42,530 nucleotides of DNA from a virus, in the IMG/VR virus record IMGVR_UViG_3300006810_000099, positions 1 through 42,530 of that record; one strand, 5' to 3'. Below, piece by piece: positions 1 through 42,530 of the stretch. The number at the start of each line of letters is the position of its first letter. The stretch's first letter is position 1. A program made the translations under genes and the position numbers. The notes beneath the pieces are model-generated. The model saw nothing but the letters and a program-made list of their open reading frames with translations, was not told the DNA's origin and did not search any database.

Positions 1-69
1 AAACTCCTGGAGTTCTCTCTTGTATTCAAATTGAATACCGACAAGTCTTTTGAGGTTTGCTACTGACAT
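1..69 (-). CDS. Partial gene, N-terminus only (unknown function)
   Basis: The ATG is at 67-69 on the minus strand and the frame stays open for 23 codons to the window edge (begins MSVANLKRLVGIQFEY). It is preceded by a copy of the GTTGAAAGC promoter motif at 104-112, which supports it as the first gene of a transcription unit that continues outside the window. Too little is present to assign a family. The N-terminal helix-like start would suit a small structural or assembly protein, but that is a guess. Confidence 0.6.
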   Translation of the reverse strand, partial: MSVANLKRLVGIQFEYKRELQEF

Positions 70-96
70 GGGAATTTACCCTGTTACTATACGTCT

Positions 97-112
97 TCGT
101 ATAGCTTTCAAC
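97..112 (-). promoter_or_regulatory. GTTGAAAGC promoter-like motif (atypical copy)
   Basis: A perfect GTTGAAAGC core lies 34 bases before the ATG of the partial gene. Unlike the other copies, the second block TAG is not at the usual four-base spacing. Instead the core runs into a 7-bp perfect inverted repeat (87-93 with 98-104, loop 94-97). Confidence 0.6.
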
Positions 113-117
113 GGTCT

Positions 118-447
118 CTAGACTACTCTGATCTTTAATACGTTTCCTGTACGGTATAGGCCTCCAATTGGTACGACCGGATCAGCCGCCGCCGCTGCTG
201 TGTCGTCAGCAAGTTCTTGTAGACCGGTAAAGTCAATACGGGAAAAAGAGACCAAAGTGTCACCATTAACCGTTTTAGCTACACCGTCTGCACCTACATA
301 GTACATCTCTCCATGTACTTCGTTTAAGAATAGCTCGCCACGCTTTGCATTCGTCGGATCGATATCGTACAAATCTTGAAAATATTGCTGTCTTTTGGTG
401 GCTTCGGCAGTAAACCGAACTCCCCACCGGGGCATTGGGGTACTCAT
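118..447 (-). CDS. Small phage structural protein, GLYRTGNVLKIR type
   Basis: This is a 109-residue acidic to neutral protein. An N-terminal segment carries a RGELFLNEVHGEMYYVG block, which resembles the start of phage virion proteins that describe displayed properties. The C-terminus ends in DDTAAAAADPVVPIGGLYRTGNVLKIRVV-like text, whose GLYRT-G-LKIR ending I recognise from small structural proteins of cyanophages and other tailed phages of unknown exact role. The ATG lies 21 bases after a motif copy at 469-477, the commonest spacing in this window, and an AGAAGGA-like ribosome site precedes it. The gene is alone in its unit and is divergent from the kinase gene. The virion location is inferred from family resemblance. 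Confidence 0.75.
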   Translation of the reverse strand: MSTPMPRWGVRFTAEATKRQQYFQDLYDIDPTNAKRGELFLNEVHGEMYYVGADGVAKTVNGDTLVSFSRIDFTGLQELADDTAAAAADPVVPIGGLYRTGNVLKIRVV

Positions 448-461
448 AGTTCTTAGTCCTT

Positions 462-477
462 CTATACTGCTTTCAAC
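462..477 (-). promoter_or_regulatory. GTTGAAAGC-N4-TAG promoter-like motif
   Basis: A full bipartite copy (GTTGAAAGC AGTA TAG) sits 21 bases before the ATG of the 118-447 gene. It overlaps the region that would hold the -35 element of the divergent kinase promoter. Confidence 0.75.
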
Positions 478-479
478 CG

Positions 480-488
480 TGGTATACT
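480..488 (+). promoter_or_regulatory. Host-like extended -10 promoter for the kinase gene
   Basis: TGGTATACT is an extended -10 element (TGn TATACT), 25 bases before the ATG at 514. No convincing TTGACA-like -35 is seen, as is usual for extended -10 promoters. The same TGG-TATA(A/C)T form occurs before the small gene at 21720. Confidence 0.5.
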
Positions 489-513
489 GGTAGGGGTCAG
501 TAAATAGTGTTTG

Positions 514-1104
514 ATGGAAACCATCATCGTTCTCGGAGCCGACCGAGTCGGCAAGACCACGGCCGTGTCCAATACGAGGAGGTTAATTGAAGGATATGGC
601 TCTAGTGTGGTGCAGGCTCACTTTGGCCCGGTGTCAGAAAAAGATCACTACCCGGGTCAGCAATTCGCTGACTTTATCTATGGCACAGATAACATCGGCA
701 CCGATTTCCTCCTTCTCGACCGTTTCATACCCGACACGCTGTTTTACGAACCCCGAAGGAACGGCTTCCCTCGTATACCTTACGAATACGCTAATCACAT
801 CGAGTCGATGTATATGTCCATTTCAGCCCATTTTGATCTTGTTCTGATCCGACATCATTGGAATACGGACATTGAGAAACGTCACCTAGCCGAGATCGCA
901 AAACTCTATCCTAACCGCACAGCGTATTGGGAGAGCATTAATCTTAAGGCTAGAGAAGCTGAGCATAGAGAATATTATGAGTTTTTGGATAACTACTTGA
1001 ACAACCATTCTCTAATACCCTCAACCTCGATACACTACCTAGACGGAGAACTGTACGATGGGGATATCAACCTCTCATATTGCGAGTCTCTTCAACTGCC
1101 GTAG
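514..1104 (+). CDS. P-loop deoxynucleotide / thymidylate kinase-like protein
   Basis: The 196-residue protein starts METIIVLGADRVGKTT, with a Walker A loop at residues 8-15 (GADRVGKT). It carries a DRF motif at residues 69-71 (LLLDRF), the position of the DR(Y/F/H) element of thymidylate kinase-like enzymes. This suggests phosphorylation of a nucleoside monophosphate in the cytoplasm to feed phage DNA synthesis. Basic residues at about 115-130 (IRHHWNTDIEKRH) could form the lid. The start is ATG 514; an upstream TTG at 511 is less likely. A host-like extended -10 element precedes it and a terminator follows, so it may be an early single-gene unit. Substrate specificity cannot be read from sequence; polynucleotide or other small-molecule kinases remain possible. 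Confidence 0.75.
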   Translation: METIIVLGADRVGKTTAVSNTRRLIEGYGSSVVQAHFGPVSEKDHYPGQQFADFIYGTDNIGTDFLLLDRFIPDTLFYEPRRNGFPRIPYEYANHIESMYMSISAHFDLVLIRHHWNTDIEKRHLAEIAKLYPNRTAYWESINLKAREAEHREYYEFLDNYLNNHSLIPSTSIHYLDGELYDGDINLSYCESLQLP

Positions 1105-1109
1105 GCAGT

Positions 1110-1125
1110 GTTGAAAGCTAGGTAA
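1110..1125 (+). promoter_or_regulatory. GTTGAAAGC promoter-like motif upstream of phoH
   Basis: A perfect GTTGAAAGC core lies just after the kinase stop, with TAA rather than TAG as second block. It is unusual in lying about 100 bases before the next ATG, with a hairpin terminator in between. Confidence 0.5.
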
Positions 1126-1173
1126 GGGTTGAGGACAAGCCTTTGACCAAAGAAACTAACCTCTAATCCAATG

Positions 1174-1203
1174 TGCGGACACGTTTTGTGATCCGCATTT
1201 TTT
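1174..1203 (+). terminator. Rho-independent terminator (possible phoH attenuator)
   Basis: TGCGGA (1174-1179) pairs with TCCGCA (1192-1197), extended by CAC/GTG after a one-base bulge. The loop is GTTTT, and six T follow immediately. It ends kinase transcripts and would also stop most transcripts started at the 1110 motif, so it could act as an attenuator for phoH. Confidence 0.75.
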
Positions 1204-1216
1204 GTACCTATTCAAC

Positions 1217-1969
1217 ATGCCTAAAGCACGGACCCGTAAAGACAAGGTAACCGAAGCATCGGTACCCGGATACGATGAAATTGCGTATGGTATCCCCGCT
1301 ACCCGTGGCGACGGGATCTGTTCGATTCATCCGAGAAATGAAAGTCAGCGCGAAGCGTTAGAATACCTGAGAACAAAAACACTCACCATTCTGACTGGCC
1401 CTCCGGGGACTGCGAAAACGTTGCTTTCTGTCTATATTGCGTGTGAAAAATTACAAAAACGCCAGATTGACAAAATCTATTATATCAAACCTATTGTAGA
1501 TACCCCTGGTGAGAAAGGGATTGGGTATTTACCTGGAACAGAGTCAGAGAAGCTCGAACCGCACGTAGCTTCGCTACGTGATGCGTTGAGTGTGTTTATG
1601 GCTAAAGGAAAAGCGGACTACCTGATCGATAAAAAGATCATCGAATTCTTGCCAATCGAACACCTGAGAGGTAGATCTCTACATCGATGTATGATTATCG
1701 CCGACGAAATGCAGAATGCGACGAGCCACAGCGTCCTCACGATTCTTACTCGACTCGGCGACCACAGTAGCATTGCGATGCTCGGGGATGTCGTACAGCG
1801 TGATTTGGCTAACCGTTTCGGTAGAGACGGTCTCTCCGATGCCGCAAAACGTCTTGGGGGAGATACCGAGAATATCGGCCACGTAAACTTTGGGTTTGAC
1901 GATATTGTTCGCTCAGATTTTGTTCGGTCAGTTATTCTCGCTTACGCCGACTTATACCAGGCGGCATAG
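1217..1969 (+). CDS. phoH: PhoH-like ATPase
   Basis: This 250-residue protein is clearly in the PhoH P-loop family, common in phages of marine and freshwater bacteria. Walker A is GPPGTAKT at residues 61-68. A YLPGTESEKLEPH segment follows, then FLPIEHLRGRSLH, then Walker B MIIADEMQNAT at about 159-169, and a sensor-like LTRLGDHSSIAMLGD block, in the order expected for PhoH. Family members bind ATP and have been linked to RNA metabolism and phosphate stress; the role in phage infection is unsettled. ATG 1217 is chosen because the in-frame TTG at 1202 lies in the terminator T-tract. No clear ribosome site precedes it. Its 3' end overlaps the minus-strand candidate gene at 1932 tail to tail. 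Confidence 0.93.
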   Translation: MPKARTRKDKVTEASVPGYDEIAYGIPATRGDGICSIHPRNESQREALEYLRTKTLTILTGPPGTAKTLLSVYIACEKLQKRQIDKIYYIKPIVDTPGEKGIGYLPGTESEKLEPHVASLRDALSVFMAKGKADYLIDKKIIEFLPIEHLRGRSLHRCMIIADEMQNATSHSVLTILTRLGDHSSIAMLGDVVQRDLANRFGRDGLSDAAKRLGGDTENIGHVNFGFDDIVRSDFVRSVILAYADLYQAA

Positions 1970-2150
1970 TGTTCTGTATGCTGGACGGGAAAAATAGTCC
2001 ACCTACAAACATCCAACGGTCAACGCACTGGTTGGGTGAATAGGGGCCTCTCGTCCAGTTTGGTATTTCGCATGCGGACAGAAAAGCGAGAGAAAAAACT
2101 ACCTCAGCTATTAAGAATGCTGATCCCTCAAAACTACCCTTATTGATCAT
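1932..2150 (-). CDS. Candidate tiny lipoprotein, antisense to phoH end
   Basis: A 72-codon frame fills the otherwise empty gap between phoH and the next plus-strand gene. It starts at ATG 2150 with AGGGG eight bases upstream and lies 18 bases after the minus-strand half of the palindromic motif at 2162-2177. The N-terminus reads MINKGSFEGS, then a hydrophobic run AFLIAEVVFSLAFLSAC that ends in LSAC, which fits a lipobox, followed by a polar tail with several Pro and Arg. This is the look of a small lipoprotein, such as an outer spanin of a lysis system, but no lysis partner is visible. The acidic residue within the hydrophobic run is unfavourable. It could be non-coding antisense transcription. 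Confidence 0.4.
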   Translation of the reverse strand: MINKGSFEGSAFLIAEVVFSLAFLSACEIPNWTRGPYSPNQCVDRWMFVGGLFFPSSIQNTMPPGISRRKRE

Positions 2151-2161
2151 TTTATCAACCC

Positions 2162-2177
2162 CTACATGGCTTTCAAC
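2162..2177 (-). promoter_or_regulatory. GTTGAAAGC-N4-TAG motif, minus half of palindrome
   Basis: Reading leftward, GTTGAAAGC CATG TAG has perfect core and spacing. It points away from the 2208 gene towards the small minus-strand frame at 1932-2150. Confidence 0.6.
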
Positions 2178-2187
2178 GTTGAAAGCC
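2168..2187. repeat. 20-bp perfect palindrome made of two promoter motifs
   Basis: GGCTTTCAACGTTGAAAGCC equals its own reverse complement. It consists of two promoter-like cores placed head to head, with both downstream TAG blocks kept. Probably a bidirectional promoter, or a site for a dimeric regulator. Confidence 0.85.
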
Positions 2188-2193
2188 TTATAG
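2178..2193 (+). promoter_or_regulatory. GTTGAAAGC-N4-TAG motif, plus half of palindrome
   Basis: GTTGAAAGC CTTA TAG lies 21 bases before ATG 2208, the same spacing as at 469 and 11267. This argues that the upstream in-frame ATG at 2166, which would place the motif inside the coding region, is not the start. Confidence 0.75.
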
Positions 2194-2207
2194 ATAAACA
2201 GCAAAAT

Positions 2208-5200
2208 ATGGCCACCAGTATAAGTGGATCTTACGGTCTTCAAGGTCAATCTCTGATTAGGGAGTTAAGAAGGAGATCGCCCAAAAAAGAGGGTGAAGGA
2301 AACTTTATTGGTCTACGCAGATCGTTAGCTCTATCTGATATCGACGACCCCCAAAAAGCATTAAACAACACTTTAGAGGGGATTAGTGGTAGCCTCATTG
2401 CTGAACAAACTCAGTACGGTGGACCATATAACGCTGCTGACTGGTCCACTACAGTTAACTTTGTAGATGAAGGTATTGACAGATCTTTCCTGTCTCAACT
2501 TGACGGGGCTAGCATAGGAGGAGGATCTCTAGGTAGTATTGTGTCTACTAACCCTAGGATTAGAATACAAGATAGAATTTCTTTTCTCAACTCTTTCTAC
2601 GGAGAGGGTAGTTTTCCAGGTATACACAGTGGTCCAGACGCCCAATTTTATAAGAACCAAAAGTTTAGAGAAATAGGGTTTATCAAGTTCACTTTTAACC
2701 CTACTACGGGTTTAGCAACTGTAAGTAGCATTAAAAACATAGAAAAAACTCTGGACTTAACTTCCTCTGGACTTCTAGGTAGTGAGTCTTCTGTAGTTTT
2801 TGACCTTGTCAGGTACACTACACCTTCTGGCTCCTCCCTGGATATAAATGGGGCAGGCATATCTTTAAAGCTTGAGTCTGGTCCGACGTGGTCAGTATTT
2901 GGCACAGGTGCTATTGGAAACTTGGTTGGTATTGATAATTCCACAAAAGACTCTGGAGATTTGAGCATATTTGATCAATTAGAGTTTAAATTTGTTAGGC
3001 AATACTCTGTAATGTACAGACCTAAGTGGTTTACAGAGTCTCCCGCTGAATCTTCTCCTTTTATTCAGGGGAGTGCTGATGATCTTAATCCAGCAACTAG
3101 TCCCAAAGTTCTCTTAAATAGCTCAGGAGTTATACGACCCTACGTGCAAAGGGGATATTGGAATAGTAAAGCTTATGTAGAAGAGAGGTGGACTGATACT
3201 GAGTATTTCAGACTCAGGGCATACAGTCAATCACCTACTAGTGATTCTATAATTGCCGAAGACTCTAATATGAGGTGGCAAGCACCACCTGATAAGATTC
3301 GAACCCAAGTGTATAACTGGGGAATTCGTTGGGATGGATATTTAAGAATTTTTCCGGGATTTTACTCGTTCCTAGTTCAAACCAATGTTGCTGTAAAAAT
3401 TGATATGGCAACCACTGTTACTGGCTCCTGGGAGACTGTTTTCAGTACGGATACGGCTATTGAAGTAGGGGAAAACACGTACATAGCTAATACTACTACG
3501 GATGTAGTGAATGACATAGCCGATAAGTATAAGTACGTATACGGTTCAAATCCTGATACAGACTGGGAAGCTTATATTCCTATCACTATTCGTTTGTATA
3601 ATGGTGGTCCGGACAAAGCTTACCCTGACCTTATTCCCCCGTACGAACCGGATTTATTTATAAAAACCACAAGACTGACCTTAGACAGAAACTACTACAA
3701 CGAAAGCCATCAATTTACAGTAGTAGAAGATACAGTCAATCCCGGGTCCTGGATACTAAACAGTGACAGTATAAGTAGAATTGTTCAGATTTTATCCGAC
3801 CCTGATGCATCAGTCCGGTATTTTATTACGGGGGCAGGGGAAGAAGTATATAGTTCACCTATTAATATTACAGAGAATTTATCAGTTGAGTTTTCAACTG
3901 TATCTCTGAATTCAATTTCTGTAATAGAGGGAGTTATATATACCTTGAGAATTTCCCCCTCCCTTAGCCAAGAGTTTTCGGAAAATCTTGAGGCTTTATG
4001 GAAAGGGAGAATAGCTTCTCCACCTAGCCCCTATACCAGGTACTCTGATCTGACTAGCGGAGAATACGAACCAAATCTAAAAAAAGTACCGTTTGACTCA
4101 AGAGCCGAGTGGTGGAAAGTCTCAGAAGGTAGTCCCTACGATAGGGGAAAAAACGTCACTAAAAGCAATACTCCGTTGGACGGGTTTGTTAGAAATGAGT
4201 TTAAATCAGAGCTTAAGTCTGACGCTTTGGGTATCGGACTTTATGGTGATGGTGCAGGTAACTACACAGGAGTTCCCAATGTAATACTGGGAGAAGCGAG
4301 ATATACAGAATCTGATGAAAAAGGATCTAACTACATAGGGTTAAGATTTAAACCCAATTTTGTAGGTGAGGGTGGAAGAATTGTCAGCAGAGCTTTACCT
4401 ATCAATAGTGTGTCTAGTTCTGATCCTTTTATTTTAGGACCAGATGACCTAGGGGGACTTAATAACTCTCAAACTATTGTTTCACAGAAGGGACTGACTC
4501 CTAAAGTAAAAAGGTTATTCATATCAGATCAGAACATAGCGGATTCAGAAGAACCATATAACAAATATTACACATTTAGGTACTTCGATGTACTTCCTTC
4601 TTCAGGGGTAACAGGCATCACGTATTACAGCTTATCTGAAGACGCTTTTTATACATGGAATGGGTCTTTTGTAGAAATTACTAGCCCTTCTGCCGACAAC
4701 CCTGCTGATTTTGGTCTACCATCCTTCTCTCAAGATACTCAGTGGTTGTCTCCCTTCAGCATGTCTGTTGTTAGGGTCGGAGACGATGTAAATATGACCG
4801 GAGGATCTTATTTAACGGCTCCTTTGGTCATGAGTGTTGAGAGAGTATTAATAGGTGGAGTGTACAAGTTACAGATATCTACTACACAGTCTTCCATATT
4901 ATGGCCTAACGGATTAGACTTGTCTCTATTTGATGGTAAATTTATAGAGTTTTATCCAGAACTAGATTTAGCATTTCAGTATCTGAATGTAGATACGGGG
5001 GAATCTTCTTCCTTCTCTGACGTAATTAAGCTTACTTACAACAGCGATAACACATTCAATGGGTTCTTAAGTGAAGCTCCTAGACCCCCCTCTGCCCGCG
5101 TCACTCCCTTCGGTTTTGATAAACCAGAGTTTAGTAGGGGTATTTGTTATCCACCCTATGCTATTAACAACCCACTGCTGTCCAATATCGCTGTGGAAGA

Positions 5201-5501
5201 AGAGCAGCTATATAGTTCTGCACCGGGCAACTACGACGTAATATGGGGGGATCCTACCAGAGATCTACTTGATGGTAAAACTCTCACTGTCACAGAGAAG
5301 CTAGAATTTCAGAATCAAGACGAATTAGCTGTAGAGTCTTTGGAAGATTTTGAACCGATTGAGATAACAGAAAATGATTATACTCACAGGCTCAGGATAG
5401 ACGTACCTGCTACAGGAGGTTTAGACGAAGATCAACTGGAATATATAGGAAGCGGTGAAATTGTCAAGGAGTTTTACTATTCATATGTTAAACTAAATTG
5501 A
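2208..5501 (+). CDS. Large virion structural protein with PA14-like region
   Basis: This 1,097-residue protein (start ATG 2208, judged from the motif at 2178) begins MATSISGSYGLQGQSLIREL. A central stretch at about residues 360-480 has WGIRWDGYLRIFPGFYSFLVQTNVAVKIDM followed by IPITIRLYNGG. This resembles the PA14 beta-barrel fold, a carbohydrate-binding module (resemblance by eye). At about residues 800-830 there is a YTWNGSFVEI element shared with other giant proteins here. It is rich in Ser, Thr, Tyr and Asn and has no membrane segment, so a tail fibre or baseplate location is likely. It is the only gene of its unit and overlaps the opposite-strand gene at 5493 by nine bases, stop against stop. 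Confidence 0.7.
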   Translation: MATSISGSYGLQGQSLIRELRRRSPKKEGEGNFIGLRRSLALSDIDDPQKALNNTLEGISGSLIAEQTQYGGPYNAADWSTTVNFVDEGIDRSFLSQLDGASIGGGSLGSIVSTNPRIRIQDRISFLNSFYGEGSFPGIHSGPDAQFYKNQKFREIGFIKFTFNPTTGLATVSSIKNIEKTLDLTSSGLLGSESSVVFDLVRYTTPSGSSLDINGAGISLKLESGPTWSVFGTGAIGNLVGIDNSTKDSGDLSIFDQLEFKFVRQYSVMYRPKWFTESPAESSPFIQGSADDLNPATSPKVLLNSSGVIRPYVQRGYWNSKAYVEERWTDTEYFRLRAYSQSPTSDSIIAEDSNMRWQAPPDKIRTQVYNWGIRWDGYLRIFPGFYSFLVQTNVAVKIDMATTVTGSWETVFSTDTAIEVGENTYIANTTTDVVNDIADKYKYVYGSNPDTDWEAYIPITIRLYNGGPDKAYPDLIPPYEPDLFIKTTRLTLDRNYYNESHQFTVVEDTVNPGSWILNSDSISRIVQILSDPDASVRYFITGAGEEVYSSPINITENLSVEFSTVSLNSISVIEGVIYTLRISPSLSQEFSENLEALWKGRIASPPSPYTRYSDLTSGEYEPNLKKVPFDSRAEWWKVSEGSPYDRGKNVTKSNTPLDGFVRNEFKSELKSDALGIGLYGDGAGNYTGVPNVILGEARYTESDEKGSNYIGLRFKPNFVGEGGRIVSRALPINSVSSSDPFILGPDDLGGLNNSQTIVSQKGLTPKVKRLFISDQNIADSEEPYNKYYTFRYFDVLPSSGVTGITYYSLSEDAFYTWNGSFVEITSPSADNPADFGLPSFSQDTQWLSPFSMSVVRVGDDVNMTGGSYLTAPLVMSVERVLIGGVYKLQISTTQSSILWPNGLDLSLFDGKFIEFYPELDLAFQYLNVDTGESSSFSDVIKLTYNSDNTFNGFLSEAPRPPSARVTPFGFDKPEFSRGICYPPYAINNPLLSNIAVEEEQLYSSAPGNYDVIWGDPTRDLLDGKTLTVTEKLEFQNQDELAVESLEDFEPIEITENDYTHRLRIDVPATGGLDEDQLEYIGSGEIVKEFYYSYVKLN

Positions 5502-7475
5502 CAAAAGTCTTGCGTCTTTAGTTTGACCGTTGTCTTTGTAGGAAAACAGGGGCCAAGACTTTACGGAGTAGTTTAAAGTTTCTTTTATGGTAATGGGGGT
5601 AAGTTCCCTGTGGAACACAAATCCTCCATTGTACTTCTCATTTTCTCCACTTCCTGACAGATTCTGAATAAGGGTAGAAATTTCAACATCAAATCCTCTG
5701 ATGTTTGTGACATCAGTCGGACTGTAGACGGACTGAGGCTTTAAGTAAGCAGTACTTATACTGTACTTGTTGTTGCCTGTTTCGCTCAACTCACTTCCAT
5801 CTAATCCAAAAATTTGGGGACTCAGGTACTTTTTACCGTCTTGACTAATAAAGGGCTTATCATCAGAACTGAAAATTCTCTGATATTTTTCCCCGGTCCA
5901 TAACCAGATTCCAGGGATATTTTCACCATTGTAAGTAGTTTGGTCCTCACCAGTCAGAGAAGCCAAATCGAAAAATCCTACTCCCCTTTTTACTTTGACA
6001 CTTCCAGAGGTAGTAGCAGGTTCTGATGCTGTAACTGTAAACCCTGTTCCATCTACTACACTGGTTACACGGAAGCTAGAACTTAGGGCTAGTCCTGAGT
6101 TTACTGTCAGTGTTACCCGGTCACCCTGAGCTAGTCCGTGTACACTACTGGTAGTTACTGTAATAGTCTGACCGCTTTGAACATAAGTAGAATTGTCGTC
6201 TTCATATTCAGGCTCATCTAAAACTCCGTCTGGGTCTCTAAATAAGATTCTAAAGTCAGTACTAAGATTTTTACCTTCAAAGATATTAAACTGTGTACTC
6301 AGAGTATTTTTAGAGTCAGTATCTTTAGTACTCAGTTTGGTGTTTTGCAGGAAGTCTTTAAAGGACTCTCTTAACTCCTCAGCCCTTTCTGATACTTCCC
6401 TGGTATTAGCACTTATTCCTCCCCGAACTCCACTGAAATTCTGAAAATAGGAGAAGAAACTAGAAACACCATTTAGTCTATAGAGTTGGGAAAAATTCTC
6501 TGAAGAGAGAGAGTCTTTTCTTTTTATGACAAAAGAGGGTGTTTGCTCAGGCTCTAGGAATTTAGCGACATTATAAGGTGTACCCAGGTACACGTATTTA
6601 TCAACCCTGTCATCATAGAGAAAAAATCCATCTTTTCCTGAGAAAACTACTCTATATGTATAGAGTTCACTTTTTAACAGGGCCTCCTTTGAGACTTTTC
6701 CGTTAGCAAAAGGTCTATGGTTTATAGCAGTTCCTGTGTAATTTAAACACTTGTCCTCAGCAGGGAGATCTCCGGAGGGGCATTTTGGTATAATTCTTAA
6801 GGATTCCCCGATAATATAGCCAGATCCCGGGGTTACAACTTGTACTCCAAAAGTTCCGTCTAAAGATCCCGTATTCAGTACTCTGACTCTGACTGCAGCA
6901 CTATTAGCACCTGATTCTAGTCCCTCTACAGTGGCATTTACAAACGTAGAAGTTGTTATAATAGCCCCTGTCTCATCGGTCACAAAATACTCTTCACCTA
7001 CTCCGGAAATAGATGCTGAGACTAGAGCCCCACCTTGTACAGTTTTTATGGGGGCACCTGCTGTTTCTTCGGGAGATCTCCTATCAAATTGAGCAGGAAT
7101 TTTGTCAAACCAGACTAAGTTGTTGTCCGAGAAAGTGTAAATACCTTGTAGAGCTGAGTCCGGAGTTAATCTGCTTCGGGTAAGAAACTTAGTTCTAAGG
7201 GAAATATTTCCTTGAGAGTCTGAGAATGGTCTATTAATTATGGCATACAACTGGTTAGTAGATGTTAAGCTGGGAGAGAAAATAGAAGACTCTAATCTTT
7301 TAGAGAAGGCAAATAGCAGTATATCTTGTTGAACCTGGGGGGCATACAACTTCTGAACAGCTTCAGTAGAGTTTAACCCGGATTCAGATAGGTTAAATTT
7401 TGTATAAAGTCCTGCTGTCATGGCATTGATTAGGAGGTTAGTCTGAGGATTAATCCGGTACTGGATTTCCAGCAC
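5493..7475 (-). CDS. Virion structural protein, 660 residues, beta-rich
   Basis: No single family is recognised over the full length. At about residues 205-235 there is a VVTPGSGYIIGESLRI element, typical of beta modules in phage baseplate or fibre proteins. At about 425-500 a YVQSGQTITVTTSSVHGLAQGD stretch, ending in TVTASEPATTSGSVKVKRG, matches the Ig-like or beta-sandwich repeat seen in many phage fibre proteins. A WLWTGEKYQRI element follows. It is last in the unit started by the motif at 11267. The start is unsure: GTG 7475 overlaps the upstream gene by 46 bases, while ATG 7421 (MTAGLYTKF) would follow its stop directly. A tail or baseplate role is inferred from context. Confidence 0.7.
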   Translation of the reverse strand: MLEIQYRINPQTNLLINAMTAGLYTKFNLSESGLNSTEAVQKLYAPQVQQDILLFAFSKRLESSIFSPSLTSTNQLYAIINRPFSDSQGNISLRTKFLTRSRLTPDSALQGIYTFSDNNLVWFDKIPAQFDRRSPEETAGAPIKTVQGGALVSASISGVGEEYFVTDETGAIITTSTFVNATVEGLESGANSAAVRVRVLNTGSLDGTFGVQVVTPGSGYIIGESLRIIPKCPSGDLPAEDKCLNYTGTAINHRPFANGKVSKEALLKSELYTYRVVFSGKDGFFLYDDRVDKYVYLGTPYNVAKFLEPEQTPSFVIKRKDSLSSENFSQLYRLNGVSSFFSYFQNFSGVRGGISANTREVSERAEELRESFKDFLQNTKLSTKDTDSKNTLSTQFNIFEGKNLSTDFRILFRDPDGVLDEPEYEDDNSTYVQSGQTITVTTSSVHGLAQGDRVTLTVNSGLALSSSFRVTSVVDGTGFTVTASEPATTSGSVKVKRGVGFFDLASLTGEDQTTYNGENIPGIWLWTGEKYQRIFSSDDKPFISQDGKKYLSPQIFGLDGSELSETGNNKYSISTAYLKPQSVYSPTDVTNIRGFDVEISTLIQNLSGSGENEKYNGGFVFHRELTPITIKETLNYSVKSWPLFSYKDNGQTKDARLLSI

Positions 7476-10400
7476 TTACCAGAAGGAACACCTGTAGGGC
7501 AGTCGGTAAGCTGTTCAAATCCTAAGTCGGTTATAGATTGGTATCTATCTACAGGTTCAAGATACTCTGTAGATATAACTTTAGGTCTCGTGTCTGGAGA
7601 TTGGTAGGTAAATCCGAGGTCTACTTTAATTCCATCTAGTCTCTTGAACTGAATGGCAAGCTCATTCTCTGAAGACACTTGCGTCTTATCTACCTTTTTT
7701 GTATAGTACAGAGAGTCTGCTTCTATAAATTGTCCTAATACCCTTCTAGAGATATTCTCTACTAGAGAATAAGAAGTCTGAGTATTAAAGTCCTCATCTA
7801 CTACTTCTACTCCCTGATACACCGCGAACTGTTCCGTACGAGTTAGAGAAGTAACTATGTCAGGACCTGGGCTAATAGAGATAGGAAATATCTCCTGTTG
7901 AGTATAGTTGTTTCTCAATCCTCCGGGAGTTAGCTTGTTGCCGGACAGCCGAACTATACAGTTCCTGTATCTTTTTTTACCATCCATCAAAGAAATTTCC
8001 TCAATAATTCTTTTTATGGATGGTATATCCATGCAGTTTTTGGATAAATCAATTGTAACCTTTCTGCTACTTCCTTTGTCAAATATGTTAATCATGGAGT
8101 TTTGACCATAGCCAGATATCATGTTATCTGACAAGTCTAGAGCAGAATAGCTACTGTCCTGAATATTAGAGAATCCGTTTTTAATATTTAACTGGCCAGA
8201 CAGTTTACAGTTTTTTGCACTAAACAGTCCGAGACCTATAAATCCTGAAGAGAACCAGTTAGTGATGTCCACCGTTTTTCTTGCAAAGAACAGATCTCCT
8301 GTAAAATTTACAGGACCACTAATAGTAATTTGAGTGTCAGAGACAGAGTATACAGTAGCTAAGTTTTCACCTAGCTGACTGGTCCTGACAGAGTCATTGA
8401 CTTGAACCAATGAACTTAAGTTTTCTACTCCAGTGAGTATGTATACACGGTCATCTGACGACTCCGAACTTTCTGGTATTAGAGTTGTCAGAGACAGACC
8501 AGAAATTTGAGAGATTAAAGAGTCCAGTGTAAAGTCTGTCAATACGTACTCTGTACCGTTCCAGACATAGACTTCATCTGCAGATAAAGACACGTAAAAC
8601 TTAGTAGAATCCCCAATAGGGGGGAAATCTTCCGAATTTTGATAGAATTTATTTTCCCTTACACAGGTATTTCTTAGGCTAGGAACATACCAATTAAACG
8701 GGTAATAAGAGGGTAAGGAGGAGTTTAAGTCAACATAGTTGACTCGGGTTTGAGAGAATCCTTCAAAGTCAGGTATTACACAGCCACCTCCCTCCTGGTT
8801 CATGTTAGAAGCTTCTATTCTACTGACATTCAGAGAAAACTCTTGATTCTCTGGTACGATGGACATAGACTTCAGATTATAAAACTTCGAGTAAGATATA
8901 TAGATTGTCATCCCCTTCTCCCCCAGAGGAGATAGGGGCATCGGGGGGAATATTCCAGTTAAACCAGAGTAGTCAAGTCTCAAGTCTTCTAGAAAATACA
9001 GATTCACCAGGTCATTTTTTCTTAGCCTAAAAGATCCTCCCAAGTTGTAAGCAGAAAAAGAAGTTATCTTATGCTCTTCCCCATCGTTTCTAAATTCCGC
9101 GAAGTTTTTAGGTAGCAGGTACCTGATGCTATTGTCTATAATGGCTGAATATCCGCTTGATCCACCAATACTGATGGTTTCCAAGTTACCAGTATCTGAA
9201 AAACTGCCAAGGGAGGGAATTATACCAGTACTGGAAGACCCGTACAGATCTAAATTTTTCAGTTTAGGCACTCTAATTGGCCTAGATTCGTAGTTTACAG
9301 GAGTACTGTCAAACTTTACACCACCAGAGAAAGCTACTGACATGGACTCGAGTAGATTCCATGGACCACCCTCTTGGAGATTAATCTCTACATTCGTACG
9401 TCTTATGTCTATAGTTACAGTATTTTCACGCCACGTAGTCCAATCCTCTTCAGGGTTGTTAATATACCCTGAAATATTATGATCCTGGTTATCTCTACCC
9501 CCAATCAAAAACGATCTAAATTTGTAGAAAGATACGTAGGAGGGGTCGTTAGCATTTAGAGAAGTCCCTATGTCTGTAATATCTCCTTCCGCTCCTGACC
9601 ACCTGATATCGTAGGTTAATACTTTCCCATTATTCTTCATCTTGGGTAGAGACCCAAAGATGTAACGGTACAACCTACTATTGCTATTCTGAATATTGCG
9701 GATATCAGGGCTAGACCAGTCCAGATCTTTTAGTTCAGGGAAAACATCATCAAATCTTGGACGTACTGCATAGAATCTGTCCCCCAAGACTAGCCTTTCT
9801 AGTGCTGTAAATGGCCTTATTTCTCTATCGTCTTGGTTTTTAATGTACTTCTCGAAGGTTCCTACTACTCTCTCTGATCCTGACCCCTCTGAACCATTCC
9901 AGTCATCTCCCTCTTCGTTTAGAAAAATTCCTTTTTTTGGAGTTGTGAGATAGCTGACTACTGTATAAAGAGGTCTGTTTCCGCCTACGGATACGTTGAC
10001 TCCTGTAATATTGTTGACTGTATCATCCGGGTTTCTGATGTCAAACCACCCCATCAGACCACTACGCCAAGTATCTCCGGATCTGGAGAGGTCTAAGACT
10101 TTTAACTTACTATCGAGTGTTTTTAGCCATAGGGGTAAGATAGACATAGAACCACCATTCACTCTAAACTGTTCCAGGTTATTAAATCCTATTAATCCCA
10201 AATCAGTACCGTCAGGGAACTCCCTGATATTAATCCCAGAAAATTCAATTGAGGTCACCCTGGCTGGATTTACGTACACATACAAGTAGACGTTGTACAG
10301 GTTTTGAAACCCCGATCTAGATATATCGATCTCAGCTTCGAATTCATCCACGTCTACGTCCGGTCTTTTCTGTATTACGGAGATAAAGTCTACAGGTGCA

Positions 10401-11245
10401 GTGTTAGGGATTTGTTGAGCAGGTTGAATTTGGACCCCGTAGTAGAATCTGTCCCCAACTGTAGTTTTTGCATTGAATTTGAATTTTATCTTGCCTACAG
10501 ACATTCTGCAATATATACGCATCGGTGTATTCTTAGTGGCTAAGAGTTTAACCGGAGTAATTTGACCAGTATTCCCGTTATCAATATTGACGTTTATGGT
10601 ATGAGTGGGGTTTTCAAATACTTCTGGCTTAGTCAGAAAGCTGGTTTTAGGTACAAAGATTCTATTTACATGAGATCTACGACGTACTCTGATACTGCCA
10701 GGATATCTAGCACTTTTGTAGTACCCGGTATCAGCCCCAGTTCCCAACTCAGAGTTGAACAAACTAGCTCTGGAGGTGGACATCGAGACTGTTTGTTTCA
10801 AAGACGGGCCGAAAATTCTGTCACCAATAGAGTTTGACCTGTAAGAAAAGCTTTCGCATTGTATGGACCCGTTGAAAATTATTGCGTTTTGACTTTTTAG
10901 ACTAGGCGATCCAGAACTCCCTCCCAGAGTATAGTCAGGAGAATAGTACTCTTTTCTTACAAATAGAGGGGTAGGAATTCTGTCTAAAAAGACCTCGTTT
11001 AACTGGTGAAGAGACGGTAAAAGAAGTCGATCAAGACCTGAAGCTGACCTCAAATCCTCAATACCACTAATTTGCTGAGAGAGGCCGAAAAAAGAATCCA
11101 GGGTTTCTGGGTCAATCTGTATATTTCTTAGGGCATCTCTTTTATCGGAGGTAAAGATCTCAGCTAAGTTAGCAAATCCATCGGATGCTAATCCGATCTC
11201 AGGACGAGAAAACCTACTAAAGCCCTGGAAATACCCTTCGCTCAT
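7430..11245 (-). CDS. Giant leucine-rich-repeat virion protein
   Basis: This 1,271-residue protein contains irregular leucine-rich repeats over much of its length. Examples are LEQFRVNGGSMSILPLWLKTL and LKVLDLSRSG (about 350-390), LERLVLGD and LKDLDWSSPDI (about 490-510), LKNLDLYGSSSTGIIPSLG (about 660) and SALDLSDNMISG with VRLSGNKLTPGG (about 1030-1110). LRR solenoids mediate protein or glycan binding, so a host-recognition role on the tail is plausible. A VYVWNGTEYV element at about residue 890 splits the repeat region and is shared with neighbouring structural proteins. ATG 11245 lies 21 bases after the motif core at 11267. It is first in a two-gene unit with the 660-residue protein. No signal peptide or membrane segment is seen. 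Confidence 0.75.
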   Translation of the reverse strand: MSEGYFQGFSRFSRPEIGLASDGFANLAEIFTSDKRDALRNIQIDPETLDSFFGLSQQISGIEDLRSASGLDRLLLPSLHQLNEVFLDRIPTPLFVRKEYYSPDYTLGGSSGSPSLKSQNAIIFNGSIQCESFSYRSNSIGDRIFGPSLKQTVSMSTSRASLFNSELGTGADTGYYKSARYPGSIRVRRRSHVNRIFVPKTSFLTKPEVFENPTHTINVNIDNGNTGQITPVKLLATKNTPMRIYCRMSVGKIKFKFNAKTTVGDRFYYGVQIQPAQQIPNTAPVDFISVIQKRPDVDVDEFEAEIDISRSGFQNLYNVYLYVYVNPARVTSIEFSGINIREFPDGTDLGLIGFNNLEQFRVNGGSMSILPLWLKTLDSKLKVLDLSRSGDTWRSGLMGWFDIRNPDDTVNNITGVNVSVGGNRPLYTVVSYLTTPKKGIFLNEEGDDWNGSEGSGSERVVGTFEKYIKNQDDREIRPFTALERLVLGDRFYAVRPRFDDVFPELKDLDWSSPDIRNIQNSNSRLYRYIFGSLPKMKNNGKVLTYDIRWSGAEGDITDIGTSLNANDPSYVSFYKFRSFLIGGRDNQDHNISGYINNPEEDWTTWRENTVTIDIRRTNVEINLQEGGPWNLLESMSVAFSGGVKFDSTPVNYESRPIRVPKLKNLDLYGSSSTGIIPSLGSFSDTGNLETISIGGSSGYSAIIDNSIRYLLPKNFAEFRNDGEEHKITSFSAYNLGGSFRLRKNDLVNLYFLEDLRLDYSGLTGIFPPMPLSPLGEKGMTIYISYSKFYNLKSMSIVPENQEFSLNVSRIEASNMNQEGGGCVIPDFEGFSQTRVNYVDLNSSLPSYYPFNWYVPSLRNTCVRENKFYQNSEDFPPIGDSTKFYVSLSADEVYVWNGTEYVLTDFTLDSLISQISGLSLTTLIPESSESSDDRVYILTGVENLSSLVQVNDSVRTSQLGENLATVYSVSDTQITISGPVNFTGDLFFARKTVDITNWFSSGFIGLGLFSAKNCKLSGQLNIKNGFSNIQDSSYSALDLSDNMISGYGQNSMINIFDKGSSRKVTIDLSKNCMDIPSIKRIIEEISLMDGKKRYRNCIVRLSGNKLTPGGLRNNYTQQEIFPISISPGPDIVTSLTRTEQFAVYQGVEVVDEDFNTQTSYSLVENISRRVLGQFIEADSLYYTKKVDKTQVSSENELAIQFKRLDGIKVDLGFTYQSPDTRPKVISTEYLEPVDRYQSITDLGFEQLTDCPTGVPSGKCWKSSTGLILRLTS

Positions 11246-11259
11246 CTTATACAGCCTGT

Positions 11260-11275
11260 CTAACTAGCTTTCAAC
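11260..11275 (-). promoter_or_regulatory. GTTGAAAGC-N4-TAG promoter-like motif
   Basis: GTTGAAAGC TAGT TAG is placed 21 bases before ATG 11245 in the 34-base gap after the 1,358-residue gene. Confidence 0.75.
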
Positions 11276-11279
11276 GGTG

Positions 11280-14200
11280 CTACTGCTCGTTGTAGTTTAG
11301 AGATATATAGATCTCGTTATCAGTTTCGTTGTGGTTAGACAGAGAGCGGGCGATAAAGAAAGTTGCTAGGTTTCCGTAGTCTTGATTTACTATGCTTTCC
11401 CCCGACACATTGAAGATGTCGCTCATGTCGATCTCAGTAGGGGTGTTTGCAGATACATAGTAAGTAGCTATGGGGTTTCCTAAACCGCTAGTTAACCACC
11501 TAATCGGGTACTCAGATTCCGTAAATATACCTGCTGAGTTTACTGCACCGCTGGACAAGAAGCTACCGCACTTTTTGGGAGATGTATTAATTGATTTGTT
11601 TGTGTCTAGATTTAGTGGGTCAGGGTTGTTAGTAGGGGCTGTCGATACCCCTTGTCTATCTATATGTGTATATGTACCTATAGATTTAGGAATACCTGCT
11701 GTCAAATGGTTTTCTATTTCAGTATCAGAAATTGATAGAGTACATCTGTGTGGTGTGAATGGTACTACTTCTATACCATTGTATCTCCTCTGTCCTACCC
11801 AGACCCCTCCCAGAGCCGTTCCTCCACGAGCCTGGATAAACGGTCTTACAAAAGGTATATTACCAGGTCCGACTTTTGTAACAAGTAGTTGCCTTATCTC
11901 AGACTTGGGATCAATGTTACCGATCAGGAAGGAAGTGTATGTTACGTTTACTTGACCTAGATTAAGACCTTGTGGTAGAGATAGTACTGGCATCAGGTAC
12001 TGGACAGTGTCTCCAGTTTCTCTGGAGTCACCGCTACTACAAGTAACATTAAAGCTAGAGTTACCCTGAGTAACAGTAACCACAAAAGTTTTATCTCCAA
12101 GGCTAGGCCAAGGACTTTCGGTGTCTACCAGGTAGTAGCTGAGAACACCGTCTACTACCTCTGAAATTAACGAGACATTTTCTCTAATCTCTCTGCTAGT
12201 CTTGCATGAATAGCCCCTGCAAATTCCACCTTCCGAACCAGGTACTGACAACACGGTAGTTTCCCTGTAAAAGAGGGTGTTTAACCCGTTCCACTCATTG
12301 TATTCTCCTACTTCAAAACCGAAGAAGTCTCTTGCTAAGCTTCTACCAGACTCCATATATAGAGTGTTATCTGGGTAATCAAATGCGAAGTCATATGGCA
12401 AACCTTCACCAAAAGTAAATTCGTCATACTCAGCATTCTTCTCAATACCCCACTCAGAGCTAGACCCATAGAGGAATAGATTTTGATTATATTTTTCTCC
12501 GTCCCATGTGTAAGTGTTCCCCCTCTGTGTATCAAGATAGATAGTGTTTAAATCTTGTCCAGAGGTAGGAAACTCGTCAAACCCATCGTACTCTTCTATA
12601 GTATTATCTCCAGAGTCAGGCCATGTAAACCCCATCCTAATGTAGTTAGTGTTAGAACCCCCTACCCAGTAGATAAAAAACTCGTCTGATACTACATCCA
12701 CAGAGCTAAAAAGAATCTGATCTCTCCGGAAGTAATCAAATTCTATCTCGTATCCGTCTTCAGTGGCCCCGGCTAGGGGGTATAGGGAGGGCAAATATAC
12801 CCTAGATAGATTTGGAACAGGGTTTCTACTGGAGAAATACTCAGCATCTTGTGCTCTGAGTAGTTTTACGTTGAGTCCGCCAGAGAAATCTAATACGGGA
12901 CCAGAGAAAATGTTGTAAAGGGCACTCCCAGAAACTTTAACTGGTTGATTTCCTATATGAGACCAGTTAGATTCAATCACAGGAGATCTAAATCCATCTA
13001 CAGGGTTCAGGTAAGTAATAACAGCAGTATGGGTTGAGACATCGTTGGCGGATATCCCTAAGGTTTCAAGATCGCTTTGAAAGTACCTGGAGATACTGAA
13101 TTTCCCTCTGAGTCTACGGTTGTTTTGTATGGGCAACCATCTATAGCCCTCCTGGTGGCTATAAGCCCACTCGGGACAACCAGTCTGCCTTACAATTTTT
13201 ATTTCACAGTCTTGTTGACTATATACGTTAAAGTTCTCAGGAAAGATCTCTTTCTTGTTGTAAATTCTTCTGCCGTATCTATTAACCAAAAACTGCACAG
13301 GTTTTATACCCATGATTGTTACCCAATCAATAGCATTAAGTCTAGTTTTGGCCAAAGTTAACTCAGGATTTGGTAACCTCCTTACTTTTGATTGAGAATT
13401 AGAACTATATAGAGTGCCCTCATCGTATCCATCGATATAATAAGAAGAACCGAATTTGTGTATAAACTGATCTACACGTACAGTAGAAGAATCTTGAATA
13501 GAAAGTCTGTACTTAAAGTAAAAGAAAGGATCTGCCAAACAGGGTTTACCGAGTTGATTCTCGATAACCAGTGTATGCATAGTGATCCACCTGCACTCGT
13601 TATTCCCCACAGGGACGTATGCGTAAAATCTAGCACCAATAGCACCGTACCAGCCAAACTCAATCTTGTACATGGTGACGGTATCAGGATTCAGGATGTA
13701 CCCGGTCTGGCCTTCTCCGCTCAGAGAGTCACCATTCATGAATTTCTGTTCTATTACGGTTTCGTACTGTACGACTCCGTTTCTTCCAATAACTCTTGTA
13801 TTTTCAGCATACCCAGAGTCTTTCAGAAATACAGTGTTTTCAAGAGGGACTGTGGACCGTCTGACAATGGAAAACAGAGCACCATCTGTCAGACGGAACA
13901 TGTATGCATCGGTGTCATTTTCTATGCCAAATTCCAGAATAGTTCCAGGTCCAGCACCGATTTCACTAACTTTAGCACCGTAGGTAAATCCGCTGATCCT
14001 TCCGGGTTGGTATCTGAAAGATCTTACGGATTTTAAAACTATATTACTACGGATTCCCTGAGACCCCCCAATTCTATTGTTATTAGTTGGGAGATTAATC
14101 CCAGGGTCGCTGGGCCAGAAGTTAGAGAATCTGTTGCTTTCGTCAGGAACAATAGGGTTGTCAAGAACAAAGTAGGGCAGTTTTAGTTCTTTCTCTACAT

Positions 14201-15356
14201 TAGTTACTGTAGACTCGTCTTTGTGTATGGTAAATTCCCAGTCTTTTAAATCCTGCCTTAACTCGTTATATCTCAGGGCAAAATAGCTTTCCCATGCACC
14301 AGAGCTGCCCGTTTTCAGAATGTAGTGACCTTTATTCTCATCGCTTGGTGGAAAATAAATCCTGGTAGTTGAAAAGAAAAAGCTGTCCCAAGACACGTCT
14401 AAATTTACTGGTAAAAAATTTAGAATCTGGGAGCCGGAAATAAAGACGTTGCTAGTACCCCACAGTGAAGAATTTGATCTCCAGTTGGGTATCTGGACGT
14501 CGTTAAAGTTATAAGCTTTGCCTTTGGGGAAGATGGGATTATTCAAAATTGTCCCAAATCTGTTTTGTTGTATATCCAGCCACAGTTTATCCCAATACAG
14601 ACCGTTAAACTCAAATTTACCATCCTCTTTTTTCAGGGGCGGGTATTTGGAGATTAAAGTCAGGAGGCTAAATCTTTCCCACTGGTCAGGAGTAAATTCC
14701 TCGACCATGAATTTAATCATTTTTAACGCAACAACTGAGTTAATGTATTGACCCCAGTTGGTGTACCTTTCCCCAACGTTGTCACTTAAGAGCAAGAGGT
14801 CTTGGATGGTTGGAGTAACGGGTGATAGGAAGGGGGTTGGATTAGAGGATAAGACTATAGCCGAGTTTCTGTCATCTTCCTCGTACTTCGCCGGATAGTA
14901 ATTACCCGTAGAGCTAGGTCTCCTGATCCACCAAGCGTCTCTGCCATCAACTACGTTGTCTTCTATGTCTACCCTCCAATCTTTCGGATCGAGACCGTAA
15001 GTAGATACGTTTCCGAAGAGACCTTGTTGTGTAGTCTCCCTGTTAATACCTAGTAGGGTTCGAGAGACCTCGCTTTCTACGGCAAATTGTTCTTCTACGG
15101 GGAGAGCAGCAGGATTGCCCTTACTAAAGACATTACTTGTGCTTCTGCCTTCAAGTCTATAGGAATCAGAATCTAGTACTACACTTGGTGCAGTATCTTT
15201 CCCATATTCACTTCTCCTGTACGACTCCGTTTCAGTAACTAGGGGGGCTCCCTGCTCTGTAGTAAGCAGAAAACCCCTAATATCGATCATCTGCTCGATA
15301 TTTTTAGTCTTCCTGGGAGGAGTTTTTTCTGACCTGATAGACTTTTTAGCTGACAT
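11280..15356 (-). CDS. Giant virion protein, FRYQPGR family, 1,358 residues
   Basis: This is the larger of two adjacent paralogues. Shared blocks with the 15360-18449 product are PVEEQFAVESEVSRTLLGI near the N-terminus, FRYQPGRISGFTYGAKVS at about residue 450, YKIEFGWYGAIGARFYAYVPVG at about 560-580, and KFGSSYYIDGYDEGTL near 640. The basic Lys/Arg-rich N-terminus (SAKKSIRSEKTPPRKTK) differs from its paralogue. A NTYTWDGEKYN element near residue 950 is shared with other structural proteins. The FRYQPGR signature occurs in large structural proteins of cyanophages; function is not established, and a tail-fibre or baseplate-associated role is likely. It is last of a three-gene unit started at the 20731 motif and begins three bases after the upstream stop. 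Confidence 0.72.
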   Translation of the reverse strand: MSAKKSIRSEKTPPRKTKNIEQMIDIRGFLLTTEQGAPLVTETESYRRSEYGKDTAPSVVLDSDSYRLEGRSTSNVFSKGNPAALPVEEQFAVESEVSRTLLGINRETTQQGLFGNVSTYGLDPKDWRVDIEDNVVDGRDAWWIRRPSSTGNYYPAKYEEDDRNSAIVLSSNPTPFLSPVTPTIQDLLLLSDNVGERYTNWGQYINSVVALKMIKFMVEEFTPDQWERFSLLTLISKYPPLKKEDGKFEFNGLYWDKLWLDIQQNRFGTILNNPIFPKGKAYNFNDVQIPNWRSNSSLWGTSNVFISGSQILNFLPVNLDVSWDSFFFSTTRIYFPPSDENKGHYILKTGSSGAWESYFALRYNELRQDLKDWEFTIHKDESTVTNVEKELKLPYFVLDNPIVPDESNRFSNFWPSDPGINLPTNNNRIGGSQGIRSNIVLKSVRSFRYQPGRISGFTYGAKVSEIGAGPGTILEFGIENDTDAYMFRLTDGALFSIVRRSTVPLENTVFLKDSGYAENTRVIGRNGVVQYETVIEQKFMNGDSLSGEGQTGYILNPDTVTMYKIEFGWYGAIGARFYAYVPVGNNECRWITMHTLVIENQLGKPCLADPFFYFKYRLSIQDSSTVRVDQFIHKFGSSYYIDGYDEGTLYSSNSQSKVRRLPNPELTLAKTRLNAIDWVTIMGIKPVQFLVNRYGRRIYNKKEIFPENFNVYSQQDCEIKIVRQTGCPEWAYSHQEGYRWLPIQNNRRLRGKFSISRYFQSDLETLGISANDVSTHTAVITYLNPVDGFRSPVIESNWSHIGNQPVKVSGSALYNIFSGPVLDFSGGLNVKLLRAQDAEYFSSRNPVPNLSRVYLPSLYPLAGATEDGYEIEFDYFRRDQILFSSVDVVSDEFFIYWVGGSNTNYIRMGFTWPDSGDNTIEEYDGFDEFPTSGQDLNTIYLDTQRGNTYTWDGEKYNQNLFLYGSSSEWGIEKNAEYDEFTFGEGLPYDFAFDYPDNTLYMESGRSLARDFFGFEVGEYNEWNGLNTLFYRETTVLSVPGSEGGICRGYSCKTSREIRENVSLISEVVDGVLSYYLVDTESPWPSLGDKTFVVTVTQGNSSFNVTCSSGDSRETGDTVQYLMPVLSLPQGLNLGQVNVTYTSFLIGNIDPKSEIRQLLVTKVGPGNIPFVRPFIQARGGTALGGVWVGQRRYNGIEVVPFTPHRCTLSISDTEIENHLTAGIPKSIGTYTHIDRQGVSTAPTNNPDPLNLDTNKSINTSPKKCGSFLSSGAVNSAGIFTESEYPIRWLTSGLGNPIATYYVSANTPTEIDMSDIFNVSGESIVNQDYGNLATFFIARSLSNHNETDNEIYISLNYNEQ

Positions 15357-15359
15357 GGA

Positions 15360-18300
15360 TTACTGCTCCTCCCAAGTCAGGGAATTTACAATAGACAGGG
15401 ATTGAGTTGGCTGACTACTGGCTGAAGTAGATTCCCACATAGCATAGGCACACAGGATGTCTACCTCATTGGTTAGAGGGTAAGAGACGTACTCTTTGTT
15501 GTAAGCGAAATAGTCTGTAAGGTCGTACTGAGAACCCCCGTTATTCGTGTATAGGGAGAAGATGATACTTCCCGTATTAGCCACTGGGGATAGCCTAAAA
15601 TCTTGTGAGACAGAAGCTCCGGATAACTGGGCAACAGTCTCAAAAGTACCAACTCTCTCAGTCTCGTTCCATTTCTTCTGGTCTTCGTATTGATTATGTG
15701 TGAATTGTCCAGAGAAAGTTTGTATGTTACCAGTAGAATCAAAAGTATACATTTTTACAGGCAATAAGTACCCGTAGATATTGAATGACTCGTTTTTAGA
15801 TGAGTAGTTCTGGACGTAGATTTTTCCATCTTTTTTAAAGATTCTTACGAGGATAGGAGTCTCGTTACCAGAGACGGAATTGGGGTCAAATCCTGTGATA
15901 ATCCTTCTTGTTTCCCTACCCCTTACATAACAGTGCATGTAAGAGCCATCGCTTGGAAGATAGGTATTCAATGTTTGGTAGTGAGAAGAACTAATGTTTT
16001 CTTCACCGCTAGAAATAATTTCCCTGGGAATGGTACCGGACCCTAAGATAAACCCCCTAGTCTTGTCCGAAATGTTGCTGTAAATTTCTACATCTATCTG
16101 ATCAGGCAAAGTAGAATTGTTAAGATTGTTTGTAATTAGTAGGGGATTCTTAATAAAGTTGATCGTGAGAATGTTTTTATCTTCAGTAGGATCTGTAACA
16201 CCAATTCCGTACTTAATGGGGTACAATTGGATTCTGTTACGGATGGCGGTGCCAGTGGTGTTACTGACTTCATCCCTAGCCCTTAAAGACACCATGGACC
16301 TTTGACGTCTAGGTACTATCAATTCGATAGACGAATTAGTTTGGAAGGCAGCAGTAGATTTATTAAAGTATAGGCGTGTATTCTGGGGATTAGTAGGATC
16401 TACAGTAGTCCAGATAACGGTCATAGTGGTATCAGACTTAAGATACGAGCCGATTAGCTGGTCTCTGTTTTCGACATTAAATACGGTATTAGACAGGCTC
16501 AGATAGTTTGAAGAAATAGATCCTGCTACAGCATTTGTCTTTAGCGCACTATATGCAACATTTTTTGCGTAGTCGGATGACTTAGAGAGGAGTTTTACAG
16601 TACCTTTGTCTCCACCATCAATGTAGTATGACGCACCGTATTTTACCAGGGTACTTTTCCCACCAATCAGGCCATTACTGATTCCTGCATGAGTCAAGTA
16701 GGTAATAGGTAGCGTAGCATTACCCAGAGAGGCTACATCAAGCTGGTTAGAGGCTCTCATATGGTGGACTCTCACCCATCTTGCTTCTCCGTTAGCCACA
16801 GGAACGTAGCACAAGAACAACGCACCAACAGCACCATACCACGAGAACTCAATTTTCCACATGGTTACCTTGGTAAAGTCGACATTGTAAACTGAGTCGT
16901 CAGTCAAAGTCCCAGTGGGTAGTTCTACAGGGTCGCCAGGTCTCTTGATGCCAGTATCAGAGGGGTCAACGTTAGCGGTAGACACATCGCTCCAGCGAAC
17001 AATATTCCCACTTCTACCATTAAGCTGGTCATTACTGAACATGGCCCGGACAGGACGCCACTCATAGACAGTACGGTACTGTTTGGGTACACAGATCTTA
17101 AACCACTCTTTGAGGGTTACATTCTTTCTACCAGCAGTGGAGGTAGTTGAAGGGTCGTATGAAGAAATTCTGTGTGGAGTAGGAAAAGTGGTATCGTATT
17201 GTTGACTTGAAATCTGATCCGGTCCCTGAACAGTAACAAGAAGGTTCCAAACCTTCACGCCACTGTTCGTAGAATTGGGGTTAGTATCGTAACCAAACCT
17301 CGGGTCTTTAGTGCCAACAGTCAGGGAATCTTCTTCAACAGTAATTTGAGTATTAAACCCTTCCCCTCCCCCTCTGCTTAAGTTGGTAACGATATCTTCC
17401 CACCTGCAGTGGGCGTCTAAGCGGATATACTCACCACCGTTAGTAGAAGATGGTTTCAAAAACTCGTCGTTTAATCTCCACTCTTCGTAGTCTTCTGTAC
17501 TAAAGGTTGAAGACTCTCTCTGGTCAAAGGGGAATTGGAACTGTCTGCCGGAAAGATGTTCTACAAATGTTCCGTCAGTTTGTCTATAGGCTAACCTGAC
17601 TGCGTAGTTCTCGTTAAAAGTATAATCAGAAATAGGTTCACCAGCTTCTATCTCCGCAACATCATCTGGATGATGGCACAAACTGGGATCGTAAATAGCC
17701 GCAGCTACATAGCATAGACCGTTCCGATAAATTACTGGATCCTCTCCTACGACTCCCCAGTTACCATCTTTCATATTAGTGGTACCTGACAGAGTAGCAA
17801 CAGCGTTCCAACGTTCAGGGGTAGCTTCAACTCCTGGTGGTTCGGAGGGAGTTAGAGCTTGGGTTCTGCGGATGCATCTAAAGTCATTGCTATCTCCTCC
17901 ATTAATGACCTCAAAATAGTATCCATCAAACTTGTCAAAAATGCCCCACTTCTTAATGGTAGGGGCACCCTTCATGGTATTCTTAGTACTATTAGGTGCC
18001 TTCGGCAGTTCAGAATTACTATAGGTCGACGCTGTACGATTCATCTTCACACCCATAGTGGAAGAAGATACACGACCCGGCTGGTATCTAAAGAATCGTT
18101 TAGAGGTCAGAATAGTAGTTCTTCCCTCATTGGCTACCAGTTCAGCTCCGGCTTCTTGGGCCAAGTGATTAACACCTCTTCCTGTCTCTGTATCGTTTTC
18201 TAGAGGAAATTGAGACCACTCACTGGGGTTTACGTCATAAGTGTTAACGTCAGCAAAAATACCCAGAGCTACTTCGGATCTGGGGATACCTAGAAGGGAC

Positions 18301-18449
18301 AGGGCTACCTCAGATTGAATTTTATTCTGCTCCTCTACGGGGATCGGAGGCTGATCCTCTGCGAAAACAACAGGTAGAGAGTTTACAGCTCTCTGCTGAC
18401 CAAGAGGTACCGGAGCTGTTTTACCAATAATGGTTTGTTTGTTGGCCAT
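15360..18449 (-). CDS. Giant virion protein, FRYQPGR family, 1,029 residues
   Basis: This is a paralogue of the downstream 1,358-residue protein. Blocks in order: PVEEQNKIQSEVALSLLGI at about residues 38-55, FRYQPGR at 120-126, MWKIEFSWYGAVGALF at 530-545, YVPVANGEARWVRVHHM directly after, and KYGASYYIDGGDKGTV around 610-625. The WYG region in these proteins looks like a beta-sandwich of the kind used in fibre or lectin-like domains (inference). The C-terminal third (GSIIFSLYTNNGGSQYDLTDYF) is also beta-rich. It is the middle gene of a three-gene minus-strand unit and starts five bases after the stop of the beta-helix gene, so the genes are probably co-translated. No membrane or signal segment is seen. 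Confidence 0.72.
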   Translation of the reverse strand: MANKQTIIGKTAPVPLGQQRAVNSLPVVFAEDQPPIPVEEQNKIQSEVALSLLGIPRSEVALGIFADVNTYDVNPSEWSQFPLENDTETGRGVNHLAQEAGAELVANEGRTTILTSKRFFRYQPGRVSSSTMGVKMNRTASTYSNSELPKAPNSTKNTMKGAPTIKKWGIFDKFDGYYFEVINGGDSNDFRCIRRTQALTPSEPPGVEATPERWNAVATLSGTTNMKDGNWGVVGEDPVIYRNGLCYVAAAIYDPSLCHHPDDVAEIEAGEPISDYTFNENYAVRLAYRQTDGTFVEHLSGRQFQFPFDQRESSTFSTEDYEEWRLNDEFLKPSSTNGGEYIRLDAHCRWEDIVTNLSRGGGEGFNTQITVEEDSLTVGTKDPRFGYDTNPNSTNSGVKVWNLLVTVQGPDQISSQQYDTTFPTPHRISSYDPSTTSTAGRKNVTLKEWFKICVPKQYRTVYEWRPVRAMFSNDQLNGRSGNIVRWSDVSTANVDPSDTGIKRPGDPVELPTGTLTDDSVYNVDFTKVTMWKIEFSWYGAVGALFLCYVPVANGEARWVRVHHMRASNQLDVASLGNATLPITYLTHAGISNGLIGGKSTLVKYGASYYIDGGDKGTVKLLSKSSDYAKNVAYSALKTNAVAGSISSNYLSLSNTVFNVENRDQLIGSYLKSDTTMTVIWTTVDPTNPQNTRLYFNKSTAAFQTNSSIELIVPRRQRSMVSLRARDEVSNTTGTAIRNRIQLYPIKYGIGVTDPTEDKNILTINFIKNPLLITNNLNNSTLPDQIDVEIYSNISDKTRGFILGSGTIPREIISSGEENISSSHYQTLNTYLPSDGSYMHCYVRGRETRRIITGFDPNSVSGNETPILVRIFKKDGKIYVQNYSSKNESFNIYGYLLPVKMYTFDSTGNIQTFSGQFTHNQYEDQKKWNETERVGTFETVAQLSGASVSQDFRLSPVANTGSIIFSLYTNNGGSQYDLTDYFAYNKEYVSYPLTNEVDILCAYAMWESTSASSQPTQSLSIVNSLTWEEQ

Positions 18450-18454
18450 AGTGA

Positions 18455-20710
18455 TTAGAGAGTGTGAACTAGGAGGTTTCCGTCAGCGACGAAGTAGTCA
18501 GGTCTAAGTAGGGTTAGAGTTCCTCCGGAAAATTGAACCACATTAGAAAGAGGTAGTCCGGAGAAAGCTGGAATTAGAATCGAATTTGTTTCAACCTCGA
18601 TGTCAATAACAGGGTAATACCCATTTTCATCCCACCCGTTTAAAGACTCATTAGGGTCAAAGCCACTAATGTTTATGCTATCGTTTTGGGAGGGATCAGA
18701 AGAAGAATAAATCTGAAATCCCAAGATGTCGCTTGAATTCCTTAACTGGATAGCAAAGTAGTCAGAACCGTCAATTGTGACAGGTCTGATTGAGAGGGGT
18801 CTGAAACTACCTATGGAGACATCGGCTTTTACCTCGTACATGTAGCCATTGGGATTATCAAGGTTGCCAGTTGCTATGATGGTTTTGACTCCCACAGTCT
18901 GATTATTGGTTCCCCCTGGAAGAGTTAGGGAGAATATTCCGGCTTGTAATTGATCAAAAGTTTCAAGAACCCTAAATGATCCTACGGATAGGCCTGTTTT
19001 TAATCCGTCATTTCCAAGGGCATAGATGTCAGCTTGAACTGAGCCTTTCGCGATCTTGACAGATTCTCCCCCATAACTGACAGTCATAAAGACAGGATCT
19101 AATGAAAAACCTCTTCTAACCTCTATAGTAGCTCTGCTGTATTCGTTATTATACGTATCAATAGAGCGGATAACCGAATCATTATCGCTGTAGGCGAGGT
19201 TACCTTGTGCATTCCATTGACTAGAGGTTTCTAGGATCAGACCTCTGTCTCCACAAGCACGAATAATGTTGCCGTTGATAGTACTGTACTCTGTACTGAT
19301 AATCTTAGGACCAGTAGTAGCGAACTCCATCAGGTTGCCCTGTACTACTATGTTTTCACTGGTGTCAATAAGAAAAGGAGATACGGGGGTCTCGTAAGCT
19401 CTACCTGTTCGGGTTATTTTGTTTCCGTTTAAGCTGGCAATCTTACTGTTTACAACAGAAATAGCACCACCGGGACTATCGTAAAACGTGCAATCAATTA
19501 CTGACAAGTTGTCGCAATTTTCCACTCTTAAGGTAACTTCAGAGGTAATCGGAGAGACTGAGGAGAAAGATCCGGAACGATTACCATCGAATGCCATTGA
19601 CGTAAACCGGATACCTTCACCTCTTACTCTGTCAAACTCTCCTGTAAAATTGATCAGACCCGGAGTGAGGGGATTAGAAATTGTAACGGGCAAGCGGCTA
19701 ATAATTGATCCGGCTCCTACCCCCCTGATAGAGATGTTTGAGAAGTCTACTTGGAGAGAGTTGGAGAAAGATGTGTCTCTGATATTATAAACTCCGGCAG
19801 GAAAAAATACGTCTTTGATCTGCCCCTGAGCAGCAGTAAGGATTGAGGTTTGAATGAACTTGGTATCGTCTATATAGAACTTAACTGTATCTCCCATCTT
19901 TAAAAGACTGTCCTGAGATAGACCTTCACACTGGAGATAGTTAGGGGAGGTTCCTACTGGTTTAGGGAGAATCCTTAGTGTCTCCTTGGAGTTCATTACC
20001 TTAACAAGTCTCGCCTCTCCTGCAGAAACGGTGAACATGTCAGACAGGAAGGAGGGGAGAACAGGGGGAGACTCCCAGCTAGGGATCTCTGTGCTACCAA
20101 GGTCCCTGAAAATAACAGACCCTGACCCTGGATATCCTACCTTGTTGTTTCCGATGATGCCAAGAAAATCAACACGAGTACCCCATGTCCTGTAGATTAC
20201 AGGAATGACATACGGAGATGTGCGTGACATGTTCAACTGAACGTACTGTTCAGTGTTCCACAGGTCTGGATTTAAGATCTTAGTTCCTACTACGTAACGG
20301 GACCTAAAATTCTGTAAAATTCCCAGGTTAATATCAAATCCAAATACGTAATAGGTTAATTGGGCTAGATTAGAATTAGTAGCACTGGAGTTAGAGAAGT
20401 CAACCGCACCCGGAGCGCTGTGACCAGTAACAAGGAGTTGGGGGTCAGTAAGGCTGTTTTGACCTGAATAGCTAAATAGCCTTATTTCTACTCCTTGTTT
20501 AAGTACGTCATTGTACTGAGATAGAGATTTTCCATCCTGATCTACGATTCTATTGATTGTAACAACTGAACCGCTCACATCGGAGACAACACCACTAAAC
20601 TCTACGTCCCCCCTCCCAGACGCTCCAATGTTTCTAACGTTGATATAAGAATTTTTATCTTCAGGTACTTGAACAATTACGTTCGAAGTAGCGTCTGGAA
20701 TGTACCTCAT
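18455..20710 (-). CDS. Tailspike-like right-handed beta-helix protein
   Basis: This 751-residue protein has an N-terminal INVRNIGASGRGD block at about residues 23-35, the hallmark entry of pectate-lyase-like tailspikes (NVxxxGAxGDG). A long region of short beta-strand turns follows (about 280-520: FFPAGVYNIRD, ISIRGVGAGSII, LRVENCDNLSVIDCTFYDS, ISVVNSKIASLNGNKITRTG, NIVVQGNLMEF, STINGNIIRACGDRGLIL), diagnostic of a right-handed parallel beta-helix. Such spikes bind and sometimes cleave surface polysaccharide. Catalytic residues cannot be assigned by eye. The rest is beta-rich and unassigned. ATG 20710 follows an AGGAG site and the motif at 20731. It is the first gene of its unit. Confidence 0.8.
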   Translation of the reverse strand: MRYIPDATSNVIVQVPEDKNSYINVRNIGASGRGDVEFSGVVSDVSGSVVTINRIVDQDGKSLSQYNDVLKQGVEIRLFSYSGQNSLTDPQLLVTGHSAPGAVDFSNSSATNSNLAQLTYYVFGFDINLGILQNFRSRYVVGTKILNPDLWNTEQYVQLNMSRTSPYVIPVIYRTWGTRVDFLGIIGNNKVGYPGSGSVIFRDLGSTEIPSWESPPVLPSFLSDMFTVSAGEARLVKVMNSKETLRILPKPVGTSPNYLQCEGLSQDSLLKMGDTVKFYIDDTKFIQTSILTAAQGQIKDVFFPAGVYNIRDTSFSNSLQVDFSNISIRGVGAGSIISRLPVTISNPLTPGLINFTGEFDRVRGEGIRFTSMAFDGNRSGSFSSVSPITSEVTLRVENCDNLSVIDCTFYDSPGGAISVVNSKIASLNGNKITRTGRAYETPVSPFLIDTSENIVVQGNLMEFATTGPKIISTEYSTINGNIIRACGDRGLILETSSQWNAQGNLAYSDNDSVIRSIDTYNNEYSRATIEVRRGFSLDPVFMTVSYGGESVKIAKGSVQADIYALGNDGLKTGLSVGSFRVLETFDQLQAGIFSLTLPGGTNNQTVGVKTIIATGNLDNPNGYMYEVKADVSIGSFRPLSIRPVTIDGSDYFAIQLRNSSDILGFQIYSSSDPSQNDSINISGFDPNESLNGWDENGYYPVIDIEVETNSILIPAFSGLPLSNVVQFSGGTLTLLRPDYFVADGNLLVHTL

Positions 20711-20723
20711 GCTAATCGTCTCC

Positions 20724-20739
20724 TATATTAGCTTTCAAC
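20724..20739 (-). promoter_or_regulatory. GTTGAAAGC promoter-like motif (5-base spacing)
   Basis: GTTGAAAGC TAATA TAG has one extra spacer base; AGGAG follows and the ATG is 20 bases after the core. The core overlaps the last codons and stop (GTT GAA AGC TAA) of the 60-residue upstream gene. Confidence 0.72.
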
Positions 20740-20910
20740 GAAAAATTGTTTTAACAGGGGGTGTTTATGCATACCTGCTTCCCTCAACTCCTCAAGAAAT
20801 ACTTTGTACTCATCTTCAAGAGACTTGTCTTGTGAAAAACGAATCAAAGTTTCCATTATCTCGTGGGGGTCAAAAAATTTCCCGTCAACTCTGTGAATAT
20901 TAGATATCAT
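20728..20910 (-). CDS. Small protein, 60 residues, unknown function
   Basis: Starts MISNIHRVDGKFFDPHEIMETLIRF and is mostly helical, with a charged EEYKVFLEEL-like middle (DKSLEDEYKVFLEELREAG). ATG 20910 overlaps the stop region of the upstream 131-residue gene by 11 bases, which suggests translational coupling. Its last three codons before the stop, V-E-S, are the promoter motif of the next unit. I do not recognise the family. The short length and lack of membrane segment fit a small assembly or regulatory protein; this cannot be narrowed further. Confidence 0.6.
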   Translation of the reverse strand: MISNIHRVDGKFFDPHEIMETLIRFSQDKSLEDEYKVFLEELREAGMHKHPLLKQFFVES

Positions 20911-21295
20911 AGGTCGTTAACGGCCGGTGCAGGGTGTATGACAGGAGTACATCTAGAGAGGAAGGGTCCAGGTTGTCGTGCCAGACATATAGCTCATCAC
21001 CCTCTTTCAGGGTGAACTTGTTGCCTTGAATGATGTCATAAGAGACATTAGGAGGGATATTAATTCCGCTCAGAATATAGGCTACACTAGTTCCATTCTG
21101 GACTTTAGCAGAAACTCCAAGGTTGACAGAGGTTTTGTTACACAGGAGCATAGAGGTTACCAGTACAAAATTCTTCTGATAATCTGCTACTGCTTCGGAG
21201 TTTACAGGGACGGTAATTAACCTGCCAGATACATCACCTTCGGCATTTGTTGGCGAAGCGAACTTATTAGTAGAGGTGTTTGAAGGAAGTAACAT
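20900..21295 (-). CDS. Small beta-rich phage protein, 131 residues
   Basis: After a Ser/Thr/Asn-rich start (MLLPSNTSTNKFASPTN), the protein has alternating hydrophobic strands: FVLVTSMLLCNKTSVNLGVSAKV, SVAYILSGINIPPNVSYDIIQG and KLKEGDELYVW-like text (FTLKEGDELYVWHDNLDPSSLDVLLSYT). This pattern resembles small beta-sandwich virion proteins of cyanophages that carry a DGDxLYV turn, such as head or tail decoration proteins. The function is inferred. It is the middle gene of a three-gene unit with the 102-residue and 60-residue genes, starting seven bases after the upstream stop. Confidence 0.65.
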   Translation of the reverse strand: MLLPSNTSTNKFASPTNAEGDVSGRLITVPVNSEAVADYQKNFVLVTSMLLCNKTSVNLGVSAKVQNGTSVAYILSGINIPPNVSYDIIQGNKFTLKEGDELYVWHDNLDPSSLDVLLSYTLHRPLTTYDI

Positions 21296-21302
21296 GGTCG
21301 TA

Positions 21303-21611
21303 TCAGCTCCAGATGAGGGAATTGATGAATCCAGCGGCCTGGATACCTACGTAGTCGGCTCGACGTAAAGGAGAGAAAGCCGTTGTAGGTTCGGTTTCAA
21401 TCTCAATAGCATTGATTCCGAGTACTAGGGGTATTTCCGTGCCAAAACCATCCTGAAGACGTCCTTGGTCTCTTAAGGTGGTGTTTCCTGTTCTTTTTCT
21501 GGGGAAAAAGGATGTAGGTACACCGTCTGTATCAGGTTGACCGGTTACCGTGGTCAGTAAGACGTTGCTAAAAGTCTTCGAAATATCGAAGGCTGTGATA
21601 TTCTGAGCCAT
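21303..21611 (-). CDS. Small phage protein, 102 residues, unknown
   Basis: It begins MAQNITAFDISKTFSNVLLTTV and has a middle segment with FFPRKRTGNTTLRDQGRLQDGFGTEIPLVLG. It has no clear membrane segment. It is the first gene of the unit under the motif at 21634, with the ATG 22 bases downstream of the core, and is divergent from the small plus-strand gene at 21720. The context of late-type promoter and structural neighbours suggests a minor virion protein, but I recognise no family. Confidence 0.65.
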   Translation of the reverse strand: MAQNITAFDISKTFSNVLLTTVTGQPDTDGVPTSFFPRKRTGNTTLRDQGRLQDGFGTEIPLVLGINAIEIETEPTTAFSPLRRADYVGIQAAGFINSLIWS

Positions 21612-21626
21612 TGAGCGTACTAGTTG

Positions 21627-21642
21627 CTATAGAGCTTTCAAC
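21627..21642 (-). promoter_or_regulatory. GTTGAAAGC-N4-TAG promoter-like motif
   Basis: GTTGAAAGC TCTA TAG lies 22 bases before ATG 21611. The same downstream heptamer TCTATAG and following CAA occur at the 42040 copy. Confidence 0.75.
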
Positions 21643-21664
21643 GTCACAGAGTCATATCAGTGTA

Positions 21665-21673
21665 TGGTATAAT
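21665..21673 (+). promoter_or_regulatory. Host-like extended -10 promoter (TGG TATAAT)
   Basis: A perfect TATAAT at 21668-21673 is preceded by TGG, a strong extended -10. No clear -35 is visible. It is followed by the small genes at 21720 and 21912 and is probably active early with host RNA polymerase. Confidence 0.65.
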
Positions 21674-21676
21674 TAG

Positions 21677-21694
21677 GGGTGTGGTAAAACACCC
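21677..21694 (+). promoter_or_regulatory. Hairpin at predicted transcript 5' end
   Basis: GGGTGT (21677-21682) pairs perfectly with ACACCC (21689-21694) around a GGTAAA loop. It lies where the transcript from the TATAAT box would begin, so it may protect the 5' end of the mRNA. It is not followed by T residues, so it is not a terminator. Confidence 0.45.
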
Positions 21695-21719
21695 ACCTAC
21701 AATGATCTCTCTACCCACT

Positions 21720-21872
21720 ATGTCTAAAAAAGACCTGGCCACCCTGATCGATGCCTATGCGGATGCAAAAGCAAGCCGTAACCAGCACCTCGTGAACAGC
21801 ATGGTCGCTCAGCTTGAGCAAGCTTTGGATTCTATTTTCCCCGGTGAAACCGAGGAGGTTAAAGAGTCCTGA
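21720..21872 (+). CDS. Small cyanophage-type protein, 50 residues
   Basis: It reads MSKKDLATLIDAYADAKASRNQHL followed by VNSMVAQLEQALDSIF and a polar tail. It is a two-helix protein of a small conserved type I recall from cyanophages and cyanobacteria, where a YADAK-S-N-L core and a QALDxIF end are kept; its role is unknown. ATG 21720 is preferred because it begins the recognisable homologous part; in-frame ATG 21702 (MISLPT) is possible. It is transcribed from the extended -10 at 21665 and followed 40 bases later by the next small gene, so probably an early two-gene unit. Confidence 0.65.
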   Translation: MSKKDLATLIDAYADAKASRNQHLVNSMVAQLEQALDSIFPGETEEVKES

Positions 21873-21881
21873 TACCAGTCA

Positions 21882-21900
21882 GGGGAGGCAATGCCTCCCC
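21882..21900 (+). promoter_or_regulatory. GC-rich hairpin covering the ribosome site of the next gene
   Basis: GGGGAGGC (21882-21889) pairs perfectly with GCCTCCCC (21893-21900) around AAT. No T-tract follows, so a terminator is unlikely. The left arm contains the only GGAGG-like site in front of the 21912 gene, so folding would hide it. Confidence 0.5.
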
Positions 21901-21911
21901 CTCCCTCAACT

Positions 21912-22220
21912 ATGAAACCTTCTATTTATATTCTTCGGAAAAGTCATGATCCTCTGCCTGGCAGAGATGTAATCAGACACGGAGATATTGTCATTATGGC
22001 CAGTGGAGATATTCTGGTATCTGTAAATGAAATGTGGGAGATATTACCGGGGCGTTACATTGACGTTAACGAACTAAAAGAATTCGTCTCTTACGTGTCC
22101 TCTGGTTGGCCAGAAAGCCCGGAGACTGCCCGGGCCGACCTGGAGGGTCGATTACCCGAACAATTTCTGTCCAGGATGCTAGAAACAGTAGAGAAGTTAG
22201 TCGTCCCTGGAAAGATCTGA
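21912..22220 (+). CDS. Small protein, 102 residues, unknown function
   Basis: From ATG 21912 it reads MKPSIYILRKSHDPLPGRDVIRHGDIVIMASGDILVSVNEMWEIL, a beta-rich start, then a charged helical end (ARADLEGRLPEQFLSRMLETVEKLV). An alternative ATG at 21891 adds MPPPPST but lies inside the hairpin stem with only two bases between it and GGAGG. No family is recognised. It is second in the early-type plus-strand pair and ends 13 bases before the convergent gene at 22234. Confidence 0.65.
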   Translation: MKPSIYILRKSHDPLPGRDVIRHGDIVIMASGDILVSVNEMWEILPGRYIDVNELKEFVSYVSSGWPESPETARADLEGRLPEQFLSRMLETVEKLVVPGKI

Positions 22221-22233
22221 GGCTTTGGACGGC

Positions 22234-22665
22234 CTATTGAGGCTCAAGCGGCCATTTCACATCCCAGGGAAATCCCGCCTGTGCAGTTATATCCCGTAGG
22301 TCTTGGCGATAGGAGGCCCAAGAAGCGGCATCAACCGGTGCGTCTGTGAGCTGGGTCCAGTCGCTCTCGGAAAGTAGGCGATTGCGTTGCGCACGTACAT
22401 TATTGGCTGCATCCGCAAAATCAAGCTGATGCACCTCCCATGTTTGCAACCATGCGCCATTGACTTGAGCAACCGACTGGCTCAACTTATGGGTAAGGGA
22501 GTCAAAGGGCGGCGCTTCAGTGGGTGTGACTTCGTAAACCCCAAAAGATGCAAGCAAAGATGCAGGCATTTCTTTGGGGAAGGAAGTGCCTGGGTTTTCT
22601 CTTGTCAGCTCTCCTAAGTAGTAGGGGAATTTGACAGGTGCTCCGTTGTGAGTCTTGATGTACAT
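22234..22665 (-). CDS. Tail-fibre assembly chaperone-like protein
   Basis: This 143-residue protein ends in a C-terminal block typical of phage tail assembly chaperones (Phage_tail_APC-like): RNRLLSESDWTQLTDAP, then ASWASYRQDLRDI and a closing FPWDVKWP. Such proteins help fold or attach tail fibres. It lies directly downstream of fibre and LamG genes in the unit from 27233, which fits the role. The N-terminal part (MYIKTHNGAPVKFPYYLGEL) is as expected for the family. The gene is more GC-rich than the neighbouring fibre genes, suggesting it travelled with the fibre tip as a cassette. Confidence 0.75.
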   Translation of the reverse strand: MYIKTHNGAPVKFPYYLGELTRENPGTSFPKEMPASLLASFGVYEVTPTEAPPFDSLTHKLSQSVAQVNGAWLQTWEVHQLDFADAANNVRAQRNRLLSESDWTQLTDAPVDAASWASYRQDLRDITAQAGFPWDVKWPLEPQ

Positions 22666-22668
22666 GTT

Positions 22669-23358
22669 TTACCAGGGGGGTGTAAACGATGCGGTGTAAC
22701 GGGCCACATCGGAAACTCTAATAGAGTCCATGTAGCCTTCAAAGTCCTGCCCACCAAAGCCATCCCAACCAATCATAAGAGTAGAGGTTGTAGGGTTATT
22801 TAACTCAGTATAACTTGAAGTCGATTGAACACCATCTAGATATAAGTGCCAAACAGTTCCATCTCGGACTGCTGCAACGTGATGCCAAGTATCAATGCTT
22901 ACGGCCGTTTGATGACTAAGCCTGAAACTCGGGGAGACGTAAATTGAAAGAGTTGTGCCGTTTATGTAAAGTCTAGGCCTGTTTGTGTAAGTGGTATCCG
23001 AGTTAAACAGGGCTTTCAAGGCCGTGCTTTTTGAGTAATAAATAAATCCCTCCCAGGTAAAGCTATCACCTGAGGCAAAAGCGAAAGCACCATCTGTTAC
23101 TGTTAATGCAGCATCTGTACTCGGAAATAGAGCAGAAGAATCGCCAAATCTAGAGTTGGCAGTGCTGATGGTAATACCCGTCCCTACAGTTACGGTTTTT
23201 GGCGAAGGGCTTAAGTCAATAAAATTTGTACTTCCGTTCGCTCCTTCGCATTCAAGCAGCAGAACCGTATTAGCATCGGAGGTGAATGGCCCGGTCGGTT
23301 CAATGGGCACTGCTGCCGCTGCTCCCGCAGCCGCCCTTAACCCAAGAGGAATCCTCAT
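22669..23358 (-). CDS. LamG / concanavalin-like lectin domain protein
   Basis: The 229-residue product starts at ATG 23358 with a 4-base ATGA overlap with the upstream fibre gene; longer readings upstream are shadows. A short Ala-rich N-terminus (RAAAGAAAAVPIEPTGPF) precedes a jelly-roll lectin domain. Expected elements appear in order: LLLECEGANGSTNFIDLS, ALLFPST-like strand, FTWEGFIYY, TWHHVAAVRDGTVWHLYLDGV and the ending FEGYMDSIRVSDVARYT-ASFTPP. Such domains bind glycans, so a fibre-tip receptor-binding role is likely. It lies between the 1,042-residue fibre and the tail chaperone. Confidence 0.8.
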   Translation of the reverse strand: MRIPLGLRAAAGAAAAVPIEPTGPFTSDANTVLLLECEGANGSTNFIDLSPSPKTVTVGTGITISTANSRFGDSSALFPSTDAALTVTDGAFAFASGDSFTWEGFIYYSKSTALKALFNSDTTYTNRPRLYINGTTLSIYVSPSFRLSHQTAVSIDTWHHVAAVRDGTVWHLYLDGVQSTSSYTELNNPTTSTLMIGWDGFGGQDFEGYMDSIRVSDVARYTASFTPPW

Positions 23359-26300
23359 GCCACATCTCCCACATAAGCTCCGTACACCTGCGTGCCGACT
23401 TTCCAGAACTGGACGACGGTATAGCCAGATGTCGCAAGCGTAGGTGCGCTGCCGCCAGTCCACACAACGCCGCTAGCACCCCAAGTTGTATCCGTCCATG
23501 TAAGTGTATATGCAGTGCCGTCATCAATCATCAACGTCACGGCCTCACCCGCAGCAAAATTTGTTGCCTTGGGTGTGCGGCTAGCGCCAAGTGTGATTAG
23601 CTGAACACTACCGTTACTGGGATCCACTTCAAATGCAACTCCGTCACTGATCGTATAAACCTCTTCAAGAATTGTACCTGTAATAGCTGGGTCTTTAAAC
23701 GATCCGGTAGTTGTAATCAGCCCCTCGCTATCAATCAGAAGCCTGTCTATCCCTTCAGTAGAGACACTAAAGTCTGAACTAGATATAGATAGGCTAGTAT
23801 AGCCACTTAGATCTCCAAATTTTGAGATAATCTCAGTGCCTAAGTTTCCAGACAATTGTCCTAAAAACAGACTAGATTCTGAAGTAGTGTTTCCATTCCT
23901 GATAATTACCCCTCCGCTTCCAATTATAGACGGGGTCTCTATGAAAAATCTCCCATCAGAGTTGACTGATAGACGTTGAATACCCCCAGTAGAAATAGCT
24001 AATTCATCTGCACCGGGACTATAAATACCCGTATTTGTATGCGTACCAAAGTATATTGATGGTCCAGAACTGCTGCCTAAAGGTACACTTACAGTGCCTG
24101 TGCTATTGACACTAAAGTTACTCGTACTATTAAGCTGCAAGTCTAAAAGTTTTCCGGTAAAATTGCTTGGTGCGTTAATCCCAATCCCGGTTCCATTCGT
24201 ATTCCAACTGTCACTAACAGTACCTGAAGGTTCGACTAAAAGCTGTGGCTTAGTGGTCGTACCGGTACCACCACTAAACCAGGAACCGGTAAGAGAGAGA
24301 GGGGGTCCAGATGGAGAATTGCTTGTATCTATCTCTGCCAATGCTGACCAGATTAAATTGCCAGAACTATCAATGTAACTTTCACTTAAACCCTTGTATA
24401 CACCGAGGTAGTTATAAATTAACTGTCCCGACAAGCCAGAAACTAATGCGATGGTTCCACTTGAATCTGGTAAGCTGATTCTACGATCCTCAGTTGGGGT
24501 AACCGCCTGAAGTGTCGTAGTAAAATTATCTTGACTCTCTAGAATTATATTAGAACTGGTAGAAATAGACCCGGAAACAGTGATATCATTTTTGTTCTCC
24601 CATCTCTTAGTGACAGAGTTGTAGGAAATGATTTCGTCACCTTGTAACTCACTGGATATCTCAACGTCATGCAAATCAGAAAAACGTCTACCCGTATCCC
24701 AACGGACCATGATGATTCCGTTGTTTTTAACTGATACTACTGCGGCTACGGGGAGCTTAAGATTTGGTGCTTGGGGTTCAAATTTTGTGAAGCCTCCCGG
24801 CGTAGCAGGATCGCACCAAAGTATATCTCCTTCAGCCCACTGTCCATCTACACCACCCTCATCGATGTCAGTGTCGACGCCTTTCACCTCGCCGAACGAC
24901 CTTACATATCCATCCGCTCCCGCTGCGATGTTTTGTGCGGCTACACCGAAGAGTACGTAGCCGGGATAGGTTCCATCCGCGACCATAGGAGCGATATATA
25001 GCCTGCCGCTATTTCCATCGGTCTCACCGGTAAACATCACTGCCGTGCCAATCGGTATCGGACTCGCCGTACCATTACGGCACAGGGTAATGATGTCTTG
25101 GCCCAACGGGCTTAACACCCCATTGAGAAGGCCGATGTCCAGGGTACCTTTATCGGGGTTCCAGCCCACCTGCTGCGAGGTAGTGGGTTGAGCTGCACCG
25201 ATGGAAATAAGATTGTCGAAGGTGGCGATGCCGGTTACATCGAGGGTACCGGGAACATCGATGTCATCGGTCCACTCCACTCCTGTCCCGGCCGCATCGG
25301 TCTGAAGGAGCTGGCGAGCCGATCCATCGGCCAGCTTAGATACAGCAATCTCTGCGTTAGCCGAGATGTCCGCATTAACAACGGTGCCATCGGCAATCAT
25401 TACACTGGTAACAGTGCCGGTATCACCAGTCGTAACAATCGTCCCGCTAACGTCGGGCAAGGTATAAGACCGAGATTCTGTTAGAGTAGTAACCTCTAAC
25501 GTTCCAGATACTCCGGATTGATCGAAGATAAATCTTTTCGACCCATAGAGGGTTAAATCTCCCAGAGTGCTCACCCCTAACCGGTTTTGCCCATCAGTAG
25601 AGATAAATACATCTTTACCCGAACCGAGGTACAAACCGTAACCTCTGTCCGAAGAGAATGAGTAGGAGGGTAGAGACTCCGTACCATCTACAATACCAAG
25701 TTGTTTGTTAAAGTTCCAAGAATCCGACAGGGACTCATACAATATAGTCGCATCGGCACCTGATAATGTGATACCACCCCCATCGACCTGAGTAGAGTCG
25801 ATTGCGTTCCTTCCCAGGGTGATGTTCTTATCGTCAATCTCCAGGTTGACAGAATCAATCGTTGTCGTCGTCCCCTGTACGTCTAGGTCACCCAGAATTG
25901 TAACTTTTCCCGTACTATCACCAACTACGGCCGGATCAATAACCAGATTGGCCGGGCCGAGAATAGATCCAGTTAGGGTAAGATCGTTGAAGATTACATC
26001 TGATGTCGTACTGATATCCTGGCCTACAGAGATTTCTCCGTCCGAGATAGAAACCCCTGTGCCACCAGAAAAATGAGCCCGAACTTCTTCAGAGCTAGGG
26101 CCGGTATAGGATATTACTCCCGTCTCATCGTTATAGGCTAAAGACCCATCTCCTCCCAGGTCCTCCACAGAAACAGACTTCTGAGTACCAACCCATTCTT
26201 GGTCTTCTTCTTGCCAAAATCTCAGTACGGGGAAACTACCTGACCTGTCAATCCAAAACTCTCCATCAGACAGGTCGGTGTAATTTGTAGGCTGGGGTGA

Positions 26301-26483
26301 AAGAATGCCGACATGGGCTGGTCCTGCTTTACGGATTTTCCCCTGAGTGTCCTTAAAGTACAAGCCCGGACTGCTGTACTCATAATTGATCGCCAGTTCA
26401 CCGTCTAAAAGATCAATACTTAACGGTCTTTTTTGGGTCTCCGAGCTATGGAGATTTCTATAGCTGTCTCTAAAAAGGGTCAT
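23355..26483 (-). CDS. Long modular tail-fibre protein, 1,042 residues
   Basis: The N-terminus carries a DGELAINYEYSSPGLYFKD element, which commonly starts phage fibre proteins and may attach it to the virion. Fibrous repeats follow, including DLDVQGTTTTIDSVNLEIDD at about 205-225, repeated xxLPDxSGTI modules (YTLPDVSGTI near 365; SLPDSSGTI near 670), and a segment at about 450-620 with PIPIGTAVMFTGE and WAEGDILWCDP. The C-terminus (GTAYTLTWTDTTWGASGVVWTGG) is a typical phage fibre end. Base composition shifts strongly within the gene: about 24,640-25,480 and 23,280-23,600 are richer in GC than the rest. It sits between a coiled-coil protein and a LamG protein. Confidence 0.82.
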   Translation of the reverse strand: MTLFRDSYRNLHSSETQKRPLSIDLLDGELAINYEYSSPGLYFKDTQGKIRKAGPAHVGILSPQPTNYTDLSDGEFWIDRSGSFPVLRFWQEEDQEWVGTQKSVSVEDLGGDGSLAYNDETGVISYTGPSSEEVRAHFSGGTGVSISDGEISVGQDISTTSDVIFNDLTLTGSILGPANLVIDPAVVGDSTGKVTILGDLDVQGTTTTIDSVNLEIDDKNITLGRNAIDSTQVDGGGITLSGADATILYESLSDSWNFNKQLGIVDGTESLPSYSFSSDRGYGLYLGSGKDVFISTDGQNRLGVSTLGDLTLYGSKRFIFDQSGVSGTLEVTTLTESRSYTLPDVSGTIVTTGDTGTVTSVMIADGTVVNADISANAEIAVSKLADGSARQLLQTDAAGTGVEWTDDIDVPGTLDVTGIATFDNLISIGAAQPTTSQQVGWNPDKGTLDIGLLNGVLSPLGQDIITLCRNGTASPIPIGTAVMFTGETDGNSGRLYIAPMVADGTYPGYVLFGVAAQNIAAGADGYVRSFGEVKGVDTDIDEGGVDGQWAEGDILWCDPATPGGFTKFEPQAPNLKLPVAAVVSVKNNGIIMVRWDTGRRFSDLHDVEISSELQGDEIISYNSVTKRWENKNDITVSGSISTSSNIILESQDNFTTTLQAVTPTEDRRISLPDSSGTIALVSGLSGQLIYNYLGVYKGLSESYIDSSGNLIWSALAEIDTSNSPSGPPLSLTGSWFSGGTGTTTKPQLLVEPSGTVSDSWNTNGTGIGINAPSNFTGKLLDLQLNSTSNFSVNSTGTVSVPLGSSSGPSIYFGTHTNTGIYSPGADELAISTGGIQRLSVNSDGRFFIETPSIIGSGGVIIRNGNTTSESSLFLGQLSGNLGTEIISKFGDLSGYTSLSISSSDFSVSTEGIDRLLIDSEGLITTTGSFKDPAITGTILEEVYTISDGVAFEVDPSNGSVQLITLGASRTPKATNFAAGEAVTLMIDDGTAYTLTWTDTTWGASGVVWTGGSAPTLATSGYTVVQFWKVGTQVYGAYVGDVA

Positions 26484-26486
26484 AGC

Positions 26487-27206
26487 TCAGTAAGTTCCAG
26501 CGTTGAGGGGGTAAAACGTTGTCAGATCAGGCCTGGTTATCTCTTCGTAAAAATCCAGGATGTAGGACTGCAAGTATCCTAAAGGTACTACATCAGAGCT
26601 AGAAACAGGGCTAGGTACTCCTATAATTCTTTTGCCCGAGATATCTAGAGCTACACCTCCGCTTGTTACTAACCTTCCCAGGTTAAGTCTGTTTTCAATA
26701 GTGACTACTCCAGAGTTGCTTATGTAACCGATAGACTCCCCGCTACTGTTTAACCATCTGGTCACTGTAGGATTTACACTTGAGCCTCTGACAGTAAGAG
26801 CGATGGCATCGTTATCTCCAGGGTTTACAGTGTTAACTTCGGAGGTTTCTGGAGACCTGCGGAGCAAAGTATCAGGGTCCAAGTCAACTGATCCTATCAG
26901 TGCGTCAACTTCTACTTTAGAATAAGTATCTTCCAGAGTGGCATACAGATTGGAAATATTATTCTCAATAGTAGTCTGTAGAGAGTTTAATGAGTCCTGT
27001 AAACTGTCCTGACTCACCTTGGAAGACTCCAGGGACAGGACAGAGTTATTTATATTAGAGAAAATAGAATCTAAATGGGAACGTGTATAAATTGTACTAG
27101 TATTAGCCTTTGCATTCAGTAATTGATTAACTTCAGCTTTGGTATAATAGTCTAAAACACCACCTAGATTAGGGGTACACGATTTCCCGTAAAGATTTGT
27201 CGCCAT
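26487..27206 (-). CDS. Coiled-coil fibre-like structural protein, 239 residues
   Basis: The first half is helical with repeated TKAEVNQLLNAKA and YSKVEVDALIG elements, the YTKxEVDxLL repeat typical of phage fibre N-termini, around a heptad-rich SLESSKVSQDSLQDSLNSLQ stretch (about 60-100). The second half is beta-rich (DAIALTVRGSS, SGESIGYISNSGVVTI, GVPSPVSSSDVVPLGYLQ), as in trimeric fibre shafts. It probably forms a trimeric shaft or connector next to the long fibre. ATG 27206 overlaps the upstream stop (TGATG) and lies 26 bases after a motif core set inside the upstream gene. Three bases separate it from the long fibre gene. Confidence 0.75.
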   Translation of the reverse strand: MATNLYGKSCTPNLGGVLDYYTKAEVNQLLNAKANTSTIYTRSHLDSIFSNINNSVLSLESSKVSQDSLQDSLNSLQTTIENNISNLYATLEDTYSKVEVDALIGSVDLDPDTLLRRSPETSEVNTVNPGDNDAIALTVRGSSVNPTVTRWLNSSGESIGYISNSGVVTIENRLNLGRLVTSGGVALDISGKRIIGVPSPVSSSDVVPLGYLQSYILDFYEEITRPDLTTFYPLNAGTY

Positions 27207-28093
27207 CAGCGTCTAGGCCCAACTCCTACAGTGCTTTCAACTGGGAGACATACTAAGTCTTCGTCTCTGCCTGTTAAGGAGACGAGCTTGGTGTTGGGGC
27301 GTGTACAGGTTACTTTTTTCTCGCAAATGTTAGGTTTTCCGTTGGGAACACAGTAGAGTTTTTCCCAATACTCCTTGGGAGGAGGACCTGAACGTATGAG
27401 GTCCGGATCATTGGGCATAGGCTTAATAGCAACATACGCGCAAGTATAATCTCCACACCTGCTGTCGTAGAGTGCCACATTTCCTGTTTCGTAAAAAGAC
27501 TCTCTTTCGAATCTAGCTTGACCCCATTCGTCCGAATTAGGGTCTACAAGGTCTTTCCCCCAAGACTCATTGAATTCACCCCAGGTAGTTCCAAATCCCC
27601 GAGGGTTGTAGTAAGAATACAGCTCAGACAGGCTTGAGACATTAGGCAAACCTACGGGGACAGAGGAACTGGCGTGGCATATCTCTTTCCACAAGTCTCT
27701 ATTAAATGGTCCAGCGGGGGCCGGGATGTCCTCTAAAGCTTCGTACACAGCTACCCTATACCCGTCACTCTCAATCCGAACTATTGTTTCACCAGAGACA
27801 TAGGATACTTGGCCAACGTATCTAGCTGATCCCCAACTCTCTACACTGAACTCACTTTCAAATCCCCAAGGTGCTGCAATATCCCCCCACTTAGTAGCTA
27901 TGCCTTTTGCCGTATTGTAGGTAGGGTAAGTCTGTAGAAGGGATAAAGTATCCCTGTCACACGTATTAATAGTCAGAGATTGACACGACTCGTCAATGAT
28001 GTCATTTACTTCGATATCTTTAGCTGCGAGCGCATTTAGCTGAGATGCTGTTAAGCAACTTACAGGGATATTGCCAAATGTTCTCGCAGCCAC
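27206..28093 (-). CDS. Virion protein with two repeated ~80-residue modules
   Basis: The 295-residue protein contains an internal duplication. Module 1 (about 67-140) runs from GIATKWGDIAAPWG through SARYVGQVSYVSGETIVRI to NRDLWKEIC. Module 2 (about 168-250) runs from GFGTTWGEFNESWG through ARFERESFYETGNVALY to PKEYWEKLYC. Each pairs a WGxxxxxWG start, a central tyrosine- and valine-rich strand set with a proline turn, and a W+xxC end. The second half resembles small carbohydrate-binding modules of chitin-binding type (YxxG-V ... W), by eye only. The C-terminus has several Cys. It follows the tail-tube gene by eight bases, so a tail or baseplate part is likely. Confidence 0.6.
   Translation of the reverse strand: MAARTFGNIPVSCLTASQLNALAAKDIEVNDIIDESCQSLTINTCDRDTLSLLQTYPTYNTAKGIATKWGDIAAPWGFESEFSVESWGSARYVGQVSYVSGETIVRIESDGYRVAVYEALEDIPAPAGPFNRDLWKEICHASSSVPVGLPNVSSLSELYSYYNPRGFGTTWGEFNESWGKDLVDPNSDEWGQARFERESFYETGNVALYDSRCGDYTCAYVAIKPMPNDPDLIRSGPPPKEYWEKLYCVPNGKPNICEKKVTCTRPNTKLVSLTGRDEDLVCLPVESTVGVGPRR
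27226..27241 (-). promoter_or_regulatory. GTTGAAAGC-N4-TAG motif inside upstream gene end
   Basis: GTTGAAAGC ACTG TAG lies within the last codons of the 27206-28093 gene, read there as V-E-S-T-V. It is placed 26 bases before ATG 27206 of the coiled-coil gene and starts the fibre unit. Confidence 0.7.
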
Positions 28094-28101
28094 GTCACTT
28101 A

Positions 28102-28530
28102 TCAGTTGTAAGTAAAGGTATCACCAACCATGGTGATTTCAATGGTGCTGGGGTTACCGCTTGTACGATCGACAACACCAAAGTTAAGGCTGGTCATTTG
28201 AGCATCGGGGACCACGATACGACGAGTTCCGAGCTGTTCGGGATCTTCGCTACAGGTAACCGGGGTAACGATTACGGTGAAGAATTCACAACCGTGGCTC
28301 TTCCAGAAATCGACGATGTCAAAGTGCTTTTCCGGGTCGAAAGCAGTAGACAGGGTCATTTCAGCCAAAGTCTTAGGGCCTTTGAGGTTGTAGACCCTTT
28401 GAGTGGAGCCATCAGCGTACTGCGAAGTAGTAGCGGTGTCTCTAATTCCGGAGAAAGACAGAAAATAGTGTGACCAGGGGGTAGCCTGGACGAGAAACTG
28501 GGACTGGGTAGACGGGCGTACCTTGATCAT
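28102..28530 (-). CDS. Myoviral tail-tube-like protein
   Basis: This 142-residue protein starts MIKVRPSTQSQFLVQATPWSHYFLSFSG and has a central SQYADGSTQRVYNLKGPKTL block, with AFDPEKHFDIVDFW after it. The size and layout match small tail-tube (gp19-like) proteins of myoviruses, and I recall the SQYADGS-R-YNL-GP pattern from cyanophage tail-tube or structural proteins. It would polymerise into the inner tube for DNA passage. It has its own motif at 28574, with the ATG 44 bases after the core and an AAGGAG site at the start of that leader. It directly follows the portal gene. A baseplate hub tube protein is an alternative. Confidence 0.6.
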   Translation of the reverse strand: MIKVRPSTQSQFLVQATPWSHYFLSFSGIRDTATTSQYADGSTQRVYNLKGPKTLAEMTLSTAFDPEKHFDIVDFWKSHGCEFFTVIVTPVTCSEDPEQLGTRRIVVPDAQMTSLNFGVVDRTSGNPSTIEITMVGDTFTYN

Positions 28531-28566
28531 GATTAAAAGTTAGAATATGGAGGTTTTCGTCTCCTT

Positions 28567-28582
28567 CTATACAGCTTTCAAC
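28567..28582 (-). promoter_or_regulatory. GTTGAAAGC-N4-TAG promoter-like motif
   Basis: GTTGAAAGC TGTA TAG begins four bases after the portal stop. The leader to ATG 28530 is the longest among clean copies (44 bases), perhaps reflecting control of a highly expressed gene. Confidence 0.75.
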
Positions 28583-28585
28583 ACC

Positions 28586-30511
28586 TTACATGTAGTAGGG
28601 AGCGAATAGGCTCCAGTAACCTGTGCTTTCTGGGTCCAAAACAACACATTCAGAGTGTACGTGACGGCGATTAAGACGATAAGACAGGGAGTAGACATTG
28701 ATTAGTTGACCGACCATCTCTGGGGGCAAATCTTCTTCTCTAAGAACCGTGTTCTCGTATTCAATGAGTTCTCGACGGAGTCGATCGTGTTCGGGGGGAA
28801 TAACTCCTGGTATAGATCTTATCTCATCGAGAAGGCGTTTGGCCGTAAAGATTATGTCTCCGACACTGGTGTTTTCATCAACGATAACTCGTGATGTCTC
28901 TGCATCGTTCGAGCTGATTCCTGTGGCCAAGCGTTCCCAGCCAACCTCATCCAGACCACCTTGTGCGAAACGTTCAGCAATACGTTTAGCGACTTTATCC
29001 CTCGTGGTCTGATCTTTAAGGTCTCCTTCTTCGTCGAATTCTGTAAAATCGAGGTTTTCCGTGGAAACTGACGCATGACCGGATAGCATTTGGCCAATAG
29101 CTTTTTCTCCGACGACAGGAGTCTCGCTCTCCCCAGAATCGACCGACTGAGTTTCCCCCATCCCCGGCATACCGCCCATCTGGGACATATCCACTTTTTC
29201 CAGAGATGGAATCTCTAGCTTATCCCTAACCCAGTCCAAATCGGTGACGTTATAACCAATGGCCTGGAGTTGAGTAAGCATCTGTACAACTTTTACCGGA
29301 TCTTCTCTTTGCTCCAGGTCTTCAAAATTACGACGCAGTCTGGGAACAGAAACTCCAGGATAATTTAGCTCGACAATCCAGCGCACTAGGGTCGCATTAA
29401 GTGTCTCGTCTAACTGCTCGCTGAAGGCCTTGGCCTTCCTCATCCGAACCGAGTCGGCTACGGCGTCCCTCGCATACGAACCTGTCGATCCCGTGTCCTG
29501 CCCCACAGTGCTTTCCCCGTTAATCAGAAAGCTGATCTGTTGGTCGATATAGCTGATCAGGTTCTCGTAGAGTTCCGGTCTACCAGCGTTTCCTTCCAGC
29601 CATTTAACGTCCATTTCATCCGGGATGACAATAGCCGTCTCCTGCCCTAGTCTCTGAAGGGCTGTGAACAATGATTTGACTTCTTCCTCCGGAGTGCCTA
29701 GGCTAAACGTACCGATAGCTGTAGGAGTTGTATGCTTATCGGCATATTGGAGCCAGAAACTCATCAGAGTGCGGCGGAATTCGACAAGGCTGTAAAGCTG
29801 TCTTCCGAGTCCCGTACCGTACGGGTCCATGGTATTGCTGTAGCCCCAGTAACGGTGGACAACCATCGATCTGAGGGGGATAGGCATTCCCTCGACCGGA
29901 GACTGGATCGTAATAATCCTCGGACTGATCGAACCGTCCTCGTTGAGGATAAACTGAAAACGTCTAGGGTCTCTTATTTTGATTTCAGATGGGACAACGT
30001 AACTTCCCTGTCTCATCCAGCAGATTTCACCGATACTGATGCCAAGAATCAAGGATTCACACATGCCACGGACAAAGGCATCGAATCCGGAATTAGAGGT
30101 GACCAGCATCTCTCGGCCTCTGCTCTGCCTCGTATTGGATCCCATGTGATAAAGTGTCTGTCTGACAAACTCCGCTACTTCTTCGTCTTTGTCAGAATCC
30201 GAGGCTGGGAATACTTCCCACTTTCTCTGTATAATCTCTCCAACCAGTTTCTCCCACGCACTAATGACCGCACTGTCATTGAACAGTCTGGTATAATGCT
30301 CGATGGCCCTCGGACCACCGCCAGCCTCTTCGATTAGGATGTCGTCCCTGCGGGGCAAAATAGCACCCGTTAGAACAGTAGGAAGTCCACCCCAAGTATA
30401 CGGATCTGATTTGTACCCTGCCAGGTTACCCTGGCTCAGACCTAGGCTGTAAAGACGATCGTTATATCCAGTTTTTACGATACGTTTTTTGTCGGTAGTA
30501 TCATCAGCCAT
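28586..30511 (-). CDS. Portal protein, DUF935 / Mu gp29-like
   Basis: The 641-residue protein shows the portal core of the DUF935 type: ISAWEKLVGEIIQRKWEVFPA near 85, IGEICWM near 160, the strong signature MDPYGTGLGRQLYSLVEFRR near 235, FWLQYADKHTTPTAIGTF near 260, and ISYIDQQISFLINGESTV near 325. It forms the dodecameric ring at the capsid vertex through which DNA is packaged and ejected. The C-terminal 150 residues are polar (GGMPGMGETQSVDSGE). The start is ATG 30511, 26 bases after the motif core; GTG 30526 with GGAG four bases upstream is also possible. It has its own promoter copy and is followed by the tail-tube gene. No terminase or capsid gene is next to it. Confidence 0.88.
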   Translation of the reverse strand: MADDTTDKKRIVKTGYNDRLYSLGLSQGNLAGYKSDPYTWGGLPTVLTGAILPRRDDILIEEAGGGPRAIEHYTRLFNDSAVISAWEKLVGEIIQRKWEVFPASDSDKDEEVAEFVRQTLYHMGSNTRQSRGREMLVTSNSGFDAFVRGMCESLILGISIGEICWMRQGSYVVPSEIKIRDPRRFQFILNEDGSISPRIITIQSPVEGMPIPLRSMVVHRYWGYSNTMDPYGTGLGRQLYSLVEFRRTLMSFWLQYADKHTTPTAIGTFSLGTPEEEVKSLFTALQRLGQETAIVIPDEMDVKWLEGNAGRPELYENLISYIDQQISFLINGESTVGQDTGSTGSYARDAVADSVRMRKAKAFSEQLDETLNATLVRWIVELNYPGVSVPRLRRNFEDLEQREDPVKVVQMLTQLQAIGYNVTDLDWVRDKLEIPSLEKVDMSQMGGMPGMGETQSVDSGESETPVVGEKAIGQMLSGHASVSTENLDFTEFDEEGDLKDQTTRDKVAKRIAERFAQGGLDEVGWERLATGISSNDAETSRVIVDENTSVGDIIFTAKRLLDEIRSIPGVIPPEHDRLRRELIEYENTVLREEDLPPEMVGQLINVYSLSYRLNRRHVHSECVVLDPESTGYWSLFAPYYM

Positions 30512-30530
30512 GTGGCTATTGGTCACTCTT

Positions 30531-30546
30531 CTCCCTAGCTTTCAAC
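30531..30546 (-). promoter_or_regulatory. GTTGAAAGC promoter-like motif (GAG variant)
   Basis: The core is perfect and the second block is GAG instead of TAG. It lies just past the stop of the 72-residue gene and drives the portal gene. Confidence 0.65.
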
Positions 30547-30556
30547 GGAAAATGAC

Positions 30557-30775
30557 CTATTCCTCCTCCTGCTTACTCTTATAGACAATATCTAGATCTA
30601 GGATTGTCTGATACAGCTCTTCGGCGGTTAACTCCCCCTTCTCATACATTTCAATCGTCTCTTCAGCCCCATCTACGTATACACCGTATTTCGTGTCTGT
30701 CAGGATATTGATTCCCTCCACGCCCTTTGGGCGATTGACATTCTTTTCTCCATTTTCTTTAGATCTTCTTGCCAT
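30557..30775 (-). CDS. Small acidic protein, 72 residues, unknown
   Basis: It has a basic start (MARRSKENGEKNVNRPKGVEG) followed by an acidic helical body (ETIEMYEKGELTAEELYQTILDLD) and an EEE end. Its first 76 bases overlap the end of the upstream 288-residue gene in another frame. It is the last gene before the portal promoter. I recognise no family; it may be a small assembly or regulatory protein. Confidence 0.55.
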   Translation of the reverse strand: MARRSKENGEKNVNRPKGVEGINILTDTKYGVYVDGAEETIEMYEKGELTAEELYQTILDLDIVYKSKQEEE

Positions 30776-31566
30776 CGTTTTAGGTAGTTAGGTAGGTGTT
30801 GGGGGTAGCGCTGCTCCCATCCCTTGATATGCTCAAGTTCAGGGGGAGGTGTTTCTCTAAATTCTCTGCGAAGAAGGTGTATAGCAGATTTGACAAACTC
30901 CTCATTATTCTGAGTATAGCATCTATCAAATGTCTCTGGTGATATGTGGGGGTGAGATTTACTGAACTCTTGGAACAGAGGTGAGCTAGAAAAACTGACT
31001 ACTTTGACCTCACTGTATTCTTCTTCTAGTTTTTCAACTTGTTCGGAGACAATTCTAGAGTCCCAGTATCCGAGAAACTTTGAGACTACTTGAATGGCCT
31101 GATAGACTCTACGTACTCCGTAGGAGTCTACGGCTTTATCAAAATCTTTTCTCAAAGACAGTGCAAACTTGGAGTCTTTCGCACTGGGCCAACGTCCCAT
31201 TCTTTCTCCGCACCAGGATATTCCTATCAGGAGGGAGAGGAGCTGTTCGGGGATCTTGTCGGGATTGTTAATTTCCTTCACCTTTTGCGCAGCCCCCTGC
31301 AGAACCTTGGATCGGGAAATAGACCCTATGTGTGACTCCTCGCAAACTCCTCCTGATGTCTCCTGGTTAAACTCAGAGTCGTAATTATTGGGCTCCGACT
31401 TTGTCTCCGGTTTCGTTTTTCCCAGAGCTAGCATCTCTTTTTCGTGCTTGTGTGTCTCCTTTAACACCCACTTTTCGTGCTCCAGAACTTCTCTGACTAC
31501 CTCTATTGGTAGATTTAGCTGACCCAGAGCTAGTAGCTGGTTTAATAGATTCTGGTCCATCACCAT
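30700..31566 (-). CDS. Unknown 288-residue helical protein
   Basis: The N-terminal helix is rich in Leu and charged residues (LLNQLLALGQLNLPIEVVREVLEHEKW, about 5-31). A low-complexity Lys/Glu/Asn-rich segment follows, then a helical domain at about 100-285 (LLSLLIGISWCGERMGRW, RRVYQAIQVVSKFLGYWDSR, IHLLRREFRETPPPELEHIKGWEQRYP). No family is recognised; replication-accessory and packaging roles are both conceivable from gene position and are only guesses. It starts ATG 31566, inside the previous gene, giving a 182-base overlap. A later ATG at 31434 would lose the N-terminal helix. No phage motif precedes it, suggesting transcription with the 31978 gene. Confidence 0.6.
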   Translation of the reverse strand: MVMDQNLLNQLLALGQLNLPIEVVREVLEHEKWVLKETHKHEKEMLALGKTKPETKSEPNNYDSEFNQETSGGVCEESHIGSISRSKVLQGAAQKVKEINNPDKIPEQLLSLLIGISWCGERMGRWPSAKDSKFALSLRKDFDKAVDSYGVRRVYQAIQVVSKFLGYWDSRIVSEQVEKLEEEYSEVKVVSFSSSPLFQEFSKSHPHISPETFDRCYTQNNEEFVKSAIHLLRREFRETPPPELEHIKGWEQRYPQHLPNYLKRWQEDLKKMEKRMSIAQRAWRESIS

Positions 31567-31978
31567 ACTTTAGCACATCTTGCTCGGCTATTGCAACCAA
31601 GTCCCGATGAGACCAGGAATGGAGCAGTCGTGTCAGAGACGAACTAGGGATTCGTCCCTGATCAGACCCTCTGAAGAATAGGGCGTTCAGCTCGCGTTGC
31701 GTCGAAGCACCGGGTTCGTCGTATAGAATAATACGAGTCTCACCGGGGTCAGTCTGAGACATCGCCATGTGGAGGTGTGCGTAGGTGATGTGATCAGTGC
31801 CACAGAAGACTAGGTGGTGGTAGTCCGTATAGGGTAAAATCTTGTCCGCAGACAGTGAGATCTTATCCACTTCTACTTTTTCAATTTCTTCTAAAATCCC
31901 GACAAGGTGTGTGATCATTTTCCCCAGGTCTTTTTGGGAGTCTGACTGAGGTGTAGACAGTATGGCAATACGAAGCAT
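31385..31978 (-). CDS. Unknown alpha/beta protein with polar overprinted tail
   Basis: The 197-residue protein starts MLRIAILSTPQSDSQKDLGK at ATG 31978. Alternating strands and helices (LRIAILST, HHLVFCGTDHITYAHLHMAM, TRIILYDEPGAST) suggest a Rossmann-like nucleotide or sugar-nucleotide fold, but no catalytic motif is certain. From about residue 140 the sequence becomes a polar Ser/Gly/Lys/Arg tail, exactly where its DNA also encodes the start of the next gene in another frame, so the tail is probably shaped by that overlap. The gene is divergent from the 32020 gene and may use a host-like promoter at about 32005-32013. Confidence 0.6.
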   Translation of the reverse strand: MLRIAILSTPQSDSQKDLGKMITHLVGILEEIEKVEVDKISLSADKILPYTDYHHLVFCGTDHITYAHLHMAMSQTDPGETRIILYDEPGASTQRELNALFFRGSDQGRIPSSSLTRLLHSWSHRDLVAIAEQDVLKYGDGPESIKPATSSGSAKSTNRGSQRSSGARKVGVKGDTQARKRDASSGKNETGDKVGAQ

Positions 31979-31981
31979 GAC

Positions 31982-31997
31982 GTTGAAAGCAAGGTAG
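31982..31997 (+). promoter_or_regulatory. GTTGAAAGC-N4-TAG promoter-like motif
   Basis: GTTGAAAGC AAGG TAG begins four bases from the ATG of the divergent 31978 gene. It precedes the GTG start at 32020 by 29 bases and starts the plus-strand unit. Confidence 0.72.
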
Positions 31998-32004
31998 CGT
32001 GTAA

Positions 32005-32013
32005 AGTGTAGCA
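32005..32013 (-). promoter_or_regulatory. Possible host-like extended -10 promoter
   Basis: On the minus strand TGC TACACT fits an extended -10, with TTGCCT 16 bases upstream as a weak -35. It would start transcripts for the 31978-30557 genes near 31998, overlapping the plus-strand phage motif. Confidence 0.35.
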
Positions 32014-32019
32014 CAATTT

Positions 32020-32298
32020 GTGAGTAAGGCAACCGAGCTAATACGGGACCGTGTCCGGATTGTTATTACCCGGGCCTTAGACTCATATGGGAATTTCCCC
32101 ATAGAAACTGAAAAAAAGAGATTCTACCGGATTGCGGTTGACTTGATACTGGAGGTCATTGAAAGGATAGAGAATGGCGACACTGTAACTCTTTCACCTA
32201 TAAAAACCCTAATTGCGGCCGGTGTATTTTCTTTAGGGTTCGACAATAAAAAAGCTGAAGGTGTTTTCAAAGCGATATTTCAATCTATTTACTCATAG
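32020..32298 (+). CDS. N-terminal part of a TAG-interrupted large frame
   Basis: A GTG start at 32020 gives 92 codons (MSKATELIRDRVRIVITRALD), largely helical, ending IFQSIYS at a TAG (32296-32298). The same reading frame then stays open for a further 960 codons. The 29-base distance from the motif core at 31982 and the lack of any other start support this N-terminus. It is either a separate small protein or, more likely, the first part of a 1,053-codon protein made by reading through the TAG. No family is recognised. Confidence 0.65.
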   Translation: MSKATELIRDRVRIVITRALDSYGNFPIETEKKRFYRIAVDLILEVIERIENGDTVTLSPIKTLIAAGVFSLGFDNKKAEGVFKAIFQSIYS

Positions 32299-35181
32299 AT
32301 AGATAGACTGAGTATTGTAGACCCAGACACCGTTAGAGTCTACGAGAAATACGAGTCACTAATCCTCGAAGCTACTCGCGACTACGTAGTACTTTTAAAG
32401 GATAACATTAAGGAGTATCTGGGAAATTTACAGCAATACGGAGTTGCGAGAAATGTTAATTTACCTCCTACTAAGTCCAGGTTACTGAAGGTAAATAGGG
32501 TCAGTAATCCAGCTCCTATCCGGAGTAGGCTGTCTGAGAAGTTCTCACCTATTTTTGAAAGGAATGTTAACAACTACGCCGATATTATATCCGGAGCGTC
32601 CAGAGACATTAATTCGATAACCTCGGACTCCAAAATACCCAGTAGCTTAGATCTTATAGGGGTCGACCGTCTCGTAGCGACATTTTCCGGAGAAGGCAAA
32701 AAGATCTATACAGACATCTCTGTTTTGTATGATTTCTCCGTGGAGATAGGGGGATACGAGGGGTCCTTTGTCGGGGCAGTCGAATACCAGTCCAGGTACT
32801 ACGAGTATCTGATGTCGATGTGCTATGGGAAGTATACACCTCAGGGTGTTCTGTCTGGCGAGTTTGGTAACTTCGAGTTATTGTACGGAGTCAGAACTAC
32901 TAGTGAGTCAATAGGAGGTCTGAAATTCCTTGAAAACCTGTATACTACGTACTCTGCTAACCAGGGAGTCAGTGTCCCTGAGAAGTATGGGGAGGGAATC
33001 GAAGACAGATACGTGTACAAGACTATTGTAAAGCCAGATTTTGTCTCTCTGGCTTTGGAATCCGTATACGTACTCTGTCTCAAAGTAGGAGACACTATTC
33101 AGTCACTCTTAAACAATCCCCCGGATGGGATTGGGAACACCGACATTCATTTAAAGGCATTGGCCCGGGTATTCCCGTCATCTCTCGACCTGGAACTAAG
33201 GTCTACAGGTTTTACTGGGGCTATCGGGTCTCTCCTGTCTGCTCACAAAACCCTTTACCAGCTACTAGGATACGAACCTGACCTCCAGGACTTCAATGAC
33301 AGACTTTATCGGGTATCCGAGATGCTGTCTACATTAATCCGGACTCTTCGTACTGCAGGGTTTAAACCTGGAGGTCACGTAGCTTCTCTTGAACTAACGT
33401 ATTATGACCCTGACAGGGACAGAGTAAAGGAGAGACTGATTAGACTCGGATTTAGTGATATAGAGGTACAGGATATAATGTCCTGCAATAGTTTCCTTGA
33501 GTTGCTTGAAAAATTTGCCCCTGTAACAGATTCTCAGGATGTTATATCTCTTTTCCGGGCATACGATTTAACTAAACTCATCTACGAGTTTGGTGGTCAA
33601 GAGGCAATAGACTGGTATATAGATTTTCTGTATGGCAAAGAAGATGACAAGCAAGTTTTGAGGATACTAGAATACCTGGACCGTAACAGATCGAGTGCGT
33701 CTAAGATAACAGAAAACGAATACTCTAAGCTGATAGGCTACCTAGTTACTATAACCTACGCAGTAGATCCGGAAAGACTGACAGAATTCAATACGGCCTT
33801 GGAGGGTAACAACCTGGACCTGTTCGAATCGATCACCTATCTGCTCGAACAGGGAACCGAAACGATCCTGAAAACTCCGGAGTCTATTTCCCTTCTGAGC
33901 GGCATGGTAGCCCAGATGGTCGTCGCGGATAACTCTGGTTACGAGAGTCAGAAACCTCTCTGGAACGATCTGATCCAGAAGTCTTCGGGTAATGCGAAAA
34001 ACTTAGAAGGAATTTATAGCAAAGTAGAAGGAATTACTCCTACAGAACTCTATTCTATTCTAGGGGGGCCAAGTGCTACGTCTCCTCTGGGCAAAATACT
34101 TGACGGTGTAAGAGGAGGCAGGTTAACCTCCCTTCTTCGGTATTGTAACCTCTTCGGTTTGCTTTATACCCTGTCTTCTGAGAAAAACTCCGGCCAATTA
34201 GCAAATATAGAAGCGGAGAGATACACAGTGCTGCTGGATCTTTCGGATACAATGGAGATTTTGTCTGAGAGGCTGCAACTGGCCAAGGTGATCCTGGATG
34301 AGAATTCGAAGGGAGATAGATCTAAGGATGTTTACACGGACCCGGTGGTTCAAGCCCAGAACAAAGAGTTCTCAGCCCTTATAAGACTGGTGTCCAGTCC
34401 TGAAGAGTTTGATCCTGACCAATACAGGATTATTGAATCTCCGGGTACGGGCAACTCTAGAGTGAGCAATGGAATAAGAATTACTAATTCCCTCACCCCC
34501 GAGGAGTCTGCGGTCATATCGAGGATCGGTGACACGGTTGGGGTATTTACAGGAAGCAGGAATACCGTTGAAGACGGGAGCTATGTCAGAATAGCTATAT
34601 CCAATCTGTTAGCTAACGGGGTTCAGTTAACCGGGACAGTAGAGACGGAAACGGGACCGGAGATATCCGAAGACAACCCCGTAGTGGATTACCGTGTAAC
34701 ATATAATCCGAATCCCAGCACAGGGTCCCAGGCAGGACAAACAGGTACGTATTTTGACCCTTTAACATCCTGCTTGAAGTTTGGAAGTACTAATTGTGTC
34801 GAACAGGGTTATTCAGAAGAGCGTTGCTCTGTCAAGTACAATAAATCCCTATTTCCCGAAGAAGGATACGGACTTAATCCGTCCTTCGTTTCAGGTTCTG
34901 TGCTAGTTGATCGACCTCTAGGTTCTAAGATGAACGGATTAACTGTATATCTGGAAACCCCTGCTTCCCACCCTCAAAGTTATTTCTCTTCCAACGGTCT
35001 CAGCAAAAAAATAGGACTAGGAAAAGAAGACCCGATGCTTTGTGCGAGCCTGAGAGACCCGTATGAATACGGAGCATGTATGTCCCTGATGAAGTGTAGA
35101 AAATTTGTTCCTCCCTATGCTGGCAGATACTCACTTCCCTTCTGCCCTTCCACATCTCACGGAGGAAGGCTAGAAAGATGA
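32299..35181 (+). CDS. Large structural-type protein continuing after an in-frame TAG
   Basis: The frame directly after the TAG is open for 960 codons. It is protein-like from its first residues (LSIVDPDTVRVYEKYESLILEATRDYV). It has no ATG, GTG or TTG until TTG 32725, so a normal separate start is hard to find. The product is mostly helical through about residue 700 (repeated YKY/LLEK/RLxLAKV-type helices), then beta-rich, ending with a Cys-rich region (CLKFGSTNCVEQGYSEERC; CASLRDPYEYGACMSLMKC). No family is recognised; size and place beside the LRR and structural genes suggest a virion protein. It overlaps the next gene by ATGA. The start is uncertain, and the first residue given is only the codon after the TAG. 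Confidence 0.6.
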   Translation: MDRLSIVDPDTVRVYEKYESLILEATRDYVVLLKDNIKEYLGNLQQYGVARNVNLPPTKSRLLKVNRVSNPAPIRSRLSEKFSPIFERNVNNYADIISGASRDINSITSDSKIPSSLDLIGVDRLVATFSGEGKKIYTDISVLYDFSVEIGGYEGSFVGAVEYQSRYYEYLMSMCYGKYTPQGVLSGEFGNFELLYGVRTTSESIGGLKFLENLYTTYSANQGVSVPEKYGEGIEDRYVYKTIVKPDFVSLALESVYVLCLKVGDTIQSLLNNPPDGIGNTDIHLKALARVFPSSLDLELRSTGFTGAIGSLLSAHKTLYQLLGYEPDLQDFNDRLYRVSEMLSTLIRTLRTAGFKPGGHVASLELTYYDPDRDRVKERLIRLGFSDIEVQDIMSCNSFLELLEKFAPVTDSQDVISLFRAYDLTKLIYEFGGQEAIDWYIDFLYGKEDDKQVLRILEYLDRNRSSASKITENEYSKLIGYLVTITYAVDPERLTEFNTALEGNNLDLFESITYLLEQGTETILKTPESISLLSGMVAQMVVADNSGYESQKPLWNDLIQKSSGNAKNLEGIYSKVEGITPTELYSILGGPSATSPLGKILDGVRGGRLTSLLRYCNLFGLLYTLSSEKNSGQLANIEAERYTVLLDLSDTMEILSERLQLAKVILDENSKGDRSKDVYTDPVVQAQNKEFSALIRLVSSPEEFDPDQYRIIESPGTGNSRVSNGIRITNSLTPEESAVISRIGDTVGVFTGSRNTVEDGSYVRIAISNLLANGVQLTGTVETETGPEISEDNPVVDYRVTYNPNPSTGSQAGQTGTYFDPLTSCLKFGSTNCVEQGYSEERCSVKYNKSLFPEEGYGLNPSFVSGSVLVDRPLGSKMNGLTVYLETPASHPQSYFSSNGLSKKIGLGKEDPMLCASLRDPYEYGACMSLMKCRKFVPPYAGRYSLPFCPSTSHGGRLER

Positions 35182-35936
35182 GAACACTTTTATCATACTG
35201 TAAATACGTAGAAAATTCCAAAATCCTCGAGTTCGGCTCGAACAAAGAAGTGTTTAACTACGCAACAAACAATCTACGAAGCACTTTGCGTAAACAGTTT
35301 ACTGACTCTTTACAGATCGTTATCGAAGAAGCTGAGGATAAAATCGACACATTCAAGCTTACCAACCAGTCACTGACAACATGGGACGACTACTGGGTAA
35401 ACTCAGAAACTGGTCTGATTACAGACCCAATGATCATAGATATGAATCTGCAACGTAACAGTCTTATTTATGTGAATATGAATACCCCGAGGTTAGGTCT
35501 TAAAACTCTGAATCTGGAAGGTAACAACACTCTGGAACACCTTTATATCCACGAGTCTCCGGCCTTAGAAAGACTAGATATATCTTTCTGTACATCTCTT
35601 AAGTACGTATCTTTGGGTATTAATAGGTCGATTAAAGAACTTATCGCTAGAGATTGCAATATGTCCCCGTTAGCCATGGAACAACTCTTGAGAGACTTCG
35701 CACCGGTCTATACCTCTAGCGCCAATGTAAGGGGGGTAGGAATGTTCAGAAAACAACACAGCACTGTACTTGACCTGAGAGGAAACACGATAGACTGGAG
35801 CAACCGGAGGATAGCAAGCAAGATAAGATTGCTCCTTACCAACAATTGGGTTGTAAAGTGGGATAACAACCCGCCTTCCGATATCATACCTCCCTCTATG
35901 TATGGGGTTTTCGTTGAAAGCAGGGTAGAGATCTAG
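35178..35936 (+). CDS. Leucine-rich-repeat protein, 252 residues
   Basis: The N-terminal 80 residues are helical. Repeats of about 20-23 residues follow (about 90-160): LIYVNMNTPRLGLKTLNLEGN, TLEHLYIHESPALERLDISFC, SLKYVSLGINRSIKELIARDC. A segment then ends TVLDLRGNTIDW and a terminal WVVKWDNNPP. This LRR plus LDLRGN cap arrangement is known from phage and bacterial LRR proteins that bind other proteins or surfaces. ATGA overlap with the preceding large frame indicates coupled translation, perhaps as partners. Its last codons (V-E-S-R-V-E-I) contain the promoter motif of the next unit. It is a second LRR protein besides the one at 7430-11245. Confidence 0.78.
   Translation: MRTLLSYCKYVENSKILEFGSNKEVFNYATNNLRSTLRKQFTDSLQIVIEEAEDKIDTFKLTNQSLTTWDDYWVNSETGLITDPMIIDMNLQRNSLIYVNMNTPRLGLKTLNLEGNNTLEHLYIHESPALERLDISFCTSLKYVSLGINRSIKELIARDCNMSPLAMEQLLRDFAPVYTSSANVRGVGMFRKQHSTVLDLRGNTIDWSNRRIASKIRLLLTNNWVVKWDNNPPSDIIPPSMYGVFVESRVEI
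35913..35928 (+). promoter_or_regulatory. GTTGAAAGC-N4-TAG motif inside the LRR gene end
   Basis: GTTGAAAGC AGGG TAG lies in the last codons of the LRR gene, 22 bases before GTG 35944. This allows the downstream structural gene to be transcribed separately. Confidence 0.72.
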
Positions 35937-35943
35937 AGCTAAA

Positions 35944-36852
35944 GTGGCTGATTTACGTAGAAGATTTATTGAAGATTATGCAGGCGGTTTGCTGAATGTC
36001 GCCAGACAAGAATTGTCCAGCACAGGCGAAGTACTCGCACAAGACGGGTTCGTAGATGATATTACATTGTTTGTTGAAGACGGAAGAGGTGTTAAGAGTG
36101 GTTTACGTTTAGGGTCGTCTTTAGTCGAATGTATCGACCCAGTTACGGATACCGGGGTGTTGAATGTCAGAACTGCGGACCGGACTTATGCGAAAATCAG
36201 TGATTTAAAGGCTTTTGCAACCGCAGTTGCTTCTGCACAAGGGGCTTTGACGGATTCAGTTACCGAGTCCTTTGCCAATCTGGAAGGTGCTTTTGAAACT
36301 CTGGAGGCTGATGTCCAGAGTTACAGGTCGAGACTGGAAGATCTTATAGACAATACAACTCTCGGAGTAGACACTTTGTCTGAGACTGTCTCAGAATTAA
36401 ACCAAAGGCTTTTAGAGTCAAACGATGTTTCCGGGGTTCTAAGTAACCGCATTGGTGCAATAGAAACCACTTTAAGAGAAGTTCAGGTGGTTACAGCAGA
36501 ACTGACAGCTTTGGGTTCTACGAGTACTCTTGAAAACGTCCAGGCTGGTACTCTTAACCTGACCTCTCCGAGGTATTATGCTATAACGTCAGTTCGGACA
36601 AATGTCCCAGCCTGGGTCACATTGTACAAAACTGCTACGGCCAGGGGTGAAGATGAAAGGGGGGAGGGAGTTGACCCCGGACTCAACAGCGGTGTGATTT
36701 TAGACGTTGTAACTACGGCCAACAATCTGTACCACGAAATCATGCCTTTCGCTTTAGGAAAGAGTGATGACGATATCTTTTTCGTACGAGCAGTCAATAA
36801 GTCAGGGTCTACCGTATCTGTAAGAGTAGAATTGACTTACATTCCTTTATAG
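35944..36852 (+). CDS. Phage structural protein, RRRFIEDYAGG type, 302 residues
   Basis: The start is GTG (VADLRRRFIEDYAGGLLNVARQEL). The N-terminal ~100 residues with DPVTDTGVLNVRTADRTYAKISDLKAFATAV closely recall a structural protein family seen in cyanophages. A coiled-coil follows (about 100-190: SFANLEGAFETLEADVQSYRSRLEDL ... LSETVSELNQRLLES). The C-terminal beta domain has RYYAITSVRTNVPAWVTLYKTATARGEDE, a module common in cyanophage tail proteins. It likely forms a trimeric tail fibre or connector. It has its own promoter motif and ends overlapping the convergent gene at 36837 by 16 bases. Confidence 0.75.
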   Translation: MADLRRRFIEDYAGGLLNVARQELSSTGEVLAQDGFVDDITLFVEDGRGVKSGLRLGSSLVECIDPVTDTGVLNVRTADRTYAKISDLKAFATAVASAQGALTDSVTESFANLEGAFETLEADVQSYRSRLEDLIDNTTLGVDTLSETVSELNQRLLESNDVSGVLSNRIGAIETTLREVQVVTAELTALGSTSTLENVQAGTLNLTSPRYYAITSVRTNVPAWVTLYKTATARGEDERGEGVDPGLNSGVILDVVTTANNLYHEIMPFALGKSDDDIFFVRAVNKSGSTVSVRVELTYIPL

Positions 36853-37202
36853 GATTCTAGTTCGACTAGGACGTCTAAGACGGTCTCATGGGATAATCTG
36901 ATTACGATTGCAGGGCCGACCTTCCGCAATACATAGAATAAGATGCCTTCGCGTCGCTCGATGTCGTCGGTGAAAACGGTACGGAAAGTCTTATCATGGA
37001 TATCTTCGCCACCTAACATCTCGTACACGGTATCCGGATCAAAGACCCACATACAATTGCTACGGTCCGCTGTAGCGATATAGAGAGCAAACGGGGTGTG
37101 GTGTTCGAGTATATATGCCAGGCACTGGATGACTCCCGCACGGTCGCGGGACTCCATGAGTGACTGGGCAAGAATCTCTTTTTCCGACTCCGTATTGAAC
37201 AC
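36837..37202 (-). CDS. Unknown 121-residue protein
   Basis: Starts at GTG 37202 directly overlapping the upstream stop (TAGTG), so coupled to it. It reads MFNTESEKEILAQSLMESRDRAGVIQCLAYILEHHTPFALYIAT, then beta-strands (TFRTVFTDDIERREGILFYVLRKV). A compact alpha/beta fold is likely. No family is recognised. It is the last gene of the short unit from 37519 and is convergent with the plus-strand structural gene. Confidence 0.55.
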   Translation of the reverse strand: MFNTESEKEILAQSLMESRDRAGVIQCLAYILEHHTPFALYIATADRSNCMWVFDPDTVYEMLGGEDIHDKTFRTVFTDDIERREGILFYVLRKVGPAIVIRLSHETVLDVLVELESYKGM

Positions 37203-37492
37203 TAGATTATTACAGAACGAGATTTCCCACTCAGACCGAGAGACCGAGCGATGGCTCGGTTCATTTTTGTGGCCAATTTGAGGTCTGTTGCTGAGTACGG
37301 GGAGGGTTTACCGGAGTCTTCGGCAACTGGAGCATCCTCCACTGGCTCGGGGCTGGGATTCGTTGGTTCGGGGATACTTTCGCTCTCTAAGGACGGTGTT
37401 AGTCCGCTGCTGTTGAGAATTTCTTCTTCTAACTGCATTTCTTCTGGCCCATTCGTGCCACGCGGCGATTTGCTCTTTGTTGAGATTGGCAT
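37202..37492 (-). CDS. Small acidic protein (frame B of a dual-coding start)
   Basis: 96 codons from ATG 37492 (MPISTKSKSPRG) give an acidic Pro/Glu/Ser-rich linker (SIPEPTNPSPEPVEDAPVAED) and a basic helical C-terminus (LKLATKMNRAIARSLGLSG). It is coupled to the 36837 gene by TAGTG, which supports the 3' end of this frame as real. But the motif at 37519 and the AAGAGA site favour the ATG seven bases upstream in another frame (37499). A +1 shift from that frame would join the two. No family is recognised. Confidence 0.45.
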   Translation of the reverse strand: MPISTKSKSPRGTNGPEEMQLEEEILNSSGLTPSLESESIPEPTNPSPEPVEDAPVAEDSGKPSPYSATDLKLATKMNRAIARSLGLSGKSRSVII

Positions 37493-37499
37493 GAGACAT
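37308..37499 (-). CDS. Small basic protein (frame A of a dual-coding start)
   Basis: ATG 37499 lies 19 bases after the motif core with AAGAGA eight bases upstream. It encodes MSHANLNKEQIAAWHEWARRN, a credible amphipathic helix, and then an Arg-rich tail (NAVRRRNSQQQRTNTVLRERK) that looks like out-of-frame reading. The real product may use this N-terminus and shift into the frame of the 37202-37492 ORF. It could alternatively be a short independent protein, or the start may simply be 37492. Confidence 0.35.
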   Translation of the reverse strand: MSHANLNKEQIAAWHEWARRNAVRRRNSQQQRTNTVLRERKYPRTNESQPRASGGCSSCRRLR

Positions 37500-37511
37500 G
37501 GTAAAGTTCTC

Positions 37512-37527
37512 TTAAATGGCTTTCAAC
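37512..37527 (-). promoter_or_regulatory. GTTGAAAGC promoter-like motif (TAA variant)
   Basis: A perfect core with TAA as second block, directly after the stop of the LamG gene at 37528. Confidence 0.68.
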
Positions 37528-38241
37528 TTAATATTGATCAAGTGGAAAAGGAAAGTCGGTAACGGTAAAAGAGTCATTGTACCTGGATACCCCATTGGTT
37601 ATTCTGACACTATCAAATTTACCAGGGAAGAAATTTACTGTTGGCGGAACGTGGTAGTAAAAAGAACCAACTAGTAGGTTGTTTTGATTGAATTCAATCG
37701 GGTCAGAGTAAGTACTACTGGCTTCTAAATTTCCATTTATAAAAATTCTGATTGTCGAAGAAGACCTCGTTGCTGCTACATGGGACCATGTCTCTAGGGG
37801 AACAGTTCCGTTAGACTCTAGACTTACCCCCCAACCGGAGGAAGAGTCAGAAGTAGCAGAAAAATATAACTGTTGAGTAGTTGTTATTTGAAAGGACCAG
37901 GATCCTGCACCGAAGAATTGCTCGTTAGCTCTGTTTTTAGCAACCAGGGACCTATTTCCACCCCCTTGATTGTAGACCCAGCATTCTACTGTAAAGTCAT
38001 TCTGGTCGAAATCAAAGAACCTGTTATTGGGTACAGAGAGATAGCTACTCCCATCCAGGCTAATAGACCCTGATCCAAATTTTGTGATATTTGTGTCTAC
38101 GACAGGGTTTCCCGAGGTCAGTATTTGTCTGTCAGCTCGACTTTTATCCACAAATGAGCCATTCTCTACTTGTAAGAGCAGAGAAACGTTACTCAGGTAA
38201 GGGTCTCCTGACTCGTAGTTAGAAGTTAATTGAAATCCCAT
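37528..38241 (-). CDS. LamG-like lectin protein, copy A
   Basis: This 237-residue protein is almost entirely one jelly-roll (LamG / concanavalin A-like) domain: GDPYLSNVSLLLQVENGSFVDKS, SGSISLDGSSYLSVP, FDFDQNDFTVECWVYNQ, LETWSHVAATRSSSTIRIFINGN and the FPGKFDSVRITNGVSRY-SF ending. Such domains bind glycans at fibre tips. It is a tandem duplicate of the next gene (38262-38978), with well over half of residues alike by eye, and lies in the same unit from 39303. The C-terminal FPFPLDQY matches the AYPQGQY of its copy. Confidence 0.82.
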   Translation of the reverse strand: MGFQLTSNYESGDPYLSNVSLLLQVENGSFVDKSRADRQILTSGNPVVDTNITKFGSGSISLDGSSYLSVPNNRFFDFDQNDFTVECWVYNQGGGNRSLVAKNRANEQFFGAGSWSFQITTTQQLYFSATSDSSSGWGVSLESNGTVPLETWSHVAATRSSSTIRIFINGNLEASSTYSDPIEFNQNNLLVGSFYYHVPPTVNFFPGKFDSVRITNGVSRYNDSFTVTDFPFPLDQY

Positions 38242-38261
38242 TTATTTTGCCAGGTTTAAGA

Positions 38262-38978
38262 TTAATATTGTCCCTGTGGATAAGCGGAATCAGGAGTTGA
38301 AAAAGAGTCTGTGTATCTGCATACCCCGTTAGTTATCCGGAGATCTTCTATATTTCCTGTAAATAAGTTAACAATTGGAGGGACGTGGTAGTATAATGCC
38401 GCCACGAGTAGAGGATTGTTATTAAATTCAACTGATCCTGAAAAGGTTCCAGTAGTTTCTAAGTTGCCATTAATAAATGTTCTGACTGTAGAACCCGATC
38501 TCGTAGCAGCTACATGAGACCAGGTATTAAGAGGGATACTGTTGGTCGAAAGAGACTCTGTTTCCCACCCGTTGTTAGTAGAATCACTTGTCAAACCAAA
38601 ATATAATCTCTGTTCGAACGAAATCCTCATGGTAAACGACCCTGCACCGTAAAAGGGTTCATTTGCCCTGTTTTTTGCAACAAATTCTCTGTTATCGCCT
38701 CCCCCATTATATACCCACATTTCTATGGTAAAATCATTGTCTTTGAAGTCAAAGATTCCTCTGCTTGGGATAGACAAATAGTTGCTGCCATTAAAGTATA
38801 TGGACCCTGGACTGTATTTTTTAATGCTCGTATCTACAATAGGGTTGTTGTTGAGGATAATCTGGTTATCCGCTCTGCTATCATCAACAATGTTTACTCC
38901 GTCTGTTCTAAGCAAAAGGGATACATTGCTCAGATATGGGTCTCCTTTGACGTAGGATGAGGTGATTTGAAATCCCAT
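38262..38978 (-). CDS. LamG-like lectin protein, copy B
   Basis: The 238-residue tandem paralogue of the preceding LamG protein has the same order of strands (GDPYLSNVSLLLRTDGVNIVDDS, FNGSNYLSIPSRGIFDF, TWSHVAATRSGSTVRTFINGN, LRITNGVCRY). The differences concentrate in loops and short stretches, as expected if the copies recognise different glycans. It is 20 bases from its copy and follows the small 98-residue gene. Confidence 0.82.
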   Translation of the reverse strand: MGFQITSSYVKGDPYLSNVSLLLRTDGVNIVDDSRADNQIILNNNPIVDTSIKKYSPGSIYFNGSNYLSIPSRGIFDFKDNDFTIEMWVYNGGGDNREFVAKNRANEPFYGAGSFTMRISFEQRLYFGLTSDSTNNGWETESLSTNSIPLNTWSHVAATRSGSTVRTFINGNLETTGTFSGSVEFNNNPLLVAALYYHVPPIVNLFTGNIEDLRITNGVCRYTDSFSTPDSAYPQGQY

Positions 38979-38982
38979 GGTG

Positions 38983-39279
38983 TTAAGATTTGGCTACGGT
39001 AAGAAGATCGCCTTCGGCGTTGTAAGTAAGAGATACGGTGGCTACTGTCGAACCGGAACTCTTGTAGACGATAGTGGTTACTCGACCGGCCGTATAGGTC
39101 AGCTCGACTGAGTCGTGAGCAGGGATACCCAGGCCGGATATGATGATAGGAAGGGCAGACAGGGAGGGTGATGTTACGTTTCCACTGGCATCGGCAATCT
39201 GAATGACTTGGAATGTTTTTCCTCCGGCTACATTGATAGCCTCGTCATTTACTTGGCCGGGGTTATCGTAATATGCCAT
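38983..39279 (-). CDS. Small phage beta-protein, 98 residues
   Basis: Reads MAYYDNPGQVNDEAINVAGGKTFQVIQIADASG with a SVELTYTAGRVTTIVYKSSGSTVATVSLTYNAEGDL end. The repeated short strands match a small cyanophage structural module, in which a YT--VVYK-G--VATVTLTYD pattern is usual; its role is unknown. It starts the unit from 39303, immediately before the two LamG genes, and could be their attachment or adaptor protein (inference). Confidence 0.6.
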   Translation of the reverse strand: MAYYDNPGQVNDEAINVAGGKTFQVIQIADASGNVTSPSLSALPIIISGLGIPAHDSVELTYTAGRVTTIVYKSSGSTVATVSLTYNAEGDLLTVAKS

Positions 39280-39295
39280 GGGCGTGTTAACTTGT

Positions 39296-39311
39296 CTAAA
39301 TAGCTTTCAAC
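39296..39311 (-). promoter_or_regulatory. GTTGAAAGC-N4-TAG promoter-like motif
   Basis: GTTGAAAGC TATT TAG is 23 bases before ATG 39279 and starts the LamG unit. It lies just after the stop of the DUF1566-like gene. Confidence 0.75.
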
Positions 39312-39313
39312 AA

Positions 39314-39955
39314 CTATAGAGTAATGCGCCTAAAGGCACGAACTGATAAATAACCTGCATTAGTTCCATTAAGATTATAACCTCCACTTTGAAAATATGC
39401 TGCCCATATGGGATAAGAATTACTCTCTTGGCTAGAAGTCCAGTACCCCTCAGCCTTAAAGGACTCTGAACCGCCCAGAATAAACTCTGGTACATAGGTT
39501 CTAGGTGGATCTAGACGAACATAATTGGAATACCTTCTTGGTACAGAGTATGGGTTAACACCTTGACCAGAATCGAAGCCAAATGTGGGTTTTAAGTTAA
39601 TATACACAGACAGCATCTCATAAAGAGAAGGCAAGTACCAGTCCGTAAAGCCACCAATGCTAAGGTTTACACAAAACTGGGCGGCTGGGTGACTAGAAAT
39701 TCCTGCGTCCACCATTGCTAGTGTGTTAGACACACCGTCAATAAGGCTTTTTGTGTTGGGAGTTTGAGTATCTGAGGTTTTCCAGGATACAGGAGATGAC
39801 AATTCCCCGGTTGCTTTAGGGGATACGATGAGGGCGTGGGTAGGTATACTATTCGCAGTCCAGCTAATGAATCCCCCTACAAACCCTCCTCCATAGGGGG
39901 TTCCAATTGGGACTCCGTCTAGACTTTTAATCCCTGGTGTGATAGTCCAACTCAT
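39314..39955 (-). CDS. DUF1566 / C-type-lectin-like adhesin, 213 residues
   Basis: The C-terminal half carries the DUF1566 (Lcl-like) pattern: SIGGFTDWYLPSLYEML at about residues 100-115 and GYWTSSQESNSYPIWAAYFQSGGY ... YLSVRAFRRI at the end. This fold is related to C-type lectins and acts in adhesion. ATGA overlap couples it to the glycine-rich gene, and it is the last gene of the unit from 42040. Receptor binding at the tail is the likely role. No reverse transcriptase or template repeat is seen nearby to make this a diversifying target. Confidence 0.78.
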   Translation of the reverse strand: MSWTITPGIKSLDGVPIGTPYGGGFVGGFISWTANSIPTHALIVSPKATGELSSPVSWKTSDTQTPNTKSLIDGVSNTLAMVDAGISSHPAAQFCVNLSIGGFTDWYLPSLYEMLSVYINLKPTFGFDSGQGVNPYSVPRRYSNYVRLDPPRTYVPEFILGGSESFKAEGYWTSSQESNSYPIWAAYFQSGGYNLNGTNAGYLSVRAFRRITL

Positions 39956-40767
39956 ATCGCATACCTCACAATAACAATTCCAGAACCACCGGCTCCTCCA
40001 CGGAGATTATTATTTCTGCCGCCTGAGCCGCCGCCTCCGGTATTGGGTGAGCCATCGTTTCCTATCGAAGGATTTGCAGTAGGACCTGAAGCTCCTCCCC
40101 CCAGTCCCCCTGCACTAAAAGCATTTCCTCCTCCACCTCCGTAGTAGGTGGGTGTGCCAGTTATTGAAAATTCTCTTCCATTGATATTGTGGACAGTCGA
40201 GGTTCCTCCTGCACCGCCTCCACGGCCTCCAGCATAAATTGCAATAGAGTTTTGGCCGGGGGAGCCATAACCAATTGCTCCTCCAGAATTTCCCTGTAAC
40301 GCTGCTCCCCCGTTATATATGCCAGTACCTCCGGCACCTCCACCAGAACCTCCTGATGCCCCGGAATAGTATCCCCCGCCTCCACCACCTCTCGCAATAG
40401 AGTCAAATGCAGAGCTATTACCCCCATTCGTGCCACTGCTGGTGTCACGGCCAATGCCACCCCCACCAATAACTACGGGATATGATCCTTTTAACAAAGG
40501 TTTTCCACTATGGTACAGTACACCTCCAGCACCACCTCCAGAACCACCTCCATAACCAGCCCCTCCGCCACCGCCGCCAGCGACTACAAGGTATTCAAAG
40601 GTTCCTTCACTCAGTACGTTAAAACTACTAGACCCTACAGTTGTAAACATGTGAATTCTATAGACTATATCTTCCACTTTAATAATGTATGACGTATCTC
40701 CACCCTGAGCCCATGCACCTGACTGTTTACGGAGAATTAGACGTCCGGGGGTGTAAATAGGGCTCAT
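39952..40767 (-). CDS. Glycine-rich adhesin-like tail protein
   Basis: The 271-residue protein has a short beta start (YIIKVEDIVYRIHMFTTVGSSSFNVL) and EYLVVAGGGGGGAGYGGG, then a long run of Gly-rich segments (GGGGGGYYSG, GGRGGGAGG, GGLGGGASG) and a final GGAGGSGIVIVRYAI. This is the glycine-rich domain found on fibre tips, which in phage adhesins stacks as polyglycine helices with variable loops between. The GIVIVRY ending is diagnostic. ATGA overlaps on both sides couple it to the LamG-like and DUF1566 genes. Confidence 0.85.
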   Translation of the reverse strand: MSPIYTPGRLILRKQSGAWAQGGDTSYIIKVEDIVYRIHMFTTVGSSSFNVLSEGTFEYLVVAGGGGGGAGYGGGSGGGAGGVLYHSGKPLLKGSYPVVIGGGGIGRDTSSGTNGGNSSAFDSIARGGGGGGYYSGASGGSGGGAGGTGIYNGGAALQGNSGGAIGYGSPGQNSIAIYAGGRGGGAGGTSTVHNINGREFSITGTPTYYGGGGGNAFSAGGLGGGASGPTANPSIGNDGSPNTGGGGSGGRNNNLRGGAGGSGIVIVRYAI

Positions 40768-41558
40768 GGCAGAGGTATTAATATTTTATAGGGGTGGTTA
40801 GAAGGTAAATTTTCAGTTAACCCTAGTTTGTGGGCTAGATAGCCCTCTAGCTTTTGGCGATCACCATCTAGTAAAACTCCTCTAGTGACAATAATTTCTG
40901 ATGTGACAAATTTGCCAAAACCGATAGCTTCTGGTCTGCGCCAAGGACCGATCGTAAATTTGTCAATGTCTATGTCATTTGAGTTAAGAGACCCACTGGC
41001 GTAGAGAGAGCCGTTTACGGTCATCGTAAAAAACGTACCTGTAAAGACTAAAGAAATGATTTGATTTCCCCCCCACACTGGTGTGTTTCCCTCTAAAGTA
41101 TAGCTATTAGCATCACCTGGTGATCTCCTATACGTACGGAGGTAACCATTAGGGTTTACCTGAACGTAATGCCCCGTAAAAGTCAAGTTACTGCCAAAAG
41201 TAACTAGCATAGAGAGCTGATTGGTTGCACAATTAACAGCCATAACCGCTGACCAGGGAGAATCTTTTCCATCAGCAATAGCTCCGAGACTATCGCAGGT
41301 TAGAAAATTAGAAACCCCGTCAAAACTTATTCCAGGGTTCCCGTTAAACGAGGTGGTATTGTAAGTTGGACGTGCTGTAGTGCTGGCAATAGCTACTCTT
41401 GAGTTCTCACTTTTGTCTCTCCACTCGCTGACAAGTCCACTGCTTTCTGTGATAGTAGAACTATCCGAAGCATCTAACCACAGAGATGTATTAAGAACCA
41501 TGTTAGGGTTCCAAATATCTCCGCTCCAGGTATAACCAGGTCTCCAGATTAGTGTCAT
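40764..41558 (-). CDS. LamG-type tail protein with HKLGL-LP-HPY ending
   Basis: The 264-residue protein has the N-terminal pattern LWLDASDSSTITESSGLVSEWRDKSENS, a jelly-roll middle (FTGHYVQVNPNGYLRTYRR; IISLVFTGTFFTMTVNGSLYASG) and the C-terminus EIIVTRGVLLDGDRQKLEGYLAHKLGL followed by LPSNHPYK. This combination is a widespread phage and bacterial surface-lectin module. It is coupled by ATGA to the glycine-rich gene and belongs to the unit from 42040. Confidence 0.83.
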   Translation of the reverse strand: MTLIWRPGYTWSGDIWNPNMVLNTSLWLDASDSSTITESSGLVSEWRDKSENSRVAIASTTARPTYNTTSFNGNPGISFDGVSNFLTCDSLGAIADGKDSPWSAVMAVNCATNQLSMLVTFGSNLTFTGHYVQVNPNGYLRTYRRSPGDANSYTLEGNTPVWGGNQIISLVFTGTFFTMTVNGSLYASGSLNSNDIDIDKFTIGPWRRPEAIGFGKFVTSEIIVTRGVLLDGDRQKLEGYLAHKLGLTENLPSNHPYKILIPLP

Positions 41559-41582
41559 TTTCTGTAGCCCCAGTTTAGATTA

Positions 41583-42011
41583 CTACTTTACTTCAGGTAA
41601 CGGTCTATCGTAAGCCAGAACCTCAGGCACTCGGGATTCGTCAAGAAGTCCGGCCTGGACGAGAAGACCTAGGCCGCTGACAACTCTCGGATCATTCAGA
41701 CTTACCCTTTCTTCTTCGGTTAGTTGTCCGAGAAGAGAGGAGAGAGTTTGTGCTTTCACCATTTCTTCCTCAGTGGCATCCGGGGACGGTTGTGACGCAG
41801 CGAGGATGGTCGCATATTCCTGGGGAGTGAAACGGGCGAAGAGAGCTGCGCTAGTGACGCTAGCAATCTTAAAGAGATCAGAATACGACTTCCCCTGGTG
41901 TTCGAGGAATTCCAGGGCGAGGGCTTCGGGAGTCGTACCGTTACGGTTGGCGGCTTCTACCCAGCCGTCAATTAGGACTGGATTGGTCAGGGTGATGGTC
42001 AGAGTGTCCAT
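41583..42011 (-). CDS. Unknown 142-residue helical protein
   Basis: MDTLTITLTNPVLIDGWVEAANRNGTTPEALALEFLEHQGKSYSDL is followed by helices with acidic loops (SPDATEEEMVKAQTLSSLLGQLTEEERVSL). No membrane segment is seen. It resembles small hypothetical proteins found next to cyanophage fibre genes, possibly a chaperone or assembly factor for the adhesins that follow; I do not recognise a named family. ATG 42011 is 28 bases after the motif core. It is the first gene of a four-gene unit. Confidence 0.65.
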   Translation of the reverse strand: MDTLTITLTNPVLIDGWVEAANRNGTTPEALALEFLEHQGKSYSDLFKIASVTSAALFARFTPQEYATILAASQPSPDATEEEMVKAQTLSSLLGQLTEEERVSLNDPRVVSGLGLLVQAGLLDESRVPEVLAYDRPLPEVK

Positions 42012-42032
42012 GGAGGAGATAGTGGATCTTTG

Positions 42033-42048
42033 CTATAGAGCTTTCAAC
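42033..42048 (-). promoter_or_regulatory. GTTGAAAGC-N4-TAG promoter-like motif
   Basis: GTTGAAAGC TCTA TAG, identical over its 16 bases and the next three (CAA) to the copy at 21627-21642. It drives the adhesin cassette 42011-39314. Confidence 0.75.
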
Positions 42049-42078
42049 GGGGTAGACTGGGACACTTCTCTGCCTCGC

Positions 42079-42530
42079 TCAAGGTATCGCTGCCGCGAGA
42101 TCGCTCATCAGCGTTGTGACGCGGGCGTCGAGAAGGGCGAGGTTGACGGATTCGCCGAGGGAATAGAAGGAAATACGGGCATCAGCATGTACGGCTACAG
42201 TTGGACTATTCCTTGCAAAAATCCAAATGGTTCGCGTTGACGGAGTGGCTGATGTTGAGGATCCAGATACAGTCACTGAATTTGCACGGGCAAAAACTGT
42301 CGTAGAAGAATTTCTGGATCCACCATAGAAACCGGGCACGGGTGGAGCGGAAATTTCCACAAATAAGTCTGAGTTTATCTTCATTCTTGAATTATTTGAC
42401 GGATTCGACACGATCTGCGTGGAATCAAGAGAATTCGCGTCGTCTTTTGTGCCAGCCAAAGCAGCGAGAGCTGTGTTTAGCTGTGAAACGTAACACGCCA
42501 AATGCTTATTATTTTGCGGATCAGCATTAT
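42079..42530 (-). CDS. Partial structural-type protein, start outside window
   Basis: The frame is open to the right edge: upstream of a possible TTG at 42501 it reads NADPQNNKHLACYVSQLNTALAALAG, so the true start lies beyond the window. A helical start is followed by beta-strands (LFVEISAPPVPGFYGGSRNSSTTVFARANSVTVSGSS, TIWIFARNSPTVAVHADARISFYSLGE) and a helical end. It resembles small cyanophage virion proteins, but no family is named. The adhesin-unit promoter lies just downstream of its stop. Confidence 0.6.
   Translation of the reverse strand, partial: NADPQNNKHLACYVSQLNTALAALAGTKDDANSLDSTQIVSNPSNNSRMKINSDLFVEISAPPVPGFYGGSRNSSTTVFARANSVTVSGSSTSATPSTRTIWIFARNSPTVAVHADARISFYSLGESVNLALLDARVTTLMSDLAAAIP

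Follow-up and report, generated by a model that had tools for sequence, protein, structure and literature searches.

The window, by which we mean the whole stretch of DNA analysed here, is a linear IMG/VR record of 42,530 bases and, judged from its proteins, is a 42.5-kb fragment of an uncultured phage that is kin to the cyanophage S-TIM5 (Aurunvirus). Its large proteins match those of S-TIM5, one of them at 35% over its full length, the two portal proteins compare at 60%, and both phages carry PhoH and a run of virion proteins. S-TIM5 is a cultured phage that infects Synechococcus. Many uncultured contigs are related to the window, and 20 of these, taken whole, were used together with the complete S-TIM5 genome (172 kb) as the comparison set. 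The feature under study is a nonamer, GTTGAAAGC, that recurs over both strands of the window and is often followed by TAG after four further bases. The sites are as follows, with distances given from the end of the core to the start codon.

97 to 112, minus strand: motif (core 104-112) without TAG at +4, 34 nt before the ATG of a gene that runs off the left end
462 to 477, minus strand: motif with TATAG, 21 nt before ATG 447 of the gene at 118-447, ortholog of S-TIM5 gp114
1110 to 1125, plus strand: motif with the TAA variant, about 83 nt before the phoH-like gene at 1202-1969
2162 to 2177, minus strand: motif with TAG, 18 nt before the ATG of a small ORF, head to head with the 2178 copy
2178 to 2193, plus strand: motif with TATAG, 21 nt before ATG 2208 of a virion structural gene ending at 5501, gp116 ortholog
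11260 to 11275, minus strand: motif with TAG, 21 nt before ATG 11245, gp118 ortholog, structural
20723 to 20739, minus strand: motif with a five-base spacer to TAG, 20 nt before ATG 20710, gp121 ortholog, structural
21627 to 21642, minus strand: motif with TATAG, 22 nt before ATG 21611, gp008 ortholog, virion protein
27226 to 27241, minus strand: motif with TAG, 26 nt before ATG 27206, gp133 ortholog, virion protein
28567 to 28582, minus strand: motif with TATAG, 43 nt before ATG 28530, gp135 ortholog, virion protein
30531 to 30546, minus strand: motif with the GAG variant, 26 nt before ATG 30511 of the portal gene
31982 to 31997, plus strand: motif with TAG, 29 nt before GTG 32020
35913 to 35928, plus strand: motif with TAG, 22 nt before GTG 35944, gp142 ortholog, virion protein
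37512 to 37527, minus strand: motif with the TAA variant, 19 nt before ATG 37499 or 26 nt before ATG 37492
39296 to 39311, minus strand: motif with TAG, 23 nt before ATG 39279
42033 to 42048, minus strand: motif with TATAG, 28 nt before ATG 42011

These 16 exact copies compare with 0.28 expected from dinucleotide shuffles, the largest count among 100 such shuffles being 2, and the reversed 9-mer has zero copies in the window. The longer pattern GTTGAAAGC-N4-TAG is present 11 times against an expectation of 0.01. Every core is co-directional with its downstream gene, and for 15 of the 16 a co-directional open frame begins with ATG or GTG 18-43 nt past the core end; only the 1110 copy stands further off, 83 nt from the phoH start given in the ORF list. 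Together, the 2169 and 2178 copies form a perfect 18-bp palindrome, GCTTTCAACGTTGAAAGC, at 2169-2186. The initial annotation of this DNA had described the repeats closely: all of its coordinates and strands for 16 copies are exact, its chance expectation of about 0.3 agrees with the shuffles, its figure of 11 in 16 for TAG four bases after the core was reproduced on recounting, and the shared orientation and the spacing of 18-44 bases for all but the 1110 copy both hold. Its proposal of a phage-specific promoter class is well supported, as far as sequence can tell, by count, placement and recurrence in relatives. The automatic ORF list takes the leftmost start and so masks some promoters; the 2178 copy falls inside an over-long ORF call for this reason, the likely start being ATG 2208, and the portal gene probably begins at 30511 rather than 30526.

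The same motif, hereafter the G-form, recurs among the related contigs, where GTTGAAAGC-N4-TA has 2-20 copies in each of 14 and a single copy in a fifteenth (G001). From 169 non-redundant sites the consensus is cGTTGAAAGC-N4-T(76%)A(82%)G(67%)-purines, and upstream of the core these 169 sites conserve nothing beyond the C at -1 and no -35 element. Placement was counted over 15 records, the window and the 14 related contigs: 82% of 230 motif sites lie 15-45 nt before a start codon, most of them at 20-29 nt, compared with 22% when the 9-mer is permuted. Where the spacing is shortest, a GGAG or GAGG overlaps TAG or directly follows it (GGAG overlaps TAG at 20723-20739 in the window). A start of transcription much further downstream would therefore remove the ribosome-binding site, and we infer that the transcript begins at or near TAG.

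A sister form of the motif became apparent in six records, S-TIM5, G001, G011, G012, G016 and G019, in which GTTGAAAGC is rare or absent at gene starts. Unbiased word counting returned GTTTAAAG (the T-form) as the top 8-letter word upstream of genes in all six, with 24-36 copies in the three largest, and the short contig G020 carries it as well. The T-form core sits in the same place as the G-form, at a median of 28 nt from core end to start, with no -35 element; its TA(G) is weak and variably spaced. In S-TIM5, 18 of 47 virion or packaging genes, including those for portal, sheath and tail fibre, have GTTTAAAG in the 100 nt upstream of them, as against 9 of 165 others, and it is because of this virion and packaging content alone that we label the class late. 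Host-like TGATATAAT sequences precede metabolic and replication genes of S-TIM5, namely those for topoisomerase, nrdA and thymidylate synthase. The two forms occupy corresponding positions: at the sites 469, 1110, 2178, 20731, 21634 and 30538, orthologs mostly carry the G-form in G-form relatives and the T-form in phages of the S-TIM5 type, and in S-TIM5 itself the T-form precedes gp114, the portal gene and phoH, the last with GTTTAAAG 83 nt upstream, the same distance as the 1110 copy in the window. A promoter at a window gene predicts one at its orthologs in G-form records (53 of 62 versus 6 of 80) and in T-form records (13 of 23 versus 2 of 25), counts that were drawn from mutually related records and whose Fisher statistics are descriptive.

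A compact, strongly conserved block leading into an initiation-like TATAG, with no -35 element, is what promoters of a single-subunit (T7-like) phage RNA polymerase would offer, and this was the reading that the initial annotation preferred. A search for the enzyme gave that preference no support. No T7-type RNA polymerase was matched in any record tested, including the complete 172-kb S-TIM5 genome and contigs of 118-159 kb carrying either motif form, with T7 itself detected as a positive control; the resemblance to T7-type promoters thus extends to the block and TATAG but not to a polymerase gene. TAG is, moreover, much weaker in the T-form clade even though the block is conserved, and we regard a single-subunit polymerase as highly improbable. 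A multisubunit polymerase of the RpoB type was likewise not found in the relatives searched. The initial annotation had suggested looking for an RNA polymerase or a sigma gene, and of these the relatives yielded the sigma factor and not the polymerase.

The sigma factor in question is gp108 of S-TIM5, a sigma-70-family protein by its region 2 (PHROG 351). A homolog is encoded on 17 of the 20 related contigs, the three without one being short (17.8-31.5 kb), and each of eight large records has exactly one sigma-70 region-2 match. No sigma gene lies within the 42.5-kb window. The sigma gene of a G-form relative (G017) is situated about 6 kb from phoH, and by this synteny that of the window phage would be expected about 5 kb beyond the left end. 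The sigma sequences fall into two types, approximately 40% identical. A wider scan found 80 sigma loci, of which 51 were examined for the motif: type A (FSTWLNRSLTFQ) occurs with GTTGAAAG and type B (FSTWVNRCLQFH) with GTTTAAAG, some short loci have neither motif, and one short type-B locus (L259) goes against the trend with one G-form copy and no T-form. The types separate at a single tree branch with support of 99/92. Since the G/T split coincides with roughly a single deep split in the sigma tree, independent origins of the association are few, and another genome-wide factor could co-vary with it.

The residues that differ between the types align without gaps to a 27-residue stretch of cyanobacterial SigA, which we take to be region 2.3/2.4. 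This is the part of a sigma factor that melts and reads the -10 element. A structure model of the phage protein shows helices for sigma-2, sigma-3 and sigma-4-like parts, and its best structural matches (Foldseek) are sigma factors; uncertainty about how the domains are arranged (pTM 0.36) keeps the full-length TM-scores low (0.24-0.31), and the relative placement of domains in the model is unreliable. Sigma-4-like C-terminal helices normally read a -35 element. Their prediction here sits oddly with the absence of a -35 and counts against reading of the motif by this sigma.

The records in which ancestry and sigma type part company suggest that the motif letter tracks the sigma, and not gene ancestry alone. 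The tail-module proteins of G016 and G011 resemble those of G-form phages more closely than the S-TIM5 proteins do, and both contigs have a type-B sigma and T-form promoters. G001 likewise has a type-B sigma, 24 copies of GTTTAAAG in its genome and a portal that groups with S-TIM5 and G016. Its ORFs at 73007-91794, however, are about as similar to the window as the ORFs of G-form phages are, and its three gene-start G-form copies (72993, 81470 and 90894, one of them without the C) lie at the edge of or inside this module. The plain reading of these sequences would be that G001 is a recombinant whose tail module was recently imported with its G-form promoters still attached. The type-B sigma may then tolerate the G-form, and the two forms are perhaps not strictly exclusive. 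We give about even chances to a broader proposal: that the promoter specificity of a sigma lineage shifted at a single base (T or G in GTT-T/G-AAAG, with the fixed C in addition) together with a few region 2.3/2.4 residues (e.g., Q versus T, H versus Q), that the change spread through all promoters of the genome, and that G001 would represent promoters out of step with their sigma.

This association of the variable letter with sigma type also bears on whether the repeats might act in RNA, as a 5′ leader element that serves ribosome binding, processing or control of translation. A spacing to the start codon as narrow as this, mostly 20-29 nt, is what such an element would show. A separate Shine-Dalgarno-like word nevertheless follows the motif, at phoH the distance is 83 nt in either clade, and copies stand back to back between divergent genes, all of which, like the link to sigma type, argue against an RNA-level role; we consider it very unlikely.

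We hold it very probable that the repeats are -10-only late promoters used by host RNA polymerase together with a phage sigma, and not promoters of a single-subunit polymerase. The core GTTGAAAGC, or GTTTAAAG in the sister clade, would occupy the position of the -10 element, and transcription would start in TAG about five bases downstream of the core, probably at its A or G. The leader would be very short, with the ribosome-binding site directly after the start; no -35 element would be used; and the phage-encoded sigma would read the motif on the host core enzyme. From sequence patterns we infer transcription at these sites, its starting point, recognition by the sigma and late action. A dedicated sigma factor had been a secondary idea of the initial annotation, and it appears to fit best, given the presence of the gene in S-TIM5 and 17 of the 20 contigs and the match of sigma types to motifs. 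Host polymerase might instead work with its unmodified host sigma and a phage activator that binds GTTGAAAGC, as activators can yield short conserved blocks and the phage's kin seem to use host-like TGATATAAT promoters for other genes. Yet the block has no host-type -10 or -35 conserved at a constant spacing from it, and a phage sigma is present throughout the relatives, such that we find the activator very unlikely.

Late promoters that are short, consist of a -10 alone and are read by a phage sigma belong to a known kind. Those of T4 consist of an 8-bp element without a -35, recognised by gp55 (with gp33 and the sliding clamp gp45) on the host core and serving late genes (PMC2988020). The present repeats resemble them in having a single 8-9 bp element placed roughly a helical turn ahead of the presumed start and no -35, in the AT-rich sequence just downstream, and in what is here a predicted pairing of phage sigma with host core at late genes. 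They differ in their letters, GTTGAAAGC or GTTTAAAG as opposed to TATAAATA in T4, and TATAAATA is not enriched in the window or in S-TIM5. The initial annotation had judged the motif less like T4-type late promoters, which stands for the letters but not for the layout. The phage sigma is also longer than gp55, with predicted sigma-3-like and sigma-4-like helices. Homology of this sigma to gp55 was considered and rejected, an alignment of sigma A1 with gp55 showing none. The gp55 family (phrog_234) is absent from S-TIM5 and four large relatives, with the T4 control detected; a search for the gp45 clamp (PF09116) gave no match in the relatives and detected T4, though it missed presumed T4-like contigs too. 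Contigs related through one structural domain alone have ATAAATA enriched upstream of genes, and one of three tested has a gp55-family sigma, so that word counting seems to recover the known T4-type signal; a 26-kb T4 segment, as a control for the word counts, was too small and mostly of early genes. In phiEco32 and phage 7-11, a phage sigma distantly related to the sigma-A family and a 9-bp motif serve structural genes (PMC4331800). The repeats share with them a phage-encoded sigma and a 9-bp motif at structural genes, and differ in letters from their consensus, TAATGTATA.

Within the literature searched we found no description of the motif sequence, the sigma lineage or the genome-wide one-letter difference, which the original S-TIM5 paper may mention, and no published account of late-gene control in TIM5-like phages. 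These cyanophages are widespread, and the motif offers a ready operon map for the group. The paired sigma and promoter types amount to a natural experiment in which a sigma and dozens of promoters change specificity together, and such an evolving promoter code is open to direct test, using a cultured phage and one protein in its two versions.

More distant sigma relatives were also considered. Cr-LKS4, whose sigma is 30% identical, has TTGACA and ribosome-binding-like sequences as its top words and no clear related motif. The Synechococcus phage S-CBWM1 has a related sigma (27% identity) and the same layout as the window's kin, with GGGTAAAA ahead of genes that include portal, protease and tail fibre, mostly at 21-45 nt; it differs in these letters and in having two sigma genes, either of which is a candidate reader. 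The three words GTTGAAAG, GTTTAAAG and GGGTAAAA fit a common frame, G-K-K-K-A-A-A-R.

G001, a related IMG/VR contig, carries the T-form motif GTTTAAAG and the type-B version of the phage sigma factor; its tail module is that of the G-form clade, that clade's own putative GTTGAAAG promoters included. G001 is a natural recombinant, in which a G-form-clade tail module lies within a GTTTAAAG genome.

IMGVR_UViG_3300035703_000021, 72,993-91,816: G001 tail module (loci L109 and L110)
IMGVR_UViG_3300005512_000010: GTTTAAAG copies in the related contig G014 (loci L139-L143)

G014 is a G-form genome that holds 11 copies of GTTTAAAG, where about 3 would be expected; few of these copies stand at a clear gene start.

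Window 2169-2186: two abutting putative promoters, head to head, a perfect 18-bp palindrome

Because this pair abuts head to head, both promoters could hardly be occupied simultaneously; neighbouring or near-neighbouring pairs also recur among relatives.

NC_019516: S-TIM5 TGATATAAT sites (loci L010-L013)
NC_048106: S-CBWM1 GGGTAAAA/GGTAAAA repeats (loci L272-L274)

The host-like, extended -10 motif TGATATAAT occurs 13 times in S-TIM5, several copies lying upstream of topoisomerase II, nrdA and thymidylate synthase genes, and probably marks an early or middle promoter class. What looks like S-CBWM1's own promoter class is the recurrent GGGTAAAA/GGTAAAA, mostly 21-45 nt upstream of many genes, those for portal, protease and tail among them.

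Window 22669-23463: lectin-like gene 1
Window 37528-38241: lectin-like gene 2
Window 38262-38978: lectin-like gene 3

These three genes match the same concanavalin-A-like lectin families (PHROG 3545 and 24074 in all three, Pfam Laminin_G_3 in the first two) and probably encode paralogous adhesin or tail proteins.
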